Made by a program: the position numbers and the translations under genes
Assembly (NCBI GenBank): GCA_017305665.1
Contig: JAFKKH010000029.1
Location: 62,001 to 126,000 of the forward strand
From: Hyphomicrobiales bacterium
GTDB taxonomy: Bacteria > Pseudomonadota > Alphaproteobacteria > Rhizobiales > Xanthobacteraceae
Length of the DNA stretch: 64,000 nucleotides
Direction of reading: 5' to 3'
The notes under the pieces: model-generated
Told to the model about the DNA's origin: nothing
What the model saw: only the letters and a program-made list of their open reading frames with translations
The model's database searches: none
Part shown: piece by piece, positions 1 through 64,000 of the stretch
How positions within the stretch are numbered: the stretch's first letter is position 1
How the letters are laid out: each line of letters starts with the position of its first letter

Positions 1-15
1 ACCGATGCAGAACCC

Positions 16-2064
16 TTAGTGCGACATTTTGCCCCGCCGGAGGTCCGGCGGCGTGGCTTCATCCACCAGCGCAGCGATCGCCTCGTCGGTCGGCAAGACC
101 TTCTGCCCTTCGCTGCCGAGACGGCGGATCGACACCGAATGGCTTTCGGCTTCCTTCTTGCCGACCACGAGCAACGCCGGGATTTTCGCCAGCGAGTGCT
201 CGCGCACCTTGTAGTTGATCTTCTCGTTGCGCAGATCGAGCTCGACGCGCAGGCCTGCGCGCCGCGCCGCGGCGGCAACCACCTTGGCATACTCGTCGCC
301 GTCGGAGGTGATGGTCGTGACCACGACCTGCGTCGGTGCGAGCCAGAGCGGGAAGTTACCGGCGAAGTGCTCGATCAGGATGCCGATGAAGCGCTCCATC
401 GAGCCGCAGATCGCGCGATGCACCATGACGGGTGCCTTCTTGGCGCCGTCGGCGTCGATGTAGAACGCGCCGAACCGTTCCGGCAGATTGAAGTCCACCT
501 GCGTGGTGCCGCACTGCCAGTCGCGGCCGATCGCATCGCGCAGCACATATTCGAACTTCGGACCATAGAACGCGCCTTCGCCGGGATTGATCTCGGTCTT
601 GATGCGCTGGTTGTGGCTTTGCGTTTTGATGCGCTCCAGCACGTCGCCCATGATCCGCTCGGCATGATCCCACGCGGCGTCCGACCCGACGCGCTTCTCG
701 GGGCGCGTCGAGAGCTTCACCGTCAATTCGCCGTCGAAACCGAAGTCGGCGTAGGTCGACAGGATCAGATCGTTGATCTTCATGCACTCGTCGGCGAGTT
801 GATCCTCGGTGCAGAAGATGTGCGCGTCGTCCTGGGTAAAGCCGCGCACGCGCATCAGGCCGTGCATGGCGCCCGACGGTTCGTAGCGATGCACCACGCC
901 GAACTCTGCGAGCCGCAAGGGCAGGTCACGGTAGCTCTTCAGGCCGTGCTTGAAGATCTGCACGTGGCCGGGGCAGTTCATCGGCTTGATCGCGAACCAG
1001 CGTTTGTCCTCGGCCTCGTCGCCGGCGGACTGCGCCGCGAACATGTTCTCGCGATACCACTCCCAGTGGCCCGACGTTTCCCACAGCGACTTGTCGAGCA
1101 TCTGCGGCGCGTTGACCTCGTCGTAGTCGCCGGTGAGGCGGCGGCGCATGTAGGCGATCACGGCCTGGAAAATGGTCCAGCCCTTGGCGTGCCAGAACAC
1201 GACGCCCGGACCTTCCTCCTGGAAATGAAACAGGTCGAGCTCGCGGCCGAGCTTGCGGTGGTCGCGCTTCTCGGCTTCCTCGATCTGCTTCAGGTAGGCA
1301 TCGAGGTCTTCCTGCTTGGCGAAGGCCGTGCCGTAGATGCGCGTCAGCATCGGATTGTTGCTGTCGCCGCGCCAGTAGGCACCGGCCACCTTCATCAGCT
1401 TGAAGGCGTTGCCGATCTTGCCCGTGCTCGTCATGTGCGGGCCGCGGCAGAGATCGAACCAGTCGCCCTGATAGTAGATCTTGATCGGCTCGTTGCCGGG
1501 AATGGCATCGACCAGTTCGACCTTGAAGGCCTCGCCCTTGTCGCGGAACACCTGCTTGGTCTTCTCGCGATCCCAGACGTCCTTGGTGAAGGGTTTGTCG
1601 CGCGCGATGATCTCGCGCATCTTCTTCTCGATCGCGGCGAAATCTTCCGGCGTGAACGGCTCGTTGCGGAAGAAGTCGTAGTAGAATCCGTTCTCGATCA
1701 CGGGGCCGATGGTCACCTGCGTGCCCGGCCACAATGACTGCACGGCCTCGGCGAGCACATGCGCGGCGTCGTGCCGGATCAATTCCAGCGCGCGCGGATC
1801 GTCGCGGTTGACGAATTCGATCCTGGCGTCTTGCTCGATCGGATCGGCGAGATCGCTGACGACGCCATCAAGCGCCATCGCCACGGTACGCTTGGCGAGC
1901 GAGGGCGAGATGCCTTTTGCAATATCAAGGCCGGTGGTGTTTTTCGGGAACTCGCGCTGTGCGCCGTCGGGGAAGGTGAGCGTGACGTTATCGGCGGGCG
2001 AGACGGGCTTCAGGTTGGCGAGGCCATACTGGAATCCCGATGCGGGTTCGTTCTTGTCAGACAT
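16..2064 (-). CDS. thrS: Threonyl-tRNA synthetase
   Basis: Class II synthetase that charges tRNA-Thr in the cytoplasm and hydrolyses mischarged Ser-tRNA(Thr). The 682 residues show a TGS domain (about 28-90), the editing domain with His98/His102 and Cys206/His210, and the class II core with MNCPGH, whose Cys364 is a zinc ligand in this family. It is slightly longer than the E. coli enzyme (642) because of an N-terminal extension. The ATG has AGGAG about 7 bases upstream. It is monocistronic here. The divergent MFS gene starts about 190 bases away. The cognate tRNA-Thr(UGU) lies at 26941-27015. The identification is secure. Confidence 0.98.
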
Positions 2065-2255
2065 CGATGTCTCCTGTAGCTCACTCCTGCGAACGAGCGC
2101 AGGTAAGCGGAATGCAGCGGTATAGCAGCCGATTCGCGGCTTGCAACGGGTGAAAAATTGCGCCGCTGCGATTGGAAATAGATTTTTTGCGCCCTTGTCG
2201 GGGCGTTCATTCTATCTACATGCAACTGCATCAAAAATATGATAAGAGGTCGTCC

Positions 2256-3431
2256 GTGACCCCACGTTTTGCTCCCACAGCTCTCATGCTCGGTAATCTC
2301 GTCACCGGCTGCGCCATCATGGCGCCGGCGGGGATGCTGCCGGAGCTATCGACCGGTCTCGGCGTCTCGATCCGCGATGCCGGGCTGCTCATCACCTTCG
2401 GTGCGATCGTGCTGTGCATCGGTTCGCCACTGACGGCGTGGCTGACCAGCCGCGTCGAACGGCGGACGTTGCTGACGGCGACGCTGGCGACGCTCGCGGT
2501 GACCAATGCCGCATCGGCTTTCGCGCCCAACTATGCGACGCTGATGGCGATCCGTCTGGTCATGATGGCGATCGGCGTCATCTTCACCCCGCAGGCCGCC
2601 GGGACCGCGAGCCTGATCGTGCCGCCCGAGAAGCGCGGCAGCACCATCGCCTATATCTTCCTTGGCTGGTCGCTCGCAGCGGCGGTGGGCCTGCCACTCA
2701 TCACCTTCATCGCCAGTCACTACGGCTGGCGCGCGGCCTACGGCGCCGTCGGTGTGCTCGGCGTGCTCAGCCTCGTGTTGCTGGTGGCGCGCCTGCCCGG
2801 CGGGCTGAAGGGGGCGCCGGTCGAGCTTTCGACATGGGTGGAGCTTGGACGCAACCGCATGGTGGTGTTGTTGCTGTTGGTCACGACGCTGCAGATGTCC
2901 GGACAATTCGTGGTGTTCACCTTCATGGGCCCGTTGCTCACGAGACTGGCGAACGCCGGTCCCGACGCGGTCGGGCTCGGCTTCGCGATCTACGGCGTGT
3001 TCGGGTTCATCGGGCTCATCATCGCGACCCGCATCGTCGACGGCTGGGGTGCCTACCGCACCTCGGTGCTCTTCACGCTCTGCCTGCTGGCGGGCGTCGC
3101 GGGCTGGGCCATTACGGCGGGATCGTTCGCATTGATGGCGGCGTCGGTTGCGGTGTGGGGACTCGGCTTTGCCTCGACCAATTCGATGCAGCAGGTGCGG
3201 CTGGTGGCGGCCGCGCCCGCCTTCGCCGGCGCATCAGTGTCGCTGAACACGTCGGTGCTGTATGTCGGGCAGGCGGTCGGTTCGGCGATTGGCGGCGCCT
3301 TGTTCGCCAACGGCCAGTTCATTACCGCAGGCTACGTCGCCGCCGGATTTGTGGCACTGGCGCTCGGCGTGGTGCTGATCACGGGCCGGATAGCGGCGCC
3401 GAAGGCGGCGTTGCAGGCGGAGATGCCTTGA
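2256..3431 (+). CDS. MFS transporter, DHA1-type drug/sugar exporter
   Basis: Major facilitator superfamily permease of the inner membrane with about 12 hydrophobic segments, resembling arabinose-efflux/DHA1 exporters. The GTG at 2256 is preferred: AAGAGG lies 6 bases upstream and the protein then begins just before the first membrane helix (MLGNLVTGCAIMAPAG). The longer in-frame start at 2172 would add a polar leader with no ribosome site. From GTG it is 391 residues, normal for the family. A positively charged loop (SRVERRT) follows helix 2, at the usual MFS motif A position. The substrate cannot be read from sequence. It is a single gene, divergent from thrS. Confidence 0.85.
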   Translation: MTPRFAPTALMLGNLVTGCAIMAPAGMLPELSTGLGVSIRDAGLLITFGAIVLCIGSPLTAWLTSRVERRTLLTATLATLAVTNAASAFAPNYATLMAIRLVMMAIGVIFTPQAAGTASLIVPPEKRGSTIAYIFLGWSLAAAVGLPLITFIASHYGWRAAYGAVGVLGVLSLVLLVARLPGGLKGAPVELSTWVELGRNRMVVLLLLVTTLQMSGQFVVFTFMGPLLTRLANAGPDAVGLGFAIYGVFGFIGLIIATRIVDGWGAYRTSVLFTLCLLAGVAGWAITAGSFALMAASVAVWGLGFASTNSMQQVRLVAAAPAFAGASVSLNTSVLYVGQAVGSAIGGALFANGQFITAGYVAAGFVALALGVVLITGRIAAPKAALQAEMP

Positions 3432-3471
3432 GGTCAGTGCCGCGGTGAGCGTGGCGGGACTGATTGCGCGC

Positions 3472-3909
3472 TCAGCGTTTTTTCTTCGACGTGTTCAGGC
3501 TCACCGCGGCGCGAATGAGCGCCTTGAACGCCGTCTCGTTGATCTTGTCACCCTCGTGAACGTCGATGGCGCGCCGCGTGTTGCCGTCGAGGCTCGAATT
3601 GAAAAGGCGCGACGGATCGTCCAGCGATGCGCCCTTGGCGAAGGTCATCTTCACCGCCGCCTTGTAGGTTTCGCCGGTGCAGATGATGCCGTCGTGCGAC
3701 CACACCGGAACGCCGCGCCACTTCACCTCTTCGACGACATCGGGATCGGCCGCCTTGATCAGCGCGCGAATCCGGCCGAGGACGTCGCCCCGCCAGTCGC
3801 CGAGCTCCTTGATCTTCGCGTCGATCAGCCGGGACGGGGAGGTGGTCGCTTTCTCCGCACTGACCTTTCGCGTCACCGTCTTTTTCATGATGCCTGCCGA
3901 TGTCGTCAT
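3472..3909 (-). CDS. DUF1801 (YdhG-like) protein
   Basis: Small cytoplasmic protein with the DUF1801 fold, recognised by the pattern 'LGDWRGDVLGRIRALIKAADPD', 'EEVKWRGVPVWSHDGIICTGE' and 'KMTFAKGASLDDPSRLFNSSL', here in outline only. Its biochemical role is unknown; relatives are often encoded beside SRPBCC/AHSA1 proteins and ArsR regulators, as here. The likely start is the ATG at 3909 (145 residues) or the ATG at 3888 (MKKTV, 138 residues). Anything upstream of 3909 reads as non-coding. The end is lysine-rich (KKKR). It is last in the ArsR-SRPBCC-SRPBCC-membrane protein series on this strand. Confidence 0.8.
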   Translation of the reverse strand: MTTSAGIMKKTVTRKVSAEKATTSPSRLIDAKIKELGDWRGDVLGRIRALIKAADPDVVEEVKWRGVPVWSHDGIICTGETYKAAVKMTFAKGASLDDPSRLFNSSLDGNTRRAIDVHEGDKINETAFKALIRAAVSLNTSKKKR

Positions 3910-3923
3910 TCCGTCATCGCGCA

Positions 3924-4124
3924 CTATAGCCGCTTCGCGGCATATGGCAGCACGAACATATAGAGGCCGGTCAACAGCATCAGGAACAGCGGCGGCAGCG
4001 GCGAGTAGGTGACCCAGGCAGAAGGTTCTCCCCATATTCGGGCTACGAAATTGGCCACGACCGTCGCCGTGAAGATGATCGACAGCCAGCGATGGGTTTG
4101 GCGGATGGCGTTGTTCCAGTTCAA
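3924..4124 (-). CDS. Small two-helix membrane protein
   Basis: 66-residue conserved-type membrane protein of unknown function. Two hydrophobic stretches are visible (about 13-30 and 42-60), with a short WGEPSAWVTY loop between them. It starts at a TTG with AGGAG 7-8 bases upstream, which fixes the start. It sits 42 bases after the second SRPBCC gene and before the DUF1801 gene, so it is probably cotranscribed with the ArsR module. No catalytic residues are seen. Confidence 0.65.
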   Translation of the reverse strand: MNWNNAIRQTHRWLSIIFTATVVANFVARIWGEPSAWVTYSPLPPLFLMLLTGLYMFVLPYAAKRL

Positions 4125-4166
4125 CGGAATCTCCTGTGATTAGCGAGACAAAGCGGATCGACGGTC

Positions 4167-4577
4167 TCAATCCGCGCGCGCAATAACCTCTTCGAGCTTT
4201 TCGAAGAATTTCTGCCAGCCGAATTTGGCCCCGCTATAGGCTTGGCCTTGACCCGGCCGGAAGCCCGACTGCTCCATGCGCAGATGCGTGCCCTTGTCGG
4301 TCGGCGTGAGCGTCCAGGTCACGACGCTCTCGAGACCCATGGCATCCCATGTGTAGGACAATGTCCTGTTCGGCTCGATGGCCAATACCTTGCAGTCGAC
4401 GGCGCCCCAGTCGCCGCGCAGATTGAAGCGGTGATCCACGGCGGGTTTGAAGTCGTTCTTCATCAGCCACTCCTCGATCAGATGCGGCTGAGTGAGGGCG
4501 CGCCAGATCCGGTCCGGCGAAAACGCGATCTCGCGTTCGACGACGACGGAACGTGTTTCAGTCGCAGCGTTTGTCAT
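4167..4577 (-). CDS. SRPBCC / AHSA1-type protein (second copy)
   Basis: 136-residue START-like (SRPBCC) domain, the fold of activator-of-Hsp90 C-terminal domains and of many small-ligand binders. It spans the whole length: the start 'ALTQPHLIEEWLMKNDF', the central 'FNLRGDWG' strand and the C-terminal helix 'FFEKLEEVIA'. It is a tandem paralogue of the gene at 4619-5056; both share the IWRALTQ, LIEEWLMKNDF and HxRMEQSGFRP segments. ArsR-coupled SRPBCC pairs are common in rhizobia. Ligand and role are unknown. Confidence 0.85.
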   Translation of the reverse strand: MTNAATETRSVVVEREIAFSPDRIWRALTQPHLIEEWLMKNDFKPAVDHRFNLRGDWGAVDCKVLAIEPNRTLSYTWDAMGLESVVTWTLTPTDKGTHLRMEQSGFRPGQGQAYSGAKFGWQKFFEKLEEVIARAD

Positions 4578-4618
4578 TGATCCATCCTGTTTTCAAATTG
4601 CCTTGGCGGCGATCGCTT

Positions 4619-5056
4619 TCACAATCCCGCAGCGACGTCTTCGAGCTGTCGCAGAATGCGCGGCCAGCCGCTGCCCATTCCGCGGAAACCACCTTCGTCT
4701 TGCGGCCTGAAGCCGGATTGCTCCATGCGAACGTGAGTGCCACCGTCGTGCGGCGTCAGCGTCCACGTCACGATTGTCTTGAGCCCGTCGCGGGCCTGCT
4801 CGCCCGAGGCGTTCCAGGTGTAAACGAGCCGCTGATGCGGAACGAGTTCGAGAACTTCGCAGTCAGTGACACCGTTCCAGCCCATCACGGGTTCAGCGCG
4901 AAAGTTGAATTTGTGGCCGACGACGGGCTGGAAATCGTTTTTCATCAGCCATTCCTCGATCAGTGCACTCTGCGTAAGCGCGCGCCATATCCGTTCCGGC
5001 GGATGCGCCATGTCCCGCTCGACGATGATGGAACGCAAGGCGATGGTCTCGGTCAC
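4619..5056 (-). CDS. SRPBCC / AHSA1-type protein (first copy)
   Basis: 145-residue SRPBCC-domain protein, paralogous to its downstream neighbour. The correct start is the GTG at 5056, whose GTGA overlaps the TGA stop of the ArsR gene. This indicates translational coupling; the longer reading frame upstream is only a frame overlap with ArsR. The motif order is VERDMAHPPERIWRAL, EEWLMKNDFQPVVG, then HVRMEQSGFRPQDEGG. Probably a ligand-binding or chaperone-accessory protein made under control of the adjacent repressor. The ligand is not known. Confidence 0.85.
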   Translation of the reverse strand: MTETIALRSIIVERDMAHPPERIWRALTQSALIEEWLMKNDFQPVVGHKFNFRAEPVMGWNGVTDCEVLELVPHQRLVYTWNASGEQARDGLKTIVTWTLTPHDGGTHVRMEQSGFRPQDEGGFRGMGSGWPRILRQLEDVAAGL

Positions 5057-5379
5057 TGGTCCATCCTTTTGAGCAGGTCTTCGAGGTCGTCGAACTTCCG
5101 TTGCCAGAAGCCGGCCATCTGGCTGGTCCAGTCGACCAGCGGAGCCAGCGCGCCGAGCTGCGCGCTGTAGTGGGTCTGACGGCCTTCGTGCCGGTCGCGC
5201 ACCAGTCCCGCCAGTTTCAGCACGCCCAGATGTTTGGAGACGGCCGGCTGCGATACCCCGGACCGCGCCGTCAGTGCGCCAACCGTTTGCTCGCCGTCGC
5301 GGCACAGCCGCTCGAAGATGGCGCGTCGCGTCGGGTCGGCCAGCGATCTGAAAAGCATGTCGCGCGTGTCAGGCATCAC
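5053..5379 (-). CDS. ArsR-family winged-helix regulator
   Basis: 107-108 residue DNA-binding repressor heading the SRPBCC operon. The winged helix is clear: ADPTRRAIFERL (helix 1), GALTARSGVSQPAVSKHLGVLK (turn and recognition helix), LVRDRHEGRQTHYSA (wing). There is no metal-binding CxC in the recognition helix, so it belongs to the non-metal group that typically precedes SRPBCC genes. Start is the GTG at 5379 or the ATG at 5376. Two palindromic ATAACCAGYT sites lie immediately upstream (5385-5426), consistent with autorepression. Confidence 0.92.
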   Translation of the reverse strand: MMPDTRDMLFRSLADPTRRAIFERLCRDGEQTVGALTARSGVSQPAVSKHLGVLKLAGLVRDRHEGRQTHYSAQLGALAPLVDWTSQMAGFWQRKFDDLEDLLKRMDQ

Positions 5380-5384
5380 AATCG

Positions 5385-5426
5385 ATAACCAGTTGGCTAT
5401 TGATTGTCGTATAACCAGCTAGTTAT
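5385..5426. promoter_or_regulatory. Probable ArsR operator pair
   Basis: Two imperfect palindromes, ATAACCAGTTGGCTAT (5385-5400) and ATAACCAGCTAGTTAT (5411-5426), are centred 26 bases apart immediately upstream of the ArsR start. The second is a clean ATAAC-N6-GTTAT repeat. A third half-like TTGGTTAT lies near 5502. Position and symmetry suggest autoregulation; binding itself is inferred. Confidence 0.55.
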
Positions 5427-5529
5427 GCTTGAGTCAAGCTGCTTCCGTTGGCCTTGGGCAGGCGGCGCAGAGCAATCCGCGAGAGCAGATCCGCCGAATA
5501 CCGATTGGTTATGCTTTTCCTCGAGAAAA

Positions 5530-5856
5530 CTAGTCGGCGATCCGCGTCAACACCGCCTTGAAGTGCACCCCGGGCACCTGCAGCGCGGTGCCTTCGAGAT
5601 CGACCATGTCACCGCTCATGCTGCCCTTCAGGGTGAGCGTCACCATGTCGATGCCGAACAGCGGCTTGAAGCTGGGGTCAAAGTTGTGCCGCTGGGTCGA
5701 AACCTTGACCAGGATGCGGTCACTTTCGCCGCTGTAAGTTCCAATGAAGGCGAAGCCTGAATTTCCGCCGCGGACTTTGCCGCTGATGGCGTAGATGACG
5801 CCGCTGCCGGTGCCGTGCACCGTATGAAAATCGACCTTGTAAAGCCCGTCCCGCAC
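5530..5856 (-). CDS. GrlR-like regulatory protein
   Basis: About 108 residues from a GTG at 5856; an upstream ATG at 5919 is less likely because the protein then begins with unrelated sequence. The pattern DGLYKVDFHTVHGTGSGVIY followed by 'GKVRGGNSGFAFIGTY' and the C-terminal 'GTALQVPGVHFKAVLTRI' resembles the GrlR/T3SS-negative-regulator fold, a small beta-barrel seen widely in Bradyrhizobium outside secretion loci. No type III genes are in the window. The function is therefore unassigned, perhaps small-ligand or protein binding. Confidence 0.6.
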   Translation of the reverse strand: MRDGLYKVDFHTVHGTGSGVIYAISGKVRGGNSGFAFIGTYSGESDRILVKVSTQRHNFDPSFKPLFGIDMVTLTLKGSMSGDMVDLEGTALQVPGVHFKAVLTRIAD

Positions 5857-5999
5857 GCTGTGCCTCGACAATCGCAACGACAACTTGCACCCTATGATCT
5901 GAAGGATTGCTGAACACAATTCGTGGATGCAGCGACGCGCCTGCTATCGACATGATTATTTGCGGTAGCCAATGCAGAGCGCGATCGGGGGAGGACTCT

Positions 6000-6411
6000 T
6001 TGCGAGCGGGATGGATTTGCGTCGCCGGACCGTTTGCCTTCGCGGCATTGTCGGGCTGTACGACGCTCCCACAAGCCTGTGCCGGTTCTGCGCAACCGAT
6101 GGTGACGGCGGAGATGCTGTTCGGCCGCAACGTCGGTACCCGGGTCGGTGTGAGCGAAGCTGCGTTCGCGAACTTCGTAGCTACCGAAGTGACGCCGCGC
6201 TTTCCCGATGGATTGACGATCGTCGATGCGCGGGCAGTGGCGAGATCGGCGCGGCGCGATCATCCGCGAACCGAGCAAGGTCGTGCTTCTGACTTTTCGC
6301 GACGACGCCGGAAAACGCGCCGGCCTCGAGGCCGTCGCCGACGCCTACAAGCGCAGGTTCCATCAGCAGTCGGTGCTGACCACCGTCCGCAGCGTCTGCG
6401 CGTCGTTCTAA
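6000..6411 (+). pseudogene. DUF3574 lipoprotein, frameshifted
   Basis: Two consecutive frames together give one DUF3574 protein. The first, from a TTG at 6000 with GGGGGAGG 5 bases upstream, has a lipoprotein signal ending in a Leu-Ser-Gly-Cys lipobox and runs MVTAEMLFGRNVGTRVGV...FPDGLTIVDAR. The second resumes as RGQWRDRRGAIIREPSKVVLLTF and ends VRSVCASF at 6411. The switch lies at about 6228-6234 (gatgcgcgggcagtgg), where two bases are missing or one is extra. It is either a decayed envelope lipoprotein or a sequence error; the flanking protein sequence is otherwise undamaged, so the event is recent or artefactual. Confidence 0.7.
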
Positions 6412-6414
6412 GTG

Positions 6415-6579
6415 TTACCAGCGCGTGGATTGGCTCGGCACGATCTGTGCCGTTGTCGTCGTCTCGGTCGCGAGCTTTCCGCTGTAGTAGCCATACGCAC
6501 CGACTACAGCGATCAGCAATGCAATCACAACCGCAAGATCGGTATATCTGGAATCCTGGCCGCCCGATTTTCCACCCAT
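6415..6579 (-). CDS. Small single-pass membrane protein
   Basis: A 54-residue gene read directly from the reverse strand: MGGKSGGQDSRYTDLAV, a hydrophobic helix (about 14-33, with VVIALLIAVVGAYGYY), then SGKLATETTTTAQIVPSQ and a final STRW. GGAGG lies 7 bases before the ATG. It is convergent with the DUF3574 gene, with 3 bases between their stops. The soluble Thr-rich tail probably faces the periplasm. Function unknown. Confidence 0.7.
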   Translation of the reverse strand: MGGKSGGQDSRYTDLAVVIALLIAVVGAYGYYSGKLATETTTTAQIVPSQSTRW

Positions 6580-6656
6580 GAATCGCGCCTCCTTTTACGG
6601 AAGTCTTTGATGTCCAATGCGCGAAGCGGGATACGGTTCCCTGTTTGCAACCTTTT

Positions 6657-7001
6657 TCAGGGCGCGTTGACGCCGCGCCAGCGGCCGTAGCGCCACGGCC
6701 GATACCAGGTCGCGCCCGGCGGTTTCGTCGCGGGAACGTTGTCGATGCCGGACGTGCCCCAGGGCTGGCAGCGCAACAGCCGCGCCAGTGTCATCCAGCC
6801 GCCGCCCCATAGTCCGAAGCGTTCGATCGCCTCATCGCCATAGACCGAGCAGCTCGGCAGATGACGGCAGTTGAATCCCACAAGCGGCGACAGGCTGTGG
6901 CGATAAAGCCAGATCAATCCACGCCCTGCATTGCGCGGCAGCCGCTGCACGGTTTTCGCGCATTCAGGACAGAGCGTCGTGTGGTGCCGAATGGATTTCA
7001 T
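6657..7001 (-). CDS. yidD: Membrane protein insertion efficiency factor YidD
   Basis: DUF37/YidD protein, which sits at the inner membrane and helps YidC insert proteins. The family core is complete: GLIWLYRHSLSPLVG, then CRHLPSCSVYGDEAIERFG, WMTLARLLRCQPWG. The start at 7001 (MKSIRHH) is chosen for GGAGAG close upstream; ATG 7022 and TTG 7028 lack a ribosome site. At 114 residues it is longer than E. coli YidD (85) because of a charged C-terminal tail (PWRYGRWRGVNAP). In many genomes it lies in the rpmH-rnpA locus; here it stands alone. Confidence 0.93.
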   Translation of the reverse strand: MKSIRHHTTLCPECAKTVQRLPRNAGRGLIWLYRHSLSPLVGFNCRHLPSCSVYGDEAIERFGLWGGGWMTLARLLRCQPWGTSGIDNVPATKPPGATWYRPWRYGRWRGVNAP

Positions 7002-7255
7002 AACTCTCCGAAGCTGGCGCATGCACAATGTTGGTTCCGTGCCGGGAACTCAAACGATTTGGCATTTGCGCCACAGCCGCCAAAATATCGCACGTTTTTG
7101 AGCGCACCGCAGCAAAGGTCGTATGGACGCTGGCGAGTCCGGCGGTTACGATTCACACAACATTCAGATGACGGAATCGTCGCGTTGGATTCGCTCGTCG
7201 CGGTGGACCTTTTGGGGCTACGGAAAGCTTTGGGGCACACGGGGAAGGACCTGAC

Positions 7256-8179
7256 TTGAGGCTCGTGAGATCGCTTCGATCCCGCGGCGGCATGCTTATT
7301 TGCACCGCGCTGTTTTGTATCGCCTTGCCCGCCGTGACGGCCGCGCTCGACAAACCCGTGGCGTCCGATGCGGTTCTCGAAGCGCGCAAGCAGCCGATGC
7401 ATTTCAACTGGATCGCCTGCGCGCCGAACTGCCGAAGCTGGATCAGCGCGGTCGGCATCGTCACCGCGGACACGCCGAAAGCCTTCGACGATTTCGCCAA
7501 GGGCCGTGACCTGACCGGCGCAACGGTGGTGCTGGACTCCAGCGGCGGCTCCGTCAACGACGCCATCGCGCTTGGGCGCCGCTGGCGTGCACTCGGCCTG
7601 CGCACCACGGTTGGGACCAGTGTGGTGACAAAAACGACGGCGGGCGATCGCGCGGTCGTCCTGCCCGATGCCTATTGCGAGTCCATGTGCGTGTTCATGC
7701 TGTTGTCCGGCAAAGCCCGCTATGTGCCTGAGCGTGCGCATGTTCGGGTGCATCAGATCTGGATGGGCGACCGCGCCGACGACGCCAAGGCCGCGAGCTA
7801 CACCGCGCAGGATCTGATGATCGTCGAGCGCGACATCGGCCGGCTCGCCAAATACACCTTCGACATGGGTGGCGCCGGCGAGTTGCTGTCGCTCGCGCTC
7901 AGCGTTCCGCCGTGGGAAGAGCTTCATGAAATGTCGCGGACGGAACTGCGCTCCACCCATCTGGTGACGACGGACCTCGTTGCGGATGTGTTGCCGGGTG
8001 AGGGAGCCACGCTCGACGTGCCGATGGCAGGGCTGGTGACGAAACCGGTGCAGGATCGCCTGCCGGCCGGTATCGCCGATACGGCCGCGGTCTCCACCAT
8101 CAGCAAGCCGACCAAGACCGCCGAAGCGAGCCCGACCGGCGGCACGGCGGCCGCGGTCCCCGCTCAGCAGCAACAGTAG
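7256..8179 (+). CDS. Secreted ClpP/crotonase-like (COG3904) protein
   Basis: 307-residue predicted periplasmic protein. It starts at a TTG at 7256 with GGGAAGGA upstream, followed by a signal peptide (about 1-30, ending LPAVTAALD). The body has a ClpP-like layout: LDSSGGSVNDAIALG (the Gly-Gly-Ser oxyanion-type turn), then CESMCVFMLLSG, where a ClpP-type protease would have its nucleophile, and HVRVHQIWMGD with a possible catalytic His. The C-terminus is an Ala/Thr/Gln-rich tail. Related proteins are widespread in Bradyrhizobium as predicted periplasmic proteins. Proteolytic activity is not established. Confidence 0.72.
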   Translation: MRLVRSLRSRGGMLICTALFCIALPAVTAALDKPVASDAVLEARKQPMHFNWIACAPNCRSWISAVGIVTADTPKAFDDFAKGRDLTGATVVLDSSGGSVNDAIALGRRWRALGLRTTVGTSVVTKTTAGDRAVVLPDAYCESMCVFMLLSGKARYVPERAHVRVHQIWMGDRADDAKAASYTAQDLMIVERDIGRLAKYTFDMGGAGELLSLALSVPPWEELHEMSRTELRSTHLVTTDLVADVLPGEGATLDVPMAGLVTKPVQDRLPAGIADTAAVSTISKPTKTAEASPTGGTAAAVPAQQQQ

Positions 8180-8206
8180 AATTCAGATCGAACAGACTGA
8201 GGCGTC

Positions 8207-8665
8207 TCAGCTTTGCGCGGGCGCGAGCTGGCCGGATTTGGCTTCGATCTGGCCGATCGCATCGACCACGGCATCGAATGTCAGCAGGGTCGAGGCGTGA
8301 CGGGCCTTGTAGTCGCGCACCGGCTCGAGCGCAGCGATGTCGGCCCATTTGTCGCCCTGCGGCGGCGCGCCGTTTTCCTTCAGCATCTTGCGCACGGTTT
8401 CGCGCAACTCGCGCAACTCGGTGGCGGTCGAGCCGATCACGTGGCGCGCCATGATCGAGGAGGAGGCTTGGCCGAGCGCACAGGCCTTCACGTCGTGAGC
8501 GAAGTCGGTCACGACGGGGCCGTCCATCTTGAGATCGACCTTGACGGTGGAACCGCAGAGTTTGGAGTGGGCGGTGGCGCTCGCGTCGGGATCGGAAAGA
8601 CGGCCAAGACGCGGGATGTTGCCTGCCAGCTCGATGATGCGCTTGTTGTAAACGTCGTTCAGCAT
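8207..8665 (-). CDS. IscU/SufU-like Fe-S cluster scaffold homologue
   Basis: 152 residues from the ATG at 8665. The NifU N-terminal/SufU fold is evident from 'HSKLCGSTVKVDLKMDG' and VKACALGQASSSIMA. Scaffolds normally carry three cluster cysteines plus an Asp (CGD). Here Cys37 and Cys62 remain, the CGD is CGS, and the third cysteine position reads Ser125 (ARHASTLL). It may bind a ligand or partner without being a full scaffold. It is divergent from folE with about 250 bases between starts. No isc/suf genes are nearby. Confidence 0.8.
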   Translation of the reverse strand: MLNDVYNKRIIELAGNIPRLGRLSDPDASATAHSKLCGSTVKVDLKMDGPVVTDFAHDVKACALGQASSSIMARHVIGSTATELRELRETVRKMLKENGAPPQGDKWADIAALEPVRDYKARHASTLLTFDAVVDAIGQIEAKSGQLAPAQS

Positions 8666-8915
8666 AAGATTCCAACGCTTTGAATTCGCTGAAAGAGCCC
8701 GGGTTGACGCCCTTGGCGGCGGGAACCTGAAGCCTATATATGTATCCAATGCCGGGAAATACAATCCGGCTATTTCCCGCCGCTCCCGGGATTGAGAATT
8801 CAAATCCCGAATTGCGGTGTTAATATCAGGGGACTCAGGCGCCCGGTGGCTAAAAATGCTGCCCCGTCTGCCCGGTGACACTCCGGCCTTGGTTGGCCGG
8901 TCGAACGGAGTGAAG

Positions 8916-9659
8916 ATGGACGCATTGATCAAGCCGCTGCGTGGCGGCAAGCCTTCGGAAGTCAGGTCTTCGGAAGTCAAAAAGCCTTCAGACGTCAAAT
9001 CCAGCGACGCGCGAACCCCGGACTTCCGGCCCGCCGAACTCGATCCGTCGGAATTTCTCGCGGCCGCGGTTCAGCCCGACCAGTTGCGCCCGTCGCGGCA
9101 CGAGGCCGAGGCCGCGGTCAAGACGCTGCTCTCCTATATCGGCGAGAACCCGGTCCGCGAGGGTCTGCTCGATACCCCGCGCCGGGTGGTCGAGGCCTAT
9201 GACGAGATCTATCAGGGCTATCATCAGTGCCCGGCCGAGGTGCTGAACCGCACCTTTGGCGAGACTGCCGGCTACGACGATTTCGTGCTGATCCGCGACA
9301 TTGAATTCACCTCGCAGTGCGAGCATCACATGATGCCGTTCTACGGCAAGGCGCACATCGCCTATACGCCGGTCGAGCGGGTGGTCGGCCTGTCGAAGCT
9401 CGCGCGGCTGACCGATATCTTCGCACGCCGCCTGCAGACCCAGGAGCATATGACCGCCCAGATCGCTGCGGCCGTCGATGAGGTGCTGAAGCCTCGCGGC
9501 GTGGCTGTGATGATCGAGGCCGAGCATACCTGCATGTCGGTGCGCGGCGTCGCCAAGCATGGCGCGATGACCTTCACCAGCCGCTTCACCGGCGTCTTCC
9601 GCGACAATCCGGCGGAGCAGGCGCGTTTTCTGTCCATGGTACGAGGGACGCAGCGCTGA
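8916..9659 (+). CDS. folE: GTP cyclohydrolase I
   Basis: Opens GTP to 7,8-dihydroneopterin triphosphate, the first step of folate synthesis. The ATG at 8916 (MDALIKPL) has GGAGTGAAG ahead of it; the frame upstream is non-coding. The catalytic domain covers about residues 65-247 with [19 protein letters not shown] (zinc Cys and His) and [15 protein letters not shown] (second zinc Cys). About 55 residues precede it, including a charged tandem stretch of SEV/SDV units ([19 protein letters not shown]) unlike the compact E. coli enzyme. hisI follows 31 bases later. Confidence 0.97.
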
Positions 9660-9690
9660 TCCCTCGTTCTGATCTTGCGAGGGATTTGTC

Positions 9691-10134
9691 GTGACGACAT
9701 CCAAGACATCATCTGCCGACGAGCTCGAAGAGGGGTTGGTCCTCCGGCCCCGCTTCGATGCGTCGGGGCTTGTCACCTGTGTCGCGACCGACGCCGCAAA
9801 CGGCGACGTGCTGATGGTCGCGCACATGAACGACGAAGCGCTGCGCCGGACCATCGAGACCGGCGACGCCTGGTACTACAGCCGCTCGCGCAAGGCGTTG
9901 TGGCGAAAAGGCGAGAGTTCAGGTCAGGTCCAGCGCGTGGTCGAGATCCGGATGGACTGCGATCAGGATGCGATCTGGATCAAGGTCGAGCAAACCGGCG
10001 CCGCGTGCCACACCGGGCGGCGCTCCTGCTTCTATCGCACTGTGACCAAAGGCGAGGACGGCGCAGCGAAGGTCGCGTTCGTCGATGCGGACAGGCTGTT
10101 CGATCCCGACAAGGTCTATCACAAGCACTCCTGA
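9691..10134 (+). CDS. hisI: Phosphoribosyl-AMP cyclohydrolase
   Basis: Hydrolyses PR-AMP in histidine biosynthesis (stand-alone HisI without the HisE domain). The 147 residues contain the metal-site signature in full: [28 protein letters not shown], described here in two halves as the Asp-Cys-Asp metal loop and the CHTG...C zinc loop. It starts at a GTG at 9691 close behind folE, so the two are probably cotranscribed. The length is normal for the monofunctional enzyme, and the rest of the his operon is not in the window. Confidence 0.96.
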
Positions 10135-10303
10135 TCCCGACGAGCCGGCTCCGGCCTCTTTGTTAACGTCCCGTTAACCATAATCCCCCACGTTGCGAGT
10201 TGGGCAAATCGAGTCTGGGCCGGTGGGAGTCGGCGTGGACGACGGGCTTGCTGGTAATGCGCATTGAAAATGCGCGCGGTCGCTTCGCGGGGAGCGGAAG
10301 ACC

Positions 10304-11323
10304 ATGACTGTCGATGCTGCCAATGCCGCATCCGGAGCCTATCCGCGCTCCGGCCTCAGCGGTCTGTTCAACGGAATCGCCAGCGCTATCCGTCAGGCGG
10401 CCGACGCCACCGGTGCGAGCTTCGAATATCTGCTCACCACCGCCAAGATGGAATCCAACTTCAATCCGACGGCATCGGCGGGCACCTCATCCGCGAAGGG
10501 CCTTTATCAATTCATCGAGCAGACCTGGCTCGGTACGGTGAAGGAGGCCGGTCCGGCGCTTGGCTATAACGGCTATGCCGACGCCATCACCAAATCGCCG
10601 TCGGGCACCTATTCCGTCGCTGATCCCGCGACCCGCGCCGCCATTCTCAAGCTGCGTGACGAGCCGGCCATCGCGTCGGCTATGGCTGGAGTCCTGACGC
10701 AGTCCAACAGCTTCAAGCTGACTGGCCTGATCGGCCGCCGCCCGACCGACAGCGAACTTTACATGGCGCATTTCATGGGCGTCGGCGGCGCGGCAAAGTT
10801 GATCGCGAATGCCACGGACAATCCGCAGGCCTCTGGCGCACGGCTGTTTCCGAACGCGGCCGCGGCCAATCGTCCGATCTTCTACGATCGCGACGGCCGT
10901 GCGCGCAGCGTGTCGGATGTCTACGCCGAACTGAACCGGCGCTACGAAAGCGCCGCGCAATCTCCCGCGACACGTAGTGCGATGGCATCATTCGGCATCA
11001 GCGCGCCGGTTGCCGTAGCCGCCACGACCGAACCGCAGTTTTCGTCGTCGGACAATGCTGCCTATCTGTCGCGTCTGCCTGATGTGCGCGGCGTGACGCC
11101 GGTTGCGGCATCGTCATCGGCTGCGCCGGGCCAGCCGATGTTTCGCTCGTTGTTTCAGGTCGGCGAGCGCGCCGAGCCGGTCTCGCCCGCGGTCCAGCAG
11201 TTGTGGGCGCATCCGGCTGCGGTCGCCAGCACGTCGGAGACCTCGCCCGCGACGCAAACCCCGACCGGCGGATTGCAGCCGTTCGATCTGTTCAGCGATC
11301 GCAGCGGCAAGTTCAGCGGCTAG
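10304..11323 (+). CDS. Lytic transglycosylase (SLT-like) protein
   Basis: 339 residues with an SLT lysozyme-like domain at about 35-190: FEYLLTTAKMESNFNP with catalytic Glu50, then SSAKGLYQFIEQTWLGTV. The remainder is Ala/Ser/Pro-rich and low complexity. No classical signal peptide is seen; the N-terminus is short and polar. Export by another route, such as the flagellar apparatus, is possible but not shown. A GGGAGCGG stretch lies upstream of the ATG. In the same direction the DUF2336 gene follows 207 bases on. Confidence 0.85.
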   Translation: MTVDAANAASGAYPRSGLSGLFNGIASAIRQAADATGASFEYLLTTAKMESNFNPTASAGTSSAKGLYQFIEQTWLGTVKEAGPALGYNGYADAITKSPSGTYSVADPATRAAILKLRDEPAIASAMAGVLTQSNSFKLTGLIGRRPTDSELYMAHFMGVGGAAKLIANATDNPQASGARLFPNAAAANRPIFYDRDGRARSVSDVYAELNRRYESAAQSPATRSAMASFGISAPVAVAATTEPQFSSSDNAAYLSRLPDVRGVTPVAASSSAAPGQPMFRSLFQVGERAEPVSPAVQQLWAHPAAVASTSETSPATQTPTGGLQPFDLFSDRSGKFSG

Positions 11324-11530
11324 CCTTTAAAGCCCGCAAATTTGCGCGGTAATGCCCGTGATGAAACGGGTACCGAATCCTGTTGCCTTGCGGGTCGCGC
11401 TTTTGCCTTAACGAAACGTCAATAAACCCAAACAGTTATGGTGAACCCTTTGTTAAGCGTCGTGGTTTATTTTCTATGACAGTGGCATCGCGTCTCGGTG
11501 TCGTTGCAAGTTGCGTAGGCCGGAAAGAGC

Positions 11531-12892
11531 ATGATCGTTCGGCAGTTCATCAGTTGGGTACGCACCGCTCCCGCAGGCGAGCGCGCCGAAGCCACACGAG
11601 CCCTGGCCCGCGCCTGGCTCATCTCCGATCTCTCGGATGACGATCGCGCGGCCGCCGAGGGCGGCCTCCTGATGCAACTGGACGATCCGTCGCCGCTGGT
11701 CCGCCAGGCCATGGCCGAGGTTTTTGCGCACAGCGCGTCCGCGCCCGCCGCGATCGTTCAGGCGCTGTCGGTCGATCAGGCCTCGGTCGCAATGTCCATT
11801 CTCGAACATTCGCCGCTCCTGATCGATGCGGACCTCGTCGACATCGTCGCGACCGGCAACTCGGAGGTGCAGTGCGCTATCGCGCGGCGCGCCAGCGTGC
11901 CGGTGTCGATCTGCGCGGCCATCGCCGAGGTCGGCTCGGCGGCTGCGGCCCTTGAACTCATCGAAAATCCCGGCGCCGATCTCGCGCCGCTGTCATGGGA
12001 CCGCATTGTCGCGCGGCACGGCCATCTCGGCGCGATCCGTGAATCGATGCTGGCGCTCGACGATCTGCCGGCTGCGACGCGGGCCGCGCTGGTCGGAAAG
12101 CTGTCCGATACGCTTGCGCAGTTCGTGGTCGCGCGGAACTGGCTCAGCGCCGATCGTGCCGGGCGTGCGGCCGGCGACGCCAGGGACCGCTCCATCGTCA
12201 ACATCGCGGCGCGGTCGCGCGGCGACGACATGCGCGGCCTGATCGCGCATCTGCGCGCGACCGGGCAACTGACCGCGGGGCTGATCCTGCGGGCGTTGCT
12301 GTCGGGCAATCTCGACCTGTTCGATCACGCGCTGGTGGAATTGTCCGGTCTGCCGCTCAGCCGCGTGTCCGCACTGGTGCACGATCGGGGCGGCGCGAGC
12401 CTGCCGGCGCTGCTGACGCGCGCCGGCCTGCCGGAGTCCACATTCCCCGCATTCCGCGCGGCGCTGGAGGCTCGCGACGAGATCGGCTTTGTCGGCACCG
12501 TGGCCGGTGCGACGCGGCTGCGCCGCCGCATGGTCGAGCGCGTGCTGACGATGTGCGAGACGGCGCCGACCGAAGTTTCGGAGCCGCTGCTGATCCTGTT
12601 GCGGCGCTTCGCCACGGAATCGGCGCGCGAGGAAGCGCGCGTATTCTGCGACGACCTGGTGGCCGAAGCGGCCGCCGAGCCGGTGTATGACGATGTGCCT
12701 GCCTGGGAAGCTCCGGCGGACGAGCCTTCGACGCTTGAGCCTCAATTCGACGAGATTGAGCTTCTAGAGGAGGAGGCTTTTTTCGCGGAGCCTTGCGAGC
12801 CCGAGCGCCGCGAACCGACGTTCATCGAGCCCGCACGTCACGCACCGAGGCAGTGCGAGCCGCTGCTCAGCGAACTGCTCGCGGCGGCCTAG
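11531..12892 (+). CDS. DUF2336 domain protein
   Basis: 453-residue cytoplasmic protein of alpha-helical repeats. It has the DUF2336 pattern near the N-terminus (RAWLISDLSDDDRAAAEGGL, DPSPLVRQAMAEVFA), which is HEAT-like, and an acidic Glu/Pro-rich tail (about 390-453). DUF2336 proteins are restricted mainly to alphaproteobacteria and are often near regulatory or chemotaxis genes, as here next to a response regulator and an Hpt protein. Function is unknown; the repeats suggest protein-protein contact. No catalytic motif is seen. Confidence 0.82.
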   Translation: MIVRQFISWVRTAPAGERAEATRALARAWLISDLSDDDRAAAEGGLLMQLDDPSPLVRQAMAEVFAHSASAPAAIVQALSVDQASVAMSILEHSPLLIDADLVDIVATGNSEVQCAIARRASVPVSICAAIAEVGSAAAALELIENPGADLAPLSWDRIVARHGHLGAIRESMLALDDLPAATRAALVGKLSDTLAQFVVARNWLSADRAGRAAGDARDRSIVNIAARSRGDDMRGLIAHLRATGQLTAGLILRALLSGNLDLFDHALVELSGLPLSRVSALVHDRGGASLPALLTRAGLPESTFPAFRAALEARDEIGFVGTVAGATRLRRRMVERVLTMCETAPTEVSEPLLILLRRFATESAREEARVFCDDLVAEAAAEPVYDDVPAWEAPADEPSTLEPQFDEIELLEEEAFFAEPCEPERREPTFIEPARHAPRQCEPLLSELLAAA

Positions 12893-12920
12893 CAGCCGCG
12901 AAATCCTCCTGATCGTCGCC

Positions 12921-12958
12921 GTCATTGTGAGGACGCGCAGGCGACGAAGCAATCCAGG
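12921..12958. repeat. Bradyrhizobium-type intergenic REP-like repeat
   Basis: A copy of the palindromic unit gtcattgtgagg...gcgacgaagcaatccagg sits between the convergent DUF2336 and Hpt genes. Many near-identical units are scattered between genes in this bacterial group. Only one copy was noticed in this window. Confidence 0.5.
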
Positions 12959-12981
12959 AATATCGAAGACAGAGAAAGCCT

Positions 12982-13560
12982 TTAGTCGACCGGCACGATG
13001 CTCGGCGCGAGGATGGCGTCGAGATGCTCGGGGCGGTCGCGGTTGACGACGGTGAGATATTCGTCCGCCACGCCGCGCAGCTTGCGGTGAAGCTCTTTCG
13101 CCACGGCCTCGAAGCCGAGGCCGGCGTGCTCACGCACGATCGCCTGGATCGCGTTGATGTGATGCGCGATCAGCGCCGCAGGAACGCGATCGATATCCGG
13201 CGCGTGTTCGATGATGCGGCACAGACTCTCGGCGGCGGCGCCGGCGAGGGGATAGCCGAAGGTCGCGGCGTCCCCCTTGATGTCGTGCGCGGCGCGAAAC
13301 AGCTCATCGCGCGCGGCCGGCGTGAAGCCGTCCTTCAGGATGGTGGCATGAGCAGCCGCCAGCCGGTCGCACTCGATGGCCATCCATGTGGCGAATTCGT
13401 CAGACAAGCCGGCCAGCGCCTTTTCTGCGCGGGCCACCGGATCCTCGAAGTTCTTTTCGTCGACGAGCCGCATCACCTTGCGCAACGGATTGGGCTGCGT
13501 GATGACGTGATGATCGGCGAAGGTCTCGACCTTCAATTCCGGTGGTTTGTCCTTCGCCAT
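12982..13560 (-). CDS. Hpt-domain phosphotransfer protein
   Basis: 192 residues with a histidine phosphotransfer domain at about 60-160. The HxxKG motif is intact (AAHDIKGDAATFGY), giving phosphorylatable His92 with Lys95-Gly96. About 55 N-terminal residues (HHVITQPNPLRKVMRLVD) are not part of the domain. It is the second gene of an operon with the response regulator at 13575-14120 (14-base gap). No histidine kinase is present, so the pair must be fed by a kinase elsewhere. Probable relay or phosphate sink; no target is visible. Confidence 0.9.
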   Translation of the reverse strand: MAKDKPPELKVETFADHHVITQPNPLRKVMRLVDEKNFEDPVARAEKALAGLSDEFATWMAIECDRLAAAHATILKDGFTPAARDELFRAAHDIKGDAATFGYPLAGAAAESLCRIIEHAPDIDRVPAALIAHHINAIQAIVREHAGLGFEAVAKELHRKLRGVADEYLTVVNRDRPEHLDAILAPSIVPVD

Positions 13561-13574
13561 TGGTTCTGTGCTCG

Positions 13575-14120
13575 CTATCCCGGAGACCGGGCCTTATCCA
13601 GCAGCGACGGCTGCGGAATGACGTCGGGCTCCTTGGTGCCGCGACGTTCCGGGCCGATGTAGGCGTTGTTGGTGTTGCGCCGGCGATCGGGACCAAAATA
13701 GTTCTTGGTCTTGATGAAGGGCCGCGGCGACACCACGACATTGAGAATGCGCTGATAGAGACCCTTGGCGGAAATAGGCTTCGCCAGAAACTCGGTGACG
13801 CCGGCGTCGCGCGCGACCGTGACGCGACGTTTCTCCGAGTGGCCGGTCAGCATGATGATCGGGGCGAACGGATTGCCCTTGGAGTCCGGCTGCCGGATCA
13901 TCTGCGCGAGTTCGATGCCGTCGAAGATCGGCATCGCCCAGTCGGTGATGACGATGTCGGGCACATAGTGGCTGTACATTTCGAGCGCGGTGGCGCCGTC
14001 CTCGGCCTCATAAACCTCGCGCGCGCCGAACGAATGCAGCAGCGTGCGCAGAATGCGGCGCATGTGCGCGTTGTCGTCGCAGACGAGAAACCGCAGCTTG
14101 TTGAAGTCGATGCCGTACAT
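13575..14120 (-). CDS. CheY-like response regulator
   Basis: 181 residues: a receiver domain (about 8-130) with Asp15/Asp16, phosphoacceptor Asp60 (VITDWAMP), Thr92 and Lys114 (FLAKPIS), all canonical. The C-terminal 50 residues are a basic extension with two similar FGPDRRRN / IGPERRG segments and no DNA-binding domain. That makes it a single-domain regulator with a tail, likely acting by protein contact. It leads the operon with the Hpt gene. Relay Hpt-RR pairing is inferred from adjacency. Confidence 0.93.
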   Translation of the reverse strand: MYGIDFNKLRFLVCDDNAHMRRILRTLLHSFGAREVYEAEDGATALEMYSHYVPDIVITDWAMPIFDGIELAQMIRQPDSKGNPFAPIIMLTGHSEKRRVTVARDAGVTEFLAKPISAKGLYQRILNVVVSPRPFIKTKNYFGPDRRRNTNNAYIGPERRGTKEPDVIPQPSLLDKARSPG

Positions 14121-14221
14121 GGTGCGGAGGCGGACCCAGTATACCCGCCGTTAACTATATGCCGGCGCCCTTAACGAATGGTTGCCGGCCATAGGCCATA
14201 TCCGGAAGCCGCCGCGGAGGA

Positions 14222-14611
14222 TCAGGCCGGATCGAGCGCACTGATGGTGACGTAATATCCGTCGGGGTCCCGGAGCGAAAATTCTTCGGTTCCGGTGTTC
14301 GGGTTCACATGTGGCTCTTCTTCCAGCCGGCTGACGAGGGCCCGCGCCCTTGGCAAAGCCGCGTCAAAGTTGTCGACCCGGAAGAACAGGAGGAGGCCGT
14401 TACCAGGCGTGGCGCGGTGAGGATCTGTCAACGAAGGATGCTCGTGAGCCCCCCACTTGTGGAGGCAGAGCAGGACCGTTCCATCCGAATCGACGACTTG
14501 CCCAAAATAGTCGTGCGCTGGGGCCGTCTCCGGCAGGCCGAGCAGCGACTGGTACCAAGCGAAGCTCTGGAGCACATCAGCTACGCCAATGATCGTCCAT
14601 GTGCGCTTCAT
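14222..14611 (-). CDS. Glyoxalase/bleomycin-resistance (VOC) protein
   Basis: 129 residues from the ATG at 14611 (MKRTWTIIGVADVLQSFAWY). It is one VOC superfamily module with the usual FAWYQSLLGLPE start and a terminal SLRDPDGYYVTISA, which carries the metal-site Glu region in related enzymes. The upstream reading frame (to 14743) is not part of the gene. Substrate unknown; members are lyases, dioxygenases or sequestering proteins. It lies 58 bases downstream of nadK on the same strand. Confidence 0.85.
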   Translation of the reverse strand: MKRTWTIIGVADVLQSFAWYQSLLGLPETAPAHDYFGQVVDSDGTVLLCLHKWGAHEHPSLTDPHRATPGNGLLLFFRVDNFDAALPRARALVSRLEEEPHVNPNTGTEEFSLRDPDGYYVTISALDPA

Positions 14612-14669
14612 AGATTCCTCGACGGGTGATTGTGCAGCGACGCATGCCGCCGCGAAGCCTCTTTCGTCG

Positions 14670-15449
14670 CTAATATCCGAACTGCTCGCTGAGGATTCGC
14701 TCTTCCAGGCTGTGGCCGGGATCGAACAGCATCCGCATCGCAATCGTCTTGTCGGAGAGGACTTCGACGCGGCGCACGTTGCGCGCCTCGTCGTGGTCGG
14801 CCACCGCCGCTACCGGGCGCTTGTCGCCTTCGAGCACCTCGATCACCACAAAGGCGGTGTTCGGCAACAGGGCGCCGCGCCAGCGCCGCGGACGGAAGGC
14901 GCTGATCGGCGTCAGCGCCAACAGCGCCGCATTGATCGGCAGGATCGGCCCCTGGGCCGACAGGTTGTAGGCGGTGGAGCCGGCCGGCGTCGCGACCATG
15001 ACGCCGTCGGCGATCAACTCGGCCATGCGCTCGCGCTCGTCGATCAGGATACGCAGCCGCGCCGCCTGATGGGTCTGGCGAAACAGCGAGACTTCGTTGA
15101 TGGCGTGATGGATGTGGACCTTGCCGTGACTATCGGTCGCGCGCATCAGGAGCGGATGGATCACGGTGTCGGTCGCGGCCGAGAGGCGCGCGTGCAGGTC
15201 GTGCTTGCTGTATTCGTTCATCAGAAAGCCGACGGTGCCGCGATGCATGCCGTAGATCGGCTTTCCCGAACGCATGTTCTGATGCAGCGTTTGCAGCATC
15301 AAGCCGTCGCCGCCGAGCGCCACCAGCACGTCGGCGTCCGCGGGATCGTGATTGCCGTAGGTCTTGACCAACTCCGCCAGCGCCTGCTGGGCCTCGGGGC
15401 TCGTGCTCGCGACAAAGGCGATCCGGTCATAGCGGCGAGATGAAGTCAT
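14670..15449 (-). CDS. nadK: NAD kinase
   Basis: Phosphorylates NAD to NADP (259 residues). The nucleotide-binding GGDG is at 46-49 ([10 protein letters not shown]), followed by [11 protein letters not shown] and the conserved Asn118-Glu119 of AINEVSL and [12 protein letters not shown]. The protein is compact, without the N-terminal extension of eukaryotic enzymes, and the length fits alphaproteobacterial NadK. An ATG opens it (MTSSRRYDR). Downstream VOC gene on the same strand. Confidence 0.97.
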
Positions 15450-15818
15450 GATGATCGCAAGATAATCGCAAAGGCTTGGCGGCTCGTGCCGGGCGAGGGT
15501 GGTCCGTGGCGGTCGTCTATCCGGTCCCGCAGACGGTTGTCGAGCCGACAGTTAACCGCGCTTTGCGGTCGCGTGTCGAGACCCGGATCGATGCATGGTT
15601 AGCGGACAAAACGCTTTTTGCGGAGCGCCGGCTCCGGGATAAGCGGGAATTCCAGTCCCCAGCCCAATAGAAAACCTCGCCTTCAGGCGGATGGCCGGGC
15701 AGCGAAAATGGCAGAGATTGGTTGAAATTGGCATCGCTGTGCCATGCGGCGGGCTGATGTGGCCTCGCGAGTTGGACATTGCGAGGAGGTTCTTCCGCGC
15801 CGGACCGGAAATGCGTCG
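15450..15818. other. Intergenic region, no gene seen
   Basis: 369 bases between the nadK start and the end of the sugar dehydrogenase gene. The short open frames here (for example 15476-15670 on the plus strand) have no ribosome site or recognisable protein character. It presumably contains the nadK promoter. No repeat or terminator was recognised. Confidence 0.4.
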
Positions 15819-16982
15819 TCAGCCTTTTCTTGGGGCCATACGGAGTATGCGCCCTTCCTTGTTGTCCGTGAGAAGGTAGATCGCGCCGTCGGGGCCCTGC
15901 CGGACGTCTCGGATGCGCTCATTCAGACCTTCCAGCATTCTTTCGTCACTGACGACGCGATGTCCATCAAGAACGAGGCGCGAGAGGAGCTTTGATTTGA
16001 GGCCGCCGTTAAACAAACTGCCTTTCCATCCAGGGAATAGATTTCCGGTATAAAACATCATTCCCGATGCAGCGAGAGATGGCGCCCAATACCAAATCGG
16101 ATCGACCAGACCGGGGCCTTTCTGCTTTCCGTCACCAACGGGCGACCCGTCATAGTTTCGACCATAGCTGACGAGGGGCCATCCATAGTTGTTGCCCCGG
16201 GAGATGATGTTGATCTCGTCTCCGCCCATCGGGCCATGTTCCTGCTCCCACAATTCTCCGGTTGCGGGATTGAACGCGAGGCCTTCCGGATTTCGCAAAC
16301 CGAACGCCCAAATCTCAGGGAGCGCATCATGAGTCCCCAGAAATGGATTGTCGGGCGGTGACGTGCCGTCTGGACGAATGCGGATGATCTTGCCTAGGTG
16401 ATTGTCCAGGGATTGCGCGGGCAACGCCTGCCGGCTGTTTGCGGCATGATCGCCCAAGGTCACGAAAAGGTTGCCGTCCTCGGCTTCAACAATGCGACAC
16501 CCAATGTTGATGATGGCGAGGCCGCGCGTGACGGGGCCGATCTGATGAAAGATCGTTTCGACGTGGTCCAGCCGGGGCGATTCATCGGCAAGCAGCCTGG
16601 CCCGGGCGACAGCTAATCTCGCGCCGCCGTCCGCGCCCTCGCCATAGCAGAAATAAATGATCCGAGAATGAGTGAAGTCGCGGGCGACCACGACATCGAG
16701 AAGGCCGGATTGGCCTTTTGCGAAGATCGCGGGAAGTCCGCCAATTGGCGGAGACATACGTCCGTTGCGCACGAGTCGCAGCCGGCCAGGACGCTCCGAC
16801 ACCAACATTTCGCCGCTGGGCAGAAATGCGAGCGACCAAGGATACTCAAGGTTATTGGCGACAGATGACAAGGCAACGTCACCCGCAGACGTTGAGAAAA
16901 TAATTTCGTCGGCGTGGCCGAGAGAACTGAACGCCAAATGCAGTGCACATGAAATGAGCAGCGTTCTGGGTGTCTTCATCAA
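15819..16982 (-). CDS. PQQ-dependent aldose sugar dehydrogenase
   Basis: 387 residues with a signal peptide (about 1-24, ending LGHADE) and a six-bladed beta-propeller of the soluble glucose/aldose sugar dehydrogenase family (YliI/Asd). Marks are NNLEYPWSLAFLPSGEMLVSERPGRL at the start, LAVARARLLAD and the metal/PQQ region GGDEINIISRGNNYGWP with the terminal RIRDVRQGPDGAIYLLTD. It oxidises sugars in the periplasm with quinone as acceptor. Calcium and PQQ dependence is from the family. It stands alone; no pqq genes are in the window. Confidence 0.93.
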   Translation of the reverse strand: MMKTPRTLLISCALHLAFSSLGHADEIIFSTSAGDVALSSVANNLEYPWSLAFLPSGEMLVSERPGRLRLVRNGRMSPPIGGLPAIFAKGQSGLLDVVVARDFTHSRIIYFCYGEGADGGARLAVARARLLADESPRLDHVETIFHQIGPVTRGLAIINIGCRIVEAEDGNLFVTLGDHAANSRQALPAQSLDNHLGKIIRIRPDGTSPPDNPFLGTHDALPEIWAFGLRNPEGLAFNPATGELWEQEHGPMGGDEINIISRGNNYGWPLVSYGRNYDGSPVGDGKQKGPGLVDPIWYWAPSLAASGMMFYTGNLFPGWKGSLFNGGLKSKLLSRLVLDGHRVVSDERMLEGLNERIRDVRQGPDGAIYLLTDNKEGRILRMAPRKG

Positions 16983-17320
16983 CGCTCTCGACCTGAGTTG
17001 CCAGTCTCGCGGAACGCACTATGAAGCGAGGACTGAACAACGTCCCATAGTTTTTAGCGGGCAACGCTTTGCAGGTGTGACATGGCTACTCACGCTACTG
17101 TGACTTGCGATGTCACGCTTGCTACCGGCTTCCCGTTTCTCCCCGACCGATCGGCGTGGCCTTGACCGGCTTCTCCGAGCCGCACGCTGTCGAAGCCTTT
17201 CAGCGGAAAGCCGGCTTGAGGTGAGGTGCTGCGCGGAATGACGGACGCAGGTAGATCTGTCGCAGGACGGTTCGTGCGACTGACACTTAGATAAACGCCA
17301 CTCTAAGTTCGATGAACGTC
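16983..17320. other. Intergenic region, no gene seen
   Basis: 338 bases ahead of the sugar dehydrogenase. Only overlapping short frames occur here. They are unlikely to code. No repeat, T-run hairpin or RNA gene was noticed. Confidence 0.4.
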
Positions 17321-17875
17321 CTAGTACACGAGGCCGGTGCCGGGCGGCTTTTCGAGCGCGGCGGCGAGCGATTTGTATTCCGCGCAACCCGTGCCGCAGA
17401 TCGCCGCGATCCGGCTGAGGTGATACTGCGCCTGATCGCGGTTGCCCTGTTCGATCTGCCACAGGCCGTAATACTGCCAGGTGCGGACGTGGTTCGGATC
17501 GGCCTTCAGCGCGCGCTCGTACCAGATCTGCGACACCTTGTAGTTGCCGAGCTTGCGATAGGAATAGCCGATCAGGTTGGCGACGTCGGCGCGGTCGTCG
17601 TGGCCAAGCGCCTCGAGCTGCTTGATGGCGCCGGCATAGTCGTGGCGGTTGTAGATTGTCGCATAGGCCGCGCGATAGCCGTTGAGGAACGCGGGATCGT
17701 CGAGCTGCGACTGGTTGTTGTGCTTTTTCTTCTTGCCCTTGGGGCTGGATTTCGTGCTGGACGCTGGCGGCGGCGAAGGCTCGTCGCTGCCCGCGGCAAA
17801 TACGGGGAAGGAGGGGACGGCCAATGCCAGGGAAACGGCCGTGACCATCGTCAACCTGATTGCAAGCTTGCTCAT
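17321..17875 (-). CDS. Secreted TPR-repeat protein
   Basis: 184 residues from the ATG at 17875 (MSKLAIRL): signal peptide (1-27, ending FPVFAAG), a Ser/Pro/Lys-rich linker with KGKKKKH, then two or three tetratricopeptide units at about 65-165 (YNRHDYAGAIKQLEALGHDDRADV, YRKLGNYKVSQIWYERALKADPN, WQYYGLWQIEQGN). Two cysteines near the C-terminus (CGTGC) could form a disulfide. Periplasmic scaffold or cell-envelope role is inferred. Single gene. Confidence 0.82.
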   Translation of the reverse strand: MSKLAIRLTMVTAVSLALAVPSFPVFAAGSDEPSPPPASSTKSSPKGKKKKHNNQSQLDDPAFLNGYRAAYATIYNRHDYAGAIKQLEALGHDDRADVANLIGYSYRKLGNYKVSQIWYERALKADPNHVRTWQYYGLWQIEQGNRDQAQYHLSRIAAICGTGCAEYKSLAAALEKPPGTGLVY

Positions 17876-18158
17876 CCATCGCTCCTGTTCTGGATATGGC
17901 ACGATCCTACACCAGCGCCCGAACGAGGAAACACCGGGCCGGGCGGCTCATTCCCATCGGAATTGCGGATTTTTGTCACGCCGTTCAAAGGGGATTCGGC
18001 CATGGCGCGCCGAACATGACCAACCATTCATCAAGATGAACGGCGGCTGCCGCCGCGTTCAGCACGCGTTCAGCGGCGCAACGTCATCGTGGGCCATGAT
18101 CGCAGAGCCCGTCCATCCGGCCGGTCCCCTCGGCGATCGACGCTCCAAGGAGACGACC

Positions 18159-18368
18159 ATGTTTAAGACGATTTCCGCCGCGCTGTTTGTGGCTTCCGTT
18201 TTTGTTGCGCCCGCGATGGCCGGCACTGCCCGCACGGGCCATGCTCCGGCAGTCAAGTCGGTGACCCTCAAGCACAGCGTGCTGAACGCGAATGCCAGGA
18301 TGGGCCGCCACCATCATCATCACCGCCGGCCCATGCATCGCCATCATCGTTTCCACAAGCATCACTAA
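18159..18368 (+). CDS. Small secreted histidine-rich protein
   Basis: 69 residues starting at an ATG with AAGGAG 6-7 bases upstream. Signal peptide MFKTISAALFVASVFVAPAMA is cleaved before GTARTGH. The mature tail is dominated by His and Arg (MGRHHHHHRRPMHRHHRFHKHH in essence), a strong candidate for metal binding or surface interaction. Such proteins are common in Bradyrhizobium. A similar, larger His/Tyr-rich protein is at 29035-29625. Function unknown. Confidence 0.75.
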   Translation: MFKTISAALFVASVFVAPAMAGTARTGHAPAVKSVTLKHSVLNANARMGRHHHHHRRPMHRHHRFHKHH

Positions 18369-18541
18369 TTGCTTGGCGGAAGCCGATCAGGGCCTGCTGC
18401 CATTTGCTCCCTGGCCGCAGGCCCGTTTCGTTTGCGGCAGCCTCCATTCCTTATCCACCGATAACCGAATTGCGAATTCCGTTCCGGCGACCGGCAGGCT
18501 AGACCCTCAAGTAAATTCACGAACCTGAAGACGGGCCGGCG

Positions 18542-18967
18542 TTGGGGGCAATTTCGAAATTTTGTGTGATCGTGCTGGCGGCATCGTTGCTTGCGGGCTG
18601 CATGACCGACGGCGGCGATCAGAGCGGTGTGGTCTATACCGACGACCGCGGTGTCGCCAATCAGCCGTTTCCTGCCGACTACCGCGCGCAATTGCTCGCG
18701 TTCCTCAAAACCTACATCAACAATCCTGTCGGCATTCGTAGTGCAGCGTTGGCCGAACCTGTTCAGCGCACCGTCGGCGGCCGCCTGCGCTATGTGAGCT
18801 GCCTGCGCTACAACGCACGCGAGCTTGATGGCAGCTATCGGGGCGTGGTCGAGCGCGCGGTGGTCTATGTCGATGCCAGGCTCGACCGCATCCTCGAGAA
18901 AGCCGACGATGTCTGCGCCGGCGTGACTTACGCGCCATTCCCCGAACTCGAGAAGCTGACGCGCTGA
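18542..18967 (+). CDS. Putative lipoprotein of unknown function
   Basis: 141 residues with a lipoprotein signal: hydrophobic VIVLAASLLAGCMT gives the lipobox Leu-Ala-Gly-Cys, so the mature Cys is about residue 20. The body carries YRAQLLAFLKTYINNPVGIRSA and a Cys-containing strand (RYVSCLRYNARELDG), with a second late Cys. No known domain recognised. The opening TTG at 18542 has only a weak ribosome site, so the start is uncertain. Convergent with the serine hydrolase gene. Confidence 0.7.
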   Translation: MGAISKFCVIVLAASLLAGCMTDGGDQSGVVYTDDRGVANQPFPADYRAQLLAFLKTYINNPVGIRSAALAEPVQRTVGGRLRYVSCLRYNARELDGSYRGVVERAVVYVDARLDRILEKADDVCAGVTYAPFPELEKLTR

Positions 18968-18984
18968 GTCAGGCGACGTTTGGC

Positions 18985-20178
18985 TTATAGAAAACGCTGC
19001 GCGATCGCATCGAACCCGCGACGCCAGGCGAGTGCGCTGTCGGGATCGAGCGGCGTATGCTCCGATGCCATCCGGATGACGACGAGCTCGGCCTCAGGAT
19101 GGATGTAGATGTATTGGCCGTGAATGCCGATCGCCATCAGCACGTTCTTTGTCCGGTCGACCCGGTACCATTTGCTGCGGTAGCTGGCGTTTGGAAACAG
19201 TGCGGCGAATTCCGACGGCGCCCACGCTTCCGGATCGCCCTGCGTATTGATGTCGTCGATCCACCAGCCCGGCACCACCTGGCGATCGCCGGCGATGCCC
19301 CGCCGCCGGATCATCTCGCCGAAGCGCGCCAGATCGTGCGGCGTGACGCAGATTCCGCCGGCGGCGCGCATCGCGCCGTGCTTGTCGACGGTGATGTAGC
19401 CGTTCGCCGCCGCTCCCAGCGGCTGCCAGAGGCACTGACTGAGGATATCGGAGAGCGCCTGTCCGCAGGCGCGCTCGTACACCCAGCCCAGCACATCGGT
19501 GTTGGTGGAGACGTAGTGAAACACGTCGCCATGGGTTTTGCCGTCCGGCTTCATCGTCGCGAGGAAACCGCGCAGATCTGGCGTGTCGCGACCGGCGGGG
19601 AGAGGATCCCAGCCGACGGCGTAGCGATACCGGATCACGTCGCCATCGGGATCGTCGTAATCCTCGACGAACGAAATGCCGACAGTCATGTCGAGCAGGT
19701 GACGGACGCTGCACGTTCCGTAGACCGACTGCGCGAGTTCGGGGATGTAGGTGGTCACCGGCGCATCGGGATCGAGCACGCCGCGGTCTGCCAGAATGCC
19801 GCCGAGCGCTCCGCAGATCGATTTGCTGATCGAGAACACGATGTGCGGTGTGGTGGCGTTCATGCCGTTGCCGTACCACTCGGCGGCGAGGCGTCCGCGC
19901 CGCAGCACCACGAAAGCGTCGGTGCTCGAGGCGGGGAGGGCGGCTGCAAGGGTCGTTTGGTTGCGGTCGCGGCCGGCAAAGGTGGTTCGGCCGATGGCCT
20001 CGTCGAGATCGGTTTCGAGCGGCTGGACTGCGCCGGAGGCAGCGATCTCGGCGGTCGGCAACAGGCGCCGCACGTTGCGAAAGCCCCAGGCGTTGTGCGG
20101 CGATTTCCGCCAGTTGGCGAGCGTCACCAGGTTTTCCGGCGCGGGCGGGAACCCGTTCATCAGGCGGTTTGCAGTCAT
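18985..20178 (-). CDS. Class C beta-lactamase-like serine hydrolase (NylB-like)
   Basis: 397 residues starting at the ATG at 20178 (MTANRLMNGF), with GGGGC about 6 bases upstream; the longer TTG start has no ribosome site. The serine hydrolase core is complete: nucleophile Ser116 and Lys119 in FSISKSICG, and Tyr222 in FHYVSTNTDVLG. The overall plan matches 6-aminohexanoate-dimer hydrolase/type VIII esterases rather than true beta-lactamases. No signal peptide is seen, so a cytoplasmic amidase/esterase is likely. Single gene; no neighbour suggests the substrate. Confidence 0.87.
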   Translation of the reverse strand: MTANRLMNGFPPAPENLVTLANWRKSPHNAWGFRNVRRLLPTAEIAASGAVQPLETDLDEAIGRTTFAGRDRNQTTLAAALPASSTDAFVVLRRGRLAAEWYGNGMNATTPHIVFSISKSICGALGGILADRGVLDPDAPVTTYIPELAQSVYGTCSVRHLLDMTVGISFVEDYDDPDGDVIRYRYAVGWDPLPAGRDTPDLRGFLATMKPDGKTHGDVFHYVSTNTDVLGWVYERACGQALSDILSQCLWQPLGAAANGYITVDKHGAMRAAGGICVTPHDLARFGEMIRRRGIAGDRQVVPGWWIDDINTQGDPEAWAPSEFAALFPNASYRSKWYRVDRTKNVLMAIGIHGQYIYIHPEAELVVIRMASEHTPLDPDSALAWRRGFDAIAQRFL

Positions 20179-20430
20179 GTCGTGCCCCAATTTCAAGCGA
20201 GTTCCATCGGCTTACACAATCAATCACGTTCCGGCGAGCCCCGGAACCTTGCGCGTCATGGGGACGACGAATGCAATAACCGCAATGCGGCCATGGCGGG
20301 GGCGGAACCGGCGATGTGGCCGAAGCGACACAGTCGCGAAAACCCTCGCTGCAATCTTGCCGCCTTCAAGCAACCAAATTCGCGCCACGTTGTTTGAGGA
20401 TGGTCGTAGCCACTGAAAAGGGGAACTACT

Positions 20431-21144
20431 ATGAAGAAATTCTTGCTCACCGCTACGGCGGTTGCAGCGTTTGCCGCGCCGGCGCTTGCGGCTGATCTTC
20501 CCGCGCGGCCCTATACCAAGGCGCCGCCGCCGGTGACGCCGCCCCAGATCGTTTATAACTGGACCGGATTCTATATCGGTGGCCATCTCGGCGGGGCGTT
20601 CGGCAGCGGCAGCAGCCTGGGCGGCAGCGACGGCCGATTCATGGGCGGCGTGCAGGGCGGCGCCGACTATCAGTTCGCCAACAACTGGGTGATCGGTGTC
20701 GAAGCCCAGTATAGCTGGCTCACCAACAGCAACAGCAGCGTGGCCTTTCCGGGCGGCAGTGTCGTGACCGGCAACGATCGCGGTATCGGTTCGGTGACCG
20801 GCCGTCTCGGCTACGCCTGGGGTCCGACGCTGCTCTACGCCAAGGGCGGCTATGCATTCCGCGACAACAAGCTTGGCGTGACCGACGCAACAGGTGTGCC
20901 GCTGGCTTTCGCGACCACCGGAAATCGTGACGATGGCTACACCGTCGGCGCCGGTCTCGAATACATGTTCGCGCCGAACTGGTCTGCCAAGGTCGAGTAT
21001 CAGTACTACAACTTCGGCAAGACCACGTTTGCCGCGGGTTCGCCGCCCGACATCGTCGGTGCGAGCTTTCACAATGACGAGCATACCGTCAAGGCGGGGC
21101 TGAACTACCGCTTCGGCTGGGGCGGTGCGACGGCGCCGTACTGA
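20431..21144 (+). CDS. Outer-membrane beta-barrel protein, Omp31/Opa type
   Basis: 237 residues with a signal peptide (1-21, ending PALAAD) and an 8-stranded porin-like barrel: the start NWTGFYIGGHLGGAFG, many alternating aromatic/Gly strands, a C-terminal aromatic (FGWGGATAPY), as in rhizobial Omp25/Omp31 proteins. AAAAGGGGA lies just before the ATG, a strong ribosome site. A rho-independent terminator follows at 21165. High expression in the outer membrane is likely from the family and these signals. Confidence 0.92.
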   Translation: MKKFLLTATAVAAFAAPALAADLPARPYTKAPPPVTPPQIVYNWTGFYIGGHLGGAFGSGSSLGGSDGRFMGGVQGGADYQFANNWVIGVEAQYSWLTNSNSSVAFPGGSVVTGNDRGIGSVTGRLGYAWGPTLLYAKGGYAFRDNKLGVTDATGVPLAFATTGNRDDGYTVGAGLEYMFAPNWSAKVEYQYYNFGKTTFAAGSPPDIVGASFHNDEHTVKAGLNYRFGWGGATAPY

Positions 21145-21164
21145 GATATCGGTTGCATCGGACG

Positions 21165-21194
21165 AAAAAAGGCCGGCTTCACGCCGGCCTTTTT
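21165..21194 (+). terminator. Rho-independent terminator of the porin gene
   Basis: Perfect 7-bp stem GGCCGGC/GCCGGCC (21171-21177 with 21183-21189), loop ttcac, flanked by six A before and five T after. It lies 20 bases past the Omp31-type stop codon. Confidence 0.92.
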
Positions 21195-21241
21195 ATTTGC
21201 GGGATGTGGACGCGATACGATCCATGGCTCCCGGCTTTGAG

Positions 21242-21427
21242 TCAGATGCGGTCGACTCTCAGAAACAATGTCCAGATCGTCAGCAGCAGGGTCGGGATAC
21301 CAAGCCAGTGCGGGTGAACGCAGAATGTCCCGCCATAGTGACACAACTGATCGGCGCCGATGCCGTAATTGCCGGCGCCGTAAAATGCTGCCGTTGCCAA
21401 CGCCATGATGACGGTTACGAGGACCAT
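21242..21427 (-). CDS. Small two-helix membrane protein
   Basis: 61 residues, MVLVTVIMALATAAFYGAG at the start and GIPTLLLTIWTLFLRVDRI at the end, each a membrane helix, with a Cys-Gly-His loop (DQLCHYGGTFC) between them. The start at 21427 is chosen at the first helix; a longer frame upstream looks non-coding. No strong ribosome site. Convergent with the porin gene. Function unknown. Confidence 0.55.
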   Translation of the reverse strand: MVLVTVIMALATAAFYGAGNYGIGADQLCHYGGTFCVHPHWLGIPTLLLTIWTLFLRVDRI

Positions 21428-21726
21428 CGGATGCTCTCGATGTTGCAACGCGCCGCCAAAATTCGAACCACGCAGGGCGCGGGGTTTGCTGCGGCCGGTG
21501 ATGTGCCGCAGGCTAGGATTGCCCCGTGAAGCAAGCGTAAATCGATACCCCCGTTTTTCTGCGATCGGCCCTTCGGCGCGCCCGATGGTCAGGGCGAACG
21601 TTGGAACCCGATTGCCATGCTCTCGAAAAGCCACGATAAATCGAAGGTCCGGATGCGAAGCCGGGCCTTTCCGGGTCCGATTGTTTGATCGGTCTTGGGG
21701 TTGAAGGACTCGAGGGGGCGGCTGGC

Positions 21727-22128
21727 ATGAAGCGGTATGTGATTTTCGTCCTGATCGGACCGGCGGTGGGCGGCCTGATCCTGCTTGCGACCACCACCTA
21801 TCTGTCGGGTTACTGGACCGAGACGAATTTTGCAGAGGTTCGGAAATTCTTCGTCGTGCTGTTCTCGACCCTGCAGTTCAGCTACCTGTTCGGGCTGCTG
21901 CCGTGTCTCGCCGTTGCGTCGATCGACGACATCCTGGCTCACATCAATCGCATCAACTGGATTGTGCGGATGGTGATCATCGGCGTGATCGGGTTCGTGG
22001 CCGCCGAGCTTCTCTATGGCTCGCACGGCGCCGACACCGGCGCGCTGCAATTCGTGCTTTACGGTTCGGTTGGCCTGGTCCCGGCGATGCTGTCATCGTG
22101 GCTCGCGCGCGACGTCGCCTCGCATTGA
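21727..22128 (+). CDS. Conserved polytopic membrane protein
   Basis: 133 residues beginning MKRYVIFVLIGPAVGGL after GAGGGGGC. Four hydrophobic segments are visible (about 4-22, 42-60, 73-91, 105-122). This resembles the DUF5413-type proteins of Bradyrhizobium, for which no role is known. It lies about 120 bases before the RND operon in the same direction but is separated by its own untranslated gap. Name tentative. Confidence 0.65.
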   Translation: MKRYVIFVLIGPAVGGLILLATTTYLSGYWTETNFAEVRKFFVVLFSTLQFSYLFGLLPCLAVASIDDILAHINRINWIVRMVIIGVIGFVAAELLYGSHGADTGALQFVLYGSVGLVPAMLSSWLARDVASH

Positions 22129-22252
22129 GAGGCGCATGGGTGCGTCTCCTGGATTTTCGGCGAAGTGGGTCGGCCGCCGATGACCCAAAAAGGTACCTCT
22201 TAGTGTCATCGAGAGCTTAGCAGACGGCAAGATAGACGTTACGGTCGCAAAA

Positions 22253-23368
22253 ATGTCCAAGCACGACATGTCGAGAGAAGGGCAGCCGGTGATTTTGTGG
22301 CGCGCGGTCCGAGCCATCCTTGTCGGTGTGAGCTTGCTTGCGTTGACCGTCGCGCTTTGGATTGTCGCCGGTCATTTCCCGTATCCTGCTTCGGAAGCAT
22401 CGCAGCCCGAAAAGCCCGGTTCAAGTCCGGCCGGACCACCGCGCCCGGAAAGTAAGGGTGATGCTGAGGTGGTTCGGCTTTCTCCCGAGCAACAGAAGCA
22501 GATCGGGTTTGAGACGGCGGTACTAAAGGCAGAACCGCATCAGGAACTGCTCCGAGCCTATGGTGCTGTGCTGGACATCGGTCGAGTTACCGAACTGACC
22601 AACAGCTATGCCAATGCCAACGCGCAACTTCAGACCGCTCAAGCCAAGTTCGAGGTTTCAAGGAGCGCGTTCGAGCGGGCAAAGAATCTCAGCCAGTCTG
22701 ACGCGATGGCGAAGGCGCAAGTCGAGGTCGCCGAAGGGACTTTTCGCGCGGATCAGGCTGCACTGGCCGCCGCGGAATCGCAGGTCAAAACATTAGCCGC
22801 GACGGCACAGCAGGAATGGGGCCCGCTGATCGGCAAAGCGATCATTGAACGCTCGCCGGTCGTCGTTCGACTGATCGAACGCGAACAGTTCCTCGTTCAG
22901 GTGACACTATCGCCCGGCGTCACTGTCGCGACACCTCCTCGGACGGCGCTGGCTCAGGCACCTACCCGGGACGCCAATATCGATTTGCAGTTTCTCTCGC
23001 CCGCAACGCGCACAGACACACGCATCCAGGGGGTGAGCTATTTCTTTTCAGCGCCGGGTGACAGTGGCCTTCTGCCCGGCATGAATACGACCGTATATGT
23101 GCCATCCGGCAAGACGTACGAGGGCGTGTTCGTCGAAGACACGGCCATTGTGCGGTGGCAAGGACGGTCGTGGGTGTATCTGCGTGTCGGCTCCGATAGC
23201 TTCAAGCGGCATCCGATCAATACCGACCAGCCTGTCTCCGACGACGATTACATCGTACGCGGTATCCCGCCGGGCGCCGAGATCGTGATCCAGGGGGCGC
23301 AGGTCCTGTTGTCCGAAGAGGCCAAGAGCGAACTTCGCGGCAGCGGCGATAGCGGCGACGATGACTAG
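22253..23368 (+). CDS. RND efflux periplasmic adaptor (HlyD/CusB-like)
   Basis: 371 residues: short cytoplasmic N-terminus, membrane anchor (about 22-43), Pro/Ser linker, alpha-helical hairpin about 115-185 (ANANAQLQTAQAKFEVSRSAFERAKNLSQ...), then beta-barrel and membrane-proximal strands (GVSYFFSAPGDSGLLPGMNTTVYVP). This links the inner-membrane pump to an outer-membrane channel, which is not in the window. The stop overlaps the start of the permease by 8 bases, so the pair forms one operon. Export substrate unknown, perhaps metal or organic solute. Confidence 0.88.
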   Translation: MSKHDMSREGQPVILWRAVRAILVGVSLLALTVALWIVAGHFPYPASEASQPEKPGSSPAGPPRPESKGDAEVVRLSPEQQKQIGFETAVLKAEPHQELLRAYGAVLDIGRVTELTNSYANANAQLQTAQAKFEVSRSAFERAKNLSQSDAMAKAQVEVAEGTFRADQAALAAAESQVKTLAATAQQEWGPLIGKAIIERSPVVVRLIEREQFLVQVTLSPGVTVATPPRTALAQAPTRDANIDLQFLSPATRTDTRIQGVSYFFSAPGDSGLLPGMNTTVYVPSGKTYEGVFVEDTAIVRWQGRSWVYLRVGSDSFKRHPINTDQPVSDDDYIVRGIPPGAEIVIQGAQVLLSEEAKSELRGSGDSGDDD

Positions 23369-26300
23369 CGGCGCACCTTCGAACACCGGGCCGCAAGCCG
23401 CTCTGATTTCGTTTGCCATCCGCTTTCGCGGAATCGTGCTCGCGCTTGCGTGTGCGCTCTTTGTCTACGGCTTGCTTTCACTCGGAAGCGCGAAATACGC
23501 CGTGTTTCCGGAATTTGCGCCGCCTCAGGTTTCGATCCAGACGGAAGCGCCTGGTCTCAGCCCGGAGCAGGTCGAGATTCTTGTCACCCAGACGATCGAG
23601 ACATCGATCAATGGATTGCCCGGAGTCGAAAGCATGCGTTCAGCGTCGATCCAGGGCTTGTCCGTGATCACGATTGTCTTCCATCCGAGCAGCGACATTT
23701 ACCACGCGCGCCAATTGGTCGCCGAGCGTCTCGCCGTGGTAACCAGCCGGCTCCCGCAGGGTGTCCAGCCTCCGGCGATGACCCCGCTGATCCCAACGGC
23801 CAGCACGGTGCTGGCCATCGGGCTGACGTCGGATCAGCGCTCGCTGATGGATTTGCGCACCATCGCGGACTGGACCGTCAGCAGACGGCTGTTGGCCGTG
23901 CCGGGTGTCGCCCAGGTCTCGACCTACGGCAGAGATGTGAGGTCTCTGCAGGTGCAGGTTCGTCCCGACGATCTGATCCGGTTTCGGGTGGGCATGAACG
24001 ACGTTCTGGCTGCGGCGCGTAAGGCCACCGGGGTTCGGGGCGCGGGCTTCGTCGATACGGTCAATCAGCGCATCACGCTTCAGACCCAAGGCCAGTCTTT
24101 GACCCCGGAGCAGGTCGCTCGCACAGTTCTGCTCCATGAAGGCGGCGCAAGCGTTGTCCTTGGCGACGTTGCGAATGTTGTGATCGCTCCCGAGCCACCG
24201 ATCGGCGCCGCTCTCATCAACGGCAAGCCGGGTGTCTTGCTGATGATAGGTCAGCAATACGGAGCGAACACGCGCGAGGTCACGACCAGGGCGGAAGCGG
24301 CCCTTCAGGAGTTGCGGCCGGCGCTCGACAGCGAAAAGGTTCAGCTCCATGCCGAACTGTTTCGCCCGGCCAATTTCATCGACACGGCGACCCAAAGCGT
24401 GTTGCACGCGCTGTTGATCGGCGGCGCGCTCGTCATCATTGTCTTGTTTCTATTCCTGTTCGACTGGCGTACCTCGATCATAAGCTGCGCCGCGATCCCG
24501 TTATCGTTGATTGCGGCAGTGCTTGCCCTGCAATGGATGGGTGAATCCCTCAACACCATGACGTTGGGTGGCCTTGCGATCGCGATCGGCGAGGTGGTCG
24601 ATGATGCCGTGATCGGCGTTGAAAACGTGGTGCGCCGGTTGCGTGAGAACAGGCGCCTGGCAGAGCCGAGGACCGAAGCCGGTGTCGTGCTCGGAGCCAT
24701 CCTCGAGGTTCGCAGCGCCGTTGCATACGCGACCTTCGCGGTGCTGCTGGTGTTCTTTCCGGTTCTCGCGCTCTCAGGGGTTGCCGGCCGTCTCTTTGGA
24801 CCGTTGGGCGTCGCCTATATCCTTGCGGTGCTGGCTTCGCTCGCCGTCGCCCTGACTGTTACGCCGGCGCTTTCCATGTTGCTGCTCGTCGGGAGAGGCC
24901 GGCAGGAACCTCACGAGCCGCCGGTGGTGCGATGGTCCCGCCACCATTACCGGGCGCTGCTCCGGCGCATCGGGCGCTTTCCGAGGCTGGTCGTCGCAAC
25001 GGCGATCGTGCTCACGATCGTCGGCGCTGCGATATTGCCGTTCTTCGGCGGGACCTTTCTGCCCGATCTGAGAGAAGGGCATCTGATCCTGCACGTCTCC
25101 GAAATACCAGGCACGTCGCTCGACGAGTCGCTTCGTATCGGAAAGCTGATCACGGAGGCGTTGCAGAAGGTTCCGGGCATACGAAGCGTCGCTCAGCATG
25201 CGGGACGCGCCGAAGCCGGCGTCGACACGGTGGGTCCGCATTACAGCGAGTTCGAGATCGACCTTGCGCAGGGGCTCTCCGGTCACGATCAAGCCGTCGC
25301 CGAAACGCGGATGCGGGCTGCTCTGGCCAACTTCCCCGGCATTAGTTTCTCGCTCAAGACCTATCTGACTGAGCGGTTGGAGGAAACGGTCTCGGGTTTT
25401 ACAGCCGCGCTGGCGGTGAATATCTACGGCGCCGACCTCGATGCACTGGAGCGTGCGGCACATGACGTGGCGCGGGAACTCGGCGAAGTACCTGGCGCTG
25501 TCGATGTCCAGCAACAATCTCCGCCGGGGATGCCGCAAATCAACGTAACGCTCCGCCCGGCGGACCTGCAGCGATGGGGACTCGATGCGGTCGAAGTGCT
25601 CGATCTGATCCGCACGGCCTACCAGGGGGATGTGGTCGGTCAGGGATACGAGGGGAACGTCGTCTTCAATGTGATCGTGATTCTGGATGCGCATGACCGC
25701 GCAAGGCTTACCCAGATCGGCGACATGCCTCTTCGGACGCCGAGCGGCGCTTATATTCTGCTGAAGCAGGTGGCCGACGTTTACGACACGTCAGGCCGGT
25801 ATCAGGTGCTCCACCGCAACGCGCAGCGGGTTCAGACCGTGACCGCAAACGTGAGAGGCCGCGATCTGGCGTCCTTCGTAGCCGATGCCAAGAGAAAGAT
25901 TGTCCAAGACGTCACCCTGCCGCCCGGCGCACACGTGGAGTTCGCCGGCGCTGCCGAAGCGCAGGCGCAGTCGCAGCGCGATCTTATCGTGAATGCACTA
26001 CTGGCCGGAGTTGGCATCGTCCTGCTGCTGTCGATCGTCACCGGTCACTGGCGCAACTTGCTGCTGGTGCTGATCAACCTGCCGTTCGCTTTCGTGGGTG
26101 GTGTCTTCGCGGTGGCCCTGACCGGTGGCCTGCTTTCGCTGGGCTCGATGGTGGGTTTCGTGACGTTGTTCGGGATCACGCTGCGCAACTCGATCCTGAT
26201 GATCTCGCACTACGAGCATCTTGTCATCGTCGATGGTCGCGCCTGGGGACCGGAAACGGCCATTGAGGGCGCGGCAGACCGCCTCGTCCCAATCCTGATG

Positions 26301-26513
26301 ACCTCTCTGGTGACGGGCCTCGGGTTGTTGCCTCTTGCGATCGGTGCGGGCGAACCGGGGCGGGAGATTGAAGGCCCGATGGCGATCGTCATCCTTGGCG
26401 GCCTCATCACATCGATGGCGCTCAACCTCCTGGTTTTGCCGACACTGGCACTACGCCATGCACGTTTTGCCAAACGGATTGGCGTGCCGCCTGAGAAAGC
26501 AATTGCGTCTTGA
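23361..26513 (+). CDS. RND efflux permease, CusA/CzcA (HME) type
   Basis: 1050-residue inner-membrane proton antiporter with 12 helices and two large periplasmic loops. Helix 4 carries GGLAIAIGEVVDDAVIGVENVVRR, where the paired Asp is the proton-relay site of heavy-metal-type RND pumps, and the early loop has ITIVFHPSSDIYHARQLV. Ends with GPMAIVILGGLITSMALNLLVLP. Partner is the adaptor upstream, with overlapping reading frames. Metal specificity is not certain: no adjacent metal regulator or chaperone occurs, so other substrates remain possible. Confidence 0.93.
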   Translation: MTSGAPSNTGPQAALISFAIRFRGIVLALACALFVYGLLSLGSAKYAVFPEFAPPQVSIQTEAPGLSPEQVEILVTQTIETSINGLPGVESMRSASIQGLSVITIVFHPSSDIYHARQLVAERLAVVTSRLPQGVQPPAMTPLIPTASTVLAIGLTSDQRSLMDLRTIADWTVSRRLLAVPGVAQVSTYGRDVRSLQVQVRPDDLIRFRVGMNDVLAAARKATGVRGAGFVDTVNQRITLQTQGQSLTPEQVARTVLLHEGGASVVLGDVANVVIAPEPPIGAALINGKPGVLLMIGQQYGANTREVTTRAEAALQELRPALDSEKVQLHAELFRPANFIDTATQSVLHALLIGGALVIIVLFLFLFDWRTSIISCAAIPLSLIAAVLALQWMGESLNTMTLGGLAIAIGEVVDDAVIGVENVVRRLRENRRLAEPRTEAGVVLGAILEVRSAVAYATFAVLLVFFPVLALSGVAGRLFGPLGVAYILAVLASLAVALTVTPALSMLLLVGRGRQEPHEPPVVRWSRHHYRALLRRIGRFPRLVVATAIVLTIVGAAILPFFGGTFLPDLREGHLILHVSEIPGTSLDESLRIGKLITEALQKVPGIRSVAQHAGRAEAGVDTVGPHYSEFEIDLAQGLSGHDQAVAETRMRAALANFPGISFSLKTYLTERLEETVSGFTAALAVNIYGADLDALERAAHDVARELGEVPGAVDVQQQSPPGMPQINVTLRPADLQRWGLDAVEVLDLIRTAYQGDVVGQGYEGNVVFNVIVILDAHDRARLTQIGDMPLRTPSGAYILLKQVADVYDTSGRYQVLHRNAQRVQTVTANVRGRDLASFVADAKRKIVQDVTLPPGAHVEFAGAAEAQAQSQRDLIVNALLAGVGIVLLLSIVTGHWRNLLLVLINLPFAFVGGVFAVALTGGLLSLGSMVGFVTLFGITLRNSILMISHYEHLVIVDGRAWGPETAIEGAADRLVPILMTSLVTGLGLLPLAIGAGEPGREIEGPMAIVILGGLITSMALNLLVLPTLALRHARFAKRIGVPPEKAIAS

Positions 26514-26604
26514 CGGAGTTTTGCGGCGAGGGGGCTCGATCGGCTCACTTGTCCGCGAACGACCTGTTCCGGCGTGCATGCATTCGCATGCCCGACAGTC
26601 GGCG

Positions 26605-26820
26605 CTATCGAACGGCGGCGCCCGACACGTCATCGTCCTGACTCTGAACGACATAATCGACGCCGAGCAGGATGCCTTCGGTGATCAGGAAGGCAAGCGC
26701 GCCACCTGCGATGCCAAAAAACACGACAGAAAATGTCGCGACCAGAACCGCGCAGAAAATATCGGCCAGCACCTTGCCGGCGCGATCGATGCCATCCTGC
26801 TTCCTGGTGAAATAAGCCAT
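26605..26820 (-). CDS. Small membrane protein
   Basis: 71 residues: basic start (MAYFTRKQDGIDRAGK) and one long or two short helices (about 18-56, VLADIFCAVLVATFSVVFFGIAGG and LAFLITEGILLGV) and an acidic tail (SQDDDVSG). No domain recognised; ribosome site weak. Between the RND operon and tRNA-Thr, opposite to the former. Moderate confidence that it is expressed. Confidence 0.5.
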   Translation of the reverse strand: MAYFTRKQDGIDRAGKVLADIFCAVLVATFSVVFFGIAGGALAFLITEGILLGVDYVVQSQDDDVSGAAVR

Positions 26821-26940
26821 GGGAAAAACCGCGAATGCGTTGCGTTATCGGCAACATATCCCAACGCCGACAGTTTTCAATGTCCATCGCTGCGAGCGGT
26901 GCAGGTGGCGGCGCGGCGCGATCGACGGGGCAAATTTGGA

Positions 26941-27015
26941 TGGTGCCGGTTGAGAGGATTGAACTCCCGACCTTCGGTTTACAAAACCGCTGCTCTACCG
27001 CTGAGCTAAACCGGC
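26941..27015 (-). tRNA. tRNA-Thr (UGU)
   Basis: 75 bases with an encoded CCA. Acceptor stem GCCGGTT/AACCGGC, D arm ttagctcagcggtagagc, anticodon loop ttTGTaa within paired gcggt/accg-type arms, T arm gggagTTCAATcctc. Anticodon UGU reads ACA codons. Confidence 0.97.
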
Positions 27016-27373
27016 CCGGGCCCCGACGCTAAACCAGAATCGAGGCAGACGACAGCGCCGGAGGCTCTCCCTGATCGAGTGGTCTCCGCGCTGCCGCGCC
27101 TGTTTATGGCGGCTTGTGCGCTTCCGTCAACATGATGGGTGCCATGTCCGGATATGTTTCGCTACAGGCACGCGCACCGTTGGCGGCATGGGCGCCGCCG
27201 CAGGCGAAAAACGGCTGCCGAAGCGGGTACGATGCCTGTGCCACTTGCGTTTGGAGTGGAACCATTTTCCGCGCCGGCAATTATTCACAGTGCCGCAATG
27301 CGCGAGGCTTCCCCGCGACAGGACGTCCCGGTGGAGGAGCTACCTGTGCACGGGCGGCAACGATGGCACCGCG
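27016..27373. other. Intergenic region, no gene seen
   Basis: 358 bases upstream of the single-pass membrane protein gene. Open frames from 27114 and 27116 are extensions or shadows with no consistent protein character. It probably holds promoters for both flanking genes. Nothing else recognised. Confidence 0.4.
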
Positions 27374-28048
27374 ATGAACGTCAGGATGTCATATCGGGGA
27401 TGGAAGGCCCGCGAACCGGCGGCGGGGAGACGCCACGTTTATCTGGCACGCCGTTTGAGGGCCGGGTTCTGGTTGATTCCAGCGGTTGTTGCGGCGGGGC
27501 TTGCCGGCTGGATGTTTGCCCGGGCGGAAGCCGCGAATTCGCCGGCCGAGCCTTCATCGCAAAGCACGATTTCTCTTCCGGCCTCGCATGCGCCGGATGT
27601 CACGGACGCTTCGCCCGAGACATCGTTGGTTGAAAATCCCTCACATCGGCCCGCGCTCGCGCGCGGCGTTCAGGAAAGCAACGTCGCGCCGGCGGATACA
27701 TCCGGCGACGAGGAGGGCATCTCACGTCCCCCGGCCCGTGCCGCGCATGCGGTCGCATCGGTGGATGGCTTGAAGGTGGTGCGGCAAACGCTTCGCCGCG
27801 GCGGCCTCGGATCGAAGGCGCTGATGACGCTGACGATCCGCAACAGCAACGACTACCCCGTCAAGCACATCCAGCTTCTCTGCGCCTTCAGCAGCCGGGA
27901 CGGCGACTACGTGACCAGACGCCGCCACGTGATCGACGGCGTGGTGAAGCCCAACAGCCGCAAAACGTTCCGGCACGTAATGGTGGGCTTTGTCAGCATC
28001 AACGCCAACCGGGGGAAGTGTTCGCTGCTTTCGGCTGATTGGGCCTGA
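27374..28048 (+). CDS. Membrane-anchored protein with FxLYD-like C-terminal domain
   Basis: 224 residues from the ATG at 27374 (MNVRMSYRGW). A single membrane helix at about 38-55 (GFWLIPAVVAAGLAGWMFA) is followed by a Ser/Pro/Ala-rich linker and a C-terminal domain of about 85 residues: KVVRQTLRRGGLGSKALMTLTIRNSNDYPVKHIQLLCAF then KPNSRKTFRHVMVGFV. That fold is seen in FxLYD-type domains of unknown role. The start is the first plausible one, since sequence upstream lacks coding features. Periplasmic function unknown. Confidence 0.68.
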   Translation: MNVRMSYRGWKAREPAAGRRHVYLARRLRAGFWLIPAVVAAGLAGWMFARAEAANSPAEPSSQSTISLPASHAPDVTDASPETSLVENPSHRPALARGVQESNVAPADTSGDEEGISRPPARAAHAVASVDGLKVVRQTLRRGGLGSKALMTLTIRNSNDYPVKHIQLLCAFSSRDGDYVTRRRHVIDGVVKPNSRKTFRHVMVGFVSINANRGKCSLLSADWA

Positions 28049-28210
28049 TTCCGTGGACCATGATGTGCCGCATTCCGCCGCAGCATCCTGGCGCGGTGGA
28101 CCGCCGACCTGGACCTGTCCCCGAGTCGTAAACGAGTCCTGAATCGCCGCCTTGCCATCCCAAAAATAAAGATCGGGACTCGTCGGGTGGAATCGCCGGA
28201 TGCTGGACCC

Positions 28211-28318
28211 ATGGAAACGATGCCCAAACCTGCTTTCGGCGGCGTCCAGTTGGCGCTGTCCATCGCGTTGTTCGCAGCCTGTTCTGTGAACCTGACGCTG
28301 CTCAGCTTCTGGCTGTAG
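28211..28318 (+). CDS. Possible 35-residue membrane peptide
   Basis: Short frame METMPKPAFGGVQLALSI, continuing LFAACSVNLTLLSFWL, so most of it is one hydrophobic helix. No strong ribosome site was seen. Could be a real microprotein or chance; reported for completeness. The rest of 28049-28469 shows no gene. Confidence 0.3.
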   Translation: METMPKPAFGGVQLALSIALFAACSVNLTLLSFWL

Positions 28319-28469
28319 GGGAGATCCCCGTTAACGCTTCCATAGCGGGATTGGTCGCAATTGAACGCGGTGTAACCTTGCACGTTAGGCTTACCGGCAG
28401 TTTGAGCGGCGCTTTTAACCCTTGCCGGAGCTCGTTCGATTAGGGTCCGCAGGAATGCGGGATTCTGTG

Positions 28470-28994
28470 ATGCGTATCGGACTGGCGCTGGCTCTTCTGA
28501 TCGGGACCACCGTGGCGGCTTCGGCCGACAGCGGCCCCGTTATCGTGATTCCCGGCCGTCCCGGCATCCCCATCATTATCAACGGCATCGATGCGTCCTA
28601 TGCCGTGGTGGAAGGTGACTGGGGTCTGGCCCGCGGCACGCACGTCCAGCCCACGGTCTATGGCGGCCGGTATGTCGATCCCGAGCCGCACGTCGGTCAT
28701 TATTATCCGAGCCTCGGCCACGCGCCCGGTTACGGCCGCCTCGAAATCGAGCCGCCGGCCAATCGCAAGCTGCCGCCCCGCGCCGAGAGTTTTCATCAGT
28801 CGTGGTCGGCCCATTCCGATCCGATACCCGCGCAATCCGACATCCCGCAAACGCCGCCCGCGGTGATCGTGGCACCCGAGATCGGCGCCCCCGGGCCCGG
28901 CTTCGGTGCCCCCAGGCCCGGCATCGGTGCCCCGGGTTTGCCGCAAGACTTCCAACGCCGGAATCGGCGGCCATATCCGAAACCTGGACCCTAG
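28470..28994 (+). CDS. Secreted proline/glycine-rich protein
   Basis: 174 residues from the ATG at 28470 with GGGA about 7 bases upstream; MRIGLALALLIGTTVAASA is a signal peptide. A short conserved start (VIVIPGRPGIPIIING) is followed by a Pro/Gly-rich tail with repeated GAPGPG-, GAPRPG-, GAPGLP-type units. No known domain. The same gene order (with the Tyr/His-rich secreted protein 40 bases downstream) suggests co-expression. Cell-envelope role is a guess. Confidence 0.7.
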   Translation: MRIGLALALLIGTTVAASADSGPVIVIPGRPGIPIIINGIDASYAVVEGDWGLARGTHVQPTVYGGRYVDPEPHVGHYYPSLGHAPGYGRLEIEPPANRKLPPRAESFHQSWSAHSDPIPAQSDIPQTPPAVIVAPEIGAPGPGFGAPRPGIGAPGLPQDFQRRNRRPYPKPGP

Positions 28995-29034
28995 AGCCGG
29001 GTCCCAATAAAACAGACCAAGCAGGAGAGAGTAG

Positions 29035-29625
29035 ATGCGTCAGATGATTTCAGGACTGGTTGCGGCCGTTGCCGTGGTGGCCGCGAGCGCCGCGCCGGCC
29101 ATGGCATGCGGTGGGCTGTTCACCAGCGGATGTTCGCCGTGCCAGACCTATAGTCCGTGCGCCCAAGGCTATTATCAAGGCTATTATGGTGCGGGCTACG
29201 GCTTCGCCGGCTATGAGCGTCTGCCGTCGCCGACGCAGTATTACTACGTCAATCAGGGGCCGACTTTTTCGGGCCCCGGCAATTTCGCACCGGTACCGAC
29301 CTATCAGGAAAGCGCCGTCTCCGGATGGAACGCCTACCGCCGTCCTTACTATTATCCCTACGACGGCGGCCGTTACGCCAATGCGATGCATCACTACTAT
29401 GACGGCGCACGCGTGACTGGCCCGGTCGTCTACAGCTATCGCTGGAATCGGCACTATCGCCGTTGGCACCATCCGCGCCGCTACTACGGGATGCATCACC
29501 GCAGCGTTCGTTACGGTTATGCGCCACGCCGCTACAGCCAACGCTTCGCAGCTCCGCGCGTGGTCTACGGATCGCGACACTATCACTACGGCCACCATCA
29601 TTCGATGCGGCACCGCTATCACTGA
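29035..29625 (+). CDS. Secreted Tyr/His-rich protein
   Basis: 196 residues, signal peptide MRQMISGLVAAVAVVAASA... ending PAMACGG; AGGAGAG sits 6 bases before the ATG. The mature part is a run of Tyr, Gly and Arg (GYYQGYYGAGYGFAGYE) with a His-rich, basic C-terminus (YRWNRHYRRWHHPRRYYG, HYHYGHHHSMRHRYH). No domain recognised. Compositionally similar to the smaller protein at 18159-18368. Likely a surface or metal-interacting protein; unproven. Confidence 0.72.
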   Translation: MRQMISGLVAAVAVVAASAAPAMACGGLFTSGCSPCQTYSPCAQGYYQGYYGAGYGFAGYERLPSPTQYYYVNQGPTFSGPGNFAPVPTYQESAVSGWNAYRRPYYYPYDGGRYANAMHHYYDGARVTGPVVYSYRWNRHYRRWHHPRRYYGMHHRSVRYGYAPRRYSQRFAAPRVVYGSRHYHYGHHHSMRHRYH

Positions 29626-29648
29626 TTGGCTGTTCGCCTGAGATCAAG

Positions 29649-29682
29649 CGCCCGTTCGCAATACAATGCGAGCGGGCGTTTT
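29649..29682. terminator. Bidirectional rho-independent terminator
   Basis: A 12-bp stem (29649-29660 with 29667-29678, cgcccgttcgca paired with tgcgagcgggcg, one G-T pair) and a 6-base loop, followed by four T. It lies between the secreted protein gene and the convergent rlmB and could end transcription from the left; on the rlmB side it is followed by cttgatct rather than a T-run. Confidence 0.8.
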
Positions 29683-29691
29683 CGTGTGCCG

Positions 29692-30534
29692 TCAGCGCAT
29701 CAGGCCGAGACGGCTTGCGCCGATGTAAAGTGCGAGCACCGCCGCGTTCGAAACGTTGAGACTCTTGATATCGCCGGGCATGTCGAGGCGCGCGACCGCG
29801 CTGCAGGTCTCCCGCGTCAACTGCCGTAGGCCCTTGCCCTCCGCGCCGAGCACCAGCGCCAGCGGTTGCCGCAGTTCGATGGCGGTGAGATCTTCGCCGC
29901 CTGCGCTGTCGAGGCCGACCGTCAGGAAGCCGCGCTCGTTCAGTTCGGTCAGCGCCCGCGCCAGATTCTGCACCAGCACGAGCGGCACGAGCTCCAGCGC
30001 GCCGGACGCCGATTTCGCAAGCACGCCGGTGGCCTCGGGGCTGTGGCGTGCTGTAGTGACGATCGCCTTCACCGCGAAGGCCGCCGCTGAGCGCATGATC
30101 GCACCGACATTGTGCGGATCGGTGATCTGGTCGAGTACCAGCACGATGCCTTGCTGCGGCAGCGTGTCGATGTCCGGTGAGGGCAGGGGATCGACCTCCG
30201 CGAGCAATCCCTGATGGACGGCATCGGGGCCGAGCCGTTGATCGATCGCGCTCGGACGTACCATCTCGGGCGTGATCCGGGTTGGAATGTTCTCGTCTGC
30301 GAGCCGCCGCGCGGCGTTTTCGGTGAGCAGCAGCTTTCGGATCTTGCGCGCGGGATTGGCGAGCGCGGCTGTCACCGTGTGCCAGCCGTAGAGGATGGCC
30401 GGACCGTCGTCTCCATCGCGGTCCCGCCGGGGCGGCCGCGGGCCACGCCCTGTGCTATGTCCCTTACCGCCGTATCCCTTGCCGCCTCGTGGCGGCCGGC
30501 GCTGGAATCCCGGTTTTCGATCGTGGTCGCTCAT
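29692..30534 (-). CDS. rlmB: 23S rRNA guanosine-2'-O-methyltransferase (TrmH family)
   Basis: SpoU-type knotted methyltransferase, 280 residues. An unstructured basic N-terminus (about 1-45, PPRGGKGYGGKGHSTGRGPRPPRRDRD) precedes the substrate-binding domain (YGWHTVTAALANP) and the SpoU domain with LDQITDPHNVGAIMRSAAAF, VLAKSASGALELVPLVLVQN, GAEGKGLRQLTRETC and MPGDIKSLNVSNAAVLALY, the S-adenosylmethionine knot. It modifies 23S rRNA (G2251 in E. coli). Encoded just before tRNA-Tyr. Confidence 0.92.
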   Translation of the reverse strand: MSDHDRKPGFQRRPPRGGKGYGGKGHSTGRGPRPPRRDRDGDDGPAILYGWHTVTAALANPARKIRKLLLTENAARRLADENIPTRITPEMVRPSAIDQRLGPDAVHQGLLAEVDPLPSPDIDTLPQQGIVLVLDQITDPHNVGAIMRSAAAFAVKAIVTTARHSPEATGVLAKSASGALELVPLVLVQNLARALTELNERGFLTVGLDSAGGEDLTAIELRQPLALVLGAEGKGLRQLTRETCSAVARLDMPGDIKSLNVSNAAVLALYIGASRLGLMR

Positions 30535-30548
30535 GGTCGGCTTGTCGC

Positions 30549-30738
30549 CTATCTGAAGTTCCTGCTCGAAAAGCTGCGAGTCCTGTCCAGGAACTTCAGG
30601 TAGAAAGCGGTACTAGAGTCATAAAGTTGCCGGTACCGATGACTTTCCGAAGTTCGTGGAAATGGCGCCGCGAGGTATCACGAACTTCGGAAAGTGGGTA
30701 CTGGATAATGGCAATTTCCGGTTACCCGCACCGGAAAT
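30549..30738. repeat. Cluster of three inverted repeats
   Basis: Three successive hairpins between rlmB and tRNA-Tyr. First: ctatctgaagttcctg (30549-30564) with caggaacttcaggtag (30588-30603), 15 of 16 pairs. Second: actttccgaagttcgtg (30642-30658) with cacgaacttcggaaagt (30679-30695), 17 perfect pairs. Third: atttccggt (30714-30722) with accggaaat (30730-30738). The first two share a gaagttc core. Could be a structured RNA, REP-type elements or a transposon relic; none recognised by name. Confidence 0.75.
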
Positions 30739-30885
30739 CGATATTCCCCCTGCTATTGGTTGACTTTGCCGGGGTGCTTCCCCCATAAACGCGCCGAACC
30801 GCAGGCCCGGTATCCGGGCCGGGGCTTTCAATGTCATCCACGGTCGGTCCGGCCACTATTCGGTGGGTGACATTCGATGGCATGC

Positions 30886-30971
30886 GGGGGAGTGTCCCGA
30901 GTGGCAAAGGGAGCTGACTGTAAATCAGCCGCCGTATGGCTTCGAAGGTTCGAGTCCTTCTTCCCCCACCA
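30886..30971 (+). tRNA. tRNA-Tyr (GUA)
   Basis: 86 bases with a long variable arm (class II) and encoded CCA. Acceptor GGGGGAG with TTCCCCC, anticodon loop ctGTAaa, variable arm about gccgtatggc, T arm aggTTCGAGTcct. Anticodon GUA reads UAC/UAU. It marks the left edge of the accessory block (see findings). Confidence 0.97.
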
Positions 30972-30976
30972 TTTTG

Positions 30977-31016
30977 AAAACGCTCGCGAAACTTGAGGTT
31001 TCGCGAGCGTTTTTTG
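30977..31016 (+). terminator. Terminator of the tRNA-Tyr gene
   Basis: Stem acgctcgcgaaac (30980-30992) with gtttcgcgagcgt (30998-31010), 13 perfect pairs, loop ttgag, four A before and a six-T run after. A textbook intrinsic terminator 9 bases past the tRNA. Confidence 0.95.
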
Positions 31017-31149
31017 TAGCTCAACAGACCAGGTCGCAATTAGGTCACTTGCGGTTGTGCCCATTGGCCCCGAGGCGCCAACGCGTTCCAAATTGCTGCA
31101 GGCTGGCGGATTTTCTTGTTCAGGATGGCAGAGAGGGATTCTCTCCCAG

Positions 31150-31629
31150 GTCCCAGGCACGATCCTCAGCCCCGAAGACCATCTAGAGGCGATCGGGACG
31201 GGACCGGAAGCGACAGCGCTGGTGTCCCAGTTCGGATGGCATCATACCGGCGACGTCGGCTATCGCGACGAGAACGGCTTTCTTTATATCGTCGACCGCA
31301 AGCGCGACCTTATCATCAGCGGCGGATTCAACATCGCCCCGAGCGAGATCGAGCGCGTGCTATGGTCGCATCCGTCGGTCGGCGACTGTGCGGTGATCGG
31401 CGTCCCCGACGAGCGCTGGGGAGAAGCGGTCAAGGCTGTCGTCGAATTGCGGCCCGGGCAGAGCGCGTCGGAAGACGAACTGAGGGATTTCTGCCGCGAC
31501 CGGCTTGGCGGCATGAAGACGCCGAAATCGATTGAATTCTGGCCGCAACTTCCGCGAAGCCAGATCGGCAAGGTCCTGAAAAGAGATGTGCGCGCGAAGT
31601 TCTGGAAAGGGCAGGTGCGGCAGGTGTGA
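31150..31629 (+). pseudogene. Acyl-CoA synthetase, C-terminal fragment
   Basis: Only the C-terminal third of an ANL (AMP-forming) acyl-CoA ligase is present: GWHHTGDVGYRDENGFLYIVDRK with the conserved TGD and R of motif A8, IISGGFNIAPSEIERVL, GVPDERWGEAVKAVV, and the catalytic Lys region PRSQIGKVLKRDVR. The N-terminal ATP-binding two-thirds are missing; sequence before about 31150 is unrelated. It cannot catalyse adenylation alone. Its left edge lies close to the tRNA-Tyr gene, as expected for a gene cut by insertion or deletion at an island boundary. Confidence 0.8.
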
Positions 31630-31663
31630 CGACCTACAAGAGCCGCCGTACGGAGTTGAAACC

Positions 31664-32296
31664 CTAGAGGAGCGTGACGGGCCCGCTCGCTGTATCGAGT
31701 TCGAAACCCAGATGGGTCGGGCCTTCCCTCACGTCTGCCAAGGCGTCGACGTTCAAGGCCTTCAACGTCGAAAGCAGGCGAGCTGGCTCAGGTGTCGTCA
31801 AGACGATACGGCGAAGCCTGACGCCGAGATCTTGCTGACTGACGCTCGGATGCGGACCAGGGGACCACTCGATGAACGCGGGCAGAAGGCCCTGCGCCGG
31901 TAGATGACCGTCGGCCGGTACCGTCAAGCGCCAGCTACGTTCGCCACGTTGGAATTTCACCACCTCGCCGAGATCGACCGGGCTGGTCCGCACGATGCCG
32001 TCCAGGTCATCGGTTCGAACCACCCAGCAGAGCGGGCGTGGCCGCTCCGCCAGCCGGCGCAGGGTCGTCGGCTCATCGAACGAAAACCATCGCGCGCGGG
32101 TAGGGCGATCGTCGGGATCGATCGCGATCAGTTCCAGAAAGCAGTCGTCGCCGGCCCGCATGACGCAGTTGTGCGTTGCCATCATCGGATGCTTGCTGCC
32201 CTTCGGCATCTCGACGCCTAGGGCGGTTTTGAGGAATGCCACGCCTTGCGCAAGCGTGTCTGCGCCAACGGAAAAGTGGTCGATCGCATTTTTCAT
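31664..32296 (-). CDS. VOC/glyoxalase-like protein (Glyoxalase_3 type)
   Basis: 210 residues beginning MKNAIDHFSVGADTLAQGVAFL, with 'MATHNCVMRAGDDCFLELIAIDPD' as the first metal-site strand, characteristic of the Glyoxalase_3/DUF4260 class. A second half-domain ends GPTHLGFELDTASGPVTLL. Metal-dependent isomerase, lyase or dioxygenase by family; substrate unknown. It follows the PLP enzyme on the same strand by 17 bases, so cotranscription with it is likely. Confidence 0.78.
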   Translation of the reverse strand: MKNAIDHFSVGADTLAQGVAFLKTALGVEMPKGSKHPMMATHNCVMRAGDDCFLELIAIDPDDRPTRARWFSFDEPTTLRRLAERPRPLCWVVRTDDLDGIVRTSPVDLGEVVKFQRGERSWRLTVPADGHLPAQGLLPAFIEWSPGPHPSVSQQDLGVRLRRIVLTTPEPARLLSTLKALNVDALADVREGPTHLGFELDTASGPVTLL

Positions 32297-32313
32297 GTGA
32301 GTGCTCGCACGTG

Positions 32314-33486
32314 TTAGAGGAGCGGCAGCGCCCGTTCCAGATCGTCGATCAGCGAGGCCGTATCCTCGAATCCGATATTGAAGCGCACCAACGGCCCTTT
32401 TTCCGACCAGCTCGTTGCCGTCCGCAATGGTTTGACCGGCAGGACGAGGCTCTCAAAGCCGCCCCAGCTTACGCCGATCCCGAACATCTGGAGGCTGTCG
32501 ACAAAATGTCTCAGTTTGTCGTCGGTGGTCGGCTTGAAAACGACACCGAACAGACCTGCCGCCCCGCTGAAGTCGCGACGCCAGTAGTCATGTCCGGGAC
32601 AATCGTCGAAGACCGGGTGGAGAACCTTGACGACCTCGGGCCGATTGCGAAGCCAGGTCGCGACCTCTATTCCTGCGTCGTGAACGCGCCGCATGCGAAG
32701 GTCCAGCGTACGCAGTCCGCGCAGCGCCAGATGCACCTCCTGGGCCCCGGGCTTGTCGCCCACTGCCATCACCGTCTTCCTGATCGGCATGTGGGTCTTC
32801 TCCGTGCAGGCGATGAAGCCGATCATGCCGTCGGAGTGGCCGCCTATGTACTTCGAGCCCGAGTGGACAACGACGTCGACTCCCAGGCTGAGCGGCCGGC
32901 AAAAGATCGGCGTCGCCCAGGTGCCATCGAGGATCGTTATCACGCCTTTGCGCCGCGCTGCTTTTGCGATGCCCTGAATGTCGGGAAACTCGAAGGTGCC
33001 TGAGCCCGGCGCTTCAAACATCACGACCGTCGTATTATCCCGAAACTTGCCCTCGATGGCCTCCCCAGCCAAAGGATCGTAGTATTCGATCTCGACGCCT
33101 GTGCGGCTCAATACCTGGTCGCAGAAGCTGCGGGTGTTGCCGTAGACATGATCCGCGACCAGCACATGATCGCCGGACTTGGTGGCCCCCAGAAGCGCGA
33201 GCGTGATCGCGGCGACTCCGGACGAGACAATGGTGCAGCCGTGCGCACCCTCCAGCTCGCACATGAGTTGTTCGAGGTGGAACGACGCGGGCGTGCCATA
33301 CCGCCCGTAATACACGTTGCCGCTCTCGTAGCGCCGGTCTCGCGCGGTTTCGAACGCGGCCAGAGTGTCGAATAGAATCGTCGAGCCGATCTCGATGGGC
33401 GGATTGACAAGGCGCCCGTTTTTCCCGCTTTCGCGGCCAGAATGAACCAGGATATTCCTGATCGGAGAGTTCTCGAGCTTCGACAT
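32314..33486 (-). CDS. Cystathionine beta-lyase/gamma-synthase-type PLP enzyme
   Basis: 390 residues of the Cys/Met-metabolism fold-type I PLP family. Motifs in order: Tyr60 and Arg62 (NVYYGRYGTP), phosphate-loop region (VSSGVAAITLALLG), Asp187 (ILDGTWATP), PLP Lys212 (VHSGSKYIGGHSDG). The MetC-like subfamily cleaves C-S bonds, releasing thiol plus pyruvate and ammonia. Its operator-like site lies at 33516-33540 ahead of the ATG. Divergent from the IclR regulator. Precise substrate unknown; in this cluster a cysteine conjugate or thioether is a reasonable guess. Confidence 0.88.
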   Translation of the reverse strand: MSKLENSPIRNILVHSGRESGKNGRLVNPPIEIGSTILFDTLAAFETARDRRYESGNVYYGRYGTPASFHLEQLMCELEGAHGCTIVSSGVAAITLALLGATKSGDHVLVADHVYGNTRSFCDQVLSRTGVEIEYYDPLAGEAIEGKFRDNTTVVMFEAPGSGTFEFPDIQGIAKAARRKGVITILDGTWATPIFCRPLSLGVDVVVHSGSKYIGGHSDGMIGFIACTEKTHMPIRKTVMAVGDKPGAQEVHLALRGLRTLDLRMRRVHDAGIEVATWLRNRPEVVKVLHPVFDDCPGHDYWRRDFSGAAGLFGVVFKPTTDDKLRHFVDSLQMFGIGVSWGGFESLVLPVKPLRTATSWSEKGPLVRFNIGFEDTASLIDDLERALPLL

Positions 33487-33515
33487 GCGAAATTAATGGC
33501 AGCGCTCCTCTAACG

Positions 33516-33551
33516 TGTCAATATTTGGTATATATGTATCATATGTCGGCA
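33516..33551 (-). promoter_or_regulatory. Cluster operator, copy 1 (upstream of PLP gene)
   Basis: Weakest member of the recurring element: minus-strand GATACATATATAC, then CAAATATTGACA, matching the 3' half (TATTGACA) but with poor TTCT/AGAA half-sites. It lies 30 bases upstream of the PLP gene start, in the 250-base divergent promoter region shared with IclR. Confidence 0.4.
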
Positions 33552-33736
33552 CAACATTGTTGGCTCTCTGCGAAGTTGCGTGACGGCAGGTCGTCGGGCC
33601 GGTTGTCCACTCTGCTTTGCGGAAATTCGTCTTGACGAATAAGCGCCTCCGATCATGGTTCGTTCCGCACCGAAATTTGTAACGTCTAACTGACTCTGCT
33701 CTTTTGTCTTCGGCTATTTTCTGACATGGGCGGTTG

Positions 33737-34546
33737 ATGCAAAAGACATCCAAAAGCCTTTCCAAGAAGTCGGCTCCCGAGTCGAGTGTCGCCCGGGAGC
33801 CGAAGGTTGATTCGACCCTGACCAAAGGGCTGCTTCTGCTCGATTCGCTATCCGCGGCGAGCGGCGGCAAGGGAGTGAGCGATCTCTCGCGCGAGCTCGG
33901 CCTCACGAAATCCAATACCTTTCGTCTTCTGCAAACGCTGACGACGCTGGGATACGTCCAGCGCGGTGAGGGCAAGCTTTATTCCGCGACCCTGAAGACG
34001 TGGCGGATTGGTCAGCGGGTCATCGACAATCTCGATCTGCCCGAGCTTGCGCGTGACGAGATGCGCAGGATCGCCGACGCGACCCACGAGACGATCTACC
34101 TTGCGGTCCCTGAAAATTTGTCGATCGTCTACATCGACATGATCGATAGCCTGAGGCCCATCCGGACCTGGAATCGCATCGGCGGGAGGGCTCCAATTCA
34201 TTGCGTCGGAACCGGTAAGGCCATTATCGCCGCCAACTATCCGTCGTTGCGTGGCGCGCTCAAAGGGGAATTGGCCAAGTACACCAGTCGCACGATCACA
34301 TCCCTTGCCGCGCTCGAGGTCGACATCGAAGCTACGAGAAAGAACGGATATGCGTTCGATTCTGGCGAATTTCGAGAGGGCGTCGTTGGGACCGGTGCCG
34401 CGATATGCCTGCCGAACGGCTTCGCGATCGCGGCGATAGGCGTGTCGCTGCTGGAGACCGATCTGCCAGAGCATGGTCGCGAGAAATTGGGTCGGCTGGT
34501 GAAAGACGCCGGTGAGCGCATTACGGCGCGGCTTGCGCGGAATTAA
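33737..34546 (+). CDS. IclR-family regulator (first)
   Basis: 269 residues: a charged N-terminus, winged helix at about 28-90 (GVSDLSRELGLTKSNTFRLLQTLTTLGYV) and an IclR effector domain (about 100-265, WNRIGGRAPIHCVGTGKAIIAA ... GVVGTGAAICLPNGFAIAAIG). It lies between the divergent PLP gene and hydantoinase operon, both with operator-like elements. Likely controls the catabolic block with the second IclR at 54319. The start is set at the ATG just after a TTG; no strong ribosome site. Confidence 0.92.
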   Translation: MQKTSKSLSKKSAPESSVAREPKVDSTLTKGLLLLDSLSAASGGKGVSDLSRELGLTKSNTFRLLQTLTTLGYVQRGEGKLYSATLKTWRIGQRVIDNLDLPELARDEMRRIADATHETIYLAVPENLSIVYIDMIDSLRPIRTWNRIGGRAPIHCVGTGKAIIAANYPSLRGALKGELAKYTSRTITSLAALEVDIEATRKNGYAFDSGEFREGVVGTGAAICLPNGFAIAAIGVSLLETDLPEHGREKLGRLVKDAGERITARLARN

Positions 34547-34638
34547 CTAGTCCGCAGTGCTGTGCACTATCGGCGATAAGCGCATTTTCCGACCCGCTTC
34601 GGCGTAACGCATCGGGGATCATCCCGTCGCGGCCTATG

Positions 34639-34674
34639 TGCTGATATATAGAACAAATATTCTGTATATTGACA
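34639..34674 (+). promoter_or_regulatory. Cluster operator, copy 2 (hyuA promoter)
   Basis: TGCT-GATATAT-AGAA followed by CAAATA-TTCT and then GTATATTGACA. Half-sites are spaced 11 and 10 bases. It lies about 45 bases upstream of the hyuA start. Confidence 0.75.
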
Positions 34675-34717
34675 CGAGAGGGCCGATCCTCCAACGTGCG
34701 GCCAACCTGTCAGGAGC

Positions 34718-36820
34718 ATGAGCGGCTGGATGAAAGAGATGAAGGTGCGGGTAGGGGTCGACATCGGAGGCACGTTCACTGACGTCGCGTTGGAGCACGC
34801 GAATGGCCTTTCGACTTGCAAGGTGCTGACGAACTACCATCAGCCGGAGCAGGCTATCCTCGACGGGATCATCAAGGCGACCGAACAGGCCGGATTGAAT
34901 CTTGGCGATATTGGTCAGGTTATCCATGGAACGACCTTGGTCACCAACTCTCTGATCGAGAGGCGAGGCGCAAAGCTGGCGTTCATCACGACGGAGGGAT
35001 TTCGTGACGTCGTCGAAATGCGCTCCGAAAACCGCTTCGAACAGTATGACCTCAATCTGAGGCTTCCCACGCCGCTCGTCGCGCGACAGGATCGGTACAC
35101 GCTGAAGGAGCGGATGGCCGCGGACGGATCGGTTCTGCTTCCGCTCGATGTGGAGGAAGTGAAGACGCTTGCCGCCCGGATCGTCGAGCGCGGCTATGAG
35201 GCCGTCGCCGTCGGATTGATGCATGCCTACGCGAACGGCGCGCACGAACGCGACGTCGAGCGCATCTTGAAGGCTGCTGCCCCGCAACTTTCGGTATCGC
35301 TATCGTCCGTCGTTTCGCCCCAGATGCGGGAATTCGAGCGATTCAACACCGTCATCGCCAACGCCTATGTCCAGCCTCAGGTCGCAAGCTACCTCACCAG
35401 GCTCGTACAGCGGCTGCGTGATATCGGTATCGGCGCTCAGGTTTTCATGATGCATTCCGGCGGCGGTCTGATAAGCATCGAGACGGCGGCCGCACAACCC
35501 GTTCGCTTGCTAGAATCCGGCCCCGCGGGAGGCGCGATCTTCGCCGCCCAATACGCGAATTCGCATGGCATCGCGAAGGTTCTCTCGTTCGATATGGGCG
35601 GCACGACCGCGAAGATCTGTCTCGTCGAGGATGGCGCTCCGAAGACGGCCAACAGCTTCGAGGTTGCGCGGACCTATCGCTTCAAGAAGGGCTCGGGGAT
35701 GCAGGTGTCCACGCCGGTCGTCGAAATGGTCGAAATCGGCGCTGGCGGCGGATCGATTGCTTCTGTTGATACGATGGGACGTATCCAGGTCGGTCCACGC
35801 TCCGCCGGTTCGGAACCCGGCCCCGCTTGCTATCAACGAGGTGGCGAGGAGCCGACGGTGACAGATGCGAATCTGCTCCTCGGGCGACTCGATCCGGACA
35901 ATTTCGCTGGCGGCGACATCCGGTTGTCGGTCTCGCTGGCCGAGAGCGCTGTTGACGCCCGCCTGACGCGCGGCGCCGGCGTCGCGCGGGCAGAGGCGGC
36001 TTTCGGCATCACGGAGATCGTCGATGAAAACATGGCCAATGCGGCACGGGCTCATACGATCGAGAACGGGCGGGACGTCGAAGCGTTTACAATGGTCGCT
36101 TTCGGGGGCGGCGCACCTCTCCACGCGTGCCGGCAATGCGAGAAGCTCGGCATCAAGGCGGTTCTCATTCCACCGGGAGCCGGCGTCGGTTCGGCGATCG
36201 GCTTCCTCAAGGCACCGTTCAGCTATGAGGCGACCCGCGGCTTCTTCCAGCGTCTGACGAACTTCAATTCCGATGACGTCAACGCGATGGTCCAGCAACT
36301 CGAACGCGAGGCACGCGCGTTCGTGAGTGCCGCAGCCGGTGGCGCACCGACGTCGATCAAGCTCGTGGCATTTATGCGCTACTCCGGACAGGGCTGGGAA
36401 ATCCCGGTCGTGCTGTCGCACCGTGCCTTTACCCCGTCGGACGCTGCGATGATCGAGAACGCTTTCAACGACGCTTATCGCAGGCTGTTCGGGCGAACGA
36501 TCGAGGGCCTTGGAATAGAAATCACGAACTGGTCTTTGACCGTCGCGACGGATCTGAAACCGGCTGCCAGGGTCAAACGTCTCGCGAGTGAGCGGAAGGC
36601 GCATGTGTCCCGGACACGTCATTTCTTCGATGCAGCCCTCCGACGTACGGTTGAAGCGGTCGAGGTCCGGCGCAGCGACATGGTGCCGGGAGCACGCGTC
36701 GCCGGACCTGCTGTGATCATAGAAGACGAGACGTCGACCATCGTAACCGACGCGTTCGAGGCGATCGGGCAGCAGGACGGCAGCATCCTGCTCATCAGGA
36801 AGGATCGCGGGAATGCCTAG
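34718..36820 (+). CDS. hyuA: Hydantoinase/5-oxoprolinase subunit A
   Basis: 700-residue ATP-dependent subunit. N-terminal MKVRVGVDIGGTFTDVAL and the central FDMGGTTAKICLVE are the acetate-kinase-like nucleotide-binding motifs; the C-terminus has GAGVGSAIGFLKAPFSYEATR. Hydrolyses lactam or hydantoin rings with ATP together with subunit B. Cyclic substrates in the family include 5-oxoproline, N-methylhydantoin, hydantoins and acetone-like ketones. AGGAG lies 1 base before ATG 34718 but 13 before the second ATG at 34730; the true start may be 34730 or 34739. Overlaps hyuB by 8 bases. Confidence 0.92.
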   Translation: MSGWMKEMKVRVGVDIGGTFTDVALEHANGLSTCKVLTNYHQPEQAILDGIIKATEQAGLNLGDIGQVIHGTTLVTNSLIERRGAKLAFITTEGFRDVVEMRSENRFEQYDLNLRLPTPLVARQDRYTLKERMAADGSVLLPLDVEEVKTLAARIVERGYEAVAVGLMHAYANGAHERDVERILKAAAPQLSVSLSSVVSPQMREFERFNTVIANAYVQPQVASYLTRLVQRLRDIGIGAQVFMMHSGGGLISIETAAAQPVRLLESGPAGGAIFAAQYANSHGIAKVLSFDMGGTTAKICLVEDGAPKTANSFEVARTYRFKKGSGMQVSTPVVEMVEIGAGGGSIASVDTMGRIQVGPRSAGSEPGPACYQRGGEEPTVTDANLLLGRLDPDNFAGGDIRLSVSLAESAVDARLTRGAGVARAEAAFGITEIVDENMANAARAHTIENGRDVEAFTMVAFGGGAPLHACRQCEKLGIKAVLIPPGAGVGSAIGFLKAPFSYEATRGFFQRLTNFNSDDVNAMVQQLEREARAFVSAAAGGAPTSIKLVAFMRYSGQGWEIPVVLSHRAFTPSDAAMIENAFNDAYRRLFGRTIEGLGIEITNWSLTVATDLKPAARVKRLASERKAHVSRTRHFFDAALRRTVEAVEVRRSDMVPGARVAGPAVIIEDETSTIVTDAFEAIGQQDGSILLIRKDRGNA

Positions 36821-38456
36821 CTCCGTCATTGATTTCCAGATCATGTGGAATCGCCTGATCGCCGTCGTCGAGGAGCAGGCGACGACGCTTATCCGTACGG
36901 CGTTTTCCACCTCGGTCAGAGAGGCCGGCGATTTGTCTGCCGGGCTTTTCGACCGGCGAGGGCGCATGATCGCGCAGGCCGTGACGGGTACCCCGGGTCA
37001 CGTCAACGCGATGGCGGAAAGCACCGGGCATTTCATCCGGGAGATCGGCCCCGACAACATCTTTGAGAACGACGTCTACATCACCAATGATCCGTGGATG
37101 GGAACGGGACATCTGCACGATATTACGATGGTCTCCCCGTCTTTTCGCGCGGGCGCGCTCATCGGCTTCTTCGCGTGCACGGCGCATGTGGTCGATATCG
37201 GGGGCCGCGGCTTCGGGCCGGATGGCAACGAGGTCTACGAGGAAGGCCTGCAGATCCCGATCATGAAATTTGCCGAACGCGGCGAGGTGTCCCAATCGCT
37301 GGTCCGGCTCGTGCGCGCCAATGTCAGGGAGCCCGATCAGGTCGTCGGCGATCTGTACTCGCTGGCCGCCTGCAACGTGGCCGGTGACAGGCGCCTGCAG
37401 GAGATGCTCGACGAGTTTGACATTGCCGATATCGAAGGGCTGTCGGATTACATCCTCGAAACAAGTGGCAAGGCGACTCGGGAGGCGATCGCGCGCGTTC
37501 CGGCTGGAACGTATCGCAACACCATGGAAGTCGACGGCTACGACGCGCCGGTTCACATGGAGGTCAGGCTCACGATCGACGGCGAGACGCTGACGGCTGA
37601 TTTTGCCGGGACCAGCGGCATGAGCAAATTCGGCGTGAACGTGCCCGAGGTCTATACGCGCGCCTATGCGTGCTATGGGCTCAAATGCGCCATCGCCCCT
37701 GACGTTCCGAACAACCATGGTTCCCTGATCCCGTTCGGGATTGTCGCTCCCGAAGGTTGCATTTTGGCGGCGCGGCGACCGGCGCCGGTTTCGATCCGGC
37801 ACGTGTTGGGGCATCTGGTGCCGGACGTCGTCCTGGGCGCATTGGCGCAGGCCATGCCGGCCGTTGTTCCTGCCGAGGGTGCGAGCGCGCTGTGGAACGT
37901 CCAGATTGCGGCAAGGCCGGTTGAAGGCCGGGAAGGCCGCACCACACAACTGCTGATGTTCAATTCCGGCGGCACCGGCGCGCGTCCCTCGATCGACGGT
38001 CTGAGCGCAACGGCCTTTCCGTCAGGCGTCAAGACGATGAGCGTGGAGGCCACCGAGCAGATCGGTCCGATCGTCGTCTGGCGCAAGGATCTGCGCGAAG
38101 GGTCGGGCGGCGCCGGAGAATTCCGCGGTGGGCTCGGACAGACGATCGAGATCGAGGCCCGGGAGGGCTACGAATTTCACTTCAACGCGATGTTCGACCG
38201 CATTCGCAATCCGGCACGCGGCCGCAGGGGTGGACATGCGGGAGCCGCCGGCGCCGTTCGCCTGTCCGACGGCACGCAGCTCAGGGGCAAGGGAAGGCAG
38301 CAGGTCGGCGCCGGCCAGCGGCTGGTCCTCTCCTTGCCCGGTGGAGGCGGCTTTGGAGATCCACGCAAGCGGGAGCGCAAGAATATTGAGGCGGACTTGA
38401 TTGCTGGATACATCTCGCGCGAGCAAGCGGTGTTGGACTATGGCTTTGAGGACTGA
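36813..38456 (+). CDS. hyuB: Hydantoinase/5-oxoprolinase subunit B
   Basis: 547-residue partner subunit carrying conserved zinc-type and catalytic segments: FSTSVREAGDLSAGLFDRRG at the start, DVYITNDPWMGTGHLHDITMVSP, the FGVNVPEVYTRAYACYGLKC core and a Gly-rich end (PGGGGFGDPRKRE). Starts at ATG 36813, overlapping hyuA, so the subunits are coupled. With subunit A it opens a cyclic amide. Complete and normally sized. The SDR gene starts 14 bases after its stop in the same direction. Confidence 0.92.
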   Translation: MPSSVIDFQIMWNRLIAVVEEQATTLIRTAFSTSVREAGDLSAGLFDRRGRMIAQAVTGTPGHVNAMAESTGHFIREIGPDNIFENDVYITNDPWMGTGHLHDITMVSPSFRAGALIGFFACTAHVVDIGGRGFGPDGNEVYEEGLQIPIMKFAERGEVSQSLVRLVRANVREPDQVVGDLYSLAACNVAGDRRLQEMLDEFDIADIEGLSDYILETSGKATREAIARVPAGTYRNTMEVDGYDAPVHMEVRLTIDGETLTADFAGTSGMSKFGVNVPEVYTRAYACYGLKCAIAPDVPNNHGSLIPFGIVAPEGCILAARRPAPVSIRHVLGHLVPDVVLGALAQAMPAVVPAEGASALWNVQIAARPVEGREGRTTQLLMFNSGGTGARPSIDGLSATAFPSGVKTMSVEATEQIGPIVVWRKDLREGSGGAGEFRGGLGQTIEIEAREGYEFHFNAMFDRIRNPARGRRGGHAGAAGAVRLSDGTQLRGKGRQQVGAGQRLVLSLPGGGGFGDPRKRERKNIEADLIAGYISREQAVLDYGFED

Positions 38457-38469
38457 AGGAGAAATCACG

Positions 38470-39219
38470 ATGAAACAGCCTATTGCGCTCGTTACCGGAG
38501 CGGCTCAGGGAATCGGCTTTGCCTGCGCAGAAGCGCTGCTCGAACAAGGTCATTTCGTCGTCCTCAGCGACATCAAGGCCGACAGCGTCAAAAGCGCCTC
38601 TCAGAAGCTCGGAAGCCAGACCGACTTCGTGGTCTGCGATATGAGTGATCCGAAGGCGATCGCGGCGATGTTCGATCAGATCGAAGCGAAGCATGGTGCG
38701 ATTTCGGTGCTCGTCAACAACGCTGGCATCGCCATGCCGAAGCCGTTCTTCGACACCAGCGAGGACGATTTCCGCAAGGTCATCGACATCAATCTCGTCG
38801 GCGTCTTTCTCGCGACCCAGCGAGCCGCGAAATCCATGGTCGCGAACAAGATCGCGGGCGCGATCGTCAATATGTCTTCCATCAACGCCGTTGTCGCGAT
38901 CCCGACCATCGCATCCTACTGCGCCTCGAAGGGCGGGGTCATGCAGCTCACGAAAGCCGCGTCGCTCGCCCTGGCGCCGTACAATATTCGCGTCAACGCC
39001 GTCGGACCGGGGTCGATCGACACGGAAATGATGGCAGGCGTCAACTCGAATCCCGAGGCGATGAAGACGGTGATGTCGCGCACGCCGCTTCAACGCATGG
39101 GGGCGCCGCGGGAAATCGCGGACGTTGTCGCGTTCCTTGCGGGGCCCAAGGCGAGCTACATCACCGGAGAGACGATCTATATCGACGGTGGCCGCTTGGG
39201 CATGAACTACACCTGCTGA
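38470..39219 (+). CDS. Short-chain dehydrogenase/reductase
   Basis: 249 residues from ATG 38470 with GAAGGAG upstream. Classical SDR: TGAAQGIG at 9-16, NNAG, catalytic Ser136/137, Tyr150 and Lys154 (NMSSINAVVAIPTIASYCASKGG), then PGSIDTEMMAG. NAD(P)-dependent oxidoreductase acting on an alcohol or carbonyl intermediate; the Asp34 of VLSDIK after the second strand suggests NAD preference. Third gene of the hyuA-hyuB operon. Substrate unknown. Confidence 0.9.
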   Translation: MKQPIALVTGAAQGIGFACAEALLEQGHFVVLSDIKADSVKSASQKLGSQTDFVVCDMSDPKAIAAMFDQIEAKHGAISVLVNNAGIAMPKPFFDTSEDDFRKVIDINLVGVFLATQRAAKSMVANKIAGAIVNMSSINAVVAIPTIASYCASKGGVMQLTKAASLALAPYNIRVNAVGPGSIDTEMMAGVNSNPEAMKTVMSRTPLQRMGAPREIADVVAFLAGPKASYITGETIYIDGGRLGMNYTC

Positions 39220-39332
39220 CCGGACGGCTCGTTACCTGAGACCGGTAGGTGCGTTCTGCCGCATCTATGGCGGTCACGGACCATATCGCCGATCTCTGCC
39301 GAAGTCATTGCGGCGCGATCCGCGCCGCTGCA

Positions 39333-40688
39333 TCATTCGCCGGGCCGCGATTTTGCCAGCGATCGCTCGAGCTTTAATGCCGCGGCCAGTACGAGATCCT
39401 CTCTGTTCGGTGGCCCCACAAGCTGCACGCCGATCGGCAGTCGCGAGGCGCCCGGGACGGGCAGGCAAACGATCGGAAGGCCGGCTGACGATATCGGCTG
39501 GGTAAAACGCCCGATCGTGGGACGCACGGGATATGACGCACCCTCGATCTCGGTGCTCTCGTCGCCGAAGCGCGGCGCGACGAAGGGACTGGCCGGCAGC
39601 AGGAGAACGTCGACGTCCTTGAACAGATGTTCCATCTGCGTGCGGAACCACGCCTGAAAGCGCTTGCCTTTAATGTACCACGCGGCCGGCAGAAGAGCTC
39701 CGGCCAGGAAGCGGTATCGCGTTGAAGGGTCCAATTGCTCCGGGCGGTCGCGAAGATCGCCCAATCTCAGAGCAGATGCTTCGCTGCTCGTGATCGCGTA
39801 GGAGGCGGCGCGGGCGACATCCGGGCACGGTATTTCGACCGTCCGTCGCACGTCGAGATGCTCACGGGCCGTGGCCATGGCCTTGCGGACGTCTTCAGTC
39901 ATTCGTTCGGCAAAGTATCCGCCGGCGACGGCGACGACCGGGGCAGCCTGCTTTTCGGCTCGTTCTGCTCCGCGCCCCAAAACGCGCCACGCAAGTGCGA
40001 CATCTTCAACGCAATTGCCGATCCAGCCGACGTGATCCTGGCTCGGAGCCAGTGGTACCATGCCGGTGCGATCGACGCAGCCGAAGGTCGGCTTCATCCC
40101 GACGACCCCGCAGAAAGAGGCCGGCACCCGGATCGACCCGTTGGTATCCGTTCCGAGGGCGAGCGGCACCATGCCGCTGGCGACGGCCGCCGCCGTTCCG
40201 CCAGATGACCCGCCCGCCGTACGCTGCAGATCGAGCGGGTTGCGGGTCGGCCCGTAATGGGCGTTGTCAGTGAGGAAGCCGTAAGCGAACTCCTCCATGT
40301 TCAGCGCGCCCACCAGGACGGCGCCGGCCTGTTCGAGCGCAAGAATGGCCGCTGCATCTTGCTCGGCGGGAGGATTCGAGGCGAGGATCTTCGATCCTGC
40401 CTTGGTGACAACCGCTTCGATGTCGAACAGGTCCTTGGCCGCGAAAGGAACGCCCGCGAGAGCGCCCGGATCCTTGCCGGATGCGATCAGTTTGTCGATC
40501 TCTCTCGCCCGCTTGCGTGCGCGCTCAGCGGTGATCGTCGTGAAAGCGTTGATCTTGCCGTTCTTCGCGGCGATCGCATGCAGGGCTTCCTCGGTGACAC
40601 TTATCGCAGTACGCGCGCGATTGCGTACCTGTTCGGCGATTTCGAATGCGTTCGGGCACATGGTCATCTCGACGGCTTCAATTGTCAT
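39333..40688 (-). CDS. AtzE-like amidase (amidase signature family)
   Basis: 451 residues from the ATG at 40688, overlapping the end of the AtzG-like gene by 11 bases. The amidase-signature triad is Lys85 (AAKDLFD), Ser161 (AGGSSGG) and Ser185 (TDTNGSIRVP). Pairing with a DUF4089 subunit points to the AtzE/AtzG group (1-carboxybiuret hydrolase in cyanuric acid breakdown, or a related amide hydrolase). It may cut a urea- or carboxamide-type intermediate produced by HyuAB. Convergent with the hyuA-hyuB-SDR operon. Confidence 0.88.
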   Translation of the reverse strand: MTIEAVEMTMCPNAFEIAEQVRNRARTAISVTEEALHAIAAKNGKINAFTTITAERARKRAREIDKLIASGKDPGALAGVPFAAKDLFDIEAVVTKAGSKILASNPPAEQDAAAILALEQAGAVLVGALNMEEFAYGFLTDNAHYGPTRNPLDLQRTAGGSSGGTAAAVASGMVPLALGTDTNGSIRVPASFCGVVGMKPTFGCVDRTGMVPLAPSQDHVGWIGNCVEDVALAWRVLGRGAERAEKQAAPVVAVAGGYFAERMTEDVRKAMATAREHLDVRRTVEIPCPDVARAASYAITSSEASALRLGDLRDRPEQLDPSTRYRFLAGALLPAAWYIKGKRFQAWFRTQMEHLFKDVDVLLLPASPFVAPRFGDESTEIEGASYPVRPTIGRFTQPISSAGLPIVCLPVPGASRLPIGVQLVGPPNREDLVLAAALKLERSLAKSRPGE

Positions 40689-40857
40689 AGCTTGCGGCCG
40701 GTAATTCAAAATCGAGCAGCGGCGCGATGAGCGACCGGTTCATCTCGAGTTGAAGGATAACGTCCTCTCGATAGGCGGCGGGAATCTTGAGGTCGACGGC
40801 TGCCGCGGTTCCCTCGAGCCACATGTTGAGATTCTTCGGATCGTCAATCACCGTCAT
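40678..40857 (-). CDS. AtzG-like (DUF4089) small amidase subunit
   Basis: 59-residue gene read from the reverse strand: MTVIDDPKNLNMWLEGTAAA, then VDLKIPAAYREDVILQLEMN and a tail RSLIAPLLDFELPAASYDN. This is the DUF4089 pattern (helix, LxIPxAYRxxV, helix, LLDFxLPxx), the small partner that AtzE-type amidases need. Its stop overlaps the amidase start by 11 bases, indicating translational coupling. It is below common length cut-offs and would be missed by automatic calling. Confidence 0.85.
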   Translation of the reverse strand: MTVIDDPKNLNMWLEGTAAAVDLKIPAAYREDVILQLEMNRSLIAPLLDFELPAASYDN

Positions 40858-41185
40858 ACTCCATCATCGGATTATGGCTCCCGCGCTCGTTGTTTTTGCG
40901 TTGCACAACAATGCGTCCAGCATTCGCTGACGGCCGGCATAGCCAATCCACCAGCCAACCAAATCCCGCGAACACTCTTCGTCGTTTATTGCCTCAGTGG
41001 CAAGCGAGTTGTTCTATATAACAGAAATGAGATTTTATATATTGACATGGCCTTCCGCTCTGCAATGATCTAAGCCATTGAAGGTGAATGGGACGTTTCA
41101 GCGGATGATCGACGTCCTTCATGACCGATCGCCTTCTGCAAATCCGGCGGAAGGAAGCATCTAGGTAACTCGGGAGGGGTGGAAG
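40858..41185. other. Divergent promoter region of the amidase and ABC operons
   Basis: 328 bases without a gene. Contains the third cluster operator (41012-41047) and TATATTGACA oriented to the right. No further ORF or repeat recognised. Confidence 0.5.
41012..41047 (+). promoter_or_regulatory. Cluster operator, copy 3 (ABC transporter promoter)
   Basis: TTCT-ATATAAC-AGAA, then ATGAGATTTT and ATATATTGACA (41023-41047 for the second half). It lies about 140 bases before the solute-binding protein gene, same direction. A perfect first arm. Confidence 0.75.
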
Positions 41186-42805
41186 GTGAGAATTTCGTGT
41201 CGTGACCGGTTGAAGTTGTTGGGCGGAGTCGGAGTCCTGGCTGGACTACAGGCTAGTGGCGTTCTGTCTTCGATTGACGTCATCGGCAAAGCCTTCGCGG
41301 AAGATGCGAAGAAGACGCTTCGGGTGACGATCGTGCCGGAGCCTCCGATCCTCAACGCGGCGTTCAACACCGCGATCATGGTGCAGCAGATCTCCACCAA
41401 GATGCTCGATGGCCTGCTTGCCTACGACAAGAACTTTGAGCCCCTGCCTGCGTTGGCGACGGAGTGGAAGGTTGCCGGAGACGGTCTGTCCATCCAGTTC
41501 AAACTTCGTCCCAACGTGAAGTGGCACGATGGTTCGCCGTTCACCTCTGCCGACGTGAAGTACAGCATCGAGGAAATCCTCAAGAAGCATCATCCGCGAG
41601 GACGAGCGACGTTCGCCAACGTCAGCACCGTTGAAACGCCGGATCCGCTGACGGCAATCATCAAGTTCAGCAAGCCCTCGCCGTACGTGATGGCGGCTCT
41701 TTCGGCCTCGGAGTCGCCGATTTTGCCGAAGCATCTTTATGAGGGCAACGATCCACCCGCGAACAAGTTCAACAACGCTCCGATCGGCACCGGCCCATAC
41801 AAGTTCGTGGAATGGCAGCGCGGCAGCTACATTACGCTGGCCCGTAACCCGGACTACTGGGTTAAAGGCAAGCCTGCAGTCGAATCGCTGATCGTCCGGT
41901 TTATTCCGGACGCGGGTGCCCGCGCCGTTGCATTCGAGACCGGCGAGCTTGACGTCGGCGGCACGGATCCCATCAATCTGGCCGATCTCGAGCGCATCAA
42001 GACCTTGCCGAACCTGGCCGTCACGACCGAAGGTTACGCGATGTGCGGCGCCATGTACTATTTCGAGTTCAACATGCGCGACCCTCAGTTCAAGGACGTG
42101 AGGGTGCGTCAGGCCATAGCGCACGCAATCAACCGCGACTTCGTGGCAAAGAACGTCTGGTTCGGCTATGGCTCGGCCGCCACTGGGCCGATCTCGCAGA
42201 AGCTCGCGAAGTTTTACACGGCGGACGTTCCAAAATACCCGTACGACAAAAAGAAGGCTGAAGCCTTGCTCGATGCGGCTGGTTATCCGCGAAAGGCCGG
42301 CGGGGTCCGCTTCAAGATAACGCATGATCCGTCGACCTATTCGGAGCAGTACCGCCGCTTCGCCGAGTATTTCAAGCAGGCGATGCGTATGATCGGCATC
42401 GAAGTCGACCTTCAGAACTCGGACGCCGCCACGTTCCAGCGCCGGATCTGGACCGAGAACGTCTATCAAACCGCGTCCTACGGCATCTTCAACATGCCGG
42501 ACCCGACGATCGGTGTGCAGCGCATGTACTGGTCCAAGAATATCCGCAAGGGCGTGCCCTATTCGAACGGATCCGGCTACAGCAGCCCGGAAATGGACGC
42601 GTTACTGGAAGCCGGCCAGAACGAGATCGATGTCGCGAAGCGCCGGGAGATCTTTAACAAGATGCAGGTTCTGGCGATGACGGACCTTTCCATCATTCCG
42701 ATCATCAATGTGGACTACACGACGGTCTACAACAAGCGCGTCAAGGGCCTGACCGAGGATCTCGAAGGCGTGTTCGGCACTTTCGCCAACATCGCATTGG
42801 CCTAA
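41186..42805 (+). CDS. ABC transporter solute-binding protein, peptide/opine type (SBP_bac_5)
   Basis: 539-residue periplasmic binding protein. GTG start at 41186 with a strong GGGAGGGG upstream. N-terminal signal region (CRDRLKLLGGVGVLAGLQ...) is hydrophobic but lacks a twin Arg; cleavage probably follows GKAFAED. The body contains the family pattern DGLLAYDKNFEPLPALATEWKV and LRPNVKWHDGSPFTSADVKYS, and RNPDYWVKGKPAVESL. It binds oligopeptides, opines or similar large amphipathic solutes. First gene of a five-gene transporter operon. Confidence 0.94.
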   Translation: MRISCRDRLKLLGGVGVLAGLQASGVLSSIDVIGKAFAEDAKKTLRVTIVPEPPILNAAFNTAIMVQQISTKMLDGLLAYDKNFEPLPALATEWKVAGDGLSIQFKLRPNVKWHDGSPFTSADVKYSIEEILKKHHPRGRATFANVSTVETPDPLTAIIKFSKPSPYVMAALSASESPILPKHLYEGNDPPANKFNNAPIGTGPYKFVEWQRGSYITLARNPDYWVKGKPAVESLIVRFIPDAGARAVAFETGELDVGGTDPINLADLERIKTLPNLAVTTEGYAMCGAMYYFEFNMRDPQFKDVRVRQAIAHAINRDFVAKNVWFGYGSAATGPISQKLAKFYTADVPKYPYDKKKAEALLDAAGYPRKAGGVRFKITHDPSTYSEQYRRFAEYFKQAMRMIGIEVDLQNSDAATFQRRIWTENVYQTASYGIFNMPDPTIGVQRMYWSKNIRKGVPYSNGSGYSSPEMDALLEAGQNEIDVAKRREIFNKMQVLAMTDLSIIPIINVDYTTVYNKRVKGLTEDLEGVFGTFANIALA

Positions 42806-42864
42806 CCCGATACGTTCCGGAGCGGTGCCGATAGGACGGTTCCGCTCCGGGCTGGATAACGGAT

Positions 42865-43839
42865 ATGATGAAGCGCTATCTCGTTCGCCGTGCGGGTCAG
42901 GCCGTCGTTGTGCTGATCCTGATCGCGTGCGTCAACTTTCTGATCCTGAAACTTGCTCCCGGCGATCTCGTTGATGTGCTGGCCGGTGAAAGCGGAGGCA
43001 GCGATCCGCACTATCTTCATCTCTTGCGCGAGCAGTATGGCCTCGATCGGCCCCTTTACGTGCAGCTGTTTCAATATCTTTCAAATCTCGTGCAATTGGA
43101 CCTCGGCTATTCGTTCCGTTTCAACATGCCGGTTCGCGACCTGATTCTGATGAGATTGCCAGCGACGTTGCTCCTGATGTTTTCAAGTCTCGCCATTGCG
43201 CTTCTTGGCGGAATTACATTTGGCGTTGCGGCTGCCCGAGCGCCTCGCTCGCTGCGGGACTCGTTGATTTCGACCACGGCGTTGCTTGCCTATTCGACCC
43301 CGTTGTTCTGGGCCGGGTTGATGCTGATTATCCTTTTTTCGGTCAAATTTGGCGTGCTGCCGAGCGGGGGAATGGCGACGGTCGATGGCCCGAAGGACAT
43401 CGTCAGCATCATCGTCGATGTCTCTCGGCATCTTGTCCTGCCCTCGATCACCCTGGCGCTGTTCTACATGGCGACATATACGCGTCTGATGCGCGCTTCG
43501 ATGCTCGATATCTACAATATGGATTTCGTGCGGACGGCCAAGGCGAAGGGTTTGACGCCTCACCAGGTCGCATACCGCCATGTCGTGCCCAATTCGATCC
43601 TGCCGCTGATCAGCCTGTTCGGCGTACAGCTCGGATCCGTCCTGGGCGGTTCGGTCGTTGTTGAAGTCGTCTTCGGATGGCCCGGGCTCGGCTCGCTGGC
43701 GTTCGATGCATTGTTTCAGCGCGACGTCAATCTGCTTATGGGCATTCTTTTTCTGTCGTCAGTCATGGTCATCCTCGTCAATCTGGCGATCGACCTGCTT
43801 TACAGCTGGCTCGATCCTCGTATCGAGGTTGGAGCATGA
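42865..43839 (+). CDS. ABC transporter permease (DppB-like)
   Basis: 324 residues with about six helices; PFAM-type BPD_transp_1 with the EAA loop near 220-250 (RTAKAKGLTPHQVAYRHVVPNSILPLISLFG). Starts MMKRYLVRRAGQ. Forms the channel with the next gene. Stop overlaps the following ATG (ATGA). In the same operon as the binding protein, about 60 bases after it. Confidence 0.93.
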   Translation: MMKRYLVRRAGQAVVVLILIACVNFLILKLAPGDLVDVLAGESGGSDPHYLHLLREQYGLDRPLYVQLFQYLSNLVQLDLGYSFRFNMPVRDLILMRLPATLLLMFSSLAIALLGGITFGVAAARAPRSLRDSLISTTALLAYSTPLFWAGLMLIILFSVKFGVLPSGGMATVDGPKDIVSIIVDVSRHLVLPSITLALFYMATYTRLMRASMLDIYNMDFVRTAKAKGLTPHQVAYRHVVPNSILPLISLFGVQLGSVLGGSVVVEVVFGWPGLGSLAFDALFQRDVNLLMGILFLSSVMVILVNLAIDLLYSWLDPRIEVGA

Positions 43840-44669
43840 TCGCGCGTTCTTCCTTCATTCAACGCTACTTCCAGAGTCGTACCGGCGTCATCGGGCTGAT
43901 TATCCTTACGCTCATCATTGTGATGGCGATCTTCGGGCCGACGCTCTATCCGGTCGACCCTTGGGATATGGTGTCGCGGCCGCTCCAATGGCCGTCGTTT
44001 GGCGCCGAAGCTCCGCTCGGGTCGGACGTACTTGGGCGCGATGTGCTGAGCGGTCTCATCAATGGCGCGCGCGTTTCTCTGATCATCGGCATTTCGGCGA
44101 CCGCCGCTGCCGTCGCAATCGGCGTGACGGTCGGCGCTGTCGCTGGATACTTTCGCGGCCTCACCGACGATGCGTTGATGCGGATCACGGAGGTGTTCCA
44201 GACCATCCCGAATTTTCTGTTCGTCATCGTGCTCGTTGCGGTATTCCGGCCGTCCGTTTTCACGATCAGCGCGGCCATTGCCGTTGTGTCATGGCCGGCG
44301 GTCGCGCGGCTTGTTCGCGGGGAGTTTCTATCGCTCAGGCAGCGCGCTTTCGTGGAATCTTGCGTGACTATCGGTATGAGCACGCCACGGATCATCTTCA
44401 CCCAGATACTGCCGAACTGCATTGCGCCCGTCATCGTGACCTCGTCGATCATGATCGCAACGGCGATCCTCGTCGAAGCAGGCCTGTCGTTCCTCGGGCT
44501 CGGGGATCCGAACGTCATGAGCTGGGGCGCGATGATAGGTTTCGGTCGCCAGTCGCTCCGGACGTCATGGTATCTGACCCTCATTCCGGGCGTGGCCATC
44601 CAACTTACGGTGCTTTCGATCAGCTTTGTCGGCGAGGCGCTGAACGACTCCCTCAATCCGCGGCTGTGA
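43836..44669 (+). CDS. ABC transporter permease (DppC-like)
   Basis: 277 residues from ATG 43836, which overlaps the preceding stop. Transmembrane helices throughout, start MIARSSFIQRYFQSRTGVIGLI, and a DppC-type layout with PLGSDVLGRDVLSGLINGARVSL and EAA loop (CVTIGMSTPRIIFTQILPNCIAP). Second channel subunit. GAGCATGA coupling implies balanced production. Confidence 0.93.
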   Translation: MIARSSFIQRYFQSRTGVIGLIILTLIIVMAIFGPTLYPVDPWDMVSRPLQWPSFGAEAPLGSDVLGRDVLSGLINGARVSLIIGISATAAAVAIGVTVGAVAGYFRGLTDDALMRITEVFQTIPNFLFVIVLVAVFRPSVFTISAAIAVVSWPAVARLVRGEFLSLRQRAFVESCVTIGMSTPRIIFTQILPNCIAPVIVTSSIMIATAILVEAGLSFLGLGDPNVMSWGAMIGFGRQSLRTSWYLTLIPGVAIQLTVLSISFVGEALNDSLNPRL

Positions 44670-44675
44670 TCGGGC

Positions 44676-45665
44676 ATGAGACCAATTCTTGAGGTTCGCG
44701 AACTTTCCATTCACGCCAGCAGCGGGGGGCAGCCGATTCCTCTGGTCGAGAAGGTGAGCTTCTCGGTCGAGAAGGGGGCTACGCTGGCGCTCGTCGGGGA
44801 GTCCGGCTGTGGCAAGTCGATGACCGCCCTGTCGCTGATGCGTATCCTTCCTGAGCCCGCGGTCAGGATCGTCGGCGGCGAGATACGCTTCGAGGATGAG
44901 GACCTCGTGTCCGCGTCCGAGCGACGTATGGAGCAACTTCGCGGCAATATCATCTCGATGATCTTCCAGGATCCGATTGCATCGTTGAATCCGATTCAGA
45001 CGGTCGGAGATCAGATCGTTGAAGTGATCCGGACCCATAATCCCATATCGAGGAAGGAAGCGAGGGCGCGTGCGATCGAGCTGCTGCGGAGCGTTCGGCT
45101 GCCGGATGCCGAAAGGCGCATTAACTACTATCCGCATCGGCTGTCCGGGGGGATGTGTCAGCGCGTCATGATCGCAATGGCCATGGCCGGCGCCCCGAAA
45201 GTCATTATCGCCGACGAGCCGACTACCGCCTTGGATACGACCGTTCAGGCGCAGGTGATGGCCCTGCTGCGTAAGGCGCAGACGGAAACGGGAACGGCTA
45301 TCATCCTGATCACGCACAATCTCGCTGCTGCCGCGGAGGCCGCCGAAAACGTCGCGGTGATGTACGCCGGGCGGATTATTGAGCAAGGGCCGGTCCGGGA
45401 GATCTTCCTGTCGCCTGCGCACCCTTATACGGAAGGACTTCTGGGAGCGATCCCGGATAATGCCGAAGGCGGCGTTGAGATCGCGCCGCTGGCGGAAATT
45501 CCGGGAAATGTGCCTCGCCCCGGAACATTGCCGAGCGGGTGCGCATTCGCGCCGCGGTGCAAAAATGTGCAACAGCGATGCCGGAATGAGCGTCCCGACC
45601 TGACGGCTCACGGCAATCGTCGCGTTGCTTGCTTCTTCCCCTACAGTCAAATGATCGCGCAATGA
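44676..45665 (+). CDS. ABC transporter ATP-binding protein (DppD-like)
   Basis: 329-residue ATPase: Walker A GESGCGKSM, signature LSGGMCQRV, Walker B VIIADEPTTALD, H-loop ITHN, then an oligopeptide-type C-terminal with a Cys-rich metal-like set (CAFAPRCKNVQQRCRNERPD). Drives uptake together with DppF. Its end overlaps the next ATG (ATGA). Confidence 0.95.
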   Translation: MRPILEVRELSIHASSGGQPIPLVEKVSFSVEKGATLALVGESGCGKSMTALSLMRILPEPAVRIVGGEIRFEDEDLVSASERRMEQLRGNIISMIFQDPIASLNPIQTVGDQIVEVIRTHNPISRKEARARAIELLRSVRLPDAERRINYYPHRLSGGMCQRVMIAMAMAGAPKVIIADEPTTALDTTVQAQVMALLRKAQTETGTAIILITHNLAAAAEAAENVAVMYAGRIIEQGPVREIFLSPAHPYTEGLLGAIPDNAEGGVEIAPLAEIPGNVPRPGTLPSGCAFAPRCKNVQQRCRNERPDLTAHGNRRVACFFPYSQMIAQ

Positions 45666-46663
45666 CCACGATTCTTTCATGCCGTGATCTCGTCGTCGAG
45701 TATCCGACAGCCGACGGTCCGCTCCGTGCCGTCGACAGGGTGAGCCTTGACGTCGAGCGTGGCCAAACGCTTGCGCTGGTCGGCGAGTCCGGCTGTGGCA
45801 AGTCCACTCTGGCCCGTGCGATCATGGGGCTTGCATCGGTCAAGAGCGGCTCGATCAAGCTCGAAGGCGAGGAGCTCACCGGCCTCAGCCAGAGGGAGTT
45901 GAGGAAATACCGGCCCGCCATCCAGATGGTATTCCAGAACCCTTACGGCTCGCTCAATCCGAGGCTTTCGGTCGGCCGCATCATCGAGGAGCCGATGATG
46001 GTCCAGAACATCGGAACGCAAGCCGAGCGACGCAAGCGCGTCCTTGATCTGCTCGACCGTGTGGGTCTCACCTCCGAGGCGGCCGGCCAATATCCGCATC
46101 AATTCTCCGGCGGCCAGCGTCAGCGCATCGCGATCGCTCGCGCGCTTGCGCTTAATCCGAAGCTCATCGTCTGCGACGAGCCCGTTTCCGCGCTCGACGT
46201 CTCGGTGCAGGCGCAGGTCCTGAACCTCCTGGTCGAACTGCAACGGGACCTCGGCGTATCCTACCTGTTCATCTCTCACGATCTGGCGGTGGTCAGACAC
46301 ATCGCCCACGCGACTGCGGTCATGTATCTCGGCCGGATCGCGGCTAGATCGAACAGTCGTGATTTCTGGAAATCGCCGGCGCATCCCTATGTCCGCGCTT
46401 TGAAGGATGCTACGCCCTCAATGGCGGCGATCCGCGACGGCACTCCCGGCCAGCCGATCCTGGAGGGGGAGATTCCGAGCGCGTTGAATCCGCCGGCTGG
46501 TTGTCGGTTCTCGACGCGTTGCCGCTACGTGGTCGATGTTTGCCGGCAGACAGAGCCGCACCTTCGTCAAGTGACCGATCAGAGCTGGGTCGCGTGTCAT
46601 CGGGTTTCCGTTGGCGCCAACGGTGCCGCTGTTCTTCCCGAGTCGGAGTTGATCGCGGACTGA
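45662..46663 (+). CDS. ABC transporter ATP-binding protein (DppF-like)
   Basis: 333 residues from ATG 45662. Walker A GESGCGKST, signature FSGGQRQRI, Walker B LIVCDEPVSALD, switch His in FISHDLAVV, C-terminal Cys-rich stretch PAGCRFSTRCRYVVDVC. Completes the importer (binding protein, two permeases, two ATPases) without gaps. The last gene of this operon; the CaiB gene on the other strand ends 150 bases further. Confidence 0.95.
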   Translation: MTTILSCRDLVVEYPTADGPLRAVDRVSLDVERGQTLALVGESGCGKSTLARAIMGLASVKSGSIKLEGEELTGLSQRELRKYRPAIQMVFQNPYGSLNPRLSVGRIIEEPMMVQNIGTQAERRKRVLDLLDRVGLTSEAAGQYPHQFSGGQRQRIAIARALALNPKLIVCDEPVSALDVSVQAQVLNLLVELQRDLGVSYLFISHDLAVVRHIAHATAVMYLGRIAARSNSRDFWKSPAHPYVRALKDATPSMAAIRDGTPGQPILEGEIPSALNPPAGCRFSTRCRYVVDVCRQTEPHLRQVTDQSWVACHRVSVGANGAAVLPESELIAD

Positions 46664-46815
46664 CGGAGTCCTTCAGGTCCGCGCCACGATGTCTGCTTTC
46701 CCGCATCCCTTTTCGCGGGGATGCAAAGCACAACTCATGCACAAATCATGGCGTGGCGCTTGCCGGCCACGCAACGTTCTTATTTATGTCATGTCAGGCG
46801 CATCCGGCGAGCCGC

Positions 46816-47970
46816 TTAGCGATCGTTCACCAGTGCCGCGTGCTGACCGAGCTTCGGTGGGTTCAAACGGATCCGCGGCGCAGCGCCATCGAAACGCAAG
46901 GGAAAGCCAATCGTTTTCGTCGTCACGCCGTTAGGCAACGTCAAATCCTCGACCCAACCCATAAACTCCACCTGCCGGTCCTTGACCGCGGAGGAATAAG
47001 TGTTGATCGGAACGCAAGGCACGCCGGCGTCTGCGAACATTTTGATCAGGTCGCGCGCATCTCGCCGGGAGAAGGCCTCCTCGAGGATCGCCTTGAGCTC
47101 AAGCTGATGCTTTGCGCGCAGCACTGTCGTGGCAAAGCGCGGGTCCTCCAAAAGATCTTCCCGACCCAGGAGCTCGCAGACCTTCTGCCACAGGGAATTC
47201 GTGCCGGCCGCCATGACGAAATAGTCGTCCCGCGCCTTGAAGGCCTGGTACGGTGCATTACGCGGGTGGGCCGATCCGAGCTTCACCGGATCGTTGCCGG
47301 ATCCGAAGTACTCGCTGGTTTGCAGGGCAGCGAAAGCCAGCGAGGTCCCGACCATCGGCACATCGATGTGCACGCCGATGCCGGTCTCGGCGACGCGGCG
47401 GAGCTGGGCGCCGATCGCGTAGCTTGCATAAAGACCGGCAGAGAAGTCGGAGATCGGAATGCCTGCCTTGACTGGAGAGCCGCCTTCCTCGCCAGTCACG
47501 CTCATGATTCCGCTGATCGCCTGAACGGTGACGTCGAATCCGCCTTCCGCTGCTCTTGGTCCGCGCTGCCCGTAGGCCGAGATCGAGCAATAGATAATTC
47601 GCGGATTGATCGCGCGAATATCCTCATATCCGAGGCCGAGCCGACCCAACACGCCGGGTCGATTGTTCTCGATGAGGACATCGGCCCCGGAAGCGAGCGC
47701 AAGCACTGCCGCTTTGCCTTCGGATGATTTCAGGTCCAGCGAAACCGACTGCTTGTTTCGGTTCAGCGATGCGAAATTCTCGCTGAACCTATCGGCTTCC
47801 GGCCCGGTGTGCGGGGGCCAAGCGCGCATCGTATCGCCGCCGGCCGGATTCTCGATCTTGATCACCTCGGCGCCGAGATCGGCAAGAAGCATTCCACAGA
47901 AGGGACCGGCTGCAACGTTGCAGATCTCAACAACTTTCACGCCGGCGAGCGGCAGGGTCACGTCTTTCAT
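46816..47970 (-). CDS. CaiB/BaiF CoA-transferase
   Basis: 384-residue family III CoA-transferase. N-terminal NVAAGPFCGMLLADLGAEVIKIENP and the catalytic Asp in EGGFDVTVQAISG are conserved, along with the CoA site NNRPGVLGRLGLGY. Transfers CoA from one acyl group to another, so an organic acid of the pathway is probably activated here without ATP. Its own operator copy sits at 48071. Length and motifs complete. Downstream partner unknown; the ECH at 55190 is the only other CoA enzyme of the block. Confidence 0.92.
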   Translation of the reverse strand: MKDVTLPLAGVKVVEICNVAAGPFCGMLLADLGAEVIKIENPAGGDTMRAWPPHTGPEADRFSENFASLNRNKQSVSLDLKSSEGKAAVLALASGADVLIENNRPGVLGRLGLGYEDIRAINPRIIYCSISAYGQRGPRAAEGGFDVTVQAISGIMSVTGEEGGSPVKAGIPISDFSAGLYASYAIGAQLRRVAETGIGVHIDVPMVGTSLAFAALQTSEYFGSGNDPVKLGSAHPRNAPYQAFKARDDYFVMAAGTNSLWQKVCELLGREDLLEDPRFATTVLRAKHQLELKAILEEAFSRRDARDLIKMFADAGVPCVPINTYSSAVKDRQVEFMGWVEDLTLPNGVTTKTIGFPLRFDGAAPRIRLNPPKLGQHAALVNDR

Positions 47971-48070
47971 GCTTTCCCCAGTTCAAGTTCTCGAGCGGTC
48001 GATGATGGCCGCGCGCGGCCCGCGGTTCTGTCGGATGCGGTTGCGCACTGTTGTCGCATCGCGATATTGG

Positions 48071-48106
48071 TGTCAATATACGAGATTATAATTCCATATA
48101 ATAGAA
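48071..48106 (-). promoter_or_regulatory. Cluster operator, copy 4 (CaiB promoter)
   Basis: Minus-strand reading: TTCT-ATTATAT-GGAA, then TTATAA-TCTC and GTATATTGACA (48071-48095 plus the upstream TTCT at 48103-48106). It lies about 100 bases ahead of the CaiB start, same direction. Confidence 0.75.
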
Positions 48107-48180
48107 CATTCGAGGAGCGGACCGTTCAGGTCCGCGGTCTCCGGTCTCCGGCCAGTGGACGGGGGCATGCCGCGTCCTTG

Positions 48181-50496
48181 TCATTTCTTCGCGGCCACCA
48201 ACGTGAGCGGCTGCGGCGGCTCGAATGCCTGAATCGGGGGAAGGTTTCCGGTGAAGAGTTCGACCTCCACCGTCGTAAGTTGACCGCAACTTCCCTGTGC
48301 CAATTTGGACGTGCCGACATCCCGCGTCAGGACATTGGGATTTCCGTGCACGCAAAGCGACTTGTCTTCGCTTGGATCTTCAGGATCGTACCAGGCCCCG
48401 GTCGGAAGCTGCACCACGCCGGCGCGCACGCTATCGGTTAGCCGGGCTGCAGCGAGGCAAGCGCCGCGCGTGTTGGACAACTTGACGATGTCGCCGTCCT
48501 TGATTCCGCGAGGCGCGGCATCTTGCGGGTTGATACACATGACCTCACGGCCGCGATGTTTCATTTCGGCGCTATACCCTCCGAAATCGAACTGGCTGTG
48601 AAGGCGGGATGCCGGCTGATTGGCGACAAGCTGCAGCGGGCTCTGCGCGCTGACCGCGTCAACCGGAGGAAGCCATGCCGGATGGCCGAGGCAATCGTCA
48701 TAGTTGTAGCTCGCGATGCGCTCGGAGAAAATTTCCACCTTACCGCTCGGCGTCGTCAATGGTTTGCCTTGCGGATCGTTCCGGAAGGCTCGCAAAGAGC
48801 CGCCATCGTGCGGTTTCTGCGGCAAAACCAGTTCGCCGCGCTCCCAGAATGTGTCGAAATCGGGAGCCTCGTGACCATTCGCCGCTAGTGAATCTTGGGT
48901 TTTCTTGTAGAGATGCCGCAACCATTCATCCGAGGTGCGGCCTTCAGTGAAGGCTTCCTTGCGGCCGAGGCGATCGGCGAGACCGGTAAAGATATCGTAG
49001 TCGTCTCGCGCCTCTCCATACGGAACGGCCATCTTCTGCATCGCGATCATCAACGGATCGAAGGAAGTCCCGCCGATATCGTTACGCTCCAGGGTCATGG
49101 TTGCGGGCAAGACGATGTCGGCGTGACGTGCCGTTGCGGTCCAGCCGATCTCGTGCACCACGAATGTCTCGACGCTCGCGAACGCTTTTTGTAGCCGGTT
49201 GAGATCCTGGTGATGGTGAAATGGATTGCCGCCGGCCCAGTACACCAGTCGAATATCGGGATAACGCAGCGTCTGGCCGTTGTACTCGAACGGCTGGTGC
49301 GGATTGAGCAACATGTCGGCGATCCGGGCGACGGGGATGAATTCCTTCACCGGATTCTTGCCTTGCGGCAAAGATGCGATCGGGGCCGCGTTGGTCCGGC
49401 GACCGAAATTGGCCATTGCCCCGAGCGCATAGTTGAATCCGCCGCCGGGCAATCCGAATTGCCCCAGCATGGCGGCAAGCACGGCTCCCATCCACACCGG
49501 CTGCTCGCCATGCTCGGCGCGTTGCAGCGAATGCGAAACAACGATGAGCACCCGCTTGCCAGGCAGACGGCTGGCTTGTCGCACGATTTCGTCGGCGGCG
49601 AGCCCGCAGATTTTCGCCGCCCAGGACGGATCCTTGGGCACCCCGTCGCTTCGGCCCATCAGGTAGTCTTCGAACTGCTCCCATCCGGTGCAGTGGCTCG
49701 CGAGAAAAGCGCGGTCATGCCAGCCGTTTGTCACCAGCGTATGAGCGATACCGAGCATCAGCGCCGTATCGGTGCCGGGATGCGGCGCCAGCCATTCGGC
49801 GTTGATCTCCGGAGGCAGGTCGTCTCGAATAGGGCTGATCAGCACAAAATGACCGCCGCGTGCGTGACAGGCGCGCATGTGGTCGCGTTCACTATGGCGA
49901 CTGACGCCGCCGGGAGCCACGAACGAATTCTTCAGCGCCATGCCGCCGAAGGCGAGGACGAAATCCGTGTACGCGACGATGTCTTCCCACAAGACGTTCT
50001 CGCGCGACACCTCGTCGTAGCCGCCGATGACGTAGGGCAGGATGACGGAAGCCGCGCCTGACGAATAGGTGTTTACCGAACGGACGTAGCCGTCGGTTGC
50101 ACAGTTGAGGAATCGATGGACCTGGCTCTGCGCGTGGTGAAAGCGGCCAGCACTGCTCCAGCCGTACGAACCGCCAAAGATAGCACCCGGACCTTTCGTG
50201 CCGACGACGCGCTTGAGTTCGTCCGCGATCAGATCGAGCGCGTAATCCCACTCGACCTCGACATATTGATCGCGCCCGCGGCGGTCATCCTTCCCGGGAC
50301 CATTGTCCAGCCAACCCCGCCGGACCATCGGGCGTGCGACACGCGCCTTGTGACGAAGGGCGCCGGAAAAATTCTGGATAACGCGATTGGGATGGGGATC
50401 GGTCGGATGCGGAGTGATGACGAGCCGGTCATCGGCCCAATGGCCTGAAAACGCGCCGTAGTGGGACAGATGCGAGTAGCTGGTAGGCATGTTCAT
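48181..50496 (-). CDS. DMSO/biotin-sulfoxide-reductase-type molybdoenzyme
   Basis: 771-residue bis-MGD reductase without the N-terminal Fe-S cluster and without a Tat signal, so probably cytoplasmic, like BisC. The Mo ligand is Ser (VNTYSSGAAS, about Ser145). SYGW has Tyr111 and Trp113, equivalent to the Tyr114/Trp116 of DMSO reductase that favours sulfoxides over TMAO. Later motifs FGGMALKNSF and the C-terminal LSNTRGACLAAARLTDSVRAGVVQLPTGAWYDP close the fold. Reduces an S- or N-oxide intermediate. Variant operator at 50511. Confidence 0.88.
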   Translation of the reverse strand: MNMPTSYSHLSHYGAFSGHWADDRLVITPHPTDPHPNRVIQNFSGALRHKARVARPMVRRGWLDNGPGKDDRRGRDQYVEVEWDYALDLIADELKRVVGTKGPGAIFGGSYGWSSAGRFHHAQSQVHRFLNCATDGYVRSVNTYSSGAASVILPYVIGGYDEVSRENVLWEDIVAYTDFVLAFGGMALKNSFVAPGGVSRHSERDHMRACHARGGHFVLISPIRDDLPPEINAEWLAPHPGTDTALMLGIAHTLVTNGWHDRAFLASHCTGWEQFEDYLMGRSDGVPKDPSWAAKICGLAADEIVRQASRLPGKRVLIVVSHSLQRAEHGEQPVWMGAVLAAMLGQFGLPGGGFNYALGAMANFGRRTNAAPIASLPQGKNPVKEFIPVARIADMLLNPHQPFEYNGQTLRYPDIRLVYWAGGNPFHHHQDLNRLQKAFASVETFVVHEIGWTATARHADIVLPATMTLERNDIGGTSFDPLMIAMQKMAVPYGEARDDYDIFTGLADRLGRKEAFTEGRTSDEWLRHLYKKTQDSLAANGHEAPDFDTFWERGELVLPQKPHDGGSLRAFRNDPQGKPLTTPSGKVEIFSERIASYNYDDCLGHPAWLPPVDAVSAQSPLQLVANQPASRLHSQFDFGGYSAEMKHRGREVMCINPQDAAPRGIKDGDIVKLSNTRGACLAAARLTDSVRAGVVQLPTGAWYDPEDPSEDKSLCVHGNPNVLTRDVGTSKLAQGSCGQLTTVEVELFTGNLPPIQAFEPPQPLTLVAAKK

Positions 50497-50510
50497 AAAC
50501 CCGTCTCGGC

Positions 50511-50552
50511 GTTCTCATATGTGGAACTATTGTTCGATATAGCATACTCGAA
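50511..50552 (-). promoter_or_regulatory. Cluster operator variant, copy 5 (molybdoenzyme promoter)
   Basis: Minus-strand: TTCGA-N10-TCGAA palindrome (50533-50552) merging into CGAA-CAATAG-TTCC. It matches the family element in position and centre but diverges in letters. Only 15 bases upstream of the ATG at 50496. Confidence 0.45.
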
Positions 50553-50616
50553 GGCGCCGTTGCTTGCGATAGCGTTATTCAATCAGCAAGCCTCGCACGC
50601 CGCCAGATTCTCGTGA

Positions 50617-53022
50617 TCAACCTAGCGATGCGGCTGCGGACTCCTCGCGTTGAAGCAGCCCGGTCCCGCTACGTTCGGATCGCGATGCGGCCTGGGCCCA
50701 TCCTGTGCGCCCGGCATTCATCGCCGCCCAAACGGTTGCCTGTGTCGCGGGCATATCGATGTGCCTTACGCCGTGCGGCCGCAGCGCGTCCAAAACGGCT
50801 GCGATCACTGCGGGTGGTGCGCCGATTGCCCCGGATTCGCCTGCGCCTTTGATGCCAAGCGGATTGTTTGTGGAGGGAGATCCCTCGTAGAGGATGCTGA
50901 CGATCGAAGGCATGTCAGAGGCCCGTGGCAGGCCGTAGTCCTGAAGGGTCGCCGTCACAAGCTGTCCATCGGCTTGATAGACCACGCCTTCGTGCAGGGC
51001 CTGACCCACGCCCTGAGCGACGCCGCCGACGATCTGCCCTTCCACGATCATTGGATTGAGAGCGGTTCCGATATCATCGACGCAGGTATATCGCGCCAGT
51101 CGCGTCTCGCCGGTGTCTTGGTTGATCTCGACTTCGCAAACATGAGCGCCGTTAGGCCAAGTTTCGCCTTTCACCGTGTGCGTTGAACTGAAAATAACCT
51201 TCTTTTCCGGACGGCGCCCCACAAGATCGAACAAGCCAATGCGGTGATCGGTTCCATCGACGAGGAAGCAGCCTTTTTCATAGCGCATATCCGCGACGGA
51301 GACTTCCAGCGCCGCCGCAGCCTCGCGGTTGAGCACGTCAAGAGCGTCATGCGCTCCCGCCGATACGGCGCTCCCGCCCACAAACAGCGAGCGTGAGCCA
51401 AAGCTGCCGAAGCCGTTCGCCATCGCCGTGTCGCCCGTCATGATGTCGATATCGGCGATATCGATCTCGAAGATCGCCGCAACGATCTGCGCAAAGGACG
51501 TCGAGATTCCTTGCCCCATCGGGATGACCGCGGTTTCGATAGCAATACGGCCCTTCGAATCGATGATGATCCGGATCGTCTCGGTGAAGGCGTTGCCACC
51601 GGTCCATTCGACGAACATCGATAGCCCGCGACCTCGGAGGAATCCCTGTTTTCGACTCTGCTTACGCCTCGCTTCGAATGTATTCCATCCGGACTCGTCG
51701 AGAACGCGCTCGAGCACCGCCGGGAAATTGCCGGAATCGAAGGTTTCCCCGATCGCGTTCCGGTAAGGCATCTGTCTTGCCTTCACCAAATTCTGGCGGC
51801 GTAGCCTTGCAGGGCTGATGCCGAATTCGAAGGCCGCGTGGTCGAGCAGCCGCTCGATCGCATAGATGGCTTCCGGTCGACCCGCGCCTCTGTACGGCCC
51901 GGTCGCCTGCGTGTTGGTCAATACGCCACGCACCTCGAGATCGATGTGAGGAATGTCGTAGACGTTGGTCGCAACCTTGGGACCGAGGTTGAGTGCGAGA
52001 ATGGGACCGGCCGGGCCAGGATAAGCCCCCAGATTGACGTAGGTCGACGACCGCAGCGCCCTGATGCGGTACTGTTCGTCGAACGCGGCTTCGATCGAGA
52101 CAAGCTGGTCCCGGGCATGTGACGAGCCGAGGAAGTCGTCCATGCGGGAGCCTTGCCACTTCACCGGCCGTCCGGTGCGCTTGGCGAAATGCGTGACGAG
52201 GACATCCTCCGGGTACAGATACCCCTTCATGCCAAAGCCGCCGCCGATATCGGGGACCTTGATCCGCAGCTCCTCCGGTTCGCAGCCGAGGGCCGACGCG
52301 AGTTGCTGATGCACGGCTGTGGGATTTTGCGTTCCCACCAGCAGGATTGTTCGGCCGGGCTCCGTGTCGGGATAGGCGAGGGCAGATCGCGGTTCGAGCG
52401 GAGAGGGGAAAAGGCGCTGATTCCGTACGGTCAGCGCGCATCGGTGACTGGCTTTTGCGAATTCGGCAGCGACCGCCTGCTTGTCGCCGTACCGGGTCGA
52501 CGTGACGATATTGCTGTCCGCCCGATCATCGATTTTAGGAGAGTTAGGCTCGATCGCCGCGATGATGTCGACGACCGCGTCGAGCTCGCTGGTCTCGACG
52601 ACGATTTGCTCGAGCGCATCTTCGGCGGCTCGCGCCGTCTCCGCGACTACCACGGCGACGATTTCTCCGACGTAGCGGACGCGGTCGGTGGCTATGGCAA
52701 ATCTCGAGGGTGACGGCATGCTGCCGGCGCCGTCCGGCCCGGGATACGACCGCATGATCGGGATCGCCTGCAGGCCGGCCGCGACCAGATCGCTCCCGCA
52801 CGCTGCGGTGATGACACCAGGCCAGGATGCCGCCCCGGATACATTCACCGAGATGATCTCGGCATGCGCGGCGCTCGCGCGCAGGACAGCCAGATGAAGC
52901 GCGTCGTTCTCTCTGTGATCGTCCGTGTAGTGTCCGCGGCCCGTCACCAGGCGGTGATCTTCCGTTCGCAGTGTACGCTGGCCAGCGCCAAATTTCATCA
53001 AGCTGTCCTGTTCGTGCCGCAT
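50617..53022 (-). CDS. CoxL-type molybdenum hydroxylase large subunit (orphan)
   Basis: 801-residue catalytic subunit of the xanthine oxidase/aerobic CO dehydrogenase family. N-terminal VTGRGHYTDDHRENDALHLAVLRA, GTQNPTAVHQQLASALG, TGPYRGAGRPEAIYAIERLL and the C-terminal GIKGAGESGAIGAPPAV, with the essential Glu. The active-site AYxCSFR loop of true CO dehydrogenase is absent, so a heterocycle/aldehyde hydroxylase is more likely. The FAD (CoxM) and 2Fe-2S (CoxS) subunits normally encoded alongside are not in this window. Function otherwise inferred. Confidence 0.9.
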   Translation of the reverse strand: MRHEQDSLMKFGAGQRTLRTEDHRLVTGRGHYTDDHRENDALHLAVLRASAAHAEIISVNVSGAASWPGVITAACGSDLVAAGLQAIPIMRSYPGPDGAGSMPSPSRFAIATDRVRYVGEIVAVVVAETARAAEDALEQIVVETSELDAVVDIIAAIEPNSPKIDDRADSNIVTSTRYGDKQAVAAEFAKASHRCALTVRNQRLFPSPLEPRSALAYPDTEPGRTILLVGTQNPTAVHQQLASALGCEPEELRIKVPDIGGGFGMKGYLYPEDVLVTHFAKRTGRPVKWQGSRMDDFLGSSHARDQLVSIEAAFDEQYRIRALRSSTYVNLGAYPGPAGPILALNLGPKVATNVYDIPHIDLEVRGVLTNTQATGPYRGAGRPEAIYAIERLLDHAAFEFGISPARLRRQNLVKARQMPYRNAIGETFDSGNFPAVLERVLDESGWNTFEARRKQSRKQGFLRGRGLSMFVEWTGGNAFTETIRIIIDSKGRIAIETAVIPMGQGISTSFAQIVAAIFEIDIADIDIMTGDTAMANGFGSFGSRSLFVGGSAVSAGAHDALDVLNREAAAALEVSVADMRYEKGCFLVDGTDHRIGLFDLVGRRPEKKVIFSSTHTVKGETWPNGAHVCEVEINQDTGETRLARYTCVDDIGTALNPMIVEGQIVGGVAQGVGQALHEGVVYQADGQLVTATLQDYGLPRASDMPSIVSILYEGSPSTNNPLGIKGAGESGAIGAPPAVIAAVLDALRPHGVRHIDMPATQATVWAAMNAGRTGWAQAASRSERSGTGLLQREESAAASLG

Positions 53023-53080
53023 CGAAAATCGATCCCGGCGTCGTATCGACGCTCGGGATCGACTGTTTCAATTCGTGGCG

Positions 53081-53428
53081 TCAAAGCGCGGTCGTGACCT
53101 GGATTGCAACGCGCTTGCGCGGACCTGAGAGCTTCGCGACGAGGAACGTGCAAGCCGGGGGATCATGCCACGGTACCCACGCGTCCCAGCGCACATTGAC
53201 TTCGTCAAACAGTCGCACGTCCGAGCAGATTACGGTGGCGGCGAGCATCCTTCGCTTGCTGGTGCCGGATTCCTGGAGAAGTTTGTCGATTGCCTTGAGG
53301 ATCGCTGAGGTCTGGTCTCCGGCCGTCAACGAATCTTCGTCGGCTACGATCGCGGGTAGATACACGACGTTGCCGTAGACGACGGCGCGCGCCGAACTTG
53401 CCTCGGATCCGATATGCTTTGCTTGCAT
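53081..53428 (-). CDS. RidA-like protein, diverged copy
   Basis: 115 residues of the YjgF/RidA fold (AVVYGNVVYLPAIVADEDSLTAG, LLQESGTSKRRMLAATVICSD, DAWVPWHDPPACTFLVAKLSGP). The Arg that grips the substrate carboxylate in RidA (P-x-R-[ST]) reads Ala-Cys-Thr here, and the usual Glu near the end is Gln (VAIQVTTAL). Hence canonical enamine deamination is doubtful. It is a tandem paralogue of the gene at 53462-53809 and the same length. Placed between CoxL and that gene. Confidence 0.82.
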   Translation of the reverse strand: MQAKHIGSEASSARAVVYGNVVYLPAIVADEDSLTAGDQTSAILKAIDKLLQESGTSKRRMLAATVICSDVRLFDEVNVRWDAWVPWHDPPACTFLVAKLSGPRKRVAIQVTTAL

Positions 53429-53461
53429 TCTATTCTCCGGTGGTTCTGTCGAAGTATGCGG

Positions 53462-53809
53462 CTAGACGGCAGCCGTGACCTGCATTGCGACGAGGTGGCG
53501 CGGCGTGAGCAGCTTGGCTTCGATCGGAGTGCGTGTTGGCAAATGACCGGGGACGATCCACGAGTCCCATACTTCGTTGACGGCTTCGAAGTCGCGCATA
53601 TCGGCAAAAACGATCGTCGCAGTGAGAAGCTTCGACTTATCAGTGCCGCAAAGCGAAAGAGTATCTTCGATCTGCGATAGGATCATTTTCGCCTGCTCGG
53701 CGGCGGTCGGGCCGGGCTCCTTGGCGATATTGCCCGCCAGATAGGCGACCCCGTTGAAAATGACCGCCCGGCTGTATCGCGTTCCCGAACCGACGTATGT
53801 GATGTCCAT
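53462..53809 (-). CDS. RidA-like protein
   Basis: 115 residues of the same family (AVIFNGVAYLAGNIAKEPG, ILSQIEDTLSLCGTDKSKLLTATIVFADMRDFEAVN, HLPTRTPIEAKLLTPRHLVAMQV). The substrate-binding Arg is kept (TRTPIEAKL), the terminal Glu is again Gln. May hydrolyse an imine/enamine or a carbamate-like intermediate. First of two RidA genes; together with CoxL probably one operon. Operator element lies 90 bases upstream. Confidence 0.85.
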   Translation of the reverse strand: MDITYVGSGTRYSRAVIFNGVAYLAGNIAKEPGPTAAEQAKMILSQIEDTLSLCGTDKSKLLTATIVFADMRDFEAVNEVWDSWIVPGHLPTRTPIEAKLLTPRHLVAMQVTAAV

Positions 53810-54318
53810 TTGGATCTCCGTTGAAACAAACGTGCAATACGCTCCGCACGCGGCGCATCTAACGCCGAGATCGCGCGGACCAAAAGAGAAATCTTGGATA
53901 TGTTCTGCATATTAGAACATATATCTTGTATATTGACATTACCTCCTCCTGTGGAATGATCGTGGTTTGCTAGGTCGCACGGTCCGCGTGGCGTCAGCCT
54001 GTGTGCCGCGGGCTTGAGGCGCCGGGAGATCCGCGATGATCGTTCGATGAGGTCTGCGAGTCTCTTCGCGTTGGCTTGGGCTTGCATAGGCCTGGGTTTG
54101 CATTGCTTAGACCGGCGATCGTCTTGACGATCGCGCCCGCGCGTTCGCGGGACGCTTCCGCTCTTGCCGCAAGCGAAGCCGCAAGGAATTGACGATCGGC
54201 GGGGCCGTCATCTGCCCTTGCATCTATTGTGAGCCGAGTATCGTGACCCGAAGACGAATACGCCCGTCGGCGCCGCCGACGGGTGCCGCTCAACGCTTGA
54301 GAGGGGAATCGCGCAGGC
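53810..54318. other. Intergenic region with one operator copy
   Basis: 509 bases without a recognisable gene. Contains the operator copy at 53903-53938, whose TATATTGACA points right, into DNA without a gene, and a GC-rich hairpin at 54263-54283 (cccgtcggc/gccgacggg, 9 perfect pairs, no T-run). Short open frames here have shadow-like Arg/Ser composition. Confidence 0.5.
53903..53938 (+). promoter_or_regulatory. Cluster operator, copy 6
   Basis: Best conserved copy: TTCT-GCATATT-AGAA (extended ATGTTCT/AGAACAT), then CATATATCTT and GTATATTGACA. It lies 94 bases upstream of the RidA start but in the opposite orientation to it, with no rightward gene following. Confidence 0.75.
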
Positions 54319-55104
54319 TTACTGCTGCAATGATCCGATCGCCGTCGATGCAGCCTTCGCCGAAGCGACGACGATCGGCGCATATTCCTTGATCCGCTGC
54401 CGCGTCAGGCGCGACAAGGGACCGGAAATGCCGATGGCGGCCAGAATCCTTTCATCGGCATCGAAGATCGGAGCGGCGACGCCTCCGACATCCGCACGAT
54501 ATTCGCCGACGTTCACCGAATAGCCGGAATTGCGGATGGAGGCGATTTCCGTGTCCAACGCTCTCACCGACGTGATCGTTTTGTCTGTGTGCTTGTCGAG
54601 CATCTTGGAGATCGGCTCTCGCAGAGCCTCGTACGAATAGGCCAAAAGCACCTTGCCTGTTGCTGTGCAATGGAGCGGTGAGCTGCCCCCGCGTTCCGAG
54701 TAGGCTCTGACGGATTGGGCGCTGTCGATTTTTTCGATGTAGAGCAGGCGTAGTCCGTCGAGAACCGAGAGATGGACGCTTTCGCCGGTCCGTTGCGCAA
54801 GCTTGTTCATTTCCCTGATGCAGAGTTGAACGAGATTGGCATGACTCATCACCGACGAACCAAGCTTCCAGAGCTTCATCGTGGCGCGATAGCTGCGGTC
54901 CTCGTCCTGGACGACATAGTTCATGGCGCGCAGTGTCTTGACCAGGCGATGGACGTTCGATTTGTTCAGTTCGAGAAGCGCCGACAGCTCGGTGATACCG
55001 AGCGAACGCGGTGATACCGCCAGTGTTTCGAGAATTTGAAGCCCTTTGTGGAGAGTGCTATCGAGCCGCGGAGCCATCGCCTGCTTTTCGACCGTCGCTG
55101 CCAT
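54319..55104 (-). CDS. IclR-family regulator (second)
   Basis: 261 residues from ATG 55104 (MAATVEKQ), with AGGAAG 4 bases upstream; the longer start at 55122 would overlap the operator. Winged helix about 20-85 (GITELSALLELNKSNVHRLVKTLRAM) and effector domain with YSERGGSSPLHCTATGKVLLAY and YSVNVGEYRADVGGVAAPIFD. The preceding operator copy (55117-55152) suggests autoregulation. Compared with the IclR at 33737, similar order but different sequence, so two sensors may act on one regulon. Confidence 0.93.
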   Translation of the reverse strand: MAATVEKQAMAPRLDSTLHKGLQILETLAVSPRSLGITELSALLELNKSNVHRLVKTLRAMNYVVQDEDRSYRATMKLWKLGSSVMSHANLVQLCIREMNKLAQRTGESVHLSVLDGLRLLYIEKIDSAQSVRAYSERGGSSPLHCTATGKVLLAYSYEALREPISKMLDKHTDKTITSVRALDTEIASIRNSGYSVNVGEYRADVGGVAAPIFDADERILAAIGISGPLSRLTRQRIKEYAPIVVASAKAASTAIGSLQQ

Positions 55105-55116
55105 CGACTTCCTATT

Positions 55117-55152
55117 TCCCAATATACTGAAGATTTGTTCTATATACGAGAA
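55117..55152 (-). promoter_or_regulatory. Cluster operator, copy 7 (IclR promoter)
   Basis: Minus-strand: TTCT-CGTATAT-AGAA followed by CAAATC-TTCA and GTATATTGGGA. First arm perfect. It sits 13 bases upstream of the preferred IclR start, as expected for autorepression. Confidence 0.7.
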
Positions 55153-55189
55153 TACCTCGAAGTTGAAAGCAACTCAACCACTCGCGCGA

Positions 55190-55948
55190 CTACTTCTGCT
55201 GTCTCGCCGCCAGGGCTTTCTGCCGGTACGCTTCGATCCGCGCTTTCAATCCGGGACGACTTGCAGAGTTGACCAGCGCTGCGAGGTCGCCATCGTCATC
55301 TCGTGACATGGTCTTGGCGTGCAAGGCGGCGACCGTGGCCGGCTCCAGTCGGGAAGCGGCCGCCGCGACCTGTCCCAGCAGCTCTTGCAGACCGGTCTGA
55401 TCGCAGAGATCAGTAACCAGGCCGACTTCAGCCGCCATTGAGACCGACACCTCCGCCCCCTCGAGAAGAAGGCGCCGCGCGACATCGTTTCCGATCCGTG
55501 CCGCCAGCCGGCGCGTGCCAAGGACCAGGCCGAACCCGGAACCCGGAAACGCGAAGCTGCTGCCAGGGAGGCCGATCCGCCGGTCGCAGGCCGCGAACAG
55601 ATCGGCTCCGGCACCGTAAACCCGACCCGATCCGATGGCTGCGGTCATGATCGGGCTGGAATAGATTTTCTGGAGGAGATGTTCGATGCGGACAAAACGC
55701 AGAAGAAGATCGCCGTCCGAACAGCGATCCAGATCGCTAAGGTCAAAGCCGGTGCACATATGCTTGCCGGCGCCTTCAAAAACGATCAGGCGGACGCCTG
55801 CTGCGTGGGCATTGTCGATCGCGCGATCGAGATCGTCGACCATCGATGGACTGAGCGCGTTGCCGATTTGCGGCCTGTTGAGCGTGATGCGGGCGCATGC
55901 ATTTTCCACCAGCAGGCTTATTTCCGGACATTCAAGACGCGCGCTCAT
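55190..55948 (-). CDS. Enoyl-CoA hydratase/isomerase family protein
   Basis: 252 residues from ATG 55948, with GGAG about 5 bases upstream (the longer frame to 56161 is not supported). Crotonase fold: ITLNRPQIGNALSPSMVDDLDRAID, FEGAGKHMCTGFDLSDL (oxyanion loop), GSGRVYGAGADLFAACDRRIGLPGSSFAFPGSGFGLVLGTRRLAARIG. Glu residues of classic hydratases at the second active-site position are not evident, so isomerase or hydrolase action is possible. Divergent from the thiol oxygenase gene through a shared operator region. Confidence 0.85.
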   Translation of the reverse strand: MSARLECPEISLLVENACARITLNRPQIGNALSPSMVDDLDRAIDNAHAAGVRLIVFEGAGKHMCTGFDLSDLDRCSDGDLLLRFVRIEHLLQKIYSSPIMTAAIGSGRVYGAGADLFAACDRRIGLPGSSFAFPGSGFGLVLGTRRLAARIGNDVARRLLLEGAEVSVSMAAEVGLVTDLCDQTGLQELLGQVAAAASRLEPATVAALHAKTMSRDDDGDLAALVNSASRPGLKARIEAYRQKALAARQQK

Positions 55949-56034
55949 CGCTACTCCAATCTTCCGATGAAATCCGTGCCGTATCCTGGAACGCCTTTGC
56001 CGATGCTTGACGCGATCCGAGGGGTAGGTATACG

Positions 56035-56070
56035 TTACAGATAATAGAAATTTCGTTCTATATGTCGGAA
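56035..56070 (-). promoter_or_regulatory. Cluster operator, copy 8 (ECH/thiol oxygenase divergent promoter)
   Basis: Minus-strand TTCC-GACATAT-AGAA, then CGAAAT-TTCT and an imperfect ATTATCTGTAA. Both AGAA-N6-TTCT half-sites are perfect. It lies in the 236-base region shared by the enoyl-CoA hydratase and the thiol oxygenase genes. Confidence 0.65.
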
Positions 56071-56184
56071 CAATCGACGTCAAGCAGCCCGGTGCGATCG
56101 AAGCGCTGATTGACTGACACCGGCTCTGCTCTCGGCCCAACGCAGGATTTCGCCAAAGCAACAGGTCTCGACCGCAGGAGTTCG

Positions 56185-56763
56185 ATGATGGCCAACACCG
56201 CGATGCTGAAAAATTTCATCTCTGAGATGACGGCGATCGCAGATCTCGGCCTGGATGAACCGACCTTGCTTGAGCGTGCTCAACCGTTGATGCTGCGGCT
56301 GTTGTCGAAGGATGAATGGTTGCCAGCCGCCTTCGCTGAGTCCGACGAACGAAGCTACCGGCAATATCTGCTGCACTGCGATCCGCGTGAGCGGTTTTCG
56401 CTTGTCAGCTTTGTCTGGGGACCGGGCCAAAAAGCCCCGATTCATGATCACACGGTCTGGGGCGTTCTCGGCGTTCTCCGGGGATCGGAAACTTCGCAAC
56501 GGTACGTGGCCGAGGAGGGGGCGATTTCCGAACTTGGCTCGACGGAAGTCCTCGAGGCTGGCGCCATCGATCTGGTGTCACCGTCGATCGGCGACATTCA
56601 CCAAGTTTGGAACGGAAGCAAATCGAAGACCGCGGTCAGCATCCATCTGTATGGCGGCAACATTGGTACGATAAAGCGCCATTCCTTTGATATGTCCGGC
56701 GCGACCAAGATATTCACGAGCGGCTACTCGTCGAACATCATTCCCAACATCTGGTCGACTTGA
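56185..56763 (+). CDS. Cysteine-dioxygenase-type thiol oxygenase
   Basis: 192 residues from ATG 56185 with GCAGGAG just upstream. Cupin fold with the CDO metal set: His87 and His89 (PIHDHTVWGVLGVLRG) and His139 (SIGDIHQVWN), plus the Ser152-His154-Tyr156 (SIHLYGG) triad typical of thiol dioxygenases. Converts a thiol to a sulfinate with O2 and Fe(II). Could act on cysteine, 3-mercaptopropionate or another small thiol; the Arg/Gln specificity residue could not be assigned. Last gene before the tRNA-like scar. Confidence 0.88.
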   Translation: MMANTAMLKNFISEMTAIADLGLDEPTLLERAQPLMLRLLSKDEWLPAAFAESDERSYRQYLLHCDPRERFSLVSFVWGPGQKAPIHDHTVWGVLGVLRGSETSQRYVAEEGAISELGSTEVLEAGAIDLVSPSIGDIHQVWNGSKSKTAVSIHLYGGNIGTIKRHSFDMSGATKIFTSGYSSNIIPNIWST

Positions 56764-57159
56764 CAGCCTCTTCATGGCCTCGCAGGTTCGAGTCGTGCCT
56801 CCCTCACCATTTTCGGAAGTCCGACAAGCCCGATCCCATCAGCGATACACGCGTTCGTTGTCCTCGAGTCACAGGTGAGGCGCGGCGAGGTATCCCGCCG
56901 CGCCCCGATGTTGTCTCGCTGGTCCAGGCGCTGAGACGCCCGTTGCCAGGCTCGAAAAAGCCTAGCGGGCGATCCCAGCGAGGTGACAGCGCTTGGAATA
57001 AGACACTGGATCACCTCCTTTCGTTGTTGATGGAAACATCAATATAGGCGAAGAATCACAGCACGTTAAGGGGTGGCTCGGAGGTTTCCGGAGCAATTCT
57101 GCGGTGTTGCTGCAGGGCTGTTGAGGGTCGTGGCGCGCCGTGATAGGTGATCCGATAAC
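56764..57159. other. Intergenic region with tRNA-like scar, no gene seen
   Basis: 396 bases. Contains the tRNA 3'-like sequence (56779-56813) and a hairpin (56879-56887 with 56896-56904, ggcgcggcg/cgccgcgcc, 9 perfect pairs). No coding evidence. Confidence 0.5.
56779..56813. repeat. tRNA 3'-end-like remnant (possible right boundary)
   Basis: ctcgcaggttcgagtcgtgc... is followed by ctccctcaccatttt. It aligns with the 3' end of tRNA-Tyr and its next four bases (30941-30975) at 29 of 35 positions. There is no tRNA body upstream, only the end of the thiol oxygenase gene. Could be a decayed attachment site of an island from tRNA-Tyr, or part of some other tRNA. Confidence 0.5.
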
Positions 57160-57233
57160 GCGGGTGTAGCTCAATGGTAGAGCAGCAGCCTTCCAAGCTG
57201 AATACGAGGGTTCGATTCCCTTCACCCGCTCCA
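57160..57233 (+). tRNA. tRNA-Gly (UCC)
   Basis: 74 bases with CCA encoded. Acceptor GCGGGTG/CACCCGC, D arm tagctcaatggtagagc, anticodon loop ctTCCaa, T arm agggTTCGATTccct. UCC reads GGA/GGG codons. Its last 44 bases plus one further base recur exactly at 59548-59592. Confidence 0.97.
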
Positions 57234-57234
57234 A
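57190..57234. repeat. attL (islet, in tRNA-Gly)
   Basis: 45 bases from cttccaagctgaatacgagg to the base after CCA, identical to the right copy at 59548. The left copy is part of the functional tRNA gene. Another four upstream bases (gcag) also match with one mismatch between. Confidence 0.92.
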
Positions 57235-57281
57235 TAATTTCAATGACTTACGCGGAATTTCAATGCGGTTGCATCGAAGTT

Positions 57282-58316
57282 TTACAGTAGTTTTACAGGA
57301 CTTTCTGTGTGTAAGTTGATTTGCGCTATCAGCGCTTTGGTTGCTGCATCGCGTCCGACGTAACGCCTGATGATCTTTTCAACAGTGCCTTCATCCCAAG
57401 CCATGATCTCGGCAATGACGCGAATAGGAATTCTGGCATTGTAGAATTTGGTTGCGGCAGTGCCCCGTAGATCATGGAAGTGCAGATCGATATCTTTCAT
57501 CTTCGCGGCGTTCTTCGCGCTATCGAATGACGAGCCAAAGCCACTATCCGACCACGGTTTACCCTGCGTATTGGTCAGCACAAACGGCGATCTATTCTCG
57601 ATCGACGCAAGTATTTGCCGGAGATCATCGTAAAGAGGAATGATAGCAGGACGGCGGCCATTACTCTTGCTAGTCCGATGTTCGATAGAGTTTTCACCCA
57701 CGCTTTCCCAGGTAAGGGAGAGTAAGTCACCGCGCCGCAAGCCAGTGAAGGCGGCAAGATCGACCGCCCAGCCAACTTCTTTTGAAGTGGTTGCCTTGAT
57801 GCGAGCGATCTGTTCGTCGGTCCAGATGGTTTCTGCGCGATTGTTTGTGTAGAGATATTTAATGCCTTCGCATGGGTTCACGCTTATCGCACCGAGGGGA
57901 TCGACAGCGTAAGACAACACCCTTGAAAGGACCTGCAAGCCATAGTCGGCAGTGCGCGCTGTGTTTGACCACTGGCCTCGCCACCGACGTATCACCGGTT
58001 TGATTTTCTCAGGCCTATCGAATTGAGCTATGCGAAGATCGCCGAATTCTTGGCGAATACGGTCGAGCCAAGGCCCCCAGTTGCGGCGTGTTGATTCGGA
58101 TAGCTTCTTGAAATCATCGCTGCCTTTATATTCGACGATCAGAAAATGGAAACGTTTGTTGTCCACCGACCTAAGGTCGGAAATGGCGTTGTTGTATGAT
58201 TTCAGGAATTCCTGTGACCCCGGATTGCCTGCAAGGCGAGGCCCGCCGCGCCATGCATAGTAATAAATATTACCCTTGGATTTGACTTTGTGGACGCCCT
58301 TAAGCTGAACGCGCAT
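57282..58316 (-). CDS. Tyrosine-family integrase
   Basis: 344 residues reading toward the tRNA. The catalytic domain (about 165-340) has the first Arg in AFTGLRRGDLLSLTW, HxxR in DLHFHDLRGTAATKFY and nucleophile Tyr in KIIRRYVGRDAA; the usual LGH triad member is replaced by MAWDEGT. N-terminal SAM-like domain about 55-150. Probably inserts the islet at the tRNA 3' end. The start is the ATG at 58316, overlapped by the small gene upstream. Base composition is lower in GC than flanking genes, fitting transfer. Confidence 0.93.
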   Translation of the reverse strand: MRVQLKGVHKVKSKGNIYYYAWRGGPRLAGNPGSQEFLKSYNNAISDLRSVDNKRFHFLIVEYKGSDDFKKLSESTRRNWGPWLDRIRQEFGDLRIAQFDRPEKIKPVIRRWRGQWSNTARTADYGLQVLSRVLSYAVDPLGAISVNPCEGIKYLYTNNRAETIWTDEQIARIKATTSKEVGWAVDLAAFTGLRRGDLLSLTWESVGENSIEHRTSKSNGRRPAIIPLYDDLRQILASIENRSPFVLTNTQGKPWSDSGFGSSFDSAKNAAKMKDIDLHFHDLRGTAATKFYNARIPIRVIAEIMAWDEGTVEKIIRRYVGRDAATKALIAQINLHTESPVKLL

Positions 58317-58515
58317 TCTTTCGCCGTGCTTCGTAAGCTTCTAACTCAGCATCTAGATCGCTCGCGAGCGTCTGCGGCGTCTCAGCCAACGTAATTATTA
58401 CGATCTTTCCATCCTTGTCGATCTCTACGCGCGCAACAGCGATGCCAGCAGCCATGGTGGCGCGGATCGCACGCGTTACATCTGTTCCTTTGAAAGTGAG
58501 GGGGCCACGAGACAT
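58300..58515 (-). CDS. Small protein coupled to the integrase
   Basis: 71 residues (MSRGPLTFKGTDVTRAIRATMAAGIAVARVEI ... ASDLDAELEAYEARRKNA), overlapping the integrase start by 17 bases, so both are translated together. It looks like a helical, charged adaptor with an alpha-beta start, as in small proteins beside rhizobial tyrosine integrases. Could act as a directionality or regulatory factor; excisionase motif is not evident. Confidence 0.7.
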   Translation of the reverse strand: MSRGPLTFKGTDVTRAIRATMAAGIAVARVEIDKDGKIVIITLAETPQTLASDLDAELEAYEARRKNARSA

Positions 58516-58784
58516 GCATCTGTTGTACGGATGCGCACTGTTCTAAGACAAGCGCCCTATAGCGTGTTACGCCCAGAGCTTTCTTTGTAGATTCAATTGT
58601 TTAGGAATTTGGCCGTGCGGCAATTTGCAGGTGGCCTGCAAACGACATGCAAAGTACGTCATTTCACCTGCAAACCCACCTGCAACTCGGCTTATGATAC
58701 GGTATAAATAATCTGCGATGCTGCTTGCTCTTTCTAAGATTGAGAAGTGTAGGCAAGTGAGCAGCCTATAGGGTGAGGAAACAG
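58516..58784. promoter_or_regulatory. Islet control region with CCTGCAAA repeats
   Basis: 269 bases between the small gene and the cargo. Holds TTTGCAGG-tgg-CCTGCAAA (58624-58642, a perfect 8-bp palindrome) and further CCTGCAA copies at 58667-58674 and 58679-58685. A TATAAATAA box is present near 58702. Possible binding site for an islet regulator or integrase-accessory protein, and promoter of the cargo gene. Confidence 0.6.
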
Positions 58785-59441
58785 GTGAGCTTACGTCGAG
58801 TTGCCGGTTCGGTAGTATTGGTTGGGTTCGTTTTCATTGTTGGAGCATTAGCAAGTTGGTTCATTCTGCGACCAACAACACAGTGGCTTCAGCACGGATA
58901 CGTTTCATGTCTTTGGTCCTCGACCTATCAGGTTCCACCTGAATACGTACCCGACCGATCTGAAATTGGTTCTTCCGGCCAAAAGCTTCAGTTTATTAAT
59001 CCGCAATGGGATCCAAACCGCGCGTCATGTGGCACAAAAGGTAATGATGTTCATTTTGATTATGGCGAACAAGCGAAGCGTCAGGTCGCAATAATTACAA
59101 AAGGGTATGATCCCGGAGCCCGCGTTCATGCGGTGCCACCCTTTTTTCTGATGGCACCATTCTTGAATGTTGTTGGAGTAGCGGCACTAGTGCTGGGTTG
59201 TGCCTTGATCTTCGCGGCACCGAGCCTGACAGCCCCTTCGTACGACGTGAAGCAATGGAATGCATTTCTTCAACACGACGATGATATTAAGCGGATAGTT
59301 GATGCGCTGATCCCATTTGGCGAAAAATATGTCGATGAGTTTGCGCAGGCGTTTATGACCCTCAGAAACAAAGACTATCTTCCGCAAATCATAGAAAAAA
59401 TTCTAGCAAGCGCTAGAGCCGATATTTCGCGCGCCAAATAA
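58785..59441 (+). CDS. Islet cargo: two-helix membrane protein
   Basis: 218 residues from GTG 58785 with GAGGAAACAG ahead (a second GTG at 58773 is possible). Two membrane helices (about 10-28, VVLVGFVFIVGALASWF; 123-145, FFLMAPFLNVVGVAALVLGCALIF) enclose an outside loop with two Cys (C43 and C82 by rough count). The C-terminal 70 residues (YDVKQWNAFLQHDDDIKRIVDALIPFGEKYVDEF) are a cytoplasmic alpha-helical domain. No recognised family. Only non-mobility gene of the islet, so it is the candidate benefit to the host. Confidence 0.75.
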   Translation: MSLRRVAGSVVLVGFVFIVGALASWFILRPTTQWLQHGYVSCLWSSTYQVPPEYVPDRSEIGSSGQKLQFINPQWDPNRASCGTKGNDVHFDYGEQAKRQVAIITKGYDPGARVHAVPPFFLMAPFLNVVGVAALVLGCALIFAAPSLTAPSYDVKQWNAFLQHDDDIKRIVDALIPFGEKYVDEFAQAFMTLRNKDYLPQIIEKILASARADISRAK

Positions 59442-59751
59442 CTGCGAGCCACGCCGAAAATGGTTTTACAGTTGCTTGCTAACCCATTGAGTTTCTTAGG
59501 GTGCCCAGAGCCCTCAGACGATTGAATTCATTGGTAAAAATTGCAGACTTCCAAGCTGAATACGAGGGTTCGATTCCCTTCACCCGCTCCAAAAGCCCGC
59601 CGTTCCATCGGAATGAACGCTGACCGACGATGCGCGCGGGCTGCATGCCCGCAACGCAATGCTCGGCGGGCAAAAATGGTGTAAGCGCAACCGCAGGCGG
59701 CACCGGTGAATGCGAGCCGCATCTGATAACGCTGTTTCGGAGGAATAATCC
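59442..59751. other. Right junction of the islet and promoter of the next gene
   Basis: 310 bases. Holds the attR core (59548-59592) and then GC-rich core chromosome reaching the CaiB gene. No gene recognised. A partial tRNA sequence only: no D or anticodon-arm upstream half exists, so it is not a tRNA gene. Confidence 0.55.
59548..59592. repeat. attR (islet)
   Basis: Exact 45-base copy of the 3' half of tRNA-Gly, including the CCA and one following base. The D-arm half is absent, so this copy is not a functional tRNA. Its position after the cargo defines the right end of the islet. Confidence 0.92.
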
Positions 59752-60981
59752 ATGCCGGGTTTGCCGCTCTCGGGCATCAAGATCATCGATTTGACACGCG
59801 TGCTCGCCGGGCCGATTGCATCGCAGATGCTGGCCGATCTCGGCGCCGAAGTGATCAAGATCGAGCGGCCGGGAGGTGGTGACGATGCGCGTGCTTTCGG
59901 GCCGCCCTATCTGGTCGACCCCGAGGGCAAGCAGAACAACAACAACTCGTTCTTCCTCTGCGCCAACCGCGGCAAGAAATCGGTCACCCTCGACTTGTCC
60001 AAGCCCGAAGGCCAGGAGATCGTGCGCGAACTGGCGAAGACAGCCGACGTCATGATGGAGAATTTCAAGGTCGGCGATCTCAAGCGCTACGGGCTTGATT
60101 ACGAATCGATCAAGGCCATCAATCCCGGCATCATCTATTGCTCGGTGACCGGCTTTGGCCAAACCGGCCCCTATGCGCCGCGCGCCGGTTACGATGCCAT
60201 CCTGCAGGCGATGGGCGGCCTGATGAGCGTCACGGGCCATCTCGACGGCGAACCCGGCGAAGGTCCGATGAAGGTTGGCCCAAGCATCGTCGACTACATG
60301 ACAGGTATGAACGGGTCGATCGGGATTCTTGCCGCGCTTTACAATCGCAAGGTCAATCACGGGCAGGGGCAGCACGTCGACGTCTGCCTGCTCGACACCG
60401 TCATCGCTTCGCTGTCGCATTGGGCCCAAATCTTTTTGGTGAACGGGAAGGTGCCGCCGCGGCGTGGCACCTGGGGCAATGGCGGCATGCCGGCCGGCGT
60501 GTTTCGTTGCACGGACGGCGAGTTGATGCTGGTGGTCGGCAACGACGGGCAATACGCGCGCACTTGCGCGGTGCTCGGCCGGCCCGATCTCGCCACCAAC
60601 CCGAAATATCTCAAGAACAATGACCGCGTTCAGCACGGCAAGGAGCTGATGGCGATCTTCGCTGGCGAGTTCCTGAAGCAGCCGGTGAAGCACTGGCTCG
60701 ATGGACTCGAGAAGGCCGGCGTGCCTTCAGGGCCGATCAATGACTTCGCGCAAGTGTTTGCCGATCCGCACGTGCGCGAGCGCGGCATGGAAGTGAAGGT
60801 CGAGCATCCGTTCGAACCATCGCTATCGTTGATCCGCAATGCGATCACATTCTCCGGGACGCCCGTCACGGACTATCGGGCGCCGCCCACGCTCGGCCAG
60901 CATACCGGCGAGGTGCTGGCGTCGCAGCTCGGCTACGATGATGCGAAGATCGAGGCGTTGAAGGCGCAGAAGATCATCTAG
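59752..60981 (+). CDS. CaiB/BaiF CoA-transferase
   Basis: 409-residue family III CoA-transferase with a strong GGAGGAA 7 bases before the ATG. VLAGPIASQMLADLGAEVIKIERPGGGDDAR, ENFKVGDLKRYGLDYESIKAINPGIIY and the catalytic Asp in PRAGYDAILQAMGG are all conserved. Resembles succinyl-CoA:dicarboxylate (glutarate/itaconate-type) transferases found with acyl-CoA dehydrogenases; the next plus-strand gene is one. Convergent with the TetR gene, whose ends overlap by 8 bases. Confidence 0.93.
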   Translation: MPGLPLSGIKIIDLTRVLAGPIASQMLADLGAEVIKIERPGGGDDARAFGPPYLVDPEGKQNNNNSFFLCANRGKKSVTLDLSKPEGQEIVRELAKTADVMMENFKVGDLKRYGLDYESIKAINPGIIYCSVTGFGQTGPYAPRAGYDAILQAMGGLMSVTGHLDGEPGEGPMKVGPSIVDYMTGMNGSIGILAALYNRKVNHGQGQHVDVCLLDTVIASLSHWAQIFLVNGKVPPRRGTWGNGGMPAGVFRCTDGELMLVVGNDGQYARTCAVLGRPDLATNPKYLKNNDRVQHGKELMAIFAGEFLKQPVKHWLDGLEKAGVPSGPINDFAQVFADPHVRERGMEVKVEHPFEPSLSLIRNAITFSGTPVTDYRAPPTLGQHTGEVLASQLGYDDAKIEALKAQKII

Positions 60982-61645
60982 CCGCCAGGACGTTCACACG
61001 CGGCCCTGTCTTGCTCCGGCCCGGATTCGTGGTCAGCGCCAGGGTCGCGACGGCGACGACGCGATCGATGATCGCGTTCACGTCGTTGAGATCGCATTTC
61101 CCGTCCGACAATTTTGTCAGGCGCTCCGTGTCACGGATCGTCTGATGCGCCATGGCGAGCGCGAAGTGCAGGCCCCAATACAGGTCGACTTCGTCGCGGC
61201 CGGGCAGGGCGCGCTTCATGGCGGCGGCGAACTTCCGCAGGTGATCGACTTCGCGGTTCTTGATCTTGCGGATTGGCGGCACGGATTCGATCGAGGCGCG
61301 GATCATGAAACGCGCCGCATCCGAACGCTGCTTGTCGGGGCCGAGGCAGCCGCGCAGCGTTGGACCGACTAGCGCACGCAACACCACATCGATCTCGGCG
61401 CGCCCGCCGCCGGCTTCTTCGGCAGCTTTCAGTTCGTTGAGACGTTCGCGGTTGGTCGCAAGGCTGCGGGTGACGAACAGCTCCGCGATCAGTTCATCCT
61501 TGGAGCCGAAATGATAGTTCACCGCCGCCAGGTTCACGTCTGCGGCGGCGACGATGTCGCGCAATGTCACGTCCGCGAAGCCGCGATCGGCGTAAAGACG
61601 CTCGGCGGCGGTCAGGATAGCGCTGCGTGTGTGGTCCGTGGCCAT
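60974..61645 (-). CDS. TetR-family regulator
   Basis: 223 residues from ATG 61645 (MATDHTRSAILTAAERLYADRGF). N-terminal helix-turn-helix TLRDIVAAADVNLAAVNYHFGSKDELI and a C-terminal alpha-helical ligand domain resembling TetR_C_ fatty-acid-type regulators. Divergent from the acyl-CoA dehydrogenase gene by 205 bases, so it probably represses that operon, with an acyl-CoA or its acid as inducer. Ends overlap the CaiB gene by 8 bases. Confidence 0.9.
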   Translation of the reverse strand: MATDHTRSAILTAAERLYADRGFADVTLRDIVAAADVNLAAVNYHFGSKDELIAELFVTRSLATNRERLNELKAAEEAGGGRAEIDVVLRALVGPTLRGCLGPDKQRSDAARFMIRASIESVPPIRKIKNREVDHLRKFAAAMKRALPGRDEVDLYWGLHFALAMAHQTIRDTERLTKLSDGKCDLNDVNAIIDRVVAVATLALTTNPGRSKTGPRVNVLAAR

Positions 61646-61849
61646 GGCATAGCCCCATGCGTGAGGGGAGTTGCATTTCAAACAGACGTATGAAACTATG
61701 GTTTGAAGGCTGGAATGTCAATGCGCCAGCACGCATTGCAGATCCGGCGCCCGCGTTGGCTCGCCTCGCAATCGGCAACAGAATTGCCTTGCGAGGGGTA
61801 GCTGGCGGGGAGAGAGTGGCCCGCAAAATTCAGCACGAGGAGCGTCCCA

Positions 61850-63088
61850 ATGGATTTCACGATGTCCGACCGCCAGCGCGAATGGCTCGAGCGCGTCACC
61901 GATTTCATGAACAAGCACGTGCGGCCGGCGGTGCCGATCTACAAGCAACAGGACGCCGAAGGCGAGCGCTGGAAGGTCATTCCGATCGTCGAGGAGTTGA
62001 AGAAGAAGGCCAAGGCGGAAGGCCTCTGGAATATGTTCATGCCGCCGAATTCGCATGAGGACGACGAATTCCGTGGCGCGGGATTGACCAACCTCGAATA
62101 CGCGCTGCTCGCCGAGCAGATGGGCCACATCGGTTGGGCGTCCGAGGTGTTCAACTGCTCCGCACCGGATACCGGAAACATGGAAGTGTTCATGCGCTAC
62201 GGCTCCAAAGAGCAGAAGCGCAAGTGGCTGCGTCCGCTGATGGACGGCGAGATCCGCTCCGCGTTCCTGATGACCGAGCCGGCGGTTGCCTCGTCGGATG
62301 CCACCAACATCGAAACCAGCATCAAGCGCGACGGCGATCACTACGTCATCAACGGCCGCAAGTGGTGGTCGTCCGGCGTCGGCGACCCCCGCTGCAAGAT
62401 CGCGATCCTGATGGGCAAGACCGATTTCAATGCGCCGCGCCATCAGCAGCAGTCGCAGATTCTGGTGCCGCTCGACACGCCCGGCATCAAGATCGAGAAG
62501 CTGCTGCCGGTGTTCGGTTTTGACGACGCGCCGCACGGCCACGCGCAGGTGCTGCTGGAGAACGTGCGCGTTCCCGCCAGCAACATCCTGCTCGGCGAGG
62601 GCCGCGGTTTCGAGATCGCACAGGGCCGCCTCGGCCCCGGCCGCATCCATCACTGCATGCGTACCATCGGCAAGGCCGAAGAGGCGCTGGAGAAGATGGT
62701 GAAGCGGCTGATGTCGCGTACCGCCTTCGGCAAGAAGATCATCGAGCAATCGATCTGGGAGCAGCGCATCGCCGAAGCCCGCACCGATATCGAACTGAAT
62801 CGCCTGCTGTGTCTCAAGGCCGCCGACATGATGGACAAGGTCGGCAACAAGACCGCACAGCTCGAGATCGCCATGATCAAGGTGTCGGGTCCGAACATGG
62901 CGCTCAAGATCATCGATAACGCGATCCAGGCGTTCGGTGCGGCGGGCGTCTCCGACGATGCAGGCCTCGCACGCGACTATGCCTCCATGCGCACCATGCG
63001 TCTGGCGGATGGCCCCGATGAAGTGCACAATCGCGCCATTGCCAGACTTGAACTTCGGAAGTATGCAAACTCTTCCACGTCGCATTAA
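61850..63088 (+). CDS. Acyl-CoA dehydrogenase
   Basis: 412-residue flavoenzyme of the ACAD10/11-like branch. FAD and substrate-loop motifs are clear: [38 protein letters not shown], and [34 protein letters not shown]-terminal [22 protein letters not shown] is the family end. Oxidises an acyl-CoA at C2-C3 for transfer to ETF. AGGAG sits about 10 bases upstream of the ATG. Linked to the next gene, an APH-type kinase; the two occur together in this family. Confidence 0.93.
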
Positions 63089-63102
63089 CGGGAGTTCCGC
63101 TT

Positions 63103-63133
63103 GGCGCTCCCGCAAGAAAGCTAAGGGAGCGCC
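63103..63133 (+). promoter_or_regulatory. Hairpin covering the ribosome site of the next gene
   Basis: Perfect 9-bp stem ggcgctccc (63103-63111) with gggagcgcc (63125-63133), 13-base loop. The right arm contains the GGGAG ribosome-binding sequence of the GTG at 63136, so folding would hide it. No T-run follows, so it is not a terminator. Confidence 0.7.
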
Positions 63134-63135
63134 AG

Positions 63136-64000
63136 GTGGCCGACGGCGTCAGAAAAGACGAGGAATTCTCGGGCACCAAGCCCGTCGAGGAGCGGCATCG
63201 CGTCGACGAAATTCGTCTCGATGCTTGGCTGCGCGAGAATGTCGCGGGCTATGAAGGTCCACTGACCGTTCTGCAGTTCAAGGGCGGGCAATCAAATCCG
63301 ACGTATCGATTAGATACGCCGGGTCGGTCCTATGTGATGCGGCGCAAGCCGTTCGGGAAACTGCTGCCGTCGGCGCATGCGGTCGATCGCGAATTCAAGG
63401 TCATCGCCGCGCTGAGCAAGCAGGGCTTTCCAGTCGCCAAGGCCTACGCGCTGTGCACGGACGACGGCGTGATCGGCGCAGCCTTCTACATCATGTCGAT
63501 GGAAGAGGGCCGGGTGTTCTGGGATCCGACCTTGCCCAGTCAGCCGGCGGATGCACGCCGCAAGATTTTCACCAGCAAGATCGAGACGCTGGCCAAACTT
63601 CACAACTACGATCCGAATGCGATCGGACTCGGCGATTTCGGCAAGCCCGGCAACTATTTTGCGCGCCAGGTCGATCGCTGGACCAAGCAGTATCGCGCGT
63701 CCGAGACCCAGCACATTCCGGAAGTTGAAAAACTGATCGAGTGGCTGCCGCGCACGATTCCGGAGCAGAAGCGCATCTCGATCGTTCATGGCGACTACCG
63801 TCTCGACAACATGATTTTCCATGCGACGGAACCGCGCGTGCAGGCCGTGCTGGACTGGGAGTTGTCGACGCTCGGTGATCCGATGGCGGACTTCACTTAT
63901 CTTCTGATGCAGTGGACCATGCCGGGACTCGCCAACGCCGATTTCAAAACGCTCAACATTCCGGACATGGATGAGGCGGCGCAAATCTATTGCAACGTCG
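63136..64000 (+). CDS. APH-type phosphotransferase, partial
   Basis: At least 288 residues, running off the window end. GTG at 63136, GGGAG 6 bases upstream. Aminoglycoside-phosphotransferase fold as in ACAD10/11 N-terminal domains: FKGGQSNPTYRLDTPGRSYVMRRKP (Gly-rich and Lys/Arg strand), FKVIAALSKQGFPVAKAY, catalytic ISIVHGDYRLDNMIFH (Asp of HGD) and metal-site VLDWELSTLGDPMADFTY. Probably phosphorylates a hydroxyacyl-CoA intermediate, as its human homologues do, together with the preceding acyl-CoA dehydrogenase. Complete C-terminus not visible. Confidence 0.9.
   Translation, partial: MADGVRKDEEFSGTKPVEERHRVDEIRLDAWLRENVAGYEGPLTVLQFKGGQSNPTYRLDTPGRSYVMRRKPFGKLLPSAHAVDREFKVIAALSKQGFPVAKAYALCTDDGVIGAAFYIMSMEEGRVFWDPTLPSQPADARRKIFTSKIETLAKLHNYDPNAIGLGDFGKPGNYFARQVDRWTKQYRASETQHIPEVEKLIEWLPRTIPEQKRISIVHGDYRLDNMIFHATEPRVQAVLDWELSTLGDPMADFTYLLMQWTMPGLANADFKTLNIPDMDEAAQIYCNV

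Follow-up and report, generated by a model that had tools for sequence, protein, structure and literature searches.

Gene content of the block

The window analysed here, a stretch of 64 kb taken as a whole, contains a 25-kb block of putative catabolic and transport genes together with two regulators, designated IclR1 and IclR2. Its features are as follows.

31664..32296, minus strand: VOC protein (Glyoxalase_3, from Pfam)
32314..33486, minus strand: CBL, a cystathionine beta-lyase family C-S lyase (TIGR01324, 415 bits, cut-off 366)
33734..34546, plus strand: IclR1 regulator (HTH_IclR and IclR_C; clade support 100/100)
34718..36820, plus strand: hyuA (hydantoinase/oxoprolinase A)
36813..38456, plus strand: hyuB
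38401..39219, plus strand: SDR oxidoreductase (start unsure)
39333..40709, minus strand: AtzE-family amidohydrolase (NF006631, 538 bits, cut-off 461)
41186..46663, plus strand: ABC importer of SBP_bac_5, two permeases and two ATPases (Pfam for SBP, permease 1 and both ATPases)
46816..47970, minus strand: CaiB family III CoA-transferase
48181..50496, minus strand: BisC/TorA-type S/N-oxide reductase (TIGR00509, 908 bits, below the cut-off of 1018)
50617..53022, minus strand: CoxL-like molybdenum hydroxylase large subunit
53462..53809, minus strand: RidA-family protein
53990..54290 (approximate extent), plus strand: decayed SBP_bac_3 gene (short co-linear fragments)
54319..55104, minus strand: IclR2 regulator (HTH_IclR and IclR_C; clade support 99/97)
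55190..55948, minus strand: ECH, an enoyl-CoA hydratase/isomerase
56185..56763, plus strand: CDO, a cysteine-dioxygenase-like cupin (PF05995, 41 bits in a longer ORF from 56110)

Two assignments draw on Afipia sp. Root123D2 (G228): permease 2, for which Pfam was run on an overlapping frame only and gave no match, was identified through its 90% match to a G228 gene, and the decayed SBP_bac_3 remnant matches the G228 gene region at 72.6% over 106 bp. The block is island-like, and a tRNA-Gly and an integrase gene adjoin it. From gene content alone (CBL, RidA, BisC, the CDO-like protein and flanking genes elsewhere) we would guess at an organosulfur substrate, amino-acid-like or a sulfoxide; the flanking genes counted into this guess are those for hypotaurine aminotransferase and rhodanese beside the Paracoccus seriniphilus copy, and, next to the Afipia copy, those for MobB and a PF03601 protein. 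Biotin and cyclic thioethers are further conceivable substrates.

Both regulators score above the Pfam gathering thresholds for HTH_IclR and IclR_C and thus belong to the IclR family. They are 34% identical, and their recognition helices differ at several residues. In a tree of 20 rows, which has four long-branched members and was given a midpoint root for drawing, the branch joining IclR1 and IclR2 received 91/86, below the program's mark for firm support. The best-scoring named regulator models were KdgR and BhcR of NCBIfam (138.7-167.6 bits); since their cut-offs of 275 and 350 lie far above these scores, neither protein is assigned there.

A repeated predicted operator confined to the block

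All eight sites that an earlier note on this DNA had placed upstream of genes of the block are present, within 2 bases of the coordinates it gave. They are listed with the genes that they would serve and their leave-one-out scores.

Operator 1, 33514..33553, minus strand: CBL-VOC operon and divergent IclR1; 26.4 bits; genome-wide pattern match
Operator 2, 34637..34676, plus strand: hyuA-hyuB-SDR; 49.2 bits
Operator 3, 41010..41049, plus strand: oligopeptide-type ABC importer (SBP) and divergent AtzE amidase; 40.4 bits
Operator 4, 48069..48108, minus strand: CaiB CoA-transferase; 37.8 bits; genome-wide pattern match
Operator 5, 50510..50549, minus strand: BisC-type molybdoenzyme, adjoining its start codon; 20.8 bits
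Operator 6, 53901..53940, plus strand: RidA (leftward, probably with CoxL) and decayed SBP3 (rightward); 37.6 bits
Operator 7, 55115..55154, minus strand: IclR2's own promoter, adjoining its start codon; 23.2 bits
Operator 8, 56033..56072, unstranded: ECH and divergent cysteine-dioxygenase-like gene; 25.3 bits; genome-wide pattern match

In the 64-kb window all eight score 37.1-55.1 bits with a 40-column matrix, against a top score of 14.0 bits in 30 simulated 64-kb sequences, and no other window position exceeds 12.0 bits. The site given as 50511 is indeed the weakest when left out, and that given as 33516, also ranked low at first, in fact outscores those at 55117 and 56035. The non-coding share of the block is 11.2%. 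All eight sites fall outside coding sequence in the gene model, if IclR2 starts at ATG 55104 and ECH at ATG 55948; the longest ORFs of these two genes (TTG starts) would run over operators 7 and 8.

Across the 5.03-Mb genome, a 25-position IUPAC pattern allowing up to three mismatches returned exactly eight matches, all of them these sites, and a control pattern returned none. Because the pattern was derived from the eight sites, their recovery is by construction; the lack of further copies is not, and it bears out the expectation that the motif would not be scattered at unrelated loci. (A stricter first pattern, also with three mismatches, caught two of the eight and was replaced by this count-based one.)

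Operator architecture

Each element spans 40 bp and forms an imperfect palindrome in which four boxes alternate at a spacing of 11-10-11, with the half-site consensus YGTKYCAATATAYRGAACAW; in an ungapped 40-column register that holds for all eight window sites, it resolves into a pair of IclR-type palindromes whose centres are separated by 21 bp. The spacings of 11 and 10 bases described earlier are retained, but the tripartite layout gives way to one of dyad symmetry, with a fourth box another 11 bases on, and GTATATTGACA, formerly set apart as an element of its own, is this outer box and perhaps also a -35 hexamer. Mean half-site identity over the eight sites is 52%, compared with 28.7% for shuffled halves (maximum 42.6%), and is unevenly distributed: 18% at RidA, 35% at SBP and 53-71% at the remaining six.

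The pattern persists in a set of 26 sites that extends to other genomes, where half-site identity averages 0.51 versus 0.28 for shuffled halves (single sites 0.18-0.82) and the fourth box is conserved on average, so that the element departs from a layout of exactly three alternating boxes. The 26-site consensus draws on three G228 sites that stay within the null maximum (22.6, 20.2 and 11.8 versus 22.6 bits), and omits a second site of genome G453 at 27096 (19.1 versus null 13.5) and those of Polaromonas (34.2, 30.0 and 26.1 versus null 16.3).

An exact TTGACA occupies the outer box at five of the eight window sites (CBL, hyuA, SBP, CaiB and RidA), where the outer box may double as a -35 box; weak -10-like hexamers 16-18 bp downstream lend modest support, the sites being partly orthologous.

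Operators and regulators in other genomes

Most of the block recurs in G228, in rearranged order and at 75-90% protein identity. Seven G228 sites outscore all of 100 null sequences, and those at three expected places (BisC, an ABC operon and IclR2) do not; the pattern finds seven distinct matches, one of them outside the block. Gene context is often retained. Counterparts of operator 1 lie upstream of CBL, and those of operator 2 precede FAD oxidase-hyuA, in both G228 and P. seriniphilus; operator 3 has counterparts ahead of SBP in G228 and in the SBP-AtzE interval of a further genome, G627; and the G228 match of operator 6 is flanked by RidA and by an SBP_bac_3 gene that is intact there. The G228 counterpart of operator 5, at 22.6 bits, is not above the best of the 100 null sequences, and that of operator 7 is weak (11.8 bits), with further counterparts at the IclR2 genes of G627, G545 and G453.

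The operator co-occurs with each regulator lineage separately. Three distant genomes, G627, G545 and G453, carry an IclR2 ortholog (53-57%) and gave no separate IclR1 match; sites lie between IclR2 and VOC in all three (38.5, 33.5 and 34.2 bits, respectively), and G627 has two more, of 39.5 and 25.7 bits, at SBP/AtzE and SDR. Of the genes of the block, G545 and G453 each have only IclR2 and VOC, and in G627, too, VOC and SDR homologs adjoin IclR2. Conversely, an IclR1-type regulator (52%) occurs in genome G915 and on the P. seriniphilus plasmid examined, with sites of 33.7, 36.0 and 34.5 bits and no IclR2 gene beside it at either locus. In the G915 genome the top match to an IclR2 profile is the IclR1-type protein itself, the runner-up being far weaker, and the only other pattern match lies between FAD oxidase and rhodanese genes, as in P. 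seriniphilus; CBL, VOC and hyuAB are absent from both G915 stretches examined. Six same-genus genomes without IclR1 or IclR2 gave no pattern match.

When a motif was trained on one lineage, it scored the main sites of the other at 26.0-35.1 bits, against null maxima of 9.1-15.7. Two non-operator places came out just above null (P. seriniphilus 4183, 15.3 versus 14.6; G453 16224, 14.4 versus 13.4), and the IclR1-trained motif misses the second G453 site. The shared operator thus appears to accompany two regulator clades and not a single one. Nor does it mark them uniquely: a Polaromonas regulator, 44% identical to IclR2 and adjoining BisC and an ABC importer, falls outside both clades in the tree, and since such regulators, perhaps others included, stand near such sites, the code is no proof of the IclR1 or IclR2 clade.

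A contig search with IclR2 returned only Afipia and seven distant IclR proteins at 24-35% identity, three of whose loci (L007, L009 and L012) were covered by the motif scan. Several candidates were set aside: the top-scoring site of these three loci, one of 26.3 bits in AT-rich Neobacillus DNA, below its null maximum of 30.1 and taken as chance; marginal sites in Cupriavidus (14.1 versus null 12.8) and at the IclR genes that the window genome carries elsewhere, on contig 26 (24.9 versus 23.9), which were not counted; and sites above null in G783 (20.7 versus 15.8) and on a P. denitrificans plasmid (19.9 versus 9.7), likewise uncounted, their regulators lying outside the two clades. Caballeronia gave no site above null (24.1 versus 24.7).

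A predicted regulon and its alternatives

We consider it quite likely that the eight elements serve a local catabolic regulon as operators, tandem palindromes for a tetramer, and that IclR1 and IclR2 recognise the same code. As the earlier note had it, a single operator links the operons of the block and fits predicted IclR-family binding; it is also confined to the block. The two proteins are probably sister regulators that read one code, both of them carried by the window; the grounds are that each lineage accompanies the motif in genomes or at loci where the other was not found, and that a motif trained on either one recovers the other's main sites. In this scheme, predicted from sequence in its binding, its tetramer, its sign of regulation and its effector, two IclR dimers would fill adjoining palindromes some two helical turns apart, to give a tetramer bound along a single DNA face. 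Judged by other genomes, IclR1 would go with a CBL-VOC / FAD oxidase-hyuAB-SDR module and IclR2 with an importer/AtzE/RidA/CoxL module, an assignment made from one locus per lineage (P. seriniphilus for IclR1, G627 for IclR2); CaiB, BisC, ECH and CDO would be placed with IclR2 by position only. Were the outer box the -35 element at TTGACA-type promoters, the tetramer would extend from about -67 to -28 and might activate or occlude, and the abutment of the operator on the start codon at IclR2 and BisC suggests repression there. On a nearly even balance, we lean slightly towards a scheme in which the TTGACA promoters are activated and IclR2 represses its own gene.

How the two proteins divide the sites is where alternatives deserve most attention. 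They may share an ancestral code yet have diverged, each now mainly serving its own module with little cross-talk, a tenable if rather doubtful reading that would account for the separate gene company of each lineage elsewhere and for their differing recognition helices, but one that sits uneasily with the recovery of each lineage's main sites by the matrix of the other. That IclR2 alone binds every site, with IclR1 a passenger or reading something else, seems unlikely: the motif does accompany IclR2 orthologs lacking a separate IclR1 in three genomes, and the IclR2 part of the block holds six of the eight window sites, yet the same motif stands by IclR1-type regulators on the P. seriniphilus plasmid and in G915, a genome that yielded no better IclR2.

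Explanations that dispense with an operator fare worse. The TTGACA hexamers and their weak -10-like partners could suggest that the repeats are common promoter sequences, an AT-rich spacer plus TTGACA, but three of the eight sites lack that hexamer, and the dyad symmetry, the helical register of the four boxes and the failure to find any further genome copy make such a reading very improbable. Scarcely credible is a repeat family or mobile element copied through the island: many copies do occur in one island-like block beside an integrase gene and a tRNA, but the likeness is limited to the operator, with different sequence on either side, the copies are placed ahead of genes, and comparable sites stand at matching genes in other genomes.

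Returning to a code shared by IclR1 and IclR2, the 40-bp operator might act as a two-input node, at which the two proteins, answering to different effectors, compete or form mixed tetramers, so that modules kept apart elsewhere would be switched jointly or by AND/OR logic, with the outer box as -35; to this more tentative proposal we give somewhat less than an even chance. The regulon is unusually tidy for one derived from sequence alone, in that each operon of the 25-kb block can be given an operator, CoxL only on account of a conserved gene order in which it follows RidA. It connects a so far uncharacterised catabolic set (C-S lyase, HyuAB, BisC-type oxide reductase, thiol-dioxygenase-like cupin, RidA and importer) to two regulators and so offers handles on the inducer, and it provides a natural test case of sister regulators that seemingly have a common operator code and whose modules lie in one island.

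Comparison with known IclR operators

The gene set is not named in the titles or abstract beginnings of the papers returned by one of our literature searches. The earlier note had given the signature as not known to be described, which does not extend to the arrangement: in the portions consulted of their survey, Suvorova and Gelfand (2021, PMC8222616) list tandem IclR palindromes with centres 18-22 nt apart for 94 orthologous groups, taken as agreeing with tetramer binding, and also three-box sites. Since tandem palindromes are thus already described in general, the regulon would be a new one of a known kind; the apparent use of one operator by two regulators does stand as unusual beside those portions of the survey. 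The window operator, with centres 21 nt apart, falls within the 18-22 nt class, and its half-operator GTKYCAATATAYRGAAC resembles the group 1 motif GKTYCRYW3-4RYGRAMC, from which the 26-site consensus, compared by eye, differs in three places (K for T, A for Y and R for G). Unlike the tandems in those portions, its palindromes make one larger dyad, its outer box is often TTGACA, and its use seems to be common to two paralogous regulators. The three-box sites (PcaU, PobR and HmgR; 32 groups in the same source) likewise have boxes that alternate, which form a group 1 pair and a group 2 pair; as far as those excerpts describe them, the window operator differs in having four boxes, which combine group 1, a central group 2 and again group 1.

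The operator and its occurrence in the genome

The operator positions proposed in the earlier note were all confirmed, each within 2 bases, in the ~25-kb catabolic block, which also encodes two IclR-family regulators.

33734..34546, +, IclR1
54319..55104, -, IclR2
33514, operator of CBL, a cystathionine beta-lyase family C-S lyase
34637, operator of hyuA
41010, operator of SBP, the importer binding protein
48069, operator of CaiB
50510, operator of BisC
53901, operator of RidA
55115, operator of IclR2
56033, operator of ECH, an enoyl-CoA hydratase/isomerase

Aligned without gaps over 40 columns, the eight window sites score 37.1-55.1 bits, and 20.8-49.2 bits when each is left out of its own matrix, against a top score of 14.0 in thirty simulated 64-kb sequences; nothing else in the window exceeds 12.0 bits under left-out scoring. 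The gene model puts every one of them outside coding sequence, in the 11.2% of the block that is non-coding, given starts at ATG 55104 for IclR2 and ATG 55948 for ECH. A 25-position IUPAC pattern with up to 3 mismatches has eight matches in the 5.03-Mb genome, the same eight sites, and a reversed control pattern has none; the pattern was derived from the eight, and what is informative is the absence of further matches. The spread over many unrelated loci that the earlier note had envisaged as a refutation was thus not seen.

Of the motif first described, three boxes followed by GTATATTGACA, the boxes themselves stand, while the count and the trailing element give way to four boxes, spaced 11-10-11, in a 40-bp imperfect palindrome (YGTKYC-AATATA-YRGAAC plus its mirror), which may also be viewed as a pair of palindromes whose centres lie 21 bp from each other. 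Half-site agreement averages 52% of positions at the window sites, where shuffled halves average 28.7% and reach at most 42.6%; across 26 sites it is 51%, with shuffled halves reaching at most 34.2%. Values vary widely, down to 18% at the RidA operator. The right outer box is an exact TTGACA in 5 of the 8 window sites. For 16 such sites, drawn from the window and from relatives (TTGACA in 15, CTGACA in one), the best hexamer 16-18 bp downstream matches TATAAT at a mean of 2.94 of 6 positions (shuffles 2.19, s.d. 0.22), a value reached in 1 of 2000 shuffles; since some of these sites are orthologous, we regard pairing of the TTGACA box with a -10-like hexamer as suggestive only.

Distribution among related genomes

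Both regulators (IclR1 at E 1e-60 or better, IclR2 at 1e-70 or better) co-occur in only 2 of 391 sampled family genomes, the window genome being counted and Afipia sp. Root123D2 (G228) being the other. There, 16 of the 19 block genes lie within 60 kb at 75-90% protein identity, in changed order; protein comparison of those 60 kb did not find AtzE or CoxL, and the closest match to the cysteine-dioxygenase-like cupin (CDO-like) gene is 46%. Seven Afipia sites score above the top value from 100 null sequences; three more at expected places (BisC, an ABC operon, IclR2) do not. Six of seven distinct pattern matches fall inside the Afipia block; the seventh (G228:C1:319469-319506, 3 mismatches) lies off it. 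The pattern has no match in six same-genus genomes, two less complete ones being left out, and neither regulator was found in 8 other same-genus genomes.

IclR2 occurs at 1e-70 in 4 of 397 order genomes, the window genome and three distant ones (G627, G545 and G453), in which no separate IclR1 was found, the sole IclR1 match being the IclR2 ortholog. Each has a site between IclR2 and VOC; G627 has additional sites at SBP/AtzE and at SDR, and G453 one of 19.1 bits. All distinct pattern matches fall at relevant loci (3/3, 1/1 and 1/1, respectively).

Among 385 sampled class genomes, G915 has a regulator of IclR1 type (52%) whose gene is directly preceded by a site, and a profile search of its whole genome did not find IclR2. 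Its second match genome-wide is on a separate contig between FAD oxidase and rhodanese genes, the placement also of one of two sites on a Paracoccus seriniphilus plasmid; both distinct pattern matches (2/2) are at IclR1 and FAD oxidase. CBL, VOC and hyuAB were not found on the two G915 stretches inspected (21.7 and 23.3 kb). The P. seriniphilus plasmid carries metC, VOC, IclR1, FAD oxidase, hyuA, hyuB and SDR in a single cluster; for P. seriniphilus the comparison covers this plasmid.

Which regulator may read the operator

A motif trained on five sites from the three IclR2-only genomes scores 28.7 and 26.0 on the P. seriniphilus sites (null maximum 14.6, 50 sequences) and 33.9 on the G915 site (null maximum 11.8, 50 sequences). 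Conversely, one trained on three IclR1 sites scores 28.3-32.7 on the main G627, G545 and G453 sites and 19.7 on the third G627 site (null maxima 13.4-13.9). Against this, it misses the second G453 site, and two positions with no known operator role, P. seriniphilus 4183 (15.3) and G453 16224 (14.4), barely pass. In a 20-row tree IclR1 and IclR2 each belong to a well-supported clade (100/100 for IclR1, 99/97 for IclR2); the grouping of these clades as sisters is less well supported (91/86). On the simplest reading, a single operator code would have come down to both regulators, which now occur together in the window and in Afipia. Such sites also adjoin regulators that belong to neither clade, among them the one on a Polaromonas plasmid, and the code may therefore predate the two clades.

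On that betaproteobacterial plasmid (L060), sites of 26-34 bits at 1006, 9870 and 13229 lie by the IclR gene, BisC and an ABC importer; its IclR is 44% to IclR2 and falls outside both clades, and the BisC match is divided among three pieces. Somewhat similar four-box sequences accompany more remote IclR genes that have CaiB and ECH homologs as neighbours (L067:10370 in G783; L061:9853 in Caballeronia), with boxes altered to GGAC/GTCC and TCCTA/TAGGA, perhaps reflecting specificity drift; the Caballeronia sequence does not beat its null. IclR1 and IclR2 fall below the cut-off of every regulator model listed by NCBIfam.

Genes that the operators could serve and putative function of the block

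By the gene calls, the operators are so placed that they could control CBL-VOC together with divergent IclR1; hyuA-hyuB-SDR; the five-gene ABC importer and divergent AtzE; CaiB; BisC; RidA; IclR2; and ECH with the divergent CDO-like gene. CoxL is probably served together with RidA, an order also kept in G627. The TTGACA of site 53901 is directed away from RidA, and that of the matching Afipia site is directed at an intact SBP_bac_3 (amino-acid binding-protein) gene, of which an apparent decayed remnant lies between RidA and IclR2 (~53990-54290); this remnant would account for the orientation. The operator-promoter has outlived the apparent decay of the gene. The CoxL-like molybdenum hydroxylase large subunit (50617-53022) has no small or medium subunit among the block's called genes.

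RidA family proteins handle enamine products of C-S beta-lyases. The set of genes present (for a C-S beta-lyase, RidA, a BisC/TorA-type oxide reductase, a thiol-dioxygenase-like cupin, HyuAB and an amidohydrolase) suggests that the block may serve to take up and degrade an organosulfur, amino-acid-like compound. The right block edge is island-like in sequence: a tRNA-Gly(tcc) is followed directly by a phage-type integrase (57160-58316), and GC falls to about 0.51.

Proposed mechanism and known IclR operators

Two IclR dimers would occupy the tandem palindromes as a putative tetramer. If TTGACA is the -35 box, this tetramer would sit at about -67 to -28, a position from which an activator could contact RNA polymerase or a repressor could mask the -35. 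The weak match of the -10 hexamers slightly favours activation at TTGACA-type promoters; the operators of IclR2 and BisC adjoin the start codon, which suggests repression there.

No description of this regulon was found in the literature at the level of titles and abstract openings. The survey of IclR-family binding motifs by Suvorova and Gelfand 2021 (PMC8222616) distinguishes two types of motif; it also describes three-box sites, for 32 groups, and tandem sites at a distance of 18-22 nt, for 94 groups. The window operator is of this kind, here with four boxes, and two putative IclR dimers on its tandem palindromes, 21 bp apart, would match the tetramer reading given there.
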